DNA of 38,643 bases from a virus, in the IMG/VR virus record IMGVR_UViG_3300046499_000522, positions 1-38,643 of that record, one strand, 5' to 3'. A model generated the notes under the pieces. That model searched no databases and was not told where the DNA came from. It worked only from the letters and a program-made list of their open reading frames with translations. Position 1 is the stretch's first letter; the number at the start of each line of letters is the position of its first letter. Made by a program: the position numbers and the translations under genes. This document shows, piece after piece, positions 1 to 38,643 of the stretch.

Positions 1-74
1 ACGCGTAGTCGTCGGAGCGCTCGAAGCGCAGCGTCTCGACCATCCGCACGAAGTACGTGGAGAAGTCGCCGAAG
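1..74. repeat. Terminal direct repeat, left copy (circular overlap)
   Basis: Bases 1-74 are identical to bases 38570-38643. Both copies lie inside the major capsid gene, where a biological terminal repeat would not be expected. This is therefore the overlap left when a circular molecule is opened, not a packaged terminal repeat. Confidence 0.95.
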
Positions 75-1135
75 ACGACCGACTTCGCGGACAGGGCAGT
101 CGCGGCCACGTTCGGGTCGGTGTACAGACGCTTGCCGAGGACCGTGTCCGGGGCGTCCGCGGTAAGGCCCGGCTGCCAGATGTACTGGTTGGTCGAGTCC
201 TTGATCTTCCGCAGTCCGGCGACGCTGGAGTCCTTCATCATCCACGCGCACGAGGAGCTGTTCCGGTACGGCGCGATGACCGAGTAGAACAGATCGATCA
301 GGTTGTCCGCAGTGAACGCGCCGACCACGCCCGCGCCGCCGGTGACGCCGACAGTTGCCGCGGTGACCACGCCGTTCGGCTGGCTGGTGCCGGTACCGGT
401 CACCAGGTGCGTGCCGAACCAGTTGCCGATCGCCCGCCCGGCCTGCCGCGCAAGGTAGCCCGCGAGGTCGACGCCCGTGTCGTTGAGCAGCTCGTGCGAG
501 ACCTGCAGGAGGATCCCGTACTTGTACGCGTCGAGCGGCACCTGACCGAACGTCGGGTCGCCGGACGCCAGCGCCGCGGCCTCCGCGATCGGGGCACCGG
601 ACGGCGTCGAGTGCGCCGTCGTCTTCGGGATTTGGATCTGCTCGCCCGACGCGGTACGCAGCAGCGTCGGGTTGGCCATCAGGACACCCGACACCTCGAT
701 CATGTGCTCGATCAGCTGGTTGTAGAAGCTGATCGGCACGGTGTTCGCGCCGGCCGCCGCGGTCAGCTTCGACAGGGTGCGGAAGTCGTGCGGGGTCGTC
801 GCATCCGGGCGAACCTCGAACGCGCGCTTCCCGCCCTCACCAGTGAGCCACTGGCGCAGTTCGGCGCTGGTGTCCTGCACCTTCTTGCGCTCGTCGGCGG
901 GCTTGCCCAGCAGATCGGAGAACGCGGCCTCGGCGTCCTTCGTGCGCTGCTCCGCCTCCCGCAGATCCTTCACACGGGCATCGATCTTGTCGAGGTCCGC
1001 ATTCAGGGCCTGGTACTTGGTCTCTTCCTCGGCGGTCAGATCACGCTTCTCGCCCTCGGCCGTGTCGAGCAGCTCCTTCGTCTGCTCCCACACGTTCAGG
1101 CGGCGCTCCTGCAGCCTTTTGATGAACTCGGACAT
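1..1135 (-). CDS. Major capsid protein, HK97 fold (5' part; continues at 38569)
   Basis: This gene encodes the shell subunit of the head. Translation starts at an ATG (1135-1133) behind a GGAGGGCAG ribosome site. The first ~105 residues are charged and helical (beginning MSEFIKRLQERR), matching the scaffold-like delta domain that the prohead protease removes in HK97-type capsids. The body has the usual family segments, including a GQVPLDAYKYG-type stretch and a C-terminal region rich in aromatic residues. The frame runs off the window at base 1 and continues exactly at 38569 to a TGA at 38469, giving 411 residues, a normal length. It follows portal and protease in the canonical HK97 order. 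A strong hairpin after its stop may insulate its high expression. Confidence 0.95.
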   Translation of the reverse strand, partial: MSEFIKRLQERRLNVWEQTKELLDTAEGEKRDLTAEEETKYQALNADLDKIDARVKDLREAEQRTKDAEAAFSDLLGKPADERKKVQDTSAELRQWLTGEGGKRAFEVRPDATTPHDFRTLSKLTAAAGANTVPISFYNQLIEHMIEVSGVLMANPTLLRTASGEQIQIPKTTAHSTPSGAPIAEAAALASGDPTFGQVPLDAYKYGILLQVSHELLNDTGVDLAGYLARQAGRAIGNWFGTHLVTGTGTSQPNGVVTAATVGVTGGAGVVGAFTADNLIDLFYSVIAPYRNSSSCAWMMKDSSVAGLRKIKDSTNQYIWQPGLTADAPDTVLGKRLYTDPNVAATALSAKSVVFGDFSTYFVRMVETLRFERSDDYA

Positions 1136-1204
1136 CTGCCCTCCTGGGCATGACGAAGGCACCCGCGACGAGTTAGCCGGGGCGCCTGATGGGTGGTGTG
1201 TCGA

Positions 1205-1296
1205 GGTGGGGTTCGCCCTGCCTCAGAAGGTGCGGCGCCTCATGAGCTCGGCGCGCCGCTGCCGTACCGACACGAGCGGGTGGGGTTCGCCCTGCC
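1205..1296. repeat. 18-bp direct repeat at protease 3' end
   Basis: The 18 bases at 1205-1222 recur exactly at 1279-1296, 74 bp apart. The right copy encodes the Gly-Glu-Pro-His part of the protease C-terminus. The left copy lies just after its stop codon. It looks like the scar of a small duplication or a recombination point between protease and capsid genes. Confidence 0.7.
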
Positions 1297-1897
1297 CGCC
1301 GGCCGGAATGATCGTGGGGGCCGGGGCCCCAAGGAACCGCTTCAGGTCGCCGCCCTCGGCCGCCGCCCGGACCTCAGCGAGGTCGGCGCCCGCCTTCTCG
1401 GCGAGCGAGCGCAGGCCCGTGGACGTGTCCAGGTACGCCGGGTCATTCACCGGCGCCACATCGACCAACTGCCCGGACAGCAGCGTCCGCACCGGGAAAC
1501 CGTCCTCCGTCATCGCCCAGTCGTCCTCGAACGTGTAGAACGCGAACGAGGACTCGGAGATGTCTCCGCGCTGCACCAGCTCGTATACGTCGCCGCGGGC
1601 CTGCGGCACGTCGACGCTGTAGTCCAGGCCGGTGCCGTCCGTCTGCAGCCGCAGCGTGCCCGCGCGGGACGTGCCCAGCAGTGCCATGTTGTCGTGGTTG
1701 TAGCGGGCCATCACACGCGGCCAGCCGTCACCCTCGGACTTCGCGAAGAATCCCGGGTCGATGCGCTCCACGAAACCGCCCAGGTTCCGCGACAGCGTGT
1801 TGAACTTCGCCGCGTACCCGCCGATCGTCCTGCTGTCGCCGGCCGCCCGGACCTCCACGAGGCCGCGCGTGAACCGACGCTCGCTGTCGCCGTTCAC
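1223..1897 (-). CDS. Prohead maturation protease, HK97 family (S78)
   Basis: This serine protease trims the capsid delta domain and triggers head maturation. The protein has 224 residues. A GTG at 1897 overlaps the portal stop as GTGA, which fixes the start; the frame stays open far upstream but that part is antisense to nothing real. Visible family motifs are YNHD near residue 66 (catalytic His68) and ISESSF near residue 113 (nucleophile Ser116 or Ser117), with a following beta segment ending in LVDVAPVNDPAY, typical of S78 enzymes. The position between portal and capsid is diagnostic. The C-terminal tail carries one copy of an 18-bp repeat. Confidence 0.93.
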   Translation of the reverse strand: MNGDSERRFTRGLVEVRAAGDSRTIGGYAAKFNTLSRNLGGFVERIDPGFFAKSEGDGWPRVMARYNHDNMALLGTSRAGTLRLQTDGTGLDYSVDVPQARGDVYELVQRGDISESSFAFYTFEDDWAMTEDGFPVRTLLSGQLVDVAPVNDPAYLDTSTGLRSLAEKAGADLAEVRAAAEGGDLKRFLGAPAPTIIPAGGQGEPHPLVSVRQRRAELMRRRTF

Positions 1898-3045
1898 TTC
1901 TTCTCGCTTTCGTCCGGGGCCACCTTGACCAGTGGCGTGTAGTCCTGGCCCATACCGTTGGGCAGGGGCGGCTCGTCTTCCACGCGCCGCAGTTCGTCGA
2001 TGTTGTGCAGGCCGATCGCGCGGGAAATCCGGTGCGACTGGTAGCGGGTGAGGGTGTCGGTGCGCAGCATCGCGTCGACGTTGAACCGCGCCTCCTCGGT
2101 GGGGGGCCGAAGCCAGGAGAACGCGTCCTCCAGCCGAGCCAGCCACGGGCGCAGCGTCCACGTGAGCAGGTCGATGCTGTTCTGTTCGACCGTGGCGTAG
2201 GTCAGCGATCCACCGGTCTCGCCGCCGACTTTCTCCGGCGGCACGCCGTAGATCGCGGCGATCTGGTTCGCCGTCGCCTTGATGGTCTCCAGGAACTGCG
2301 ACTCGTTGGCCGGTACTGAGATGGCCCGGTACTTCACGCCGTTGCCGAGGGCGACCACGTCGCGCCCTTGGGCGGCCTCCTTGAACCGGGCCTTCAGGAT
2401 CTGGGCTGCGTCCTGGTCGACCGCCATGTCCGTCTCTAGGACGGCGCTCGGGGTCGACCCGTTGGCGAACCAGTCCCGGCCGAACTGGTTGGCCAGCAGC
2501 CCGGCCTCTGTTGTCGTCGCGAAGTACGCGATCGGCGACAGCCCCAGGATCTGGCCGGGCACTGTGTACGCCGGGATGTGGTACATCTGCCCGTCTTCGA
2601 GGCGGCGGCCCTTGTAGTACCAGACGGGGACGGCGGCGAGGTTGTCCTCGATACTCACGTCGTCCGGGTGCAGCCACTCGATCTGGCTCGGCCAGCCATC
2701 CGGCCCCCAGGCGACGATCAGCCCGTAGGCGTTGCCGCGCAGCGTCAGCGAGGTCATGCACCGATGCAGCCAGTCATACCGCGTACCGACCGCAGCCGGG
2801 CGCCGGAACAGCGGGGGCACAGGGACGCGCAGGCGGTCCTCGCCGTCCGCCCTGTAGCTCTTCAGTGGCAGGGACGCCACAGAGTCCGCGAGCAGCCGTG
2901 TGGCCGCGTACACCGGCCCCAGGCGCAACGCCCGCTCTTGGCTGCCGCCGCGCAGCACCGTGGGGTTCCCGCCGGAGCCCCACACGTCCTGATACGAGAT
3001 CGCCCGCATCTGCTCCCTGCGGCGGAAGGGCCACCACCAGCTCAT
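1894..3045 (-). CDS. Portal protein, HK97 family
   Basis: This is the dodecameric ring at the packaging vertex through which DNA enters and leaves the head. It has 383 residues and starts at an ATG at 3045 behind AAGGGTGACGGC. The sequence shows the standard HK97-portal order: an N-terminal segment with ATRLLADSVASLPL, a DWLHRCMTSLTLRGNAY helix, the LHPDDVSI strand, an AKFKEA-like helical clip region (LKARFKEAAQG) and a long C-terminal helical part containing IAAIYGVPPEKVG. It lies 13 bp after the terminase stop and overlaps the protease start by 4 bp, so the three are translated as one unit. Confidence 0.95.
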   Translation of the reverse strand: MSWWWPFRRREQMRAISYQDVWGSGGNPTVLRGGSQERALRLGPVYAATRLLADSVASLPLKSYRADGEDRLRVPVPPLFRRPAAVGTRYDWLHRCMTSLTLRGNAYGLIVAWGPDGWPSQIEWLHPDDVSIEDNLAAVPVWYYKGRRLEDGQMYHIPAYTVPGQILGLSPIAYFATTTEAGLLANQFGRDWFANGSTPSAVLETDMAVDQDAAQILKARFKEAAQGRDVVALGNGVKYRAISVPANESQFLETIKATANQIAAIYGVPPEKVGGETGGSLTYATVEQNSIDLLTWTLRPWLARLEDAFSWLRPPTEEARFNVDAMLRTDTLTRYQSHRISRAIGLHNIDELRRVEDEPPLPNGMGQDYTPLVKVAPDESEKK

Positions 3046-3058
3046 GCCGTCACCCTTC

Positions 3059-4591
3059 TCACCACACGTTGTTCAGGATGTCGCCGGACTCTTCGACCTG
3101 CGCGCCCAGCCCCCACTTCGCCAGGGTCACCGCCACCAGCGGGCTGATGTCGACGCTGACGCCGCGACGGGCCCACGCCCACGCATCACCCAACGGGCGC
3201 ATCTGCGCGCCCGCCAGGGCCGCCGCGAGGGGCGCCTGGTCGAGGTGGCTGAGGGTCTGCTCGGTGACGGCGTCGTAGAGCTGGCCGCACGCTGCGGCGA
3301 CCTCGCGTGCCTTCGGAGAGACGATCTCCACGCCGAGCCGCTCGGCGAGATCCTCGATCAGGGAACCGGCCGGTCCGCCCGCGTCGACCACCCAGCACCG
3401 TGGCTTCCATTTCTTGTGCAGCTCCTCAGCACGGCTGAGGATCCAGCCCGTACCCGGCCGGTGGTCAACCACCTCGACGTGCGTACCGCCCCGCCAGGCG
3501 CCGGCCACGGCGATCGCCGCATGCGAGCGCTCCGGCGTCATGTCGATGGCGAACGCCACCGGGTCGGACGGCGCCGACTCGGCGGCCGCCAGGGCCCGCC
3601 ACGCGTCCTCTCCGACGACCTGCCACGTGTCCGCCGCGTCCGACGGGTACACGCCCACCCCCAGACGCTCCCGGGCGTACAGCACATCCCCGAGCGTCAG
3701 CCGCTCGTTCACGGACTTCTCCAGCGTCAGCCGGTACCCGATCGCGGGGTTGGCGATCAGCACCGACTCGGGGGCGGCCACATCGTCATGCTCGGTGCAG
3801 CCCTGCCCGCACTCGTCGCGGTGCTCGTTGATCGACCACTCGCAGTACGCCAGCGTCGGATCCGGTACGCCGCTTTCCAGCGCGGCCAGGGCCCGCCGGC
3901 GCAGACGACCCAGCTGCACGGACTGTGTACCGACTCCGGCACTGCCCAGGTACCAGGTCTGGGGGTTGGCGACCGCGGCGAGCGTGGGCGCCAGGGCGGC
4001 CATGGCGTCGTCGCCGAGGATCATGTCCTCATCGAGGACGATGCAGTCGGCGGTGAATCCGCGGCCGGAGCCCCCGGAGCGGGCGATGAACCGCAGCAGC
4101 TGCCCGTTGTGCAGCTCGATGCCTTCCTCGCCGACCGTCTGCCAGTACCGCTTGACGCGTTTGTGCAGGTCAGGGCATGCACGGATGAGTCGCTCGATGC
4201 GCTTGAAAGCGTTCTTCGCCGTTTTGAACTCGTGCGCGCTGTGCAGGATGAGCTGCTCGCCGCCGATGAACAGGCCCCACAACTCGCGGGCCTCGATGAT
4301 CCCGCCCTTGCCGTTCTGGCGAGGGACGTTGACGCAGACCTCGGGTGAGGCCCAGTTGCCGTCGGCGCGCTCGCCCATGCCTTGGTCGAGGACGAACTGC
4401 TGCCACGGATCGAGCTTCAGTCCGGCCCGGGCCGCCAGGTCGACGGCTTCCTGCCCGGCGCTCGACAGGGCGATGCCGGGCACGGTGAAGACGCGGGGGT
4501 GCTGGTGGCCGTAGATAGGGCCGTCAGGCGCCGCCTGCGGCCCGTTCTCGGGCGGCGGCGCGGCGCTTCTCTCGCTGCTCAGCAATGTCAT
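3059..4591 (-). CDS. terL: Terminase large subunit
   Basis: This is the ATP-driven packaging motor and endonuclease. The ATG at 4591 sits 7-8 bases after a GGGGGACA stretch and gives 510 residues. It overlaps the preceding small gene by 68 bp, an unusually long overlap. Walker A is NVPRQNGKG, the hallmark of the Terminase_1 family, and Walker B is CIVLDED. An Asp-containing strand (AFAIDMT) and later acidic residues form the expected RNase-H-like nuclease half. The gene precedes portal and follows the probable small subunit. Confidence 0.95.
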   Translation of the reverse strand: MTLLSSERSAAPPPENGPQAAPDGPIYGHQHPRVFTVPGIALSSAGQEAVDLAARAGLKLDPWQQFVLDQGMGERADGNWASPEVCVNVPRQNGKGGIIEARELWGLFIGGEQLILHSAHEFKTAKNAFKRIERLIRACPDLHKRVKRYWQTVGEEGIELHNGQLLRFIARSGGSGRGFTADCIVLDEDMILGDDAMAALAPTLAAVANPQTWYLGSAGVGTQSVQLGRLRRRALAALESGVPDPTLAYCEWSINEHRDECGQGCTEHDDVAAPESVLIANPAIGYRLTLEKSVNERLTLGDVLYARERLGVGVYPSDAADTWQVVGEDAWRALAAAESAPSDPVAFAIDMTPERSHAAIAVAGAWRGGTHVEVVDHRPGTGWILSRAEELHKKWKPRCWVVDAGGPAGSLIEDLAERLGVEIVSPKAREVAAACGQLYDAVTEQTLSHLDQAPLAAALAGAQMRPLGDAWAWARRGVSVDISPLVAVTLAKWGLGAQVEESGDILNNVW

Positions 4592-4802
4592 CGACCGTGT
4601 CCCCCTTCTCCCCGACGGGGGCGAGCTTGCGAAGGTCGGCCATGATCGAGCGGAGCTCGCGGGCGGCGACGGCTTTGGCGGTGGGGGCGTCGGCGCCATC
4701 GATGGCGCGGGCGAGGTCGAGGGCGACGGCCGCCATGCCGGGCGACGTCTCGGCCGCGTGAAGATCGGCGAGCTCGGAGTCGATCTCGTCGGCGACGCTC
4801 AT
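4524..4802 (-). CDS. terS: Probable terminase small subunit
   Basis: The protein has 92 residues, is highly charged and helical, and has a basic C-terminus (EKRRAAARERAAGG). An in-frame GTG lies 12 bases upstream, but the ATG at 4802 with GGGGGCGG in front is the better start. Small proteins of this size and composition, with a RELR..L..LRKLAP core, precede terL in many Streptomyces phages and are taken as DNA-recognition subunits. No clear HTH is visible, so the call rests mainly on position. The candidate cos/pac repeats lie directly upstream. Confidence 0.6.
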   Translation of the reverse strand: MSVADEIDSELADLHAAETSPGMAAVALDLARAIDGADAPTAKAVAARELRSIMADLRKLAPVGEKGDTVDDIAEQREKRRAAARERAAGGA

Positions 4803-4814
4803 GACCGCCCCCAC

Positions 4815-5004
4815 TAATTCACTCGAACCCGGTTCGCGGAAATAGCGAGGCAGTCACAGAGCGTGACGGGTCACTAAAACGGTCGAACCGAGTTCGCGCG
4901 GAATGATCTTTCAAAATCGCCGCGCAAAAAATCGGGCGAGAAGGGCGTTTGGGTCGCCCGGGAAGGCCACCAAAAAGGGGCCGGCCTCGTCTCGTTGATC
5001 ATGG
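4815..5004. promoter_or_regulatory. Candidate cos/pac (terminase-binding) region
   Basis: This 190-bp gap lies between the P-loop gene and the small terminase and is the only sizeable non-coding gap among the packaging and head genes. It is unusually AT-rich for the genome (A-runs at 4911-4930). Two similar elements are spaced exactly 60 bp apart. Each has ACTAA, then an inverted repeat (CGAACCCGGTTCG at 4824-4836; CGAACCGAGTTCG at 4884-4896), then CGCG/GGAA. A small GTGAC/GTCAC hairpin sits between them. Phased repeats beside the terminase genes suggest a packaging site. A promoter or operator is the alternative. Confidence 0.45.
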
Positions 5005-5442
5005 TCACCATCGGCGTGACGTCTGCGGCATCGCGCCGTGCGGCTGTCCGCGCCGGGCGTTGTACCAGCGGGTGACGACCCGTTCCATCTCTGGCTGGCG
5101 CATGGCTTTGACCCGCTGCATGACGATGTCCCTGCCTGGGTCGACGGTCACGATGCGGGCTTCGAGGCGCTTGTACTTCGCTCGCGCCTTGGCGCTGGGC
5201 TGTGTGTGGATGACGTACACGTCGACCTTGTCGAGGTGCTGGCACGCCTCGTCGATGGCTGCGTAGCGGGCGCGGTGCACCACCTTGGTCAGCACCTCAC
5301 CGTGTGCGTGGTGGTCGGCACCGGGGCCGGCCATGGCCAGGGCCATGAGGTCGAGGTCGATGACGATGTCACGCGCTGTGGCGTGCGCCTTGATCCAGGT
5401 GGACTTGCCTGCGGCGGGCGGACCGGTGACCACGATCAGCAC
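5005..5442 (-). CDS. P-loop kinase/ATPase (AAA_33-like)
   Basis: The protein has 145 residues and starts with a beta strand leading straight into Walker A, GPPAAGKST at residues 7-15, as in small polynucleotide-kinase or shikimate-kinase-like folds. A DLDLMAL segment follows, then a VDVYVIHTQPS strand and a basic C-terminal half. The substrate is unknown; nucleic-acid end modification is one possibility. A GTG start at 5442 lies 6 bases after the preceding stop. It sits between HNH and terminase genes, which suggests a packaging or DNA-end role, by inference only. Confidence 0.7.
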   Translation of the reverse strand: MLIVVTGPPAAGKSTWIKAHATARDIVIDLDLMALAMAGPGADHHAHGEVLTKVVHRARYAAIDEACQHLDKVDVYVIHTQPSAKARAKYKRLEARIVTVDPGRDIVMQRVKAMRQPEMERVVTRWYNARRGQPHGAMPQTSRRW

Positions 5443-5448
5443 GGTGCG

Positions 5449-5628
5449 TCACGCTGCCTGTAGGTGCTGCTCCGTGTGCTCACGCAGGGCAGCGGTGTCC
5501 ATGTTCCAGCGGTGAGTCTCGGCGCCGTCGCGCACGGTGGATTCGAGGATGGAGATGCGAACGCTGACGGGTTCGCCGCAGACCGGACACGGAACGGGCA
5601 GGCTCATGCTGGGCGTACTCGTGGCCAT
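5449..5628 (-). CDS. Small C2H2-type zinc-knuckle protein
   Basis: The protein has 59 residues with a CPVC pair followed about 30 residues later by REHTEQHL, forming a plausible C2H2 zinc site. The ATG at 5628 is preceded by a near-perfect ribosome site (GGAGGTGGTGAGC), which rejects longer in-frame starts. It lies immediately after the HNH gene and before the P-loop gene. No specific function is recognised. Confidence 0.65.
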   Translation of the reverse strand: MATSTPSMSLPVPCPVCGEPVSVRISILESTVRDGAETHRWNMDTAALREHTEQHLQAA

Positions 5629-5630
5629 GC

Positions 5631-5906
5631 TCACCACCTCCGTGATGTTCGCTGCTGCGGCTTGAAGGTCATGCGCGCCCCGCGCGCGCTGTTGCACCGT
5701 CGGTGCGCGCTGCGGGCGTTGGCGGGGTCGCAGAGGTCGCCGCCGCGGCTGAGCGGGATCAGGTGGTCGAGGGTGAAGGCGAGCGGGTGGCGGCGGCCGT
5801 CGACGTTGGCCGGGATGTTGTGGCCGCAGATCCAGCAGGGCAGGCCGAGCGCTTTCTGTGCGGCGACGAGGCGACGGTACGGGCGCCCGTTGCGGATGCC
5901 GGCCAC
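5631..5906 (-). CDS. HNH endonuclease (packaging-associated)
   Basis: This is a small metal-dependent nuclease of about 91 residues. The motif set is complete: CWIC, then LDHLIPLSRGG (the HNH His with its preceding Asp) and NARSAHRRCNSARG (the Asn/His helix with a fourth Cys). HNH proteins next to terminase are needed for cos cleavage in HK97-type phages. The start is chosen at the GTG at 5906, which stands 8 bases after AAGGAGG; a second GTG three codons upstream overlaps that ribosome site. Confidence 0.88.
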   Translation of the reverse strand: MAGIRNGRPYRRLVAAQKALGLPCWICGHNIPANVDGRRHPLAFTLDHLIPLSRGGDLCDPANARSAHRRCNSARGARMTFKPQQRTSRRW

Positions 5907-5922
5907 GGGCGCCACCTCCTTG

Positions 5923-6177
5923 CTACAGGTCGTCGCCGAGGACCTCGCGGCGCGCGGCGAGGGCCTTGCGGTTGAGGGCGCCGGTCATGCGGAAGAGGGC
6001 GATGGTGAGGGCGAGGAACCCGGCGACGAGCAGCAGCTGGGTGATGACGCTGACGATGTGGATGTTCTGGGTGGCCAGGGCGATGGCCAGCAGGATGAAG
6101 TTGCCGGTGAGCCAGGCGGCCCAGATGCGGAACTTCTCGACGCGGACGGCGCTCTGGATGGCTCTGTAGTCGCTCAT
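5923..6177 (-). CDS. Small two-helix membrane protein, first late gene
   Basis: The protein has 84 residues, with a charged N-terminus (MSDYRAIQSAVRVEKF) and two hydrophobic segments (about residues 17-36 and 41-63) joined by a short loop, then a basic tail. The ATG at 6177 follows GGGGGGACC. It is the first gene after the early-operon terminator and heads the late operon. It has a holin-like layout but is far from the endolysin. Function unknown. Confidence 0.65.
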   Translation of the reverse strand: MSDYRAIQSAVRVEKFRIWAAWLTGNFILLAIALATQNIHIVSVITQLLLVAGFLALTIALFRMTGALNRKALAARREVLGDDL

Positions 6178-6333
6178 GGTCCCCCCAAGGGCGTGCTGAT
6201 GCTGAGGGGGCATCATCCACTGTGCGGGGTGGCTGCGTGGCAGCTGTGTCCGTCTCGTGACCCCACCATTCTGGCGGCGACGGCGCTCCAGGGTGCTCAG
6301 GTCGTGGCAGGCATGGCACCTCCGGGTACGACA
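6178..6333. promoter_or_regulatory. Late-operon leader; no gene seen
   Basis: About 155 bp lie between the early-operon terminator hairpin and the first late gene, and the late promoter is expected here. No convincing -35/-10 pair is visible. It is a second possible location for cos, because cos often lies upstream of HNH in related phages. Confidence 0.35.
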
Positions 6334-6359
6334 AAGGCCCCGCCGTTGGGCGGGGCCTT
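6334..6359 (-). terminator. Rho-independent-type hairpin ending the early operon
   Basis: A perfect 11-bp stem AAGGCCCCGCC/GGCGGGGCCTT closes a 4-base loop. On the minus strand it follows the excisionase-like gene and is trailed by TGTCGT. It is nearly symmetric and could also stop plus-strand reads. Confidence 0.7.
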
Positions 6360-6427
6360 GGGTGTCTGTGGTGCCGGTCGTGGGCACAGCTGTTCACCGA
6401 GATCGTCACACAGGGCCTGACCTGCGG

Positions 6428-6628
6428 TCAAGCTGCGGCGCGTTCCTGCCGTTTCACGAGGATGGCGGTGACGTCGGGGACGGCGTAGTAGGGGTGCCGG
6501 TCGGTGCCGCCGGAGCGGGTGAGCTGGCCGCGGTAGACGAGGTTGCGAAGGGCGCCGGCACTGACGTCGAGGACTCGGCGGGTCTGCTCGGCGGTCAGGT
6601 GGCCGGGGCGAATGATCTGCGACTCCAT
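6428..6628 (-). CDS. Excisionase-like/MerR-type HTH protein
   Basis: The protein has 66 residues. LTAEQTRRVLDVSAGALRNL forms a helix-turn-helix, followed by YRGQLTRSGGTDRHPYYAVPDV, the wing of the AlpA/Xis (HTH_17) class. It is the last gene of the early operon, directly after the FtsK-like gene. A DNA-binding role is clear. A role as excision factor or as late-operon activator is inference from size, fold and position. The ATG at 6628 has GGAGG only one base upstream, so an alternative start is possible. Confidence 0.65.
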   Translation of the reverse strand: MESQIIRPGHLTAEQTRRVLDVSAGALRNLVYRGQLTRSGGTDRHPYYAVPDVTAILVKRQERAAA

Positions 6629-6758
6629 GCCTCCATGATGCGGCAGCGGTGTCGCTCGCGGGCCGTGCCCGGGAAGCCGACTACGGGCTGTTCTCGGGGC
6701 CCTGCGGCAGACCCCGAAACTCGAAACTTCCCAGTTCACAGCCGATATCGGGGGCGAA

Positions 6759-6805
6759 ACCGGTTTCGGATCAAGGTGAAACCGCAGCCTTGATCCGAAA
6801 CCGGT
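6759..6805. repeat. Perfect 18-bp inverted repeat after the FtsK-like gene
   Basis: The arms ACCGGTTTCGGATCAAGG (6759-6776) and its exact complement (6788-6805) flank an 11-base loop. GAAACCG occurs three times in the region, and the first copy is itself a 12-bp palindrome (6756-6767). It begins 11 bases beyond the translocase stop. It could be a terminator: on the minus strand the stem is trailed by TTTC. It could also be a recognition site for the translocase, by analogy with clt sites beside traB in Streptomyces plasmids. The surrounding 6629-6758 holds no gene. Confidence 0.8.
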
Positions 6806-6815
6806 CTGACGGGGT

Positions 6816-8957
6816 CTACTCGCCGTCTTCGGCGGCGGGCAGATCGGCGTACCGGAGGCCCTTGGCACCGCCGCAGCACTCGCGGATGGTGAGCTGTCGG
6901 GTGGACACCTTGAAGGGCTTGAGGGCGGCGCTGAGCGCGGTGGAGGCGCCTGCCGCGTCCATCTCGGTCCACGGCCGGTAGAGGTCGGCGCGGTACGCGG
7001 CGAGGGCCTCGACGAGCCGGTGGGAGTGGACCGTCTCGACTCCGTCCGGCCAGATGGCACGTAGGTGGTCGAGGATCGTCTCGACGTCCTGCTCCTCGAC
7101 CTGCGCGCCGATGGCCTGCCCGGTGAGGGTGCCGGCGGCGGTGCGCAGCGCCAGGGCGCGCTTGCCGATGTCCTCGGCTTCGGTCTGCTTGATGAACGCG
7201 GCGCGCACGGTGATGCCTTCGCGGCCGCGGGCGAGGATGCCGGTTCCCTGCTCGTCGATGCTGATGTCGGTGGCGCGCAGGCCGCGGTCGTAGGCGCCGG
7301 TCCCGAGGACGTTGTTGTTGGCGCGCCAGTCCATGACGGCAAGGCACAGGCGGGTCCCGACGGAGCTGGACACGGAGGACGGCAGCGACGGGGCGTCCGG
7401 GTTCTGGGTGAGCAGGATGAGGATGATGCCGTAGGCGCGGCCCTTCTTGATCAGGCGGGTGGCGAGGGCGGCGGCCTCTTCCTTGTACTCGGCGTGGGTG
7501 AACAGCTCCTGGACCTCGTCGATGACGATGACGCGCGGGCCGAGCTGCTGCTCGGGGTACTTCTCGGCGAGCGCGCGAGTGACGCGCCGGCCGTCGGGGA
7601 CCTCGCTGGCGGGCAGGCCCTTGATGAACTTGGCGCGCCGCTGGTACTCGGCGATCCCGGAGCGCATCCCGCCGAGGGCGGCCTCCAGGTCCTCGTCCTC
7701 GTCGCCGGACACGTACCGGTGGCAGACCGGCTTGACCGCGTCGAGGTCGCCCGAGCCCTTGAGCTCGTAGATCCACAGTTCGGCGGTGGGGTCGAGGGCG
7801 ACGCCGAGGACGATGGCGAGCGCGCACGAGGTCTTGCCGGAGCCGGGGATGCCTCCGACCAACAAATTCGAGTACATGAGGGTGATCTCGATGAGGTTGC
7901 CGCGCGGGTCGAAGCCGTAGGGCAGCGGCTCGTACACGTCGGCGGTGCCCTGCTTCATGAGCGGCCACAACTTGCGGCCGGCCTTGGCCGGGTCCCGCTG
8001 GGCGACCCAGAGCACGAGGCGCCCGGGGTGGGCGGTGCGGTCGACCGACGGCCACACGGTGGAGATGGGGCGGCGCATGGCGGCGGCGAGCGCCTCGCGC
8101 TTCTCCAGGACCTCGGCGGCCTTGATGCCCGGCGGGAGGTCGACCTCGGCGCGCCAGCCGGGCCCGTCGCGCATGACCTCGGCGGCGAACTCGACGCCCC
8201 GCTTGCCCTTCTTGCCCTCGATGCCGATCGCGGCGAGCGCGTCGATGACCTCGGTGGAGTCGAGGCGGCGCAGGATGTTCGTGGCGACGTAGCGGGTGAC
8301 CAGCGGCTTCCCGTCGCTCTTCTTGCCGTTGAGACCGATCAGGGTGGTGGCGGCGAGCGTCGCGGTGAGCGACCAGCCGGGGGCCAGGAAGCACCCGGTG
8401 AGGGCGGTGATGCCGGTGCCCGTGGCGACGGCCAGGGAGGCGATCCGGCGCGGCCGGACGCGGCGGGAGTGCTCGCGGGACAGGGAGAGCCACGCCTCGA
8501 TGTCCGCGCTGGCGGCGGCCTTGGCCTCGACGGGGCGGGCCTCGGTGTCGGCGACCCACTTGCCCCAGCGGATGACCATGCGGGCGAGGCCGCGGGGCGC
8601 GCGGGTGAGCAGGCGCAGGGCGTAGACGGGCAGGCGGATGGCGTGGAATGCGGTGACGTGGCCGTAGTAGGACGCGGTCCAGCGGGCGGCGTTGACGAAC
8701 TCGGCGGCGTTGCGCAGGAAGGTCGGGACGACGGGCGGGGCGTCGGCGAGGTAGGCCTGCCGCTCGGCGATCCAGGTCCCGGACGTGGCCTGCTCGGTGG
8801 GCGGGTCGACGGGGCGGGGGGCCGCGTCCTGGACGACGTCGATGATGGTTTCGGTGAGGGTGTCCTTGGCGTCCTCGGTGAAGGCGTGGGCGTCCTGGTT
8901 GGCGTCCGGGGCGCCCTGGGGGGCGTCCTTGTGGAGCTGGATCGTGGTGTCCGTCAT
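6816..8957 (-). CDS. FtsK/SpoIIIE-type DNA translocase, TraB-like
   Basis: The protein has 713 residues. After an acidic N-terminus come one or two hydrophobic segments (about 171-208), then the motor. Walker A is GGIPGSGKT (K375), Walker B is VIVIDE (476-481), and LTQNPD follows, as in the FtsK/SpoIIIE family. The last ~90 residues (ending LKPFKVSTRQLTIRECC..KGLRYADL) look like a winged helix. In AICEs and Streptomyces plasmids such proteins (TraB/TraSA) move double-stranded DNA between mycelia. It is preceded by small membrane proteins, as in those elements. A phage role such as DNA movement or segregation is also possible. The ATG at 8957 follows AGGAAG. Confidence 0.85.
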   Translation of the reverse strand: MTDTTIQLHKDAPQGAPDANQDAHAFTEDAKDTLTETIIDVVQDAAPRPVDPPTEQATSGTWIAERQAYLADAPPVVPTFLRNAAEFVNAARWTASYYGHVTAFHAIRLPVYALRLLTRAPRGLARMVIRWGKWVADTEARPVEAKAAASADIEAWLSLSREHSRRVRPRRIASLAVATGTGITALTGCFLAPGWSLTATLAATTLIGLNGKKSDGKPLVTRYVATNILRRLDSTEVIDALAAIGIEGKKGKRGVEFAAEVMRDGPGWRAEVDLPPGIKAAEVLEKREALAAAMRRPISTVWPSVDRTAHPGRLVLWVAQRDPAKAGRKLWPLMKQGTADVYEPLPYGFDPRGNLIEITLMYSNLLVGGIPGSGKTSCALAIVLGVALDPTAELWIYELKGSGDLDAVKPVCHRYVSGDEDEDLEAALGGMRSGIAEYQRRAKFIKGLPASEVPDGRRVTRALAEKYPEQQLGPRVIVIDEVQELFTHAEYKEEAAALATRLIKKGRAYGIILILLTQNPDAPSLPSSVSSSVGTRLCLAVMDWRANNNVLGTGAYDRGLRATDISIDEQGTGILARGREGITVRAAFIKQTEAEDIGKRALALRTAAGTLTGQAIGAQVEEQDVETILDHLRAIWPDGVETVHSHRLVEALAAYRADLYRPWTEMDAAGASTALSAALKPFKVSTRQLTIRECCGGAKGLRYADLPAAEDGE

Positions 8958-8993
8958 GCTGGTGGCTTCCTGCCTCTTGCTGGGGTACGGAGG

Positions 8994-9037
8994 CCCGGGG
9001 ACGGCGAGCTGCTTGGCGGTAGGACGCCGTCCCCGGG
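8994..9037 (-). terminator. 13-bp perfect hairpin (attenuator) before the FtsK-like gene
   Basis: CCCGGGGACGGCG (8994-9006) pairs exactly with 9025-9037 across an 18-base loop. It lies between the 56-residue gene and the translocase gene. There is no U-run, so partial termination or mRNA processing is more likely than a full stop. Confidence 0.6.
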
Positions 9038-9043
9038 GTGGAG

Positions 9044-9214
9044 CTACTTGCCGCGCGCGGCCCTCTTGCGGGCCTGCTCGCGGACGCGCTCGACGCGGCG
9101 GTCAATGTCGGGCTGGTGCTCGATGCCGGCGGCGGCCCGCTTCACGCCGTGCGCCTCGATGGCGACGATGCGGACCTTCTCCCAGACGGTCAGCTTCGGC
9201 TTCGGCTCACGCAT
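9044..9214 (-). CDS. Small basic hypothetical protein (56 aa)
   Basis: The protein begins MREPKPKLTVWEKVRIV and ends in an Arg/Lys-rich helix (VERVREQARKRAARGK). The ATG at 9214 overlaps the end of the preceding gene by 8 bases, and a TAG lies at 9044-9046. Dense basic residues suggest nucleic-acid or membrane-surface binding. No family is recognised. Confidence 0.6.
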   Translation of the reverse strand: MREPKPKLTVWEKVRIVAIEAHGVKRAAAGIEHQPDIDRRVERVREQARKRAARGK

Positions 9215-9416
9215 CGACGTCCTCCGTCTCGGGGAGCAGGCGGGCGATGTCGGCGTGGGCGCGGGCGATGTCCACCCACAGGGCGCCCGCGGCGGCGAGG
9301 GGCTGCGTCCTCTGGCGGGACTCGGTGCTGCGGGCGTGGATTTCGGCGGCTCGGGCGAGGCTGGTGGCCTTGTCCATCGCGGTGTTGGCCATGGTCAGGC
9401 GTTCTTCTCGGGTCAC
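9207..9416 (-). CDS. Small helical hypothetical protein (69 aa)
   Basis: A GTG at 9416 stands behind AGGAGAGAGACC, so the longer in-frame opening upstream is not used. The product is all-helical with alternating Arg and Ala-rich stretches and an acidic end (LLPETEDVDA). It sits in the block of small genes before the translocase. Function unknown. Confidence 0.6.
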   Translation of the reverse strand: MTREERLTMANTAMDKATSLARAAEIHARSTESRQRTQPLAAAGALWVDIARAHADIARLLPETEDVDA

Positions 9417-9436
9417 GGTCTCTCTCCTCGGGTTGC

Positions 9437-9487
9437 GGGCCGGACTGTTCCGGCCCCACCGCACCCGCACGGTCGTAACGGCCGTGC
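9437..9487 (-). terminator. Two tandem hairpins between small genes
   Basis: GGGCCGGA/TCCGGCCC with a 4-base loop (9437-9456) and GCACGG/CCGTGC with a 9-base loop (9467-9487) fill the 87-bp gap after the membrane-protein gene. Together they make a plausible attenuator on the minus strand. Confidence 0.5.
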
Positions 9488-9503
9488 AGGGCGGAAGGGC
9501 AGG

Positions 9504-9833
9504 TCAGCTTCTGCGGGACTGCGTCCACATGGACTTCAGGACGAGGACGCAGATCGTGAGGGCGACGACGACCAGGCCGAGGACGGCCGCGAGGATCGCG
9601 AATCCGAACACCACGAACATGACCAGGACGACGACCACAGTGAGCGCGAGCAGGCCGAGGCAGCCGCCCGCGATGTACGCGCCCCACGGGTGAGCCTTGA
9701 TGGGCTGCAACGGTGCGGCCGTCCGCCCCAGGTCAGCGGGGTTTTCACGGACCTCCGTGAAAACCGGCGCCGCGTACATCGGGTTGCCCGCCATGTCGTA
9801 TCCGATCTGCTGCCGCTGTACGGGCTCGGTCAC
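9504..9833 (-). CDS. Membrane protein, Spd-like
   Basis: The protein has 109 residues: a soluble N-terminus (MTEPVQRQQIGYDMAGNPMY), then a long hydrophobic region with two membrane spans (about 50-101) rich in Val, Leu and Gly, and a short basic tail. Layout and position match the Spd (plasmid spread) proteins found before traB genes in Streptomyces conjugative elements, though the sequence match is not specific. It starts by ATGA overlap with the 63-residue gene upstream. Confidence 0.55.
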   Translation of the reverse strand: MTEPVQRQQIGYDMAGNPMYAAPVFTEVRENPADLGRTAAPLQPIKAHPWGAYIAGGCLGLLALTVVVVLVMFVVFGFAILAAVLGLVVVALTICVLVLKSMWTQSRRS

Positions 9834-10021
9834 GACGCCGCCTTCTTCCTGCTGCCAGGAAAAATCCTGGTCAGCGGGCGCGCGGCGATGCCGAGGGCGA
9901 ACGGAATGACGAGGGGGCGCATCACTTCACCGCACGGGGAAGCGATGGCGGCGACGGGCGCCATGAGCGACGGGTACGTGACAAGCAGGCCGAGGACGGC
10001 GCCGAACAGGATGCGCGTCAT
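9830..10021 (-). CDS. Small membrane protein (63 aa)
   Basis: The N-terminal hydrophobic segment (ILFGAVLGLLVTYPSLMAPVAA) and a second shorter one (VIPFALGIAA) are followed by a basic tail (RKKAAS). The start overlaps the stop of the DUF2637 gene and the end overlaps the start of the next, so it is translationally coupled. No known family is recognised. It is probably part of the membrane set tied to the translocase. Confidence 0.6.
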   Translation of the reverse strand: MTRILFGAVLGLLVTYPSLMAPVAAIASPCGEVMRPLVIPFALGIAARPLTRIFPGSRKKAAS

Positions 10022-10881
10022 GCCGGGACCCCCTGGCGTTCGGGGAGGTCGTCCGGGTGGAACAGGTTGCGTCCTCGGGCGTCCTTGGCGAAGACGGTGA
10101 GGCGTCCCGTGGCTACCCAGCTACGGACGGTCGACGGGTCGATGTTGAACCACTCGGCGACCTGGGCGGACGTCATGAGGGGCGGGGTGGGCGGCGGCCC
10201 GTCCTCGGCGTCCTGCTCTGTCCCGGGCGGCAGTTCGGGCGTCCCGGTGGCGTCCTGCTGGTCCTCCCGTTCCAGGGTCACGGTGGGCAGCGGGCGGGCG
10301 ACGATCGGCAGGAGCCGGACGCCGGACGGTACGACCTCACGGACGGGTGGGACGCTCGGGACGGCGGGGGACGCGGTCGCGTCCTGGGTGTCCTGCGCGT
10401 CCTGGTGTGCGTCCGGCGGGCTGGCCGCGAGGTGCAGCAGGTGACCGACGACGGCGGGCGGGACCAGGCTGGTGACCGCGATCAAGACGGGCTGGTCGGC
10501 GATCACGTGCCCGGTGGTGATGAGGTGCGACACGACCTGGGCGGCCATGGCGAGGCCGAGGGCGAGGCACGCGCCGATGATCGCGGACCAGCGGCCACGG
10601 TCTCCTCGGCGGCGGGTGGAGGCGACGGCGGCCGCGATGCCCGCGTAGGCGGACAGGACGACCGGCATGCCGTAAGTGAAGGGATCCGCCCATCCGGCGG
10701 TCTCAGCGAGGTGGTACTCGCCGGGAGCACACATGAGGAGAGCGACGCCGAGGACGATGGGGCGGCCGCCGGCGGTGAGGCCGCGGACCCACAGCGGGGC
10801 GGACGGGCGGCGGCCGGTGTGCGGGGCGGTCCGCTTGAACAGGCGGGCCAGCCGGACGGCGGCGCGGCGGATGCGGCTCAC
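10018..10881 (-). CDS. DUF2637-like membrane protein fused to C-terminal HTH
   Basis: The protein has 287 residues. The N-terminal half carries four hydrophobic segments (about 32-50, 65-82, 95-115, 128-150), as in DUF2637 proteins common in actinomycete mobile elements. A flexible Asp/Gln/Thr/Pro linker follows. The last ~60 residues read MTSAQVAEWFNIDPSTVRSW, then ATGRLTVFAKDARGRNLFHPDDL, a MerR/Xis-type HTH with wing. A membrane-tethered DNA-binding protein is implied, possibly coupling the element's DNA to the translocase site. The GTG start at 10881 overlaps the upstream stop. Confidence 0.7.
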   Translation of the reverse strand: MSRIRRAAVRLARLFKRTAPHTGRRPSAPLWVRGLTAGGRPIVLGVALLMCAPGEYHLAETAGWADPFTYGMPVVLSAYAGIAAAVASTRRRGDRGRWSAIIGACLALGLAMAAQVVSHLITTGHVIADQPVLIAVTSLVPPAVVGHLLHLAASPPDAHQDAQDTQDATASPAVPSVPPVREVVPSGVRLLPIVARPLPTVTLEREDQQDATGTPELPPGTEQDAEDGPPPTPPLMTSAQVAEWFNIDPSTVRSWVATGRLTVFAKDARGRNLFHPDDLPERQGVPA

Positions 10882-11297
10882 TGGCCCTCACCGCCGTACC
10901 GGTTCGGCTCGCAGATGACGCAGACGTGTTCCGTGCCGCCGTCGGCGCAGTTGTCCGCGCACGACCGGCAGAACGGGGTGTCCTTGTGGCGGGCGCGGCC
11001 GTCGAACGTCGTGTCGCTCGCGTCGAACGGGCGGTGACAGCGGCGGCAGATGCTCTTGGCGCGCTCGTCGGCCTCGGCCTGCTCGGTGGTCATCCGCTTG
11101 CGGAGGAAGTCCACGTTCCAGCCGAGGTCCGCGGGGCTCTCGTCGAGCGCGGCACGGACGGTGGTCCGCACCCACGAGGCGCGCTCGCGCATCCGTCGGT
11201 CGTAGTCGTGGACGCTGTAGGGCAGGGTGATCGCTTCGAGGGTGGCTTCGAGCAGGGCTCGGAGGTCCTGGGCCTCGCTGGTGGTCTTCTCGGTCAT
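10878..11297 (-). CDS. Zinc-ribbon protein (139 aa)
   Basis: The N-terminal 70 residues are helical. The C-terminal half has CRRCHRPF, then CRSCADNCAD and CVIC, enough Cys pairs for one or two zinc ribbons. The ATG at 11297 overlaps the preceding stop as ATGA. Proteins like this are frequent in Streptomyces phage early operons. The role is unknown; nucleic-acid binding is likely. Confidence 0.65.
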   Translation of the reverse strand: MTEKTTSEAQDLRALLEATLEAITLPYSVHDYDRRMRERASWVRTTVRAALDESPADLGWNVDFLRKRMTTEQAEADERAKSICRRCHRPFDASDTTFDGRARHKDTPFCRSCADNCADGGTEHVCVICEPNRYGGEGQ

Positions 11298-11470
11298 CGC
11301 GCGGCCACCGCTTCGGAGGCGGAGGCGATCAGGTGGGCGTCATCGCGGTGGTCCTGGACGCGGCGGTCGGCGCTGCTTGCGTAGTCCTCGCGGCAGAGGC
11401 GGTGCAGCTCGGCGAGCTGCTTGGTCGGGGTGGTGCCGCGCTTGGGCGCGGACGTGGAAAGATCGGCCAT
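11294..11470 (-). CDS. Small hypothetical protein (58 aa)
   Basis: The ATG at 11470 follows AGGAGTCGGC, a clear ribosome site, so longer in-frame openings are discarded. The product starts MADLSTSAPKRGTTPTKQ, followed by a charged helix containing LHRLCREDYASSADRR. No family is recognised. The 100 bp upstream (11471-11570) hold an imperfect hairpin (CTCCC.GGTG/CACC.GGGAG near 11526-11551) and no gene. Confidence 0.55.
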   Translation of the reverse strand: MADLSTSAPKRGTTPTKQLAELHRLCREDYASSADRRVQDHRDDAHLIASASEAVAAR

Positions 11471-11570
11471 GCCGACTCCTGGTCTCGTCAGGATGTTCGG
11501 TAGAGGGTCGGGCGGTGCGATCGCCTCCCTGGTGTTCCAGCACCTGGGAGAGCTGCTGCCCGGCCCTCGT

Positions 11571-11780
11571 CTATGCGGTTGTGTACTTCTTGATCGCCTT
11601 CGCGACGGCGGTCCAGCTGAGTTCCAGCTGTTTCGCCAGGGCGTAGACACTCCCGAGTTCTTCGGCCCCTTCCTTCAGGGCTTCCGCTCGTCTCTTTCGG
11701 GCCTGCTCCGCCTGGCTGTCGAGCTGTTCCAGCAGCTCATCCTCCACGCGGATCCGGTCCCTCCATGGGGGCGTTTCCAC
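11571..11780 (-). CDS. Small HTH protein, possibly leaderless
   Basis: The product is 69 residues from the GTG at 11780: a charged coiled helix (ELLEQLDSQAEQARKRRAEALKEG) followed by a helix-turn-helix (VYALAKQLELSWTAVAKAIKKY). The frame is open back to an ATG at 11846 that overlaps the upstream gene, giving a 91-residue alternative. The GTG lies about 8 bases after a good -10 element, the layout of a leaderless transcript. A regulator acting within the early region is inferred. Confidence 0.6.
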   Translation of the reverse strand: METPPWRDRIRVEDELLEQLDSQAEQARKRRAEALKEGAEELGSVYALAKQLELSWTAVAKAIKKYTTA

Positions 11781-11787
11781 CTCTCCG

Positions 11788-11829
11788 AGGATACCGCATG
11801 GGGGGTTATGCGCAACCCCCTGTTGCATA
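11788..11829 (-). promoter_or_regulatory. Internal early promoter with overlapping operator
   Basis: On the minus strand TTGCGC (11815-11810), a 16-base spacer and TATCCT (11793-11788) form a sigma-70-like promoter whose start point would fall on or next to the GTG at 11780. The -35 lies inside a perfect inverted repeat, GGGGGTT/AACCCCC with an ATGCGC loop (11801-11820). A 10-base motif CTGTTGCATA follows at 11820-11829. That motif and TTATGCGC both recur in the loop of the large inverted repeat at 16 kb. Confidence 0.6.
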
Positions 11830-11845
11830 GGGGCACCGGAGATCA

Positions 11846-12472
11846 TCAGGATGCCCCTTCAGGCTGCAACGTTTTGAGCATCAGGAAGTCCCGGTCCTCG
11901 TACACGCACTCGCACCACGGGCACACGAGCTTGGTCTCCCCGGGCAGGTGACGGATCGTCGCCCCGCACACCACGCCCGCAAGGTCGACGGCGACGCACT
12001 GTCCGATCCGCCGGCCACGCTCGGGCAGTGCGCCGATGATGGACAGAGCGGAGCCCTCGAGCTCGCGTACCTCAAGCGCTAGCTCTCCGGCCGCCGGGTA
12101 GCTCGCGGCGATCCACTCCAGGTTCATGGACAGCGCCCGGGCCGCCACCAGGACGCGGCGGTCGACGCTGCCCTCGACGGCGGGCTCACCCCAGCCGCGT
12201 GCCCGCTGGACGTCGGAGCGCCACGACTCCAGGACGAGCGCGATCCCGCCGTACCGGAGATCGAGGACGGCCTCCGTGACGGGGAGCCCGGGTTCGGCAC
12301 GGCTCACGAAGACGTGCTCCCTGGGCGAGGCGCCGGCCGGGGCGAGGAACCCGGCCAGCGAGGCGTACACCTTCGGCATCCGTTCGAGGCGCCCGGCGAG
12401 GGCGGTGGTGTCGCCGGGGCAGAGGTAGCCGTGCTCGAGCTGGTGCTCGCACAGTCCGCAGGTGGCGCTCAC
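11846..12472 (-). CDS. Cysteine-rich zinc-ribbon protein (208 aa)
   Basis: The GTG at 12472 follows AAGGAG with 7-base spacing. An N-terminal CGLCEHQLEHGYLC site and a C-terminal C..VVCGATIRHLPGETKLVCPWC site suggest two zinc-binding modules around a helical middle (about residues 20-150). Similar proteins occur in Streptomyces phages and in the host as zinc-finger hypotheticals, possibly DNA-binding. Its 3' end overlaps the open frame of the next gene. Confidence 0.65.
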   Translation of the reverse strand: MSATCGLCEHQLEHGYLCPGDTTALAGRLERMPKVYASLAGFLAPAGASPREHVFVSRAEPGLPVTEAVLDLRYGGIALVLESWRSDVQRARGWGEPAVEGSVDRRVLVAARALSMNLEWIAASYPAAGELALEVRELEGSALSIIGALPERGRRIGQCVAVDLAGVVCGATIRHLPGETKLVCPWCECVYEDRDFLMLKTLQPEGAS

Positions 12473-12476
12473 GGTG

Positions 12477-12833
12477 CTACTCCTTGGGGTCGTCGAGGGC
12501 GGCGCGAATCTGCCGGGCGAGGTAGCGCTCGCCAGCGCGTTCGGGGTCGGTAGTGGCGAGCAGCGGGTCGGCGAGGATGCCGAGCACACGGGTAATGGCG
12601 GCCTCGGCGCGTTCCAACTCCGGCACGATGAGCTGGACATGGCGCAGGTTGCCGCGGGCCACCTCGCGGGCCGTGGTGCTCTCGCGGACTTCGACGTCGA
12701 CGTGGTCCATAAGGAGCCGGGCCTCGTCGGCGGTCAGCCTGACGCCGTTGGCGATGCGGGTGAGGAGCACGCCGAGGCTGTCGAGGCGGGCGGCTCGGAT
12801 CACATCTACGTCGGCGCGCGTGGTGCGCGTCAT
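12477..12833 (-). CDS. Helical hypothetical protein (118 aa)
   Basis: The protein begins MTRTTRADVDVIRAARLDSL and is helical and charged throughout, with a likely coiled coil between residues 35 and 85. The ATG at 12833 overlaps the tiny membrane gene upstream (ATGA). No family is recognised. It is part of the early chain of overlapping small genes. Confidence 0.6.
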   Translation of the reverse strand: MTRTTRADVDVIRAARLDSLGVLLTRIANGVRLTADEARLLMDHVDVEVRESTTAREVARGNLRHVQLIVPELERAEAAITRVLGILADPLLATTDPERAGERYLARQIRAALDDPKE

Positions 12834-12922
12834 CGGTTCCTCCAGGGCGAGTACATCCAGTGGGCGAGGGGCAGGCCGGCGGCGAGCACGACCAGGGCGA
12901 CGAACCCGAGGACCGCGATCAC
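12830..12922 (-). CDS. Tiny single-span membrane protein (30 aa)
   Basis: A GTG at 12922 overlaps the preceding stop and the gene ends inside the next start, so it is coupled on both sides. The product is one hydrophobic helix (VIAVLGFVALVVLAAGLPLA) followed by HWMYSPWRNR, a positive-inside tail. Function unknown. Confidence 0.55.
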   Translation of the reverse strand: MIAVLGFVALVVLAAGLPLAHWMYSPWRNR

Positions 12923-13107
12923 GAGGTGGGCTCCTCGGTGGGCTGGGACGCGGTGTGGTCGAGGGTCCGGTGTGCGTCCTCGGCTGCGAACGCAGCGAGG
13001 AAGTACGGGTCGGTCATGTCCTGCCCGGCCTCGGCAAGGGCGGCGTCGGTCTCGTACTCGGCGGCGATGGTCTCGATGGAGAACCCGCACGCGTTCAGCT
13101 CGCGCAT
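12919..13107 (-). CDS. Small acidic protein (62 aa)
   Basis: The start ATG overlaps the upstream TGA and is preceded by AAGGAGG. The product (MRELNACGFSIETIAAEYE..) is acidic, with a disordered end (TASQPTEEPTS). The N-terminal half may form a short HTH-like pair of helices, but this is weak. Confidence 0.55.
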   Translation of the reverse strand: MRELNACGFSIETIAAEYETDAALAEAGQDMTDPYFLAAFAAEDAHRTLDHTASQPTEEPTS

Positions 13108-14135
13108 CACGCCTCCTTGCCGGGCTGGGACACGGCGGCGGGCCACTCGCCGAGTTCTTTCTGCAGGACCCGGGCCTGTCGCAGGATGGTCAGCGTCTGC
13201 ATTCGATTCGCCCATTGGCGCTGCTGCCTCTGTGCCCGCTGGATCTGGACGTCGATCGATTCGACGCTGGCGTACTCGAAGAACTCGGGCCGTAGCCGGT
13301 CGATACGCGCCGGGTCCTCGGCCTGCGTCTCGGGCTGCTGCGCCTCGTCGGCCATGCGGCGCAGCTCGGCGCGGACGTTGATCCCTGTGCGGAACTGCCC
13401 GTCGGCCAGCGGGTAGACGGCCACGGTGTCGGACCAGTGGATGCCGTGCTCGTCGGTGTGCGCCTTCCCGGTGTGCTGCGCGGCCCGGATGCACAGCCGC
13501 GTCTCGCCGTGACCGTGGTACTGCGCGCTGCACGTCGTCGCGGCCAGTTCGTCGACGGCCATGCGGTCCGGGCTGGTCCCGCAGTCGGGCCCGCACAGTT
13601 CGTGGTCGCCCTCGGCGTGGGCCATCAGCCGTTCGTGCGTGGAGCACGGCTCGCCGCCAGGCTCGCAGCCGCCGACGCCGCACGGCGTCGCCACGTACTC
13701 GGCCTCGTCGGCCTTGCGGAGGAAGCGGCCCGCGAGGAGGCGGCACAGCTCGAGGTTCTGCGACTTCGCGTTCGGGTGGAAGTTGATGCCCGCCAACTCC
13801 TCGGCGACCTCGCGGTAGATCGCGGCCCGGTCGGCGGGCGCGGGCAGCACGGCCAGCACCGCGTCGGCGAGCTGCCAGGCGCGGCGTGTGCCGTCGTGCC
13901 GGTAGGGAGCGTCCTCGATCGCCATCGCGATGCGGTCACGCAGCGCTGCCCGATCGGCAGGCGCGGACGGCGCAGTGGACAGCGTCGGCAGCGCGGCGCG
14001 GATCTGATCCCGCAACTCGCAGCCCGCACAGCCCAGGTTCGCGGCGAGGTTGTCGTGCCGGGCGACGGACCCATGTAGGGCGGACAGGTACGACTCGGTG
14101 CGCTTCAGCAAGTCGACGGCGGTGGTCTCGGGCAT
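13107..14135 (-). CDS. Streptomyces phage-type hypothetical, Cys/His-rich (342 aa)
   Basis: The ATG at 14135 follows AAGGAGCAGCAC. The protein has repeated helical modules of the PADRAALRDRIAMAIEDA type (around residues 58 and 100), then a Cys/His-rich middle (CGVGGCEPGGEPC, CGPDC, CSAQYHGHGETRLC) and a charged C-terminal coiled coil. These modules are recognisable in many Streptomyces phages and plasmids, but their function is not known to me. It probably binds zinc. Confidence 0.6.
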   Translation of the reverse strand: MPETTAVDLLKRTESYLSALHGSVARHDNLAANLGCAGCELRDQIRAALPTLSTAPSAPADRAALRDRIAMAIEDAPYRHDGTRRAWQLADAVLAVLPAPADRAAIYREVAEELAGINFHPNAKSQNLELCRLLAGRFLRKADEAEYVATPCGVGGCEPGGEPCSTHERLMAHAEGDHELCGPDCGTSPDRMAVDELAATTCSAQYHGHGETRLCIRAAQHTGKAHTDEHGIHWSDTVAVYPLADGQFRTGINVRAELRRMADEAQQPETQAEDPARIDRLRPEFFEYASVESIDVQIQRAQRQQRQWANRMQTLTILRQARVLQKELGEWPAAVSQPGKEA

Positions 14136-14172
14136 GTGCTGCTCCTTGATCGTGCGAGAGGATGTCCGGGCC

Positions 14173-14201
14173 GGCCGCCCCGCATAGCCCGCGGGGCGGC
14201 C
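14173..14201 (-). terminator. 11-bp perfect hairpin in early operon
   Basis: GGCCGCCCCGC (14173-14183) pairs with 14191-14201 across a 7-base loop, just beyond the stop of the Lsr2-like gene. There is no U-run, so an attenuating role is suggested. Confidence 0.55.
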
Positions 14202-14210
14202 GTATGTGCT

Positions 14211-14741
14211 TCATCCGGCCTGCGGCAGCGAGGCGCGCCAGACGTCCAGGACGCGCTTCGGGATCTGGCCGACGCGGGGGCAGTCGACGCCGTTCGCGGC
14301 GGCCCAGGTACGGACTTCGCGGGTGTCGTAGTCGCGGGTGTAGCTACCCCGCTTCTTCTTCGGCTGGGGCGCTAGTTCGGCCTCCCGCGCCTGCAGCTCG
14401 GCGAGGCGCTTCTCCAGCTCCTCCCGCTCGTTGGTGATGGCGGACAGCTCGCGGTCGGCGCTGTGCCGCTGGCGCAGGCCGACGAGCGCGGCGCGGGCCC
14501 GGGCGGCCTGGTCCTGGACGTGGGGGTCGGTGTGCTCGTCGCCCCACTTGAGGAGAGCGCCGACGGACAGCTGTTCCGGGGCGTGCTGCTCGGTGGCCGG
14601 AGACCGGGCGGGGATGGGCGTCGTGTTCATGGGCTGGCTGGTCCTTTCCTCGGGTATGTGAAGGCGGTTCTGGCGTGCGGCTTCCGGGCCGCCCTGCTGG
14701 TCGATCTCGTCGAGCAGGGCGCGGAAGGCGGTGATGGTCAT
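14211..14741 (-). CDS. Lsr2-like DNA-binding protein with coiled coil
   Basis: The product is 176 residues if started at the ATG overlapping the upstream stop. An internal ATG (14630) with a distant GAGGAAAGGA would give 139. The middle is a coiled coil (DRELSAITNEREELEKRLAELQAREAEL). After a basic linker (PKKKRGSY), the end reads REVRTWAAANGVDCPRVGQIPKRVLDVW, which matches the Lsr2 C-terminal DNA-binding fold in layout; the RGR hook typical of Lsr2 is replaced by RVGQ. Nucleoid-like or anti-silencing activity on host Lsr2 targets is inferred. Confidence 0.6.
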   Translation of the reverse strand: MTITAFRALLDEIDQQGGPEAARQNRLHIPEERTSQPMNTTPIPARSPATEQHAPEQLSVGALLKWGDEHTDPHVQDQAARARAALVGLRQRHSADRELSAITNEREELEKRLAELQAREAELAPQPKKKRGSYTRDYDTREVRTWAAANGVDCPRVGQIPKRVLDVWRASLPQAG

Positions 14742-14884
14742 CGGCTCGCGGGGCGGGTGGCGGTGATCTGCCAGCCGAGCTCTTTGAGTTCGGCGACGAC
14801 GAGGCGGGCGAGGAGCTCGGGGGAGGCTGCGGGGTGTTCGGTCATGACGGAGGTGATGACGGCGCGGACGGCGTCGGGGATCAT
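14738..14884 (-). CDS. Small hypothetical protein (48 aa)
   Basis: The product is coupled by ATGA overlaps at both ends. It begins MIPDAVRAVITSVMTEHP and is helical. No family is recognised. The Leu/Val spacing of the helix (ELLARLVVAELKELGW) suggests a dimerising helix. Confidence 0.5.
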   Translation of the reverse strand: MIPDAVRAVITSVMTEHPAASPELLARLVVAELKELGWQITATRPASR

Positions 14885-15075
14885 GCGGCGGCTCCGTGGG
14901 GGCAGTGGCCGACGCGGACGCGGGCGAGCAGCTGCTGCACGGCGGGGCGGCCGGTGGCGCGCTCGTGGTGGCGGCAGGCGCACAGCCAGTCAGCAATCGG
15001 GGTTTGCTCGCGGTCGAGGCCGCGGACGGTGAGGCCGGCCGGGATACCGGAGACGAGGGCGGGCTGCTCGCTCAC
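14881..15075 (-). CDS. Small zinc-binding hypothetical (64 aa)
   Basis: A GTG overlaps the preceding stop. WLCACRHHERATGRP followed by VGHCPHG supplies Cys/His pairs for one metal site. Proteins of this kind occur repeatedly beside phage recombination genes in Streptomyces. Function unknown. Confidence 0.55.
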   Translation of the reverse strand: MSEQPALVSGIPAGLTVRGLDREQTPIADWLCACRHHERATGRPAVQQLLARVRVGHCPHGAAA

Positions 15076-15614
15076 GCGGCGCTCCTCGGCTCGGCGCGCG
15101 GGCTCTCGGCGCCCTTCGGCGGGAAGCAGACCTGGAAGCCGCCGGGGATGTGCACCCAGTGGTCGCGGGCGGGGCTACCCATGCTCGGCGTGGCACGGTT
15201 CTCGATCTCGCGCCAGCAGTGGGCGCACTCGGCAGTTCGCTGCGGCGCGACTTCACCGTCCTCGGCGGCCGGGGCGGGCAGGCCCTGCTGTTCGCGGAGC
15301 AGGGCGGCGAACTGGCGGCCGCTCATGGTGACGAACCAGTCGGCGGGGTTGCCCTTGCCGCGGCGCTTGTGCCAGACGACGCCCAGCGTCGCGTTGTCGT
15401 TGTCGCGCTCGAGTTCGGCTTCGGCGACCCAGGCGGGGAGTTCCTGCCGGGCGCAGTTCTTCACCTCGATGACGACGCTGGGAATGCCGGCGATGTCGCC
15501 GCGGTCGGCGGTCCCGTTGAGGGCGCGGCGCTCGGCCTGGACGAACCCGGCGGCCTGAAGGTAGCGGACGACCGCGGTTTCGGCGGCGGTGCCCTTGGCT
15601 TTCGATGCGCTCAC
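15072..15614 (-). CDS. Holliday-junction-resolvase-like PD-(D/E)XK nuclease with zinc finger
   Basis: The protein has 180 residues from a GTG at 15614 that overlaps the upstream stop. Motifs run in the order of archaeal-type Hjc resolvases: GTAAETAVVRYLQAAGF (acidic Glu12), NGTADRGDI (Asp40) and VVIEVKN (Glu50, Lys52). The extra C-terminal part has CAHCWREIENR, a CxxC that may bind zinc with a downstream Cys. It likely resolves recombination or replication branches before packaging, alongside the SSB-like and Cas4-like proteins. The distant frame extension upstream is not coding. Confidence 0.8.
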   Translation of the reverse strand: MSASKAKGTAAETAVVRYLQAAGFVQAERRALNGTADRGDIAGIPSVVIEVKNCARQELPAWVAEAELERDNDNATLGVVWHKRRGKGNPADWFVTMSGRQFAALLREQQGLPAPAAEDGEVAPQRTAECAHCWREIENRATPSMGSPARDHWVHIPGGFQVCFPPKGAESPRAEPRSAA

Positions 15615-15937
15615 AGCAGGGTCTCCTGGATCGGTTGGGGCTTGCATGCGTGGTCGATGAGGACGGTGTGGGTGCAGTGGGGGGCGTGCCATTGGTCGCG
15701 CCAGCGGATGCGCTGCGGGGTGTGGTCGCTGCCGGTGAGACACCACAGGAGGCGGCCGGCGGGGATCTGCTCGGGGTCGACGGGTGTGGGGTCGGCGCGG
15801 ACGTCGACGGCGGCGACGCGGTCGGGGGTGCGGGCGGTGAGGGTGTCGGCTCCGCAGCGGTTGCAGGGCACGGCGCGCACGGTTTCGGCGGCGCGTTCGG
15901 CCCGCTCGGCGATGAGGTGCGCCGGGAGACGGGTCAC
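15611..15937 (-). CDS. Zinc-ribbon-like hypothetical (108 aa)
   Basis: A GTG at 15937 overlaps the stop of the repeat-bearing gene. The N-terminal helix is followed by VPCNRCGADTL, and a later LLWC and HAPHCTHTVLIDHAC add Cys/His ligands. It is coupled to the resolvase gene by a 4-base overlap. Probably a nucleic-acid-binding accessory protein. Confidence 0.6.
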   Translation of the reverse strand: MTRLPAHLIAERAERAAETVRAVPCNRCGADTLTARTPDRVAAVDVRADPTPVDPEQIPAGRLLWCLTGSDHTPQRIRWRDQWHAPHCTHTVLIDHACKPQPIQETLL

Positions 15938-16197
15938 TGGGGGCTGCCGAAGGGGTGCGAAGGGGTTGCGAAGGGGTTTGCGAAGGGGTCTGCGTAGGGG
16001 TTGACCTGCGGTGCGAAGGGGTCGAAGGGGTTTCGTGGTCCTGCTGTTGCATAAGAGGACTGCTGGTTTTCCATCTCCTTATGCGCGTAGGTGTTGGAAA
16101 ACCCCTTCGATCCCTTCGACTTGCAGGTCAAAGCCTTCGCAGACCCCTTCGCAAACCCCTTCGCAACCCCTTCGCACCCCTTCGCACGGGAGGTCAT
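15934..16197 (-). CDS. Open frame across the large inverted repeat (87 aa, repeats)
   Basis: An ATG overlaps the primase stop (ATGA) and the end overlaps the next start, so the frame is kept open and coupled. The product is made of repeats copied from the DNA palindrome: a basic half (GCEGVAKGFAKGSAK) and a Pro/Phe/Asn half (NPFDPFAPQVNPYADPFANP). Such composition argues that the DNA element, not the peptide, is what is selected, and that the frame keeps the element transparent to ribosomes. A real small protein cannot be excluded. Confidence 0.5.
   Translation of the reverse strand: MTSRAKGCEGVAKGFAKGSAKALTCKSKGSKGFSNTYAHKEMENQQSSYATAGPRNPFDPFAPQVNPYADPFANPFATPSHPFGSPQ
15948..16184. repeat. 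237-bp nested inverted repeat with iterons; candidate origin
   Basis: The outer 47 bases of each arm (15948-15994 and 16138-16184) are exact inverted copies. A further ~45 bp of each arm match imperfectly. Each arm holds tandem GCGAAGGGG units at 10-12 bp spacing, about six per arm. The ~62-bp centre (16036-16097) is AT-richer and has its own GCATAAG/CTTATGC pair (16049-16055, 16078-16084). It follows directly after the primase/helicase gene, where plasmid- and phage-type origins often lie. A replication origin bound by the prim-pol protein is inferred. Confidence 0.75.
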
Positions 16198-18647
16198 CGG
16201 GCACCGCCGAGAATGGCGAGCGCGAGGCCGCGGGTGACGGCCCGGCGGGTGCGGGAGTCCTTGTCCTGCTGGAAGCCCTGCTCCTGCAGGCGGATCGTGA
16301 ACGCCTTCATCGACATGGGGTGCCGGACGCCCGCGCGTTCGGCCCACGACTTGTAGCTGCCGTACAGCTGGCCGTTCTCGGTGACGGCGTCGAGAACCTC
16401 GTCGGTCTCCTCTTCCAGCCACGTCGCGAGCGGGTTGGACTGGGCGATGTGCTCGCGGGTCTTCGCGGTGACGGAGTCGGGCACGGCGAGGCCGCGCTGC
16501 TGCCAGTCGAGGCAGCCGCGGATGGCCCAGTTGAGGACGCCTGCCGCTTCGCGGGCGAGGATCTGTTCGGCCAGGCCCTGGATTCGCTTGGCGGGGGGCA
16601 CGATGACGTCCCAGCCGATGTCCTGGAGGCGGCGGGCCATGCTGTGGCTGCCGGATACGTCGGGCAGGTGGTTGGTTGCGAGGTGGATCTTTCCGACGGG
16701 CTTGAACTCGAAGAACTCGGCGTTCAGGAACCGGGCGGACACGGGGTCTTCACCGGTGAGCCGCTTGACGAGTTCCTCGTCGAGGGGCTTGCCTCGGCCT
16801 TCGGCGGTGCGTCCGGTCTCGGAGGTAGACAGGAGGCGTTTGCCGACCATGCGAGCGACGTCGTTGGGGATGCCGCCGTCGCCGTGCTTGGCCATGAGGG
16901 TGGAGGCGGGTACGGCCTGGGCGTAGTCGCCGAGGAGGGCCATGACGACGCGCATGAACACGCCTTTGCCGTTCTGGCCTTCGCCGTGGTGGATGAACAT
17001 GACCTGCTCGCCGGTGCAGGCGGTGAGGCTGTAGCCGACGACGCGGGCGAGGTAGGCGCGGCGGTCAGGATCGGGCATGACGCCTGCGAGGAACTTGTCC
17101 CACATGGGGCAGGTGGCGGTGGGGTCGTAGCAGATGGGTGACTGCTGCATGAGGTAGAGGCCGCGGGCGTGGGCGCGGAGGTCGCCGGTGGTGAGATCGA
17201 CGATGCCGTTGGCGACGTTGAGGAGCGTCTCCGGCTGGTCGAAGGCGTCCATGGTGGAGTGGACAACGGGGTAGGCCTGGAGGACGTCGCGGGCGGCGGC
17301 GAGCTTGGGCCGCATGCGCTGCTTGCGGGCCCAGGCGCGGAACTTCTCCTGCTCGCTGGCGGCCGGCTCTTTCGCCTTGGCGCCGGGTTCGGGCTGCGGC
17401 GCCTCGTCGCTGTAGTTCGGGGCCTCGTCCTCAAGCTGGTTGATGGTGTCGACGGCGCGGGTCCACACGCCGGTGTTGGCGCCCTTCAGGGTCCAGCGGC
17501 CTTGGTCGTAGTACGCCCAGCGTTCGATGTCGGCGAGCCACCGGATCTCGCTGCCGTACCGGTCGATAATGCGTTCGGCGTTGCCGAGGTCGTCCCATTC
17601 GCGGGCGGGCATCGGTGAGGGCAGGACGATCGGCGCTTCGACGGGCGCGGTCCAGGCGGGGCTGCTCGCGGTCGGGGGGGCGGGCTGCTGGGGGAGGAGT
17701 CCGGCGAAGCTGTTGCGGTCGCGGCCGACGGGGGGCCACGGGGTGCGGGGGTGGGCCATGCCTGCGGTGAGCCCGGAGTTGATGGTGGGCAGGGCGCGGC
17801 CGTCGGGGTGGTTGCCTGCGCGGGCGGCAGCAAGCAGCGTCTGCCGGGCCTCGCCCTCGGTGAGCGCACCGGCGCCGACGAGGGTGCCGATACTGAACGC
17901 GCTGGTGTTGATCTGGTTGTTCTGGTCGCCGTCCGTCGCGTGCGCGATGGCGTCGCATTCGGCCTGTACGGCTTTGCGGGTGTAGGCGTCGTGCCGGTCG
18001 ACGGGCAGCGTGACGACGTTGCTCGGGGGTGCGGTGGGTGCGGGTGCGGGCTTGGTCTGCAGCGCGGAGAGGAGCCAGGCGGGGGCGGCGACCGGAGGCT
18101 GATCGGGGTCGTCGAGTTCGTAGATGACGCCGGTGGCGTGCACGCTGCCGGGGCCGATGACGTAGGCGTTGCCTGCGCGGACGTCGCCGTCGAACTGGCC
18201 GCGCAGGATGCCGAGGCCGTTGCCGAGGGGGGCGTCGGCGGGGGCCCAGTAGTAATCGTGGTGGCCCTTGGCGGTGTGGACGCGCATGGTCGGGGTGTGC
18301 GGGTGTCCGAGGCGGGCGGCGGTGTCTTCGATGGCGCCGGGCCGGTCGGAGTCGACGACGAGCAGCTGCTCGCCAGCGGGGCCGCGGCAGGCGCCGACGG
18401 AGACTCCGACGTTGCGGAGCTGTCCGCCGAACAGGTCGATTGCCTGCTGTTCGGTGCGGGCGTAAGTGCGGGTGAACGTTACGGCGGGGTGCTTGCCGCG
18501 TTGGGTGCAGGTGGCGGGGTTGTGGCCCTGGCCGATGCCGGCGCACCGCTGCAGCCCGGGGTGGTCCACGGGAAAGACGGCGAAGCTGCGGCTGGTGAGC
18601 CACAGGGCGCCGTCGAGTGGCGTGTCGCGGACCGGTGCGGTGCTCAA
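16194..18647 (-). CDS. Prim-pol / D5-type helicase replication protein
   Basis: The protein has 817 residues. The N-terminal primase-polymerase domain (about 1-200) shows LLVVDSDRPG (metal-binding Asp99, Asp101), KGHHDYYW near residue 127 and a GDVRAGNAYVIGPGS strand. A linker follows. The C-terminal D5_N/SF3-like helicase has LYLMQQSP and Walker A GEGQNGKGVF at about residue 555, with LLSTSETG and HLATNHLPDV downstream. It primes and unwinds DNA for element replication. RepPP-type AICE initiators have the same design. The start is a TTG at 18647 with GAGGAG 9 bases upstream; no better start is visible. Confidence 0.88.
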   Translation of the reverse strand: MSTAPVRDTPLDGALWLTSRSFAVFPVDHPGLQRCAGIGQGHNPATCTQRGKHPAVTFTRTYARTEQQAIDLFGGQLRNVGVSVGACRGPAGEQLLVVDSDRPGAIEDTAARLGHPHTPTMRVHTAKGHHDYYWAPADAPLGNGLGILRGQFDGDVRAGNAYVIGPGSVHATGVIYELDDPDQPPVAAPAWLLSALQTKPAPAPTAPPSNVVTLPVDRHDAYTRKAVQAECDAIAHATDGDQNNQINTSAFSIGTLVGAGALTEGEARQTLLAAARAGNHPDGRALPTINSGLTAGMAHPRTPWPPVGRDRNSFAGLLPQQPAPPTASSPAWTAPVEAPIVLPSPMPAREWDDLGNAERIIDRYGSEIRWLADIERWAYYDQGRWTLKGANTGVWTRAVDTINQLEDEAPNYSDEAPQPEPGAKAKEPAASEQEKFRAWARKQRMRPKLAAARDVLQAYPVVHSTMDAFDQPETLLNVANGIVDLTTGDLRAHARGLYLMQQSPICYDPTATCPMWDKFLAGVMPDPDRRAYLARVVGYSLTACTGEQVMFIHHGEGQNGKGVFMRVVMALLGDYAQAVPASTLMAKHGDGGIPNDVARMVGKRLLSTSETGRTAEGRGKPLDEELVKRLTGEDPVSARFLNAEFFEFKPVGKIHLATNHLPDVSGSHSMARRLQDIGWDVIVPPAKRIQGLAEQILAREAAGVLNWAIRGCLDWQQRGLAVPDSVTAKTREHIAQSNPLATWLEEETDEVLDAVTENGQLYGSYKSWAERAGVRHPMSMKAFTIRLQEQGFQQDKDSRTRRAVTRGLALAILGGAR

Positions 18648-18681
18648 GGGGGCGCGCTCCTCAGGTCGGTGGTTGGGGGTT

Positions 18682-18722
18682 GGCCCGCCCGCCGCCGCGG
18701 TGCGGGGCGCGCGGCAGCGGGC
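18682..18722 (-). terminator. Imperfect GC hairpin between SSB-like gene and primase
   Basis: CCGCCGCG and CGCGCGGC with flanking CCCGC/GCGGG can pair across a G-rich loop within the 93-bp gap upstream of the primase. It is a plausible attenuator, and the pairing is imperfect. Confidence 0.35.
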
Positions 18723-18740
18723 GGTGCTGACGGGGTGGAG

Positions 18741-19307
18741 CTAGAAGGGCGGCATCTCGCCGGTGACCGGGTTGACACCGGGCGGCGCGGCGGCCGGGGC
18801 CGGGGCGGGCGCGGCGCCGACGGCGTTCCAGTCGATGGCGCCCGGGGTCTGCACCGCGCCTGCGACCTGCGCGGGCGGCGCAACGAGTTCGGTGTGCGCG
18901 GCCGGGGTGTACTTCGCGGCGTACTGCTTCGGCGCGGAGAACCCGCGCTGCTTCTGCTCGCCGTCGTGGGTGTAGCGGACCTGCAGGGTGCCGCCGACCT
19001 CAAGGCCCTTGCCGCCCGCCTGGCGGACGGCGTCGGAGACCGCGTTCTTCATCTGGCCCTTGACGAAGAGGCGGCGGCGGCCGTCGTCGTCCTCGATGGC
19101 GGGGTCGCGCTCGTCGGTCTGGACGGTGACGACGAGCTGCATCATCGGGTCGCCGTTGTTCCAGACCTTGGCCTCGCCGGTCTGGATGTCGCGCTGCTGC
19201 TCGACCTTCGGCTGCTCGGTGATGCGGCCGCCGATGGTGGTGCCGGGGGTGGGGAACTTGGCGGTGGGGGCGCCGCCGCCACCCATGAGGAAGCTGTTCG
19301 CGTCCAC
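18741..19307 (-). CDS. SSB-like single-strand-binding protein (probable)
   Basis: The protein has 188 residues. The core (about 20-125) is beta-rich with PMMQLVVTVQTDERDPAIEDDDGRRRLFVKGQ-type strands, compatible with an OB fold. A Pro/Ala-rich flexible linker then ends in VTGEMPPF, resembling the acidic, Phe-terminated tip with which SSBs bind partner enzymes. It lies between an exonuclease and the primase. The GTG start at 19307 follows CAGGAGTATCAA. The identity is inferred from architecture. Confidence 0.6.
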   Translation of the reverse strand: MDANSFLMGGGGAPTAKFPTPGTTIGGRITEQPKVEQQRDIQTGEAKVWNNGDPMMQLVVTVQTDERDPAIEDDDGRRRLFVKGQMKNAVSDAVRQAGGKGLEVGGTLQVRYTHDGEQKQRGFSAPKQYAAKYTPAAHTELVAPPAQVAGAVQTPGAIDWNAVGAAPAPAPAAAPPGVNPVTGEMPPF

Positions 19308-19322
19308 TTGATACTCCTGTGC

Positions 19323-20144
19323 TTATGCGATGAGGGATTCGAAGCCGTGCCGCGCGGGGCGGTCGGCCTGGATGCCGGGGCAGCCGACGGTGAGGTCGGC
19401 GCTGCCGGGCTTGAACCACTCGCAGAACCGGCACTTCGCCAGTTCGCTCGTGGGGATCTGGGACCACCAGGCGTGGTCGTAATCGGAGGCTCCGGCCTCC
19501 GGCCCGGTGAGGCGGGTGCGGATCATGTCGAGGCGGGCGAGCGCGTCGAGGGCGATCTGCCGGTCGTAGGGCTCGGTCCAGACGTGGACGCGGAGCTCGT
19601 GGTAGCGGCCGACAAAGCAGATCGCGACGCGCTCGACGTGCTCTCCGGCGTTCTCCTGGCCGAGGCCGTACAGGTGGGCTTGGGTGCGGTACTGGGGGCC
19701 GGGGCCCTTGCGTCGGTAGTTGTCGAGCGTGGTGTGGCCGACGAGTTTCCAGTCCCACACGGTGCCGGTGGCCCGGTCGAACAGGTCAGTGGAACCGGCG
19801 ACGACGGCGGCCTCGATGGGGTGGGGGCGGACGGTGACCCGTTCCTCCACCTTGTAGCGGGGCCGGCCGTCGGGCAGTACCGTCTGGCGGCGCTCGAAGG
19901 CCTCTTCCATCCAGGTGTGGAAGCCGGTGCCGATGATCGATGCGGCCGGGTCGCCTTCGGCGGCGGAGCGCGGCCAGTCCAGTTCCTTGTAGGACAGGCG
20001 CCGCTCGCAGGGGTCGCCGACCTCGCTGGGCCCGAGGCGCTTCTGTAGCGATCGGGGCGCGTTGAGGGCGGTGTCGACGATGAGCGCGGCGATGCGTTCG
20101 GCGAGCATCTCGCCGGTCTCGTCGGAACCACTGGTGCGGGCCAT
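19323..20144 (-). CDS. Cas4/RecB-type PD-(D/E)XK exonuclease with Fe-S cluster
   Basis: The protein has 273 residues. The nuclease motifs are in order: GTGFHTWME (His76), AGSTDLFD (Asp120) and VWDWKLVG (Asp131, Lys133). Four cysteines (C46 in DPCERRLSY, then CRFC at 238-241 and C255) are placed as in Cas4/AddB-type [4Fe-4S] nucleases. It should resect DNA ends for recombination, with the neighbouring SSB-like protein coating single strands. The ATG at 20144 follows AAGGACACGTGATCC. Confidence 0.82.
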   Translation of the reverse strand: MARTSGSDETGEMLAERIAALIVDTALNAPRSLQKRLGPSEVGDPCERRLSYKELDWPRSAAEGDPAASIIGTGFHTWMEEAFERRQTVLPDGRPRYKVEERVTVRPHPIEAAVVAGSTDLFDRATGTVWDWKLVGHTTLDNYRRKGPGPQYRTQAHLYGLGQENAGEHVERVAICFVGRYHELRVHVWTEPYDRQIALDALARLDMIRTRLTGPEAGASDYDHAWWSQIPTSELAKCRFCEWFKPGSADLTVGCPGIQADRPARHGFESLIA

Positions 20145-20147
20145 GGA

Positions 20148-20279
20148 TCACGTGTCCTTGCTGGGCTGGGTGGTGAGGTGGCGTTGACGGTTCGGGCGGA
20201 CGTACCAGCGGGCGAGGAACGTGGCGGCGATGAGCACGCCCTGGAGGGCGGCGGCGCCTGCGGCGATGTGCCCGTTCAC
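20148..20279 (-). CDS. Tiny membrane protein (43 aa)
   Basis: A GTG overlaps the upstream stop (GTGA). One hydrophobic helix (HIAAGAAALQGVLIAATFLA) is followed by a basic tail (RWYVRPNRQRH). It lies between the winged-helix and exonuclease genes. Function unknown. Confidence 0.5.
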   Translation of the reverse strand: MNGHIAAGAAALQGVLIAATFLARWYVRPNRQRHLTTQPSKDT

Positions 20280-20668
20280 TGGCCGTCTCCGGTGCGCGTC
20301 CGCAGGGTGTAGAAGCGGCGGCCGTTGTCCTCGTGCTGCACGAGGTGCCCCATGGCGTGGAGGATGCGGAGGTCGGTTCGGGCGGTGGCCCGCAGCGGCT
20401 CGGTGTCGTCGAACGCGCGGTAGACCTGCTGCACCTTGCGGGTGGTCCACTCGCCGCGCTGGGTGCGTATCGCGTCCAGGAGCTGCGCGACGCGGTCGGC
20501 CGGTTCGGGAGTGGCATCGGCCCCGGTGGGGCTGCTCTTCTCCTGCTGCTCGGCGAGGACCTCGTCCCGGTAGGCGTCCAGAGCGTCACGCACCTCAGGC
20601 GCGGACCAGACGGTCGTGTCGCCGGGGGTGGTGCGGATCATCGCCTGCAGTCGCTCGCGGGCGTTCAT
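20276..20668 (-). CDS. Winged-helix DNA-binding protein (130 aa)
   Basis: The ATG at 20668 overlaps the tiny gene upstream (ATGA). The C-terminal half (DRVAQLLDAIRTQRGEWTTRKVQQVY..., then LHAMGHLVQHEDNGRRFYTLR) has the helix order and beta wing of a winged helix. The N-terminal half is helical with an acidic linker. A regulator or replication accessory factor is inferred. Confidence 0.6.
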   Translation of the reverse strand: MNARERLQAMIRTTPGDTTVWSAPEVRDALDAYRDEVLAEQQEKSSPTGADATPEPADRVAQLLDAIRTQRGEWTTRKVQQVYRAFDDTEPLRATARTDLRILHAMGHLVQHEDNGRRFYTLRTRTGDGQ

Positions 20669-20748
20669 CGCTCGCACCCCCGGACCACGGCCAGGCAGCC
20701 GAGCGTGTAGAGGGCGAGCGCGGCGAGGACGATCAGGAGGGCGATCAC
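20665..20748 (-). CDS. Tiny single-span membrane protein (27 aa)
   Basis: A GTG overlaps the preceding TGA, and the TGA (20665-20667) overlaps the next ATG. The product is a single Leu/Ala-rich helix (VIALLIVLAALALYTLGCLA) with a basic end (VVRGCER). It is held in place by 4-base overlaps at both ends, which argues it is translated. Confidence 0.5.
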   Translation of the reverse strand: MIALLIVLAALALYTLGCLAVVRGCER

Positions 20749-21383
20749 GACGCGCCACCCGTCGTCGGCAGGTCGTGACCGACGGCGTAGTCGTGGTGCA
20801 GCGGCGAGTCGTGGGGGTCCTCGAGCTGCAGGGCCTGGGTGGGGGCGATGCGGCGGGTGATGCCGTCGGCCTCGGCCTGGCCGTGCTGCCTGTCGAGCAG
20901 CTCCCGCAGGTGCCGGACGCGAGGGGCGTCAGGCAGCTGCGCGGCCTTGTCGGTCAGCGTGTAGGCGATGGGGTCGTCGTCGGCCGGCCGCGCGTACTCG
21001 GCGAGTCGCTGCTCCGCCTGGTCCGCGCGCTGCCGCTGTTCCCGGCACAGCCGGTCCAGCGTGTCCGCCCGGGACATCTGCGCGGTCACACAGTCGTGCA
21101 GGTGGCGGATCTGTTCGATCGGGTTGAGGAGCCGGACCTCGGCGTCGCCGTAGGCGGCGGCCTCCAGCTCGGCGATGCGAGCCTGCAGCTTGGCCACCTC
21201 GGCGGCGTGCTCGGGGGAGTTGAGTAGGCACGCGCTGTCGAGGGCGATGGCCAGGCCGGTCGGCGTCTGGCGGCCCTGCTGCGTCGCGGCGAGGATGACG
21301 CCAGCGGCGGCGTTCACCGCGCGCGTCGTCATGCCGGACTCGCTGCGGCGCGGCAGCGTCTGGTCTGGGATGATCGGAGCCAT
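20745..21383 (-). CDS. Coiled-coil hypothetical protein (212 aa)
   Basis: The ATG at 21383 follows AAGGGAGGAGCCTG. The product starts MAPIIPDQTLPRRSESGMTTRAVNAAAG and contains two long helices (about 60-85 and 95-128, e.g. LCREQRQRADQAEQRLAEYA). No family is recognised. Gene-free sequence upstream (21384-21475) has nested imperfect hairpins (GCGCCGA/TCGGCGC, GGGCCG/CGGCCC). Confidence 0.6.
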   Translation of the reverse strand: MAPIIPDQTLPRRSESGMTTRAVNAAAGVILAATQQGRQTPTGLAIALDSACLLNSPEHAAEVAKLQARIAELEAAAYGDAEVRLLNPIEQIRHLHDCVTAQMSRADTLDRLCREQRQRADQAEQRLAEYARPADDDPIAYTLTDKAAQLPDAPRVRHLRELLDRQHGQAEADGITRRIAPTQALQLEDPHDSPLHHDYAVGHDLPTTGGAS

Positions 21384-21475
21384 CAGGCTCCTCCCTTCGG
21401 GTTGGTGTGAGGCGCCGAGTCGTTGGGTCGTCCGGGCCGGAAAGCAGCGGGCGGCCCTTCGGCGCGTTCAGGGAG

Positions 21476-21655
21476 TCAGGCGGCGGTCGCCAACTGGTAG
21501 CTGCGCTGCCGCATCAGGAGCCGCTCGTAGGCGGCGGCCCGCTCCGGGCTCAGCCGTCCCGCCGCGTAGTCGGCGGCGATGTCGGCGAGCGCCTGGTCGA
21601 GCACGGCGCGTGCAGCGGCGTAGGCCTGGGCGCGGGTCACGGTCGGCGCGCTCAC
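21476..21655 (-). CDS. Small helical hypothetical protein (59 aa)
   Basis: A GTG overlaps the stop of the first early gene. The protein is two helices rich in Ala and Arg (TRAQAYAAARAVLDQALADIAADYAAGRLSPERAAAY). No family is recognised. The longer frame upstream is antisense noise. Confidence 0.55.
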   Translation of the reverse strand: MSAPTVTRAQAYAAARAVLDQALADIAADYAAGRLSPERAAAYERLLMRQRSYQLATAA

Positions 21656-21876
21656 ACCGGCGCCTTTGCACGTGCGCCCGGCTTGAGCAGTACGGCCATG
21701 GGCAAGCCGTAGATGAGCTCGACGCGAGCGGCGGTGTGCACGCTGGGTGCTCCGTGGCCGTGCCACAGGCGCCAGCCGGTCATCGTGCCGATGCCGAGCT
21801 TGGCCGACATCTGCCAGCTGTTCGGTTGGCCGGCGGCTGTGGCGGCTCTCTGTAGTGCTGTGCGGTCGTACCTCAC
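21652..21876 (-). CDS. Cro-like HTH regulator, first early gene
   Basis: The protein has 74 residues from a GTG at 21876. WQMSAKLGIGTMTGWRLWHG and the following helix form an HTH of the XRE/Cro type, and the rest is short. It is the first gene of the leftward operon, adjacent to a cluster of operators and opposite the repressor gene, the usual place of cro. A role in the lytic switch is inferred. Confidence 0.65.
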   Translation of the reverse strand: MRYDRTALQRAATAAGQPNSWQMSAKLGIGTMTGWRLWHGHGAPSVHTAARVELIYGLPMAVLLKPGARAKAPV

Positions 21877-21898
21877 TTAGGCATACCTCTCTCGTCCA

Positions 21899-21956
21899 GC
21901 AGGTAGCTACCTGCCGCAGTAGGTAGACGCTACCACTATCTACCGGGTGAGGTAGA
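21899..21956. promoter_or_regulatory. Cluster of three GGTAG/CTACC operators
   Basis: Site A is a perfect 16-bp palindrome GCAGGTAGCTACCTGC (21899-21914). Site B is GGTAG-ACG-CTACC (21922-21934). Site C is TCTACC-GGGTGA-GGTAGA (21939-21956). Centres are about 20-21 bp apart, two helical turns, so bound proteins would sit on one face. The cluster lies upstream of the leftward early operon. The core AGGTAGCTA recurs at the GntR promoter region (25989-25997). Confidence 0.75.
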
Positions 21957-22048
21957 TGAAAGAGGCATGAAGGGCCCATGATTACGGCAGCGTTCGATGG
22001 GGCAACCCTTGTTCGAATCTTTGGTCGAAATCCCGTGCGGGACATAGG

Positions 22049-22078
22049 TTGCGACGTCGAACAGGGCGGGGATAGTGT
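22049..22078 (+). promoter_or_regulatory. Repressor/integrase operon promoter (predicted)
   Basis: TTGCGA (22049-22054), an 18-base spacer and TAGTGT (22073-22078) match the Streptomyces vegetative promoter pattern. The ~95-base leader to the repressor contains a GGAGACC/GGTCTCC pair (22081-22087, 22120-22126) and GCGATA repeats around 22131-22166 that could be autoregulatory. No other gene is seen in the 302-bp gap 21877-22178. Confidence 0.5.
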
Positions 22079-22178
22079 GCGGAGACCATTTTCCCGGGAT
22101 ATGCCAACTCGCCCAGGAGGGTCTCCATGACGCGATAGCTACTTCTGCCGACCTATCACGCGCGATAACCTCGGCGGC

Positions 22179-22571
22179 ATGTCTACACACCAGACGGATG
22201 CCCAGCGCTTCGGCGCGTGGCTGGCCAGCCAACTCCAATCGAGGAGCTATGACCTTGGGCCCAGAGGCGGAGGGCGCGCGCGATTTGCACAAGACGCAGG
22301 CGTCAGCCCTCAAGCCCTTGGCAGGTGGCTCCGCGGCATTGAGCGCCCCAATACCAACGCCATCGAACAGGTCGCACGGCGCCTGGGTCTTCCCATCGCA
22401 CCGATGCTCGCAATGTGCGGCTACATCGACCCAGATGAGCTACCGGCCCGGGGGGACCGGACCATCACACAGCGTGAAGCCCTTGAGGCGCTGGGTGTCA
22501 CCAATCCAGCCCACCAGCAGGCTGTACTCACGATGATCAGCGCCCTCACAGGGGGGGCGAACACCAGCTAG
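22179..22571 (+). CDS. Phage repressor, XRE-type HTH
   Basis: The protein has 130 residues. The HTH (about 35-75) reads ARFAQDAGVSPQALGRWLRG, then TNAIEQVARRLGLP, typical of XRE repressors. The C-terminal half is short and has no peptidase motif, so it is not a LexA-type self-cleaving repressor. It is the first gene of the rightward lysogeny operon, opposite the early operon. The ribosome site in front of the ATG is weak (CTCGGCGGC), so expression may be low. Confidence 0.75.
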   Translation: MSTHQTDAQRFGAWLASQLQSRSYDLGPRGGGRARFAQDAGVSPQALGRWLRGIERPNTNAIEQVARRLGLPIAPMLAMCGYIDPDELPARGDRTITQREALEALGVTNPAHQQAVLTMISALTGGANTS

Positions 22572-22582
22572 GAGCGCACGAC

Positions 22583-22900
22583 ATGAGCCGTATTGATCTT
22601 CGCCCGCGCACCCGCTACATGCTTGCTGGCCTGGCGGGGCTCACCCTGATCGTGGGCATCGATATCCAGCTAACCGTCCGTGCCACCGGCGCCATCTCCA
22701 CGGCGTCCGACATTGGCCTCGCCCTCAGCATTCTGGGCACCCTGGGCCTTGCCTCCACTCTCCCGGCCTGCGCCCGGTCTTACTACCACTGGGCGCACGA
22801 CCGGGGGGTGACCTGCCACTCCCGGCAGTTGCGTCTCGACGCTGTGCTTGCTCCCCGTGACACTGCTGACGTGGTGCGCCTGGGGAAGCGCGCTAGATAG
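22583..22900 (+). CDS. Two-helix membrane protein of the lysogeny operon
   Basis: The protein has 105 residues with two spans (about 12-32 and 42-62), a short external loop and a basic soluble tail (SYYHWAHDRGVTCHSRQLRL...). The ATG at 22583 lies 11 bases after the repressor stop. Its place between repressor and integrase implies expression in the lysogen. Superinfection exclusion is a reasonable guess, not shown by the sequence. Confidence 0.65.
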   Translation: MSRIDLRPRTRYMLAGLAGLTLIVGIDIQLTVRATGAISTASDIGLALSILGTLGLASTLPACARSYYHWAHDRGVTCHSRQLRLDAVLAPRDTADVVRLGKRAR

Positions 22901-22919
22901 CGCACATTGCATTGCATCG

Positions 22920-22950
22920 AGGCCCCGGCGCTGTACTGCGACCGGGGCCT
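22920..22950. terminator. Perfect 9-bp hairpin before the integrase
   Basis: AGGCCCCGG (22920-22928) pairs with 22942-22950 across a 13-base loop. It stands between the membrane-protein stop and the integrase start, so it may limit integrase expression in the lysogen. Confidence 0.55.
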
Positions 22951-22970
22951 ACCCGTACCCGGAGCCCGCC

Positions 22971-24545
22971 ATGAGCACACCAGAGCCGTTCATCGGATAC
23001 ATCCGCGTCAGCACCTGGCGTGAGGAGAAGATCAGCCCGGAGATCCAGCGTGCTGCGATCACCGCATGGGCGCAGCAGACCGGACGCCGCATCATCGACT
23101 GGGTACCAGACCTGGACGTATCCGGGCGGCATTTCAAGCGGAAGATCATGGGCGCGATCCAGCGTGTCGAGCGACGCGAAGCCAAGGGGATCGCTGTCTG
23201 GAAGTACAGCCGGTTCGGCCGCGACGACTACGGCATCCAGATCAACCTGCGCCGCCTCGAACAGGCGGGCGGCAGGCTGGAGTCGGCGACGGAGCGGATC
23301 GACGCGACCACCGCCGTCGGTCGCCTGAGTCGACATGTGCAGTTCGGTATCGCGGAGTTCGAGTCGCGGCGCATCGGCGAGCAGTGGCAGGAAACCCACA
23401 AGCACCGCCTTGCTCAGGGTGTGCCGTCCGCCGGCCGTCCCCGCTTCGGCTACATCTGGCACCCGCGCCGCGTCCCCGACCCGGCCTCGCCCACCGGCTA
23501 CAACACCCAGCCCGAACTGTACGAGCCGCACTCCGAGTTGGCGCCGGTCGTCGCATCCCTTTACGCCCAGTACCTGGGCGGGACCGGCATGGTTGCCCTC
23601 GCTCAGCAGCTCAACGCCGTCGGCCACCAGACGACGCGCGGTGGGCCATGGGGGTATGACAGTCTCCTGCGCTACCTCGACTCCGGGTTCCCGGCCGGGA
23701 TGCTGCGTGTCCGCGACGATTGCGATTGCCCCAAGGCCGAGGGCCGCGGCTACAAGAGCTGCCAGCACTGGCGGTATACCGACGGTGCGCATCTGCCGAT
23801 CATCGGGTACGGCATCGACACCGATCCCACAGAACTGTGGAAGGCGTACCGGGAGCGGCGGTCCCTGGTCCGCAGCCAGCCGCCTCGCACGCGCCACGCC
23901 ACCTATGAGCTCACCGGCCTGGTGCGCTGCTGCCGCTGCGGTCACGCGATGTCGCCGAAACGGCGCGATGGCGGCCGGGATGCGGACTGGCGGTGCTCGC
24001 GTCGCGCCGGCGGCGTGCCATGCCCCGGCAGCACAGCGCCCGGCAGCTGGCTGCTGGCCGAGGTCGTGCTGCCCTTCATCCGGAAGGTAGCGGCCGGTGT
24101 GGACACGGCCCCCGCCACCATTCCCGTGCCACGGTCGGCCGTCCCCGATCCGGGGGTGCAGCGGACGCGTCTCTCCGTCGAGTCCGCGCGCCTCTCCGAC
24201 GCGCTGGGCAGGCTCACCGTCGACTACGCTCTCAACCCCGACCGGTACCCGGCCGACGCTTACGACCAGGCGGTGAGGCGGCTGGAGGCCGACCGCAAGC
24301 AGGTGCTGGCCGAGCTGGCGCAGTGTGAAGAGGAGAAGCCGGTGCGGACGGCGGCTGACTTCCAGCCGCTGGCGGCTGATCTGCTTGCGCAGTGGGAGGA
24401 GCCGAACCTCCTCACCGTCGTGACGAAGAACCTGCTGCTGCGTCAGCTGATGCGGTACGTGCAAGTGCTGCCTCGCCCGTCCCGCTACCAGGCTGCGGCG
24501 CGAGTGATCCCCGTGTGGGAGGAGGAACCCCCGCTCGTTCCGTAG
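22971..24545 (+). CDS. int: Large serine integrase
   Basis: The protein has 524 residues. The resolvase domain begins GYIRVSTWRE with catalytic Ser14, KYSRFGRD and EFESRRIGE. The recombinase domain (about 150-290) has PRFGYIWHP and a GTGMVALAQQLN helix. The zinc ribbon has cysteines at 320/323 (LVRCCRCGHAMSP), 342 and 351, and a helical C-terminal coil follows. It integrates the phage at attP/attB by strand cutting and 180-degree rotation. The ATG at 22971 follows CCCGGAGC; the frame upstream overlaps the previous gene and is not used. The insert CDCPKAEGRGYKSC (about 251-264) adds Cys residues before the ribbon. Confidence 0.95.
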   Translation: MSTPEPFIGYIRVSTWREEKISPEIQRAAITAWAQQTGRRIIDWVPDLDVSGRHFKRKIMGAIQRVERREAKGIAVWKYSRFGRDDYGIQINLRRLEQAGGRLESATERIDATTAVGRLSRHVQFGIAEFESRRIGEQWQETHKHRLAQGVPSAGRPRFGYIWHPRRVPDPASPTGYNTQPELYEPHSELAPVVASLYAQYLGGTGMVALAQQLNAVGHQTTRGGPWGYDSLLRYLDSGFPAGMLRVRDDCDCPKAEGRGYKSCQHWRYTDGAHLPIIGYGIDTDPTELWKAYRERRSLVRSQPPRTRHATYELTGLVRCCRCGHAMSPKRRDGGRDADWRCSRRAGGVPCPGSTAPGSWLLAEVVLPFIRKVAAGVDTAPATIPVPRSAVPDPGVQRTRLSVESARLSDALGRLTVDYALNPDRYPADAYDQAVRRLEADRKQVLAELAQCEEEKPVRTAADFQPLAADLLAQWEEPNLLTVVTKNLLLRQLMRYVQVLPRPSRYQAAARVIPVWEEEPPLVP

Positions 24546-24583
24546 CTGCTGTTGTGCCAGTTCGCGGGATGCGCGAGTGGCGG

Positions 24584-24617
24584 TTTGTAGGCGATGTCCG
24601 ACGGCATCGCCTACAAA
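24584..24617. other. Perfect 13-bp inverted repeat after int; candidate attP or terminator
   Basis: TTTGTAGGCGATG (24584-24596) and its exact complement (24605-24617) flank TCCGACGG. It lies 38 bp after the integrase stop, where serine-integrase attP sites often sit. A terminator role is less likely because a better terminator follows 50 bp later. Confidence 0.4.
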
Positions 24618-24665
24618 GTGGCAGAGTCTCTGACCTGATGAAACGTCGTTCTCGGACGACGAAGA

Positions 24666-24691
24666 GCCCCAGACGGTATGCCGTCTGGGGC
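24666..24691 (+). terminator. Terminator of the lysogeny operon
   Basis: GCCCCAGACGG/CCGTCTGGGGC with a 4-base TATG loop is followed by CCTGTCGTTTCT. It is a strong hairpin downstream of int and probably works in both directions. Confidence 0.75.
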
Positions 24692-24755
24692 CCTGTCGTT
24701 TCTGCGCCGGGATGTCTACGTGCCGCGGTTGCGGCCCCGATGCGGAACGTGAGCT

Positions 24756-24767
24756 ACCGTATACGGT
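24756..24767. promoter_or_regulatory. 12-bp palindrome upstream of the small XRE gene
   Basis: ACCGTATACGGT is a perfect palindrome about 85 bp before the XRE start, in the least GC-rich stretch of this gap (to 24815). It is a candidate autoregulatory operator. No gene is seen in 24546-24850. Confidence 0.5.
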
Positions 24768-24850
24768 CTGCACATATGATTTCAATGGCCAATGGGATTC
24801 GGCAACATTCTGCCGTGACAGGATGATCATGGGGCCGTGACCGTAGACGC

Positions 24851-25099
24851 GTGCTCGATCCCCCGTCCGGCCTCAGTGCGTTCCGGCGCCTACTCGCCGA
24901 TCACATTCGCGAGGCCCGTACCGGACGGCACCTGTCCCAAGAGCAGCTCGCCCATGCTGCCGGGCTGGCCCCCCGTACCATCGGCGCCATCGAGTCCGGT
25001 CGCACCGGCACCAGCACAGACAGCCTGTACGCCATCGCGCGCGCCCTTCAGGTGCCCGTTGCCCACCTGGTCGAGGACGAGGCCGAGCCCCGGCCGTAA
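24851..25099 (+). CDS. Small XRE regulator, partner-type of DUF397
   Basis: The protein has 82 residues. LSQEQLAHAAGLAPRTIGAIESGR followed by DSLYAIARALQVPVAHL is a full XRE HTH. The C-terminal binding domain (DUF5753) common in Streptomyces partners of DUF397 proteins is missing. The GTG start at 24851 lacks a clear ribosome site. It is convergent with the DUF397 gene. Confidence 0.75.
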   Translation: MLDPPSGLSAFRRLLADHIREARTGRHLSQEQLAHAAGLAPRTIGAIESGRTGTSTDSLYAIARALQVPVAHLVEDEAEPRP

Positions 25100-25130
25100 T
25101 GCCCAGCCGGGGCTCTCCTGCGGCGACGGA

Positions 25131-25328
25131 TCAGGCGCCGAGCGCCCCCGCCCTCACGCTGTCGATGAACGCGCCCCAGGCCGCGCCTGAGGCGACCGCC
25201 GCACCGCGGGGACGGTCCTTGGTGTCCCGGAAGAACGCCCCGCCGGTTGTGCGGGCGACCTCGACGCAGGCCCCGTTGCCGCCGCTGTAGCTCGACGTGC
25301 GCCAGGGCAGAGTGTTGCTGTCGTGCAT
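25131..25328 (-). CDS. DUF397 protein
   Basis: The protein has 65 residues, with the family signature WRTSSYSGGNGACVEVA near residue 9, FFRDTKDRP in the middle and AWGAFIDSVRAG at the end. In Streptomyces DUF397 proteins pair with XRE regulators (WhiJ/BldB-type loci) that influence development. Here the partner is convergent instead of co-transcribed. The ATG at 25328 marks the start of homology, and upstream codons are not part of the family. Confidence 0.88.
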   Translation of the reverse strand: MHDSNTLPWRTSSYSGGNGACVEVARTTGGAFFRDTKDRPRGAAVASGAAWGAFIDSVRAGALGA

Positions 25329-25386
25329 GCTGTGCCTTTCGGTTGTTCCTTGCTTACCGGCCCGGGTGACGCCGGGGCCGGGGTCT

Positions 25387-25584
25387 TTACGCCCACGTCC
25401 ACCCGGATGTGTCCGTGAGGCTGCGGCGGCCGTTGTTGTGGTCGATGTGCTGACCGTCATGGCCGGGCGGGCGGGTGCACCGGCCCGCCCCGCCGGGATT
25501 CCGGACCCAGCAGTAGCCCGCCGCCCGGCCCACCTGGAGGGACTTCTCCTCGTTGTCCGGGAATCCGGACTTCCGGCTGCTCAT
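25387..25584 (-). CDS. Small Cys/His protein (65 aa)
   Basis: The ATG at 25584 overlaps the preceding stop (ATGA). CWVRNPGGAGRCTRPPGHDGQHIDH looks like a metal-binding loop seen in short Streptomyces proteins (C..C..PPGH..H). It may be made with the upstream cysteine-rich protein. Function unknown. Confidence 0.6.
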   Translation of the reverse strand: MSSRKSGFPDNEEKSLQVGRAAGYCWVRNPGGAGRCTRPPGHDGQHIDHNNGRRSLTDTSGWTWA

Positions 25585-25910
25585 GCGGCTGCCCTGCCCT
25601 GCTTGGCGAGCTGCTGGAGCGCGTGCCCGTGGTCGCAGCCCTGGGCGGAGTCCTTGCATGTGCGGCAGTCCTGGGCGTGGTCCATGAGGGCCCGGTACGC
25701 GGTGCGGCCGGTGCAGGGGCGGCAGCCGCGGGGGAAGTGGCGCACGCCGTCGACGACGTGCTCGCCGAGCAGGACGGCCTCTCCGGCGGTGAGGGGGCCG
25801 GCGCACCAGATGCAGTCCGCGCCGCGGGCCTGCCTGGCGGTGATGTTCTCGGTGGGGATCGCCAGTAGCTCCTCTGTGGCGATCGCTGGTGGGGCGGTAC
25901 GGTGCTGCAT
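25581..25910 (-). CDS. Cysteine-rich zinc protein (109 aa)
   Basis: The ATG at 25910 follows GGGAG. The protein has CIWCAGPLTAGEAVLL, a treble-clef-like knuckle, then CRPC and CRTCKDSAQGCDHG. It probably binds two zinc ions. It is transcribed leftward from the region shared with the GntR gene. No function is recognised. Confidence 0.65.
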   Translation of the reverse strand: MQHRTAPPAIATEELLAIPTENITARQARGADCIWCAGPLTAGEAVLLGEHVVDGVRHFPRGCRPCTGRTAYRALMDHAQDCRTCKDSAQGCDHGHALQQLAKQGRAAA

Positions 25911-25980
25911 GTCGACTCCCAACAGTCGTCCACGCCCCCGAGCCCGGCCAGGCTGCGGGGGTGCTGTGTGTCCTCGCAGC

Positions 25981-26020
25981 GTAGCCCTAGGTAGCTAGGG
26001 TAGCTAGGCGTGTCAGGCAA
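25981..26020. promoter_or_regulatory. Divergent promoter region with GTAGCTAGG repeats
   Basis: GTAGCTAGG occurs twice in tandem (25991-25999, 26000-26008) after a GTAGCCCTAG. CCCTAG/CTAGGG forms an inverted repeat. On the minus strand TTGCCT (26020-26015), a 17-base spacer and TAGCTA (25997-25992) could be a promoter for the cysteine-rich gene. On the plus strand TAGGGT (25996-26001) is a possible -10 for the GntR gene. The core AGGTAGCTA matches the operator cluster near 21.9 kb. Confidence 0.6.
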
Positions 26021-26062
26021 TCTCGTCTCGCCGGGTCAGCCTGTCGCGCCTAGCGTCGGATC

Positions 26063-26299
26063 ATGGACTGGAAGCCGGACGTGCCGCGGTGGCGGCAGGT
26101 GTACGAGGTCATTGAGGCGCGGATCGCGGACGGCACCTACGCCCCGGGCGCACAGCTGCCGGGCGTCCTGGCCATCCATGCCGAGTTCGGCATCGCGCAG
26201 ATGACCGCGCGGCGGGTGCTCTCCGAGCTGCGGGACGCGGGCCTTGCGCAAATGCAGCCGGGTATCGGGACGTTCGTGACCGAGCTGCCCAAGCCGTAA
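26063..26299 (+). CDS. Small GntR-type winged-helix regulator
   Basis: The protein has 78 residues, consisting only of the GntR DNA-binding domain: VYEVIEARIADGTYAPGAQLPG, IAQMTARRVLSELRDAGL and QPGIGTFV. There is no effector domain. KorSA of pSAM2 and similar short or full-length GntR proteins control transfer and replication in AICEs. Autoregulation through the GTAGCTAGG repeats 55 bp upstream is inferred. Confidence 0.8.
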   Translation: MDWKPDVPRWRQVYEVIEARIADGTYAPGAQLPGVLAIHAEFGIAQMTARRVLSELRDAGLAQMQPGIGTFVTELPKP

Positions 26300-26337
26300 G
26301 GGTCCGCAGACAGTGCGTGCCCCTGGTGGTGACCAGG

Positions 26338-26360
26338 CTTTTCCCGATGCCAGGGAAAAG
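26338..26360 (+). terminator. Hairpin downstream of the GntR gene
   Basis: CTTTTCCC (26338-26345) and GGGAAAAG (26353-26360) pair across 7 bases, within a wider GTGACC/GGTCAC pair. It ends the GntR transcript. The GC-rich late terminator follows 36 bp later. Confidence 0.6.
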
Positions 26361-26396
26361 GGTCACTCTCTCGCCGTAACCTCTGGACGCACGAAA

Positions 26397-26433
26397 GCGG
26401 CCCCGCCCTCCCGACAGGGGGGGGCGGGGCCGC
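26397..26433 (-). terminator. Strong late-operon terminator
   Basis: GCGGCCCCGCCC (26397-26408) pairs with 26422-26433. On the minus strand the stem is followed by TTTCGT. It begins 3 bases after the stop of the last late gene and separates late and lysogeny transcription. Confidence 0.8.
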
Positions 26434-26435
26434 GG

Positions 26436-26690
26436 TCATCTGGCGAACAGTGCGGCGGCGCCGGTGGCAGCGCCCGCCACACCGGCGAGGATGCCGATGG
26501 TGGACAGCGGCCATCGTGTTTTCTCGATCGCGTCCAGGCGCCGTTCATGGTCGTCGAGCCGTTTGTCGGTCTGGTCGCCGCGTTGCACGAGCAGCGCGAG
26601 CTGTCCGTCGACGCGGGCGAACCCTGCCTCGACGGTGCCGCGTAGCCGCTCCAGCTCGAGCGCGACGTCCCGAGACTCTGGCGTGGTCAC
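26436..26690 (-). CDS. Coiled-coil protein with C-terminal TM (XhlA-like)
   Basis: The protein has 84 residues from a GTG overlapping the holin stop. A long coiled coil (RLRGTVEAGFARVDGQLALLVQRGDQTDKRLDDHERRLDAIEK) precedes one span (STIGILAGVAGAATGAAALFAR), the design of XhlA/hemolysin-type lysis helpers. It likely assists the holin. It is the last late gene. Confidence 0.65.
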   Translation of the reverse strand: MTTPESRDVALELERLRGTVEAGFARVDGQLALLVQRGDQTDKRLDDHERRLDAIEKTRWPLSTIGILAGVAGAATGAAALFAR

Positions 26691-26914
26691 TGGCGGCTCG
26701 CCGTGTCGTCGGTGCGTAGCCATGCGGGCAGCAGCGCCTGGACGGCGGGCACGGCCATGATGCGGGTGACTGCGGCTGCCACTGCCAGGCCCACCCCGAC
26801 GCCCGGCGCGGTCTGCGGGATTCCGGAGGCGTGCGCCAGCAGTGGTAGTGCCACCGTCAGACCGAGCGCGGTCTGCAGGACGGTGCGGATCGTCCGCTTC
26901 GTCGAGTCCTTCAT
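26687..26914 (-). CDS. Holin
   Basis: The protein has 75 residues with a basic start (MKDSTKRTIR), two hydrophobic spans (about 11-29 and 38-61) and a polar tail. The ATG at 26914 follows GAGAGGACCACCC. It lies directly after the endolysin gene. It forms the membrane lesion that releases or activates the endolysin. Confidence 0.75.
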   Translation of the reverse strand: MKDSTKRTIRTVLQTALGLTVALPLLAHASGIPQTAPGVGVGLAVAAAVTRIMAVPAVQALLPAWLRTDDTASRQ

Positions 26915-26925
26915 GGGTGGTCCTC

Positions 26926-27741
26926 TCACTTCTTGCGCTGGCCGTGCGCGATCTCCCACGCGTACTGCCAGGTCTTCGGGCCGGTGATGCCGTCGGCGGG
27001 GCCGAGGTCGGCGAGGTAGTGCTGCTGCAGTGCCCGGACCTTGGCGAGGTCGAGGGCGGTCATGGTGCGGGACGGGCCGACGCGGTACGCCGGTCCCCAG
27101 CCGCCGCGCTGCAGCCACGTCTGCAGCTTGAGGGCGTAGTCGGAGGTGGCGCCGAGCTTGAAGTACTGCCGGCCGGGATACGGCGGGCAGGTCTCCGTCG
27201 GCGTCCACCGCCAGGCGGTGACCGGCTTCCCGCCGCGCGGGTCGTGCGGGTCGGCGGTCGGCGGGCAGACGGCGTCCGGGTAGCGGGGCGCGAAGTAGCC
27301 AGTGACCCGTGCGGACCGGCGCGAGGTCGCATGTGACCAGACGCCGTTGCCCTGCCCGGCGTCGGTCGACCCGGCCTGAACCGAGTTTCCGCCCTTGGTG
27401 TACACAGTGTCGGCGTCGAACCCGACGACGATCTCCGTGTGTGAGCCCGCGCCGAAATCGACCCAGGCGCCGCTGGACGGGTATTCGGACCACTGGCCGC
27501 GCTCCTTCGCCCAGGCCGCCATCGCGGCGACGCTGGCCGTCTTCGGCACGATGCTGTCGAGGCCGACGTCGTGGTGCATGTCCCAGTCGAAAATGGCGCA
27601 CCAGGCGACACCGTCCCAGCCGTACTCCGTGCCGAACTGGGTGTGGTTGTCCCAGCCGTCGCGGCTGTTCCAGTGCTCGTAGACGCGCTCGGGTACGGCC
27701 ATCACGTGGTCGACCAGGCGGCGCCAGGCAGGAGTGGACAT
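26926..27741 (-). CDS. Endolysin: CHAP amidase/peptidase plus peptidoglycan-binding domain
   Basis: The protein has 271 residues. The CHAP domain (about 20-150) has the catalytic Cys48 in GVAWCAIFDWDMHH and His101 in GAGSHTEIVVGF. The C-terminal half (about 200-265) is a peptidoglycan-binding domain ending PADGITGPKTWQYAWEI. It degrades cell-wall peptidoglycan at lysis. There is no signal peptide, so the holin is needed. The start ATG at 27741 follows AAGGGGCTGCCCTC. Confidence 0.92.
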   Translation of the reverse strand: MSTPAWRRLVDHVMAVPERVYEHWNSRDGWDNHTQFGTEYGWDGVAWCAIFDWDMHHDVGLDSIVPKTASVAAMAAWAKERGQWSEYPSSGAWVDFGAGSHTEIVVGFDADTVYTKGGNSVQAGSTDAGQGNGVWSHATSRRSARVTGYFAPRYPDAVCPPTADPHDPRGGKPVTAWRWTPTETCPPYPGRQYFKLGATSDYALKLQTWLQRGGWGPAYRVGPSRTMTALDLAKVRALQQHYLADLGPADGITGPKTWQYAWEIAHGQRKK

Positions 27742-27765
27742 GAGGGCAGCCCCTTTCTGGGCATG

Positions 27766-27791
27766 AAAAAACCCCGGCCGGTGGCGCGGGG
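27766..27791 (-). terminator. U-tract terminator between tail fibre and lysis genes
   Basis: On the minus strand a stem of CCCCGCGCC and GGCCGGGG (one bulge) is followed by TTTTTT, the only clear U-run terminator here. It lies 18 bp after the tail-fibre stop, so lysis genes depend on read-through or their own promoter. Confidence 0.8.
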
Positions 27792-27809
27792 CGGATGGCG
27801 TGGGGTGGG

Positions 27810-28340
27810 TCAGGTGGCGGATTCGTAGCGGACGGCGATGTGCAGGGTCATGCCGGCCGCCGCCGTCACCGGGTTGGACTGGTCCCAGAAGGAGTTGTCC
27901 GGCTGATTCGTGGTGCCGTTCACCGAACCACCGGCGAGAGCTCGGACGGTGCCGCTGTTGTTGGTGGAAACCTCGCCGGAGCCGCGGGCCTCACCTGTTC
28001 CCGCCAAGCGCACGGAGACCGAGGCAGCGCGGATTCCGCTGAACGATGCCGCGGGGCTGACGGGGAGGCCGAACGCCCAGTTGGCGTTGGAGTTGCCGAA
28101 GGTGGTGGTGCTGCCGACGGTGAGTTTGATGAGGGCGTCGACCGTCCGCCCGACCTTCATGTACCGGCCGGTGAGCGCGCCGTTCCCGACCGCTGGTGTA
28201 CCGCCGCTCTCGGCGATCCACGTGGGCGTGTAGTCCGTCCAGGTACCGAGGACGGTGTTCCATTGGTCGCGGATTTCCTGGTTCATGATCGCGGCGGAGA
28301 CCACCTCGCCGACGACCCAGGTACGCGGGGTGAACGTCAT
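27810..28340 (-). CDS. Tail fibre / minor tail protein (176 aa)
   Basis: It starts MTFTPRTWVVGEVVSAAIMNQEIRDQWN, a conserved N-terminus of many Streptomyces phage tail-fibre-like proteins. The rest is beta-rich (TVDALIKLTVGS, SVSVRLAGTGEA) and suits a trimeric fibre tip. It is the last structural gene before lysis and probably contributes to host recognition. The ATG overlaps the upstream stop. Confidence 0.7.
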   Translation of the reverse strand: MTFTPRTWVVGEVVSAAIMNQEIRDQWNTVLGTWTDYTPTWIAESGGTPAVGNGALTGRYMKVGRTVDALIKLTVGSTTTFGNSNANWAFGLPVSPAASFSGIRAASVSVRLAGTGEARGSGEVSTNNSGTVRALAGGSVNGTTNQPDNSFWDQSNPVTAAAGMTLHIAVRYESAT

Positions 28341-28744
28341 GTCAGACCTCCCGGACGGTCGGTGTTGTTCGGGTCGAGGTCGTTCCACCAGTTCCGCAGG
28401 CCCGGCTTGAGCGCCATGAGGCTGGCTTCGACAGCGGCAGGGTCGGCGGGGAAGATGAGCGTGCACCACCCCCACTGGCATTCGGTGCATGCGTACCGGG
28501 GATCGCTCGGCGACACGATCGCCGCCGACCCGCAGCTGCTGCAGTCGGCCAGCCACCGGTTCTGGTTGATCCGCGCGAAGTAGACGTCGTTGACATCGGC
28601 CTCCGGCGGGACCAGGCGGCGGCCCGTCCGGTACTCCATCCACTTCCAGACCAGCTCGGCGGCGGGCACACCCGCCCATGCGTCGGCGGGCTCGCGCGGT
28701 GGTGGCGTGTAGAACGTCTCGGCGCGCACGACGTCGATGGCCAC
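28337..28744 (-). CDS. Zinc-ribbon hypothetical among tail genes (135 aa)
   Basis: A GTG at 28744 follows AAAGGGGAT. The sequence has CSSCGSAAI and CTECQWGWC, a four-cysteine ribbon, after an AELVWKWMEYRTGRRL helix. It lies between minor tail and tail-fibre genes and overlaps both neighbours closely. Related small proteins occur in this position in other actinophages. It may be a tail accessory or assembly factor. Confidence 0.6.
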   Translation of the reverse strand: MAIDVVRAETFYTPPPREPADAWAGVPAAELVWKWMEYRTGRRLVPPEADVNDVYFARINQNRWLADCSSCGSAAIVSPSDPRYACTECQWGWCTLIFPADPAAVEASLMALKPGLRNWWNDLDPNNTDRPGGLT

Positions 28745-28755
28745 GGCATCCCCTT

Positions 28756-31203
28756 TCAGTAGGCGAGTCGGGTGGTGGAGTCCAGGACGCTGTAGGTGGT
28801 GTCGTCGAGGACCCACACGGAGTCGTTCACGGACGCGCTCGTGTGGAACTGGATGACGTGCGACTTCTCTTTGATCGTTTCGGTGTAGCCCTCGACGGTG
28901 ACGCGCAGGCTGGACGCCGGCGCTTGCGAGGGAAGGTTGAAGATCGTGAAGTACGAGCTGATGTCGGCGTCGAGGATGGCCAGGAAGGTGGACATTGTGG
29001 CGGCCTCGATGACGACCTCGCGCAGCTCCGGCCCGGGGTTGGCGTACCGCGACACCAGCCAGTACGCCGCATCCAGCACGCTGTTGTCGGACGTCTTGAG
29101 GATGTCGAGGGGCTGTGGCTCGTACAGGCCGAACGCGAAGATGCTGCCCGGCGCGGTGACGCGCTGGGTGGCGCCGCCAGGCCGGGATGCCTGCACGGAG
29201 TTGACCAGCTTCTGGTCGTCGTCGGCGAGCTCCGTTCCGGGCTCCAGGTCGGCGTAGTCGATCGTGAACGCCTCGGACGCCGGATCCGGGTTGTAGCGCA
29301 CGTCACGGGACTGATACGCCAGGCCGAAGGAGTCCCGCGCCGCGAACAGCTTGCCCGATTCGGTGGATTCGACCTCCCGCATGCGGGCCACCACACCGGA
29401 TCCGCCCGGACCCTGCGAGGCGATCGGGTCGTGGGTGGTGCCCACGATCGTCACGCTCGACAGGCTGGCGTAGCGTGCCAGCCGCTGGATCCGCACGTCG
29501 GCATCCTCGCCCGCATAGCCAGTCATGCCCGCGGTGTAGTGGGGGGCCGCGAGCGAGCCGACGGAGTAGTCCAGGGTCGAGTAGATCGCAGCGTGGCAGA
29601 TGCTGCCGTTCCATAGCCGGGTGCCCCGGTAGCCGCCCACGTGCAGCATCCGCTGCCCGAAGCGCCGGGGGACGGCGAGAGAGGAGTCGACGAGGACGCC
29701 GTCGATCCAGATCTGGACCTCGCGCTGGTCGTAGACGACGTGGTGCCAGTTGCCGTCGGCCAGGGTGGTCGGGCCGCTGACGGTCTCCGTCGTGAGGGCG
29801 CTGCCGTCGGAGGTCCATTCGATCTGCAGGCCGCCGCCGGCGCCGATGGACAGCAGGTGCTGGGATTGCAGGTCGGTGGTGTGGACGCCGAGGATGCACC
29901 GGCCGGTGGTGGTGGTCTGGAACCAGGCCTCGAAGCACAGGAATCCGAACATCGGCGGGTCCTCGAACTGCGGACCCAGGTCCACCGACAGCCACTTGCC
30001 TGCGGTCGCCGTGGACGGCGTGAACACGGGTACCTGTTCGCTCGTCGCAGGCAGGCCGTCCGCGCTGCCCAGCGTGAGAGTGCCGCCCGCCCCGGCCTGG
30101 GTGATGGCGAGCGAGGGCGCGCCGTTGCCGCCGATGTCGCCTGCGGTCGCCGACGTGCTGTCCTCGGTGAGCGGGTAGTACACCATTGGCGTGAGCTCGA
30201 TGATCTCCTCGGCGGCCATCGACCTCAGCGCGGGTAGCCGGTTGAGCCGCTTGAACAGGTCGGTGCACGAGATCGTGACGGTGGAGACCAGGCCTTCCCA
30301 GTCCACCGGGAACTCGTTGACCATGCCGTAGAAGCGGGGGCGGACCTCCGCACCGACGAGGTCGAACTCGCAGTAGTCGGAGGCGCCGCCGCCGGTGCGA
30401 ACCCCGGCCAGCTCCACAATCTGCTGCTGCGACGTCACCCAGGACGGGGTCGCCAGGGTACGGCGGACCGTCCAGTCCCACCCGTCGCCGCTGGTCTCCC
30501 AGTACACGGTGCCGCTGGCCTCACGGATCCGCCACCACGCATGGTCGATCGGGCTGTATGTCACGCTTACTGCGGCACCGTCGGTCGAGCCAACCTCGGA
30601 CAGGAACCCCAGCTGGCCAGTGGCCGCGTTGTACTGGGTCGAGATCCTCGTCCCCGCCGTGGTCGAGTTCAGCCGCAGCGTCATCGAGGCCAGCGTTGAT
30701 GTTGACGCGGCCGGAATCGTGACCGCTTTCACCGCGATCTGTGAGCCCGCCAACGTCCATTGACGGGCGGACTGGTACCCGGCCGGGCTGCCAGAGACGC
30801 AAGGCACCCGGGCCCGCCCGCCCACCTGTGACGGAGCCCCATAGTTCAACGACCAGGTGGCGGTATTGATCTGGCCCGCATCAAAATCGTCGCCGAGCTG
30901 GGCGAGCGGCCAGGGCGCCGATCCGGTCCGAGTCGGCATAACTGCCTGCGAGATCCGGATCGGCGCGTTGCGCCGCACGAACGGGTAGAAGGGCGAGCTG
31001 GCATTGCCCGGAGTGAGCGCGCCGTCCTGGTTGTCCAGGGTCAACGTGGCCGTGCCGGGCTGGGTCTCCGACAGTTCATCGGCGGCGCCCCGGCTGATGT
31101 TCACCCCGCGCACCTGGTTGACGCGCTGCGTGATGTCCGTCCAGGTGATCGTGTTGGGCAACTGCACGAGACCGCCCCAACCCATCTCCACCAGCACAGG
31201 CAT
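28756..31203 (-). CDS. Minor tail protein with lectin-like (LamG) domains
   Basis: The protein has 815 residues. The first ~100 match the start of siphovirus baseplate minor tail proteins (ITWTDITQRVNQVRGVNISRGA, TATLTLDNQDGALTPGN). Two beta-sandwich segments follow, about 105-285 (DDFDAGQINTATW..) and 390-550 (FCFEAWFQTT-like, DGNWHHVVY, VQIWIDGVLV), the latter a LamG/concanavalin fold that can bind sugars. The C-terminal part resumes tail-like beta structure. It likely forms the baseplate and contacts surface glycans. The ATG at 31203 follows GGGGGTGACCGT. Confidence 0.85.
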   Translation of the reverse strand: MPVLVEMGWGGLVQLPNTITWTDITQRVNQVRGVNISRGAADELSETQPGTATLTLDNQDGALTPGNASSPFYPFVRRNAPIRISQAVMPTRTGSAPWPLAQLGDDFDAGQINTATWSLNYGAPSQVGGRARVPCVSGSPAGYQSARQWTLAGSQIAVKAVTIPAASTSTLASMTLRLNSTTAGTRISTQYNAATGQLGFLSEVGSTDGAAVSVTYSPIDHAWWRIREASGTVYWETSGDGWDWTVRRTLATPSWVTSQQQIVELAGVRTGGGASDYCEFDLVGAEVRPRFYGMVNEFPVDWEGLVSTVTISCTDLFKRLNRLPALRSMAAEEIIELTPMVYYPLTEDSTSATAGDIGGNGAPSLAITQAGAGGTLTLGSADGLPATSEQVPVFTPSTATAGKWLSVDLGPQFEDPPMFGFLCFEAWFQTTTTGRCILGVHTTDLQSQHLLSIGAGGGLQIEWTSDGSALTTETVSGPTTLADGNWHHVVYDQREVQIWIDGVLVDSSLAVPRRFGQRMLHVGGYRGTRLWNGSICHAAIYSTLDYSVGSLAAPHYTAGMTGYAGEDADVRIQRLARYASLSSVTIVGTTHDPIASQGPGGSGVVARMREVESTESGKLFAARDSFGLAYQSRDVRYNPDPASEAFTIDYADLEPGTELADDDQKLVNSVQASRPGGATQRVTAPGSIFAFGLYEPQPLDILKTSDNSVLDAAYWLVSRYANPGPELREVVIEAATMSTFLAILDADISSYFTIFNLPSQAPASSLRVTVEGYTETIKEKSHVIQFHTSASVNDSVWVLDDTTYSVLDSTTRLAY

Positions 31204-31207
31204 ACGG

Positions 31208-34200
31208 TCACCCCCCTAGATTCAGGCGCACGGTGCCGCCCTGTGCGCGGCCGAGCTGGACGATGACCCGCTGCAGTTCGCGGCCGACGGCGATGGGGTC
31301 CATCGCCTCTTGCACGGTGACGTTGACGTTGTAGACGACCCCGCCGCCAGCGCCCGCGACGGCGGCCCGGCCGAGGACGGGCTGGGCACCGGCCACGCGG
31401 CCGGTCACCACGCCCAGCGCCCGGTCAAGGACGGGTACGCCCTCGATGAGGCCGCGCGCGAGCCCCTGGGTGGAGTACGCGCCGAGCTGAGCCATGACGC
31501 GGCTGGGGCTCTTGATCCCGAGGGCCTTCTTGATGGCCTTCTGCATGCCCTTGGCGATCTTCAGCATCAGGTTCTCGATGTCCTTCTGCTGGGCCGCGAG
31601 ACCCGTCAGGAACCCCTTGCCCGCCTTCTTCCCCGAGTCGTACAGCAGGTCGGCGCCGGTCCGGCCGAGCGTCGTCGTCGACTTGTCCAGCTGTCCCTGC
31701 AGGCTGTTGATGGACTTGAACGTGCCCTTGTCCGCGCCGACCAGCGCCGAGGCGTAGGCATATCCGGCCTCGGGGCCCATGTTGAGGATCTGCCGCAGCA
31801 GCCCCTTGCCGAGGCCCTTCTTGGCGAGGATGCCGATGTACTTGGTGAACTGCTTGATCTGCGAGAGCTTCGAGGCGAGCCCGGCCTTGATGCCGCCCGC
31901 CGTCACCTCCTCCGGCTGCATCCCCAGGTTCGACAGACCCGCTGTCTCGCGGGCAGCGCTCGTGACGTCGGACGCGTACTTCTTCGCCGTGGCGATGGTG
32001 CTCGCCAGCTTGTCGCGCTTCGCCGCGGCATCGAGCAGCTTCTTGGTCTGCTTGTTGACCATCGCGACGTAGCGGTTGTCCTTGCTGCCCGTGAAGGCCG
32101 CCCAGATGTCCTTGGCCAGGTCGGCAGACACCGACTTGATCTTCGCCCGGGATCCGGTCAGTCCGACGATCAGGCCCTTGCCGACGTCCGCGGCCAGCGC
32201 CTTCGTCTTCTTCGATGGGCTGGCGATCTGCAGCTCGGCACGGATCCCGGTGACGACCGCCGCCGCCATGGAGCGGGCAGCCGAGTCGACCCCGGACGTT
32301 GCTCCGGCCATCCCGGACATGAGTCCCTGTGCCACAGCCGCACCCGCGCCGGGCATACCGCGACCGCCGCCGAGGGTGTCGGAGTTGATGGCTTCAACAA
32401 GGCTGCGATATTTGGCAGTCGAGCGTGCGTTGATCATGTACTCGCCGTTCGAGGCCATGATCGGGATGCTGTCCGAGGTCCCGGTCCCCGGGCCGCTGAT
32501 CGGGCCGCCGCCAGGGAACCCGATCGGGCCGCCGGCCGCGTAGTTGCCACCCTCGTGGAAGACGGTCCCCGCGTTCGAGGTCTTGGTCTTCATGAGGACG
32601 TAGGTGACGGCCGTCTTCCCGTCGATGGCGCGGAGCCTCGCCTGCGCGCGGGAGACCTCGTACTCCAGGTTGGAGATATCGCCCCGGACGAACGCCTTCC
32701 GAGACGCGGGCACGGAACTGAGCCGCTTCTTCGCGGCGGTGACCTTCGCCTCGAGGTCCTCGATGTTCCCCTTCAGCCGGGCAGTCTTGTCCGGCGTCCG
32801 AAGGATCTGGTCCGCGAGTGCCTTGGCCTGGCTCTTCGTCAGGCCCATCGCCGTGGCCGCGTCGATGAGCTTCGACCGGCCCCGCTCGTAGACCTTGTTG
32901 GCGGCCTCCCACGATCCCGTGGACTGCCGGGCCTGCGCCGCAGCCTCATCGGTCTTCGCAGCCAGGTCGTTCAACGCGGTCGCTGCGGCCTGTGCCTTCG
33001 GCGAGTTGACGTCGAGCTGGCCGTTCACCATGTGCAGCGAGCCAGCGTTTTCCTTGGCTGCCTTCGCCGCAGCGTCGATGCTCGCCTCGAAGCCGATCAT
33101 CCCGCTCAAGCCCTGACGCTGCGCGTCGTTCAGGGCCTGGATCGATTGCCGCAGCCCGTCCGCACTCTGCTTCTGTTGTGCCAGTGCCGCTTGGGTCTTC
33201 TGGGCCTGCGAGCCGAACAGTCCCATGCTCTGCGCTGCGACCTGCTGCTCGAACGCCGCATCGGCAATTGCGGACTTGTAGTCCCCCAGCTGAGCTTTCA
33301 GTTCCTTGCCGGACATGCCCTGCTTGCGCATCGCCGCGGCAACCCGGTCGAACGCCGCGGATGCGACGTCCGCCTTGCCGCCCTGAACCAGGCTGGCGAG
33401 GGACTTGTCGACGGCGTCGAGGTTCTGCTTCGCCTCCTTCACCGGGGTGGAGTCCATGCCGAAGAAACTGGTGATCGCCTGCTGGGTCTTGTCCAGGTTC
33501 GAGGGCCGGGCCAGAGTACGAAGGCTGTCGGCGAGGCCGCCGAGATCCGAGCCAAACGCGCGGGCTGCTTCCCCGCTGGCCTTCCCCGTGCGGGCCAGGT
33601 TGCCCAGCGACGTCGTCAGCCGCTCGACGTTGGGCGGGGCCTGCTTGCCGATCGTCGACAGCTTGTAGAGAGCGACGGCCAGCAGTCCGATGCCAGTTGC
33701 CGCGAGCGTCATCCGTGCCGACACAGACAGCGCCATGAACGCGGCCCGCAGGGACCCCATCGTGGTGCTCGCCCCGATGGCCGCCGTGCCTATCGTGCGA
33801 ATGGCCGCGGAGGCCGCGGTGAACCCGCCGGCCAGCAGCTGGATACCGGCCCCCGCCAGGCGCACGGCGCGGATCGCGATCGCGGTCTGCATCAATGTCG
33901 TGATGAACCCGGTGGGCAGAGACGACACCACCGCGGCTGCGGCGTTCGCCAGCTGCAGCAGGCCCACGCCCACACCGGACGCGGCCGTCAGCAGGTGCAC
34001 GGCAGCCGTCGCCACGTTCTTCAGCGTGTCGGCGAGGAGCGGTCCCTGGGCGCGCGCGTAGTCCATGAACTCGGATAGGGAGCCGCCGACCTTGCCCGTG
34101 TCGAAGGTGCGGAGCAGGTGGATCAGCCCGTCGTTCGCCTTCTTGAGGGAACCCGTCGCGAAGTCGGAGAACTTGCTGCTGAGCCGATCGAATCCGGAGG

Positions 34201-34750
34201 TGTTCACCCCGCCGGCCACCGTGGTCATGAAGCGGTTCAGCTCGGTCGAGGCGCCCTTCACCAGCGGGGTCAGCTTTGGCAGCAGCGCCCCCGCGACCGC
34301 CAGGCCCTTGGTGAAGACGGGCATGGTGTCCTTGGCCAGGCCGTCCGACCAGGCCGAGTACTCCTTCTTCAGCGTCGACAGCCCAGCTGCCGCCACACGG
34401 GTCGCAGGCGGCATCTTCGCGATCTGCTGCTGGAACGCCACCTGCGCGCTGATGGCCGCCTCAGACGTCGCGCCAGACTTGGCGACGGCGTCCTCGTACT
34501 TCGTTTGCGCCTTGCTCGCGTCCGACAGGGCGCCGATCTGCGGCACGATCGCCGCACCGAACGCGGCCACCGCCACAGCCGCCGCGCCGGCCTGCGCGGC
34601 GAGCGGCGCCAGTGCGGCCGCCGCAGGGATCGCCGCCCCGGCCGTGACGAGCTTCTTCTCCAGCCCTTTCGCGGAGTCGCCCACCTTGTCGAGCACCTTG
34701 GAGAGCCGGTCCCGGCCTTCCAGCGTGAACGTCAGGGTCGTGTTGGCCAT
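31208..34750 (-). CDS. Tape measure protein
   Basis: The protein has 1,180 residues, the largest gene. It is Ala/Lys/Gln-rich with long helices, hydrophobic segments (around 50-75 and 270-360) and a conserved MANTTLTFTLEGRDRLSKVL start. It sets tail length and enters the host envelope during ejection. The start ATG overlaps the GT chaperone stop (TGATG), behind GGAGGTGAGTG. The C-terminal third (GIKSPSRVMAQLGAYSTQGLARGL) is typical. Confidence 0.95.
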   Translation of the reverse strand: MANTTLTFTLEGRDRLSKVLDKVGDSAKGLEKKLVTAGAAIPAAAALAPLAAQAGAAAVAVAAFGAAIVPQIGALSDASKAQTKYEDAVAKSGATSEAAISAQVAFQQQIAKMPPATRVAAAGLSTLKKEYSAWSDGLAKDTMPVFTKGLAVAGALLPKLTPLVKGASTELNRFMTTVAGGVNTSGFDRLSSKFSDFATGSLKKANDGLIHLLRTFDTGKVGGSLSEFMDYARAQGPLLADTLKNVATAAVHLLTAASGVGVGLLQLANAAAAVVSSLPTGFITTLMQTAIAIRAVRLAGAGIQLLAGGFTAASAAIRTIGTAAIGASTTMGSLRAAFMALSVSARMTLAATGIGLLAVALYKLSTIGKQAPPNVERLTTSLGNLARTGKASGEAARAFGSDLGGLADSLRTLARPSNLDKTQQAITSFFGMDSTPVKEAKQNLDAVDKSLASLVQGGKADVASAAFDRVAAAMRKQGMSGKELKAQLGDYKSAIADAAFEQQVAAQSMGLFGSQAQKTQAALAQQKQSADGLRQSIQALNDAQRQGLSGMIGFEASIDAAAKAAKENAGSLHMVNGQLDVNSPKAQAAATALNDLAAKTDEAAAQARQSTGSWEAANKVYERGRSKLIDAATAMGLTKSQAKALADQILRTPDKTARLKGNIEDLEAKVTAAKKRLSSVPASRKAFVRGDISNLEYEVSRAQARLRAIDGKTAVTYVLMKTKTSNAGTVFHEGGNYAAGGPIGFPGGGPISGPGTGTSDSIPIMASNGEYMINARSTAKYRSLVEAINSDTLGGGRGMPGAGAAVAQGLMSGMAGATSGVDSAARSMAAAVVTGIRAELQIASPSKKTKALAADVGKGLIVGLTGSRAKIKSVSADLAKDIWAAFTGSKDNRYVAMVNKQTKKLLDAAAKRDKLASTIATAKKYASDVTSAARETAGLSNLGMQPEEVTAGGIKAGLASKLSQIKQFTKYIGILAKKGLGKGLLRQILNMGPEAGYAYASALVGADKGTFKSINSLQGQLDKSTTTLGRTGADLLYDSGKKAGKGFLTGLAAQQKDIENLMLKIAKGMQKAIKKALGIKSPSRVMAQLGAYSTQGLARGLIEGVPVLDRALGVVTGRVAGAQPVLGRAAVAGAGGGVVYNVNVTVQEAMDPIAVGRELQRVIVQLGRAQGGTVRLNLGG

Positions 34751-35369
34751 CACTCACCTCCAGCTACTTGGGCCGCCTGATTGGCGACGTGTCGGTCGAC
34801 CCAGGCCACCGCCTGCAGGAAGCGGGCACGCGGAAGCGCTTCGAGCTCGGCGGGACCGATGTGCAGGAGGTGGGCGATCAGAGGCCAGTACTCGTCGAGG
34901 AGGCCTCCGATGCGGCGTCCAGAAGGACCGGCGCTTCCGCGGCCGGGAGTACGGTGCTGCCCTGGTCTTTTGGGGACATCTCGACGAACGCCTTGTCGAC
35001 GTCGGCCGGGTCGTGGGCCAGGGCCCGCATGTAGCCGGACATCGTCGCGATGACCTCGTCCGTGGACTCCGGGTTCTTCAGCAGCGCCTCGACCATGTCG
35101 AGGATCTCCGGGTACTCCAGACGCGCCTTGGTGCGGCGCTTCCAGCCGGGCAGGTCGAAGTCGGAGAAGCGCAGCGTGGGCTGCTGCCGCTTGCGGAACG
35201 CCCACAGCACGGCGCGCATCGCGGTCGGCGCCTGCTGCCGCAGGGCGGTGTCGACGTCGTCCCAGTCCATGCCGGTGGCCGACTCGATGACGGACGACTC
35301 GATCGCGGAGAGGTCGTCGGTGGAGACTTCCTCGAGGGAGTCGTCCTCCTGGCGATACGAAACGATCAC
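34750..35369 (-). CDS. Tail assembly chaperone, GT frameshift product
   Basis: A -1 shift at CCCAAAA (34968-34974) joins the first 134 codons of the G gene to a second frame read to a TGA at 34750-34752. The result is a 206-residue protein whose end reads LLDEYWPLIAHLLHIGPAELEALP. The zero-frame codons CCA-AAA re-pair perfectly as CCC-AAA. The T part contacts the tail tube during assembly on the tape measure. The T frame is conserved in style, as expected for the lambda G/GT system. Confidence 0.88.
34878..35369 (-). CDS. Tail assembly chaperone G
   Basis: The protein has 163 residues, acidic at the start (RQEDDSLEEVSTDDLSAIE) and helical. It is the unshifted product, normally in excess over GT, and binds the tape measure during tail assembly. 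It lies between the tail component at 35382 and the tape measure, the standard position. The first codon, ATG or GTG at 35369, is 12 bases past the previous stop. Confidence 0.88.
   Translation of the reverse strand: MIVSYRQEDDSLEEVSTDDLSAIESSVIESATGMDWDDVDTALRQQAPTAMRAVLWAFRKRQQPTLRFSDFDLPGWKRRTKARLEYPEILDMVEALLKNPESTDEVIATMSGYMRALAHDPADVDKAFVEMSPKDQGSTVLPAAEAPVLLDAASEASSTSTGL
34968..34974 (-). promoter_or_regulatory. Programmed -1 frameshift slippery heptamer CCCAAAA
   Basis: The heptamer is in the correct phase (C CCA AAA) relative to the G frame. Both tRNAs can re-pair after slipping back one base. The downstream stretch GACCAGGGCAGCACC is GC-rich and could fold as a stimulator. The T frame is open through the whole overlap. 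Confidence 0.85.
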
Positions 35370-35381
35370 TTGTTGCTCCTG

Positions 35382-35888
35382 TTACTCAAGACGACGGCGC
35401 ACGTCGTCGAGGACACGGGCGGCTTCGCGCTCCATGCGGGGGCGCCCCTTGCGCACCGCGTTGTCCCACCACAGAGGGGTGGCGTTCTGCTGCACCCAGC
35501 GCTTGCGGTTGCCGTACACGGGGTGCCGGACACGGCCCGTGTTGAGGGCGCCCGGCATCTTCCGCAGGTCGGCCGGCAGTCGGCCTTTGTCGACCCAGAC
35601 GCGGGCGCCGGGGTTGCCCGCGGTACGGACGCTGATCCGGATCGCGTCGGCGATCGTCGCACGCAGCGGGCGGGTCGTCGGGGACGGTCCGCCAGGGCGG
35701 CCGCGGCGCCCCTGCGAGCTGATGTCCAGGCCGCGGATCGCGGACTGCAGATCGTCACGCAGGGGCTCGGCAGCGTGCCGCAGACGGCGCTGCATCGAGG
35801 CGCGGATGTTCTCGTGACCGGCGGCCCGCAGCTTGCGCTGCAGCTCGATCAGGCTGCCGGTGTTCGTGATACGGATGTCGGAGACCAC
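35382..35888 (-). CDS. Tail/head-tail component, HK97 gp10-like (168 aa)
   Basis: The protein is basic with a helical N-terminus (GSLIELQRKLRAAGHENIRASMQ), a long central disordered stretch and a PVYGNRKRWVQQNATPLWW motif that resembles gp10/HK97-type connector proteins. It occurs after the major tail gene, whereas gp10 usually precedes it. The GTG at 35888 follows GAGGTGACCTC. Confidence 0.7.
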   Translation of the reverse strand: MVSDIRITNTGSLIELQRKLRAAGHENIRASMQRRLRHAAEPLRDDLQSAIRGLDISSQGRRGRPGGPSPTTRPLRATIADAIRISVRTAGNPGARVWVDKGRLPADLRKMPGALNTGRVRHPVYGNRKRWVQQNATPLWWDNAVRKGRPRMEREAARVLDDVRRRLE

Positions 35889-35897
35889 GAGGTCACC

Positions 35898-36884
35898 TCA
35901 CAGCGTGATGTCCGTGGAGATGATCTCGATCTTCGGCTGATTGGTGCCGTCGTACAGGCCGGTGAAGTTGAACGTCGGCTTGACGACGTCGAAGCCGTCG
36001 ACCACCGGCGGGCCCTCGTCGAACTTGACCGCAGGCAGGGTGATCCGGAACGTCTCGAAGAACGTGGCCGCGATGAGCGGCCCGACGAACTCCCACACCA
36101 GCGACGTCGCACCGTCCGAGGTGTGCAGATCGTCAAGGGTCGTGTCGATGTAGTCGGTCTCCAGCGAACCGGTGATCTTCACCTGGTCGTTGGAGATCGG
36201 CTCCTTCTTCAGCCCGGTCTGGCCCGCGTAGAAACGCTCGACGGCCTGCGGACGCTCCACCTTCACGCTGACTTTGCGGACGCCGTCCCGCGCCGTCTCC
36301 GTGCCGAACACGCCCGTCTTCACGGCCATCTGCCCGAAGTGGAACGGGCTCATGTTCGGGTACGAGGCCGTCGCCAGCGTCTGCGCCTCGTCGACCGTCT
36401 TGCCGTCGAACTCGAAGCTGCCGGTGAGCATGCCGCCCACCTCGCACGCGAACTCCCCGCTGGTGACCTTGCAGCCCAGAAAGGTCTTGTCCGTGACGGT
36501 GCCGGTGGTGAGCGGGACGCCCTTCTGGATCGTCAGGCTCTTGCCTGCCGTATCCGCCAGGGTGTGCGTCTGCAGATACGCCGGGCCCGCACCCTGCTGC
36601 ACCGGCGTCACGGTGGTACCCATGAGCGCCTGGATCAGCAGACCCATCTGCTTGTTGCAGATCTCCAGGTCGATGGAGCCCTGTACCTCCTGGCGCGTCA
36701 GCACGCGCCGCGACGACAGGGCCAGCAGCCGCCCGGCCGCGATGCCCGCGCTCTGGGCCGTCGTCTTCTTGAGAGCGAGGCTTTCCTTGGTGAACTCGAT
36801 GAACTTCGCCGGCGCGACGAACGTCCCGTAGGCCGTCTCCGCCGAAATGCCGAGCTGGGCGCCAAGGCCCGAACCGATCGCCAT
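35898..36884 (-). CDS. Major tail protein
   Basis: The protein has 328 residues: MAIGSGLGAQLGISAETAYGTFVAPAKFIEF start, beta-rich body with GSFEFDGK and VWEFVGPLIAATF strands, and a GPPVVDGFDVVKPTFNF end. It is the tail tube subunit of long-tailed phages. The ATG at 36884 overlaps the preceding stop. The size and N-terminus are typical of Streptomyces siphoviruses. Confidence 0.9.
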   Translation of the reverse strand: MAIGSGLGAQLGISAETAYGTFVAPAKFIEFTKESLALKKTTAQSAGIAAGRLLALSSRRVLTRQEVQGSIDLEICNKQMGLLIQALMGTTVTPVQQGAGPAYLQTHTLADTAGKSLTIQKGVPLTTGTVTDKTFLGCKVTSGEFACEVGGMLTGSFEFDGKTVDEAQTLATASYPNMSPFHFGQMAVKTGVFGTETARDGVRKVSVKVERPQAVERFYAGQTGLKKEPISNDQVKITGSLETDYIDTTLDDLHTSDGATSLVWEFVGPLIAATFFETFRITLPAVKFDEGPPVVDGFDVVKPTFNFTGLYDGTNQPKIEIISTDITL

Positions 36885-37099
36885 CAGAGATCAGCTCCCT
36901 TCGCGGCACGCGCCGCCTTCTTCGCGTCCGCCGCAGCGCGGACGCCGGGCTCCTCAACGGACTCCCAGTTGGTGGTCTGGCAGACGTAGCCCTCGAACCT
37001 CTCGTCCGGGACCTCGACGACGGTGTCCGGCTCGACGAGCCGGTCCCCGAGCTCAGGCACGGTGACCGGCTCCGAGCCCACGTAGCGCACGCGCGCCAT
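36884..37099 (-). CDS. Small head-tail region protein (71 aa)
   Basis: It begins MARVRYVGSEPVTVPELGDRLVEPDTVVEVPDE, an SH3-like small beta domain found in many phage head-tail regions, then a basic helical tail (DAKKAARAAKG). The ATG at 37099 is followed by the family pattern. Probably a minor tail or head decoration component. Confidence 0.7.
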   Translation of the reverse strand: MARVRYVGSEPVTVPELGDRLVEPDTVVEVPDERFEGYVCQTTNWESVEEPGVRAAADAKKAARAAKGADL

Positions 37100-37127
37100 G
37101 GCTGTACTCCTTCTTGGGTGGGGTGGA

Positions 37128-37592
37128 TCAGATGCGGGCTCGGCAGGCGACGGCGAAGACCACGCCGACGAGGGCGCCCTCGGCAACGTCCTGCAGGACG
37201 TTGCCCGTCGTCAGCTCCGCCCACAGCACGCTGCCGTTCAGGGTCGGTGCCGTCGGGTTCGGGTCGCTCGCGCGGATGGCCTGCTCGACCTCGCCGATCA
37301 GGTCGAAGGCGTCGGCGCGGCGGAACGACATGTCCTTGTCGCCACCCCGTGATTCGGCGTAGCAGGTGATCGAGAACGCCTCGTCACGGGTACGGGCACC
37401 TGCGGAGTTGAACTGCTGCTGGATCTCGACCGCCTGCTCAGCGCCCGGCGACCAGCCGATGTGGATTCGCTGGCGCTGCGTCAGGTTCACGGCAGTCGGA
37501 CCGTCGACGATGGCGACGTCCTCGAGCGCGGGCCGTGCCCGCAGGATCGCGAGCAGTGCGTCCATGGCCGCGGGTACGCGGGAGGTCTGCAC
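37128..37592 (-). CDS. Tail terminator-like protein (154 aa)
   Basis: A GTG overlaps the connector stop by one base (TAGTG). MDALLAILRARPALEDVAIVDGP and the later DAFDLIGEVEQAIRAS helix match tail-terminator proteins (gpU-like fold), which end tail polymerisation and join tail to head. It sits between connector and tail genes as expected. Confidence 0.75.
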   Translation of the reverse strand: MQTSRVPAAMDALLAILRARPALEDVAIVDGPTAVNLTQRQRIHIGWSPGAEQAVEIQQQFNSAGARTRDEAFSITCYAESRGGDKDMSFRRADAFDLIGEVEQAIRASDPNPTAPTLNGSVLWAELTTGNVLQDVAEGALVGVVFAVACRARI

Positions 37593-38149
37593 TACGCCAC
37601 CCCCGGCGGAACCTTGTACGGCTCCAGCAGCTGCAGGACCCGGTTCGGGATCGCGTAGCCCCAGCCCGGCACGGCCTCGGTGACGCTGAAGTCGTCGCCG
37701 CCCCCGATCCCGGACAGGCCGCGCGACGCCCCGTACTGGGTGCGCCACAGGTGCTGCAGCAGGATCAGCGCGGCCAGCTTGATGGTGGGCGGCACCGCGC
37801 CGCGCCCGGCTGTGTATGTAGCCGTCCAGGGGCCGCCGTAGAACCAGGTGCCGTCTTTACGGCGCAGGATGCCCGTCGCCCCGTCGACCGCGACGTCGGA
37901 CACCTGCACCGCCGTGCCGTTTGTGAGGATCGGGACGAGCGACGTCAGGGCCACCACGGGGATGCGGGACAGGCACAGCGTGGCTCCGCCCACGGTGGTC
38001 GTCTCCGTCACGGCGCGGTTCTCCACTGGTCCCACGTGCCGCTCGATTGCCGCAGTCAGCGCGTCGACGTACACCTGCAGCTCGACGTCCTCCGCAGTCC
38101 CGTCGATGTCCAGTTGCGCCTTTGCCTCGGCGAGCGTGAGCAGCGCCAT
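37592..38149 (-). CDS. Head-tail connector (gp6-like)
   Basis: The protein has 185 residues: MALLTLAEAKAQLDIDGTAEDVELQVYVDALTAAIERH, the typical N-terminal helical start of gp6/gp15-like adaptors, then beta strands and IKLAALILLQHLWRTQYG. It is a ring below the portal. The ATG at 38149 follows GGAGGTTCCC. Confidence 0.85.
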   Translation of the reverse strand: MALLTLAEAKAQLDIDGTAEDVELQVYVDALTAAIERHVGPVENRAVTETTTVGGATLCLSRIPVVALTSLVPILTNGTAVQVSDVAVDGATGILRRKDGTWFYGGPWTATYTAGRGAVPPTIKLAALILLQHLWRTQYGASRGLSGIGGGDDFSVTEAVPGWGYAIPNRVLQLLEPYKVPPGVA

Positions 38150-38161
38150 GGGAACCTCCGG

Positions 38162-38407
38162 TTACTTCTCGGCGGCCGGCTTCGCCGTGGGCTTGCGACG
38201 GCCGACGGCCTTCTCCGGCTCGCCCGGCGCGGTCGCGGTTTCCTCCGATGCCCCGCCCTCATCGGCCTCGTCGGACGGCTCCGTGGCCAGTCCCTGGGCG
38301 ACCAGGTGCGCGGCCTCCTCGTCGGGCAGGTCGATTTCTCCGCCCGCCGCCGGCCAGTCCGCACCGTTGCGGGAGCCGGAGATGGCGATCTTCATCCGTA
38401 CTCGCAT
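38162..38407 (-). CDS. Small acidic head/connector-region protein (81 aa)
   Basis: A short beta domain (MKIAISGSRNGADWPAAGGEIDLPDEEAAHLVAQGLA) is followed by a disordered Glu/Ala/Lys-rich tail. The ATG at 38407 follows GGAGGAGCA; an internal ATG four codons later is possible. Such proteins follow the capsid gene in many actinophages. Role unknown. Confidence 0.65.
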   Translation of the reverse strand: MRVRMKIAISGSRNGADWPAAGGEIDLPDEEAAHLVAQGLATEPSDEADEGGASEETATAPGEPEKAVGRRKPTAKPAAEK

Positions 38408-38424
38408 TGCTCCTCCTCGAAGCG

Positions 38425-38453
38425 GAGGCGGGGCCCGGGTTGGGCCCCGCCTC
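38425..38453 (-). terminator. 12-bp perfect hairpin after the capsid gene
   Basis: GAGGCGGGGCCC (38425-38436) pairs with 38442-38453 across GGGTT. It is 15 bp beyond the capsid stop. There is no U-run; it may stabilise or limit capsid mRNA relative to tail genes. Confidence 0.7.
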
Positions 38454-38468
38454 GGTTGTCAGGCCGGA

Positions 38469-38643
38469 TCAGGCGGCGTTGCCCTGGAAGACCTTGATGG
38501 CGCCGCTCGTGTCGATCTGGTCGCCGTCGCCGCGCAGGACCGCGCGGTAGGAGACGAGGTCGGTGTTGAACGCGTAGTCGTCGGAGCGCTCGAAGCGCAG
38601 CGTCTCGACCATCCGCACGAAGTACGTGGAGAAGTCGCCGAAG
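38469..38643 (-). CDS. Major capsid protein (3' part; continues from base 1)
   Basis: This is the C-terminal end of the capsid gene, read from 38569 to TGA at 38471-38469; 38570-38643 repeat bases 1-74. The last residues are ILQGDGDQIDTSGAIKVFQGNAA-like. The join between base 1 and 38569 forms one TTC codon in frame, proving circular continuity. Confidence 0.95.
   Translation of the reverse strand, partial: FGDFSTYFVRMVETLRFERSDDYAFNTDLVSYRAVLRGDGDQIDTSGAIKVFQGNAA
38570..38643. repeat. Terminal direct repeat, right copy (circular overlap)
   Basis: The 74 bases are identical to 1-74. They should be removed once when closing the circle, giving 38,569 bp. Confidence 0.95.

Follow-up and report, generated by a model that had tools for sequence, protein, structure and literature searches.

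A TraB-type translocase gene and an adjoining clt-like repeat site in a temperate Streptomyces-type siphophage

What is a DNA pump of the kind used by actinomycete integrative-conjugative elements (AICEs) doing beside the packaging genes of a phage? The question is raised by IMG/VR record IMGVR_UViG_3300046499_000522, the whole 38,643-nucleotide stretch of which was analysed here (the window). A sequence-only reading had described it as a siphovirus carrying an AICE-like conjugation and replication module, possibly with two modes of spread.

The phage genome and the translocase locus

The ends of the record share a 74-bp terminal repeat, and the capsid reading frame was unbroken when the repeat was counted once; the genome is therefore complete and circular, with a length of about 38.57 kb. 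A chimeric assembly was rejected on these two grounds and by a complete chromosome on which the linkage recurs. The terminase, portal, protease, capsid, tape measure, endolysin and integrase genes were all found in this one genome, as in a temperate siphophage with an HK97-type head, and the host is a Streptomyces-type bacterium. The virion and lysis genes were as follows.

1..1150, with the rest at about 38472-38569 (spanning the circle ends), minus strand: major capsid protein (Pfam Phage_capsid, E 8e-51)
1226..1942, minus strand: head maturation protease (PHROG 80, E 2e-36)
1894..3045, minus strand: HK97-type portal protein (TIGR01537 over cut-off; PHROG 12)
3059..4699, minus strand: terminase large subunit (PHROG 9, E 9e-75)
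26926..27741, minus strand: endolysin (PHROG 9589, E 2e-28)
31208..34753, minus strand: tape measure protein (size, position and relatives in phages; without a Pfam match)

The siphovirus assignment was thus confirmed, with the complete phage gene set and an FtsK-type translocase gene on one circular genome. The latter gene is placed between the early genes and the terminase, in the following surroundings.

6428..6628, minus strand: MerR/excisionase-like HTH protein of 66 aa, beyond the repeat site (PHROG 2474, E 3e-8)
6712..6806, minus strand: clt-like site of direct and inverted GGTTTCG(G) repeats, a conserved 95-bp cluster just 3' of the translocase gene
6816..8957, minus strand: FtsK/TraB-type DNA translocase of 713 aa (Pfam, PHROG, AICE Tra tree, C-terminal model)
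9044..9214, minus strand: DUF6257 protein, adjoining the translocase on its upstream side as in AICEs (Pfam, E 1.9e-7)
9207..9470, minus strand: small protein without a family match, kept beside the translocase in many phages (38-55%, tblastn)
9504..9833, minus strand: small membrane protein, spread-gene-like by position only (hydropathy), kept in some relatives
9830..10021, minus strand: small membrane protein (hydropathy)
10018..10881, minus strand: membrane protein with a C-terminal HTH (hydrophobic segments; HTH_17, E 2.5e-5; BldC-like tail)

The translocase matched Pfam FtsK_SpoIIIE over its cut-off (E 7e-7) and the PHROG FtsK/SpoIIIE family (E 6e-30), and the Walker A motif GGIPGSGKT occupied residues 368-376, in agreement with the 713-residue ATPase proposed earlier. 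Of the hydrophobic segments noted for the same protein, the N-terminal membrane segments were weak by hydropathy. The dN/dS values were 0.20-0.46, and the motor motifs were under purifying selection. Modelling of the full-length protein gave a poor structure (pLDDT 52), with low-confidence helices at 153-191 and 194-210, and the C-terminal domain, residues 605-713, was alone used here. This domain was modelled as a winged helix (H-E-H-H-E-E, pLDDT 84-90 over the core), and Foldseek of the model against PDB gave no significant fold match.

The small membrane proteins reported upstream of the translocase were recovered by hydropathy, and the HTH protein reported after it was identified as the 66-aa MerR-type protein. 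For the predicted DUF2637-HTH protein, the HTH part stood, while DUF2637 was not detected by Pfam in the 10018-10881 product; direct BLAST of this protein against the DUF2637-region protein of the AICE L059 also gave no match. Its gene occupies the place of the AICE SpdB2/DUF2637 gene and has a relative in L110. The DUF6257 protein was 39% identical to its counterpart upstream of FtsK in the AICE plasmid L149. The DUF6257-FtsK neighbourhood is shared with AICE plasmids, and DUF6257 was also found in an S. decoyicus plasmid.

AICEs are recognised by an integrase, an FtsK-type Tra and a Rep or Prim-Pol protein within 30-60 kb (PMC3218068). All three are present in the window (PF07508, PF01580 and PF09250), and Pfam verified the primase-helicase, the serine integrase and the short GntR protein named earlier.

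16194..18647, minus strand: Prim-Pol and D5 helicase, a single-chain phage/P4-type replicase (Pfam; PHROG 1156, E 1e-116; TIGR01613 over cut-off)
22971..24545, plus strand: large serine integrase (Resolvase, Recombinase, Zn_ribbon_recom)
26063..26299, plus strand: GntR HTH protein of 78 aa without UTRA (Pfam GntR, E 9e-17)

The AICE-like roles assigned to two of these proteins were not supported. The replication protein is a single 817-aa chain of phage/P4 type, in contrast to the split Prim-Pol and RepAM of the AICE L056, and no AICE-type replication module (RepSA, RepAM or split Prim-Pol/RepPP) was found in the window. The 78-aa GntR protein lacks the UTRA domain of the 250-aa L056 regulator and does not qualify as KorSA; no other Kor-type (KorSA-type GntR-UTRA) regulator was found in the window. 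The transfer module alone is therefore AICE-like. As an integrase is encoded, the phage probably integrates.

The repeat site beside the translocase gene

The most telling feature of the locus, absent from the sequence-only reading, is the repeat cluster at 6712-6806. Six GGTTTCG(G) motifs were found within 115 bp, compared with at most three in any of 300 shuffles. The cluster was kept in phages and in the AICEs L056 and L059, and it lay 23-110 bp beyond the translocase gene in all 45 contigs holding both the 15-mer and the translocase. In Streptomyces genomes, 9 of the 13 matches adjoined a translocase of this type. As a positive control, the TraB repeats of pSVH1 were recovered at the same place, 3' of its tra gene, and other AICE clades carry their own repeats at this position. 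The sequence feature expected of a clt locus, a repeat cluster beside tra, is thus present, and a clt function is putatively assigned to it. The site of one AICE carries GCTAGCG.

Other candidate signals were rejected. GGTTTCGG occurred 33 times across the whole window against 34.5 expected; it is not enriched genome-wide and therefore not a KOPS-like polarity signal, the local cluster alone being unusual. Clusters of 8-mers near the gene, obtained by an unbiased search (CAGGACGC), resembled Gln-Asp-Ala coding repeats and showed no conservation as a site, and no consistent cluster was found for GCAGGTCA. The 12-bp repeats near the primase (15948-16186), considered as clt, had the appearance of a replication origin.

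The site folds into a strong hairpin, which would suit a lytic-cycle DNA-handling factor (concatemer processing, help in packaging or uptake of ejected DNA) using the repeats as a loading or termination signal. Against such a role, the hairpin had no T-tract, and L033 and L034 kept the repeats without a long hairpin.

Relatives of the translocase and exchange of the cassette

Relatives of the translocase (62-95%) were found in the same slot of more than 40 phage or prophage loci with widely differing head genes. The gene stood directly before the HNH and terminase genes in nearly all of them, again a position compatible with lytic-cycle DNA handling. The same gene and site arrangement was, however, present in AICEs without phage genes, and the closest non-phage relatives (73%) were in the AICEs L056 and L059. 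Phage translocases were spread over several distinct positions in the AICE Tra tree, and a single origin was rejected (AU test, p-AU 6e-7). On these sequence comparisons the translocase is a member of the AICE Tra family, and the AICE/plasmid Tra type proposed for it was upheld by the tree and the clt-like site alongside. Clustering with phage-only lytic proteins, which would have contradicted that proposal, was not observed: 50,697 cultured phage records contained almost no relatives, the only one being an FtsK-like protein (27%) in the lytic-type phage Gilgamesh.

Phages with 77-93% identical terminase either lacked the cassette or had an unrelated Tra type instead. Within the same packaging lineage, some members carried in the slot a different Tra together with that Tra's own repeats, and two near-full-length relatives showed no FtsK domain. 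These observations of joint swapping and of FtsK-less relatives indicate an exchangeable tra+clt cassette. Within the window's packaging lineage the cassette appears to be accessory, and gene and site are exchanged jointly, which weakens the lytic DNA-handling explanation.

The FtsK/SpoIIIE-type AICEs (PMC3218068; L056, L059 and plasmid L149) share with the window the translocase family, the 3' repeat cluster, the integrase and the Prim-Pol, and L149 also shares the DUF6257-FtsK gene order. Unlike them, the window encodes a full set of virion genes, a serine integrase and a replicase of the single-chain P4 type, and is without a GntR-UTRA regulator. The TraB/clt systems of pSVH1 and pWTY27 (PMC3583192, PMC4170104) resemble it in having one FtsK-like translocase, a C-terminal winged helix (modelled, and putative, in the window) and a repeat cluster at the 3' end of the tra gene. 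The window translocase differs from pSVH1 TraB in its identity of approximately 32% over the motor, its repeat and its phage location, with transfer being predicted from sequence.

Conjugative Streptomyces plasmid-phages, pZL12 and pFP4, are cited in PMC4170104 and PMC3583192. As described there, they likewise combine a phage genome with a transfer function, which for the window is a prediction from gene content; pZL12 is given as 90 kb and plasmid-maintained, compared with a 38.6-kb integrating siphophage with an AICE Tra and a clt-like site. Elements of the pZL12 and pFP4 kind are defined by episomal maintenance together with proof of both infectious virions and conjugation. A relative of the window translocase was not found in pZL12, and this plasmid was rejected as a possible source, its Tra3-like protein being a DciA-domain protein and not FtsK. 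The Pseudonocardia circular phage-plasmids pPaSha2 (L003, from P. alni) and NZ_CP053567 (L068) also combine capsid and terminase genes with DUF2637 and an FtsK-type translocase, but these translocases were on separate branches, and pPaSha2 had no repeats right after the gene. As conjugating plasmid-phages were already known, the window represents a new, widespread variant; what is new is the conserved 95-bp GGTTTCG(G) cluster directly 3' of a phage tra gene.

Proposed function and its consequences

We consider it likely that a temperate Streptomyces-type siphophage acquired an AICE-type transfer cassette, the translocase gene with its loading site, as one unit, and uses it to pump double-stranded DNA between hyphae or across septa. 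By analogy with pSVH1 TraB, a hexamer would form on the GGTTTCG(G) repeats via the C-terminal winged helix and would drive excised or replicating phage DNA through septa or into an adjacent hypha, so that the prophage could spread without virions. In pWTY27, one tra gene and clt suffice for transfer and form a minimal unit (PMC3583192), and double-stranded DNA transfer or spread between hyphae is the most likely use of the present cassette. With an AICE/plasmid-type pump and a matching site beside its packaging genes, the phage may spread both by virions and by direct cell-to-cell transfer. Counted against transfer are the lack of a Kor-type regulator and an AICE-type replicase in the window, the weak transmembrane segments, the absence of a significant PDB match for the winged helix, and the L003 translocase without adjoining repeats.

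AICEs normally also spread within a mycelium during their life cycle. The translocase might accordingly act within one mycelium, moving DNA of the prophage or its excised circle across cross-walls or into spores through the same site and without intermycelial transfer; its FtsK/SpoIIIE homology agrees with this, and the repeats would serve equally well. We regard this as unlikely, though the strongest of the alternatives, as the closest non-phage relatives are AICE transfer proteins and transfer needs no more than tra with clt (PMC3583192). The variety of alternative alleles in a single slot resembles arms-race turnover, and plasmid tra genes can be toxic when their repressor is missing; the cassette could then be mainly a weapon or shield, with Tra expression or clt decoys hampering co-resident AICEs or competing phages. 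A conserved, complete cis site moving with the gene exceeds the needs of interference, and the motor motifs are under purifying selection, making this explanation very improbable. The lytic-cycle role is the least probable of all, given the swapping and cultured-phage results above.

Returning to transfer by a tra+clt cassette, we lean slightly towards temperate phages of Streptomyces and Actinomadura forming a large and mosaic group, in which virions are combined with single-protein double-stranded DNA conjugation and tra+clt is exchanged with AICEs via one slot. If so, whether an element counts as a phage or as an integrative-conjugative element would depend on the cassettes that it carries at the time. 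In annotation, a phage of this sort would be called an AICE by the criteria in common use, whereas phage tools register a phage and nothing else. With a predicted site at hand, the transfer question is directly testable, and the paired Tra and repeat variants offer a ready data set on site recognition by TraB-type translocases. Should the cassette prove functional, mating would join infection as a means of spread in a common group of actinomycete prophages, and prophage host range, gene flow and superinfection in Streptomyces would have to be viewed differently.

Phage genome and translocase

The record of 38,643 bases carries a 74-bp direct terminal repeat, and an HK97-type capsid gene (Pfam Phage_capsid) is intact over the joined ends when the repeat is counted once. 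The window also encodes terminase, portal, protease, head-tail adaptor and endolysin, tape measure and tail genes common to phages, a serine integrase and two XRE-type proteins. These features demonstrated that it is a complete, circularly assembled temperate siphophage genome of approximately 38.57 kb. Its GC content is 65-75%, and translocase relatives were found in Streptomyces and Actinomadura genomes. The features considered are as follows.

6816-8957, minus strand: translocase, 713 aa
6712-6806, minus strand: non-coding clt-like site, 95 bp, directly after the translocase stop codon, reading GACCGGTTTCGGATCAAGGCTGCGGTTTCACCTTGATCCGAAACCGGTTTCGCCCCCGATATCGGCTGTGAACTGGGAAGTTTCGAGTTTCGGGG
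5005-5442: gene for a small P-loop protein (VLIVVTGPPAAGKS), lying between those for HNH and terminase; its conservation reaches 92-95% among phages of the window packaging lineage
15948-16032 and 16134-16186: candidate replication origin of iteron-like type directly 3' of the primase-helicase gene, made up of two facing arrays of a 12-bp unit (GGGGTTTGCGAA and its complement)

The translocase matched Pfam FtsK_SpoIIIE above the curated cut-off and a PHROG annotated as FtsK/SpoIIIE-like, and its sequence resembles FtsK motor structures in PDB. The dN/dS values against relatives were 0.20-0.46, indicating that the gene is under purifying selection. The C-terminal domain was modelled as a winged helix (core pLDDT 84-90); as Foldseek gave no significant match for this model, the assignment is based on the order of its elements.

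Repeat site after the translocase gene

Almost every phage of the group has kept the 95-bp site, as have two actinomycete integrative-conjugative elements (AICEs), L056 and L059; in the locus L050 its motifs lie about 550 bp further on. Majority-base conservation was approximately 0.8-0.9 over roughly 100 bp and then dropped to 0.60-0.74. Six motifs occur in 115 bp, compared with three at most in 300 Markov shuffles. As a positive control, the same extraction on pSVH1 yielded repeated GACCCGGA directly after traB, which we take to be the TraB 8-mer. Other AICE clades each showed a repeat of their own at this position, in a similar layout (GCTAGCG, GCTAGGTC and GTAGAGGGG). The C-terminal winged helix of pSVH1 TraB recognises repeated 8-bp motifs (PMC3583192, PMC4170104), and the clt of pWTY27, as mapped, comprises 16 bp at the end of traA together with the adjoining 159 bp (PMC3583192).

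The 15-mer CCGAAACCGGTTTCG was searched in the viral collection, and in all 45 contigs also encoding a translocase relative it lay 23-110 bp past the match end. The remaining 53 loci were mostly lower-GC stretches without a translocase, as expected by chance for the collection size. The 15-mer was present in 13 of 247 Streptomyces genomes, adjoining a window-type translocase or its fragment in nine (e.g. G222, G001, G098 and G094); the other four compare with three genomes for the reversed control pattern.

The site can form a strong hairpin (z -5.9). A terminator-like T-tract was sought at the site and not found, and the phage loci L033 and L034 keep the repeats without the long hairpin; this points to protein binding rather than termination. 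L033 and L034 are near-identical, yet an inner site segment, within 60 bases downstream of the translocase stop, is inverted in one relative to the other and lies between inverted GGTTTC repeats.

Translocase relatives in AICEs and phages

Many full-length translocase relatives at 36-44% were found in the 247 Streptomyces genomes, and 40 stretches, FtsK and EccC controls among them, were taken for comparison. Most showed the canonical AICE order of GntR, DUF2637, RRQRL protein, FtsK, Prim-Pol and tyrosine integrase, without phage head genes. The more distant pair L109/L110 is phage-like, as portal and terminase were found in the L110 flank. The translocases of L056 and L059 are 73% identical to that of the window. 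L056 is a textbook AICE, with GntR-UTRA, DUF6284, translocase, Prim-Pol, RepAM (DUF3631) and tyrosine integrase, after which comes a glycosidase gene of chromosomal type. Around the L059 translocase lie genes for DUF2637, DUF3987 and an integrase, and the families scanned (pooled with L057) included none of phage structural type.

In the trees, which were quick, had some long branches and used groups picked after the first tree, the window clade took in L056 and L059. Other phage translocases fell elsewhere: L134 beside the S. decoyicus AICE plasmid (74% identity) and L130 beside L128, which was labelled AICE in one tree although neither rep nor int was seen in it, and was excluded from AU tests. 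The Pseudonocardia phage-plasmids L003 (pPaSha2) and L068 formed separate branches. A single phage clade was rejected (p-AU 5.8e-7), as was a clade of window-type phages without L056 and L059 (p-AU 5e-4). The translocase thus nests among AICE Tra proteins, as the sequence-only reading had proposed. Tight clustering with phage-only proteins of lytic phages was not seen, as 50,697 cultured phage records gave one distant relative only, Gilgamesh (27%). Prophages and contigs of uncultured phages commonly carry the family, which is nearly absent among the cultured records.

L068 (NZ_CP053567, 27.4 kb), a circular plasmid, encodes capsid, protease and terminase together with DUF2637, FtsK, Prim-Pol and integrase, and is a compact phage-AICE hybrid; CTGGTCAGG-type repeats follow its FtsK gene. 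The S. decoyicus plasmid record L069 (NZ_CP107886, 29.1 kb) consists of two copies of a 14.6-kb AICE joined head to tail, a dimer that is either real or an assembly effect.

Close relatives (62-95%) came from 61 loci, of which 41 were viral contigs and 20 lay in genomes. Genes for terminase, portal, protease, capsid or tape measure were present within the stretch examined at 40 or more of them. The typical order was HTH-membrane protein, translocase, HNH, terminase, portal, protease and capsid. At many loci the terminase or portal was 28-35% identical to that of the window and the translocase 83-93%, the structural genes being far more variable. The translocase is a gene common to otherwise different phages. 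Assembly error as the source of this linkage was ruled out, because the finished chromosome of S. scabiei 87.22 carries translocase, terminase, capsid, tape measure and tyrosine integrases in one prophage-like region.

Cassette exchange and predicted transfer

Among phages of the window packaging lineage, gathered by terminase, three other translocase types occupied the same slot.

L130, 262-2376: first dozen residues match the window translocase, remainder a different Tra (30%)
L134, 60-1442: Tra sharing 74% identity with its counterpart on the S. decoyicus AICE plasmid
L136, 3264-5402: fourth type of translocase-like protein

L130 shares terminase (92%) and a DUF6257 protein (89%) with the window, and GGGAGGC repeats like those of L128 follow its translocase stop. 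The L134 terminase is 81% identical, and after the L134 Tra gene come GTAGAGGGG-type repeats resembling those of the S. decoyicus plasmid's AICE clade. No such repeats directly follow the L136 gene. The near-full-length records L137 and L129 gave no FtsK_SpoIIIE match, although a virus record can be a fragment. The translocase gene and site thus tend, by sequence comparison, to travel as a pair, and the slot need not be filled. This speaks against the gene being essential for packaging and in favour of a module acting on its own DNA.

The replicase is a single 817-aa Prim-Pol/D5 protein of phage/P4 type, so the proposed AICE-type replication module was not upheld, and the GntR protein, likened to KorSA in the sequence-only reading, has 78 aa and no UTRA. 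The proposed AICE-like transfer module stood, with the translocase in the AICE Tra tree and the repeat site kept in L056 and L059. The window would fall under the operational definition of AICE (PMC3218068), only its transfer module being of AICE type.

In AICEs and small Streptomyces plasmids, one FtsK-like protein and clt are enough for double-stranded DNA transfer (PMC3218068, PMC3583192). As the window has both an FtsK-like protein and a clt-type site, the translocase would load on the site and may move phage DNA between hyphae or across septa. Conjugating Streptomyces plasmid-phages, pZL12 and pFP4, are known as cited in PMC4170104 and PMC3583192; pZL12 gave no translocase relative at the sensitivity of the cultured-phage search. 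The searchable literature held no report of AICE tra and clt cassettes in a widespread temperate siphophage group. While plasmid-phages that conjugate are already known, the presence of such a cassette in widespread temperate siphophages appears to be new, and these phages may be capable of transfer.
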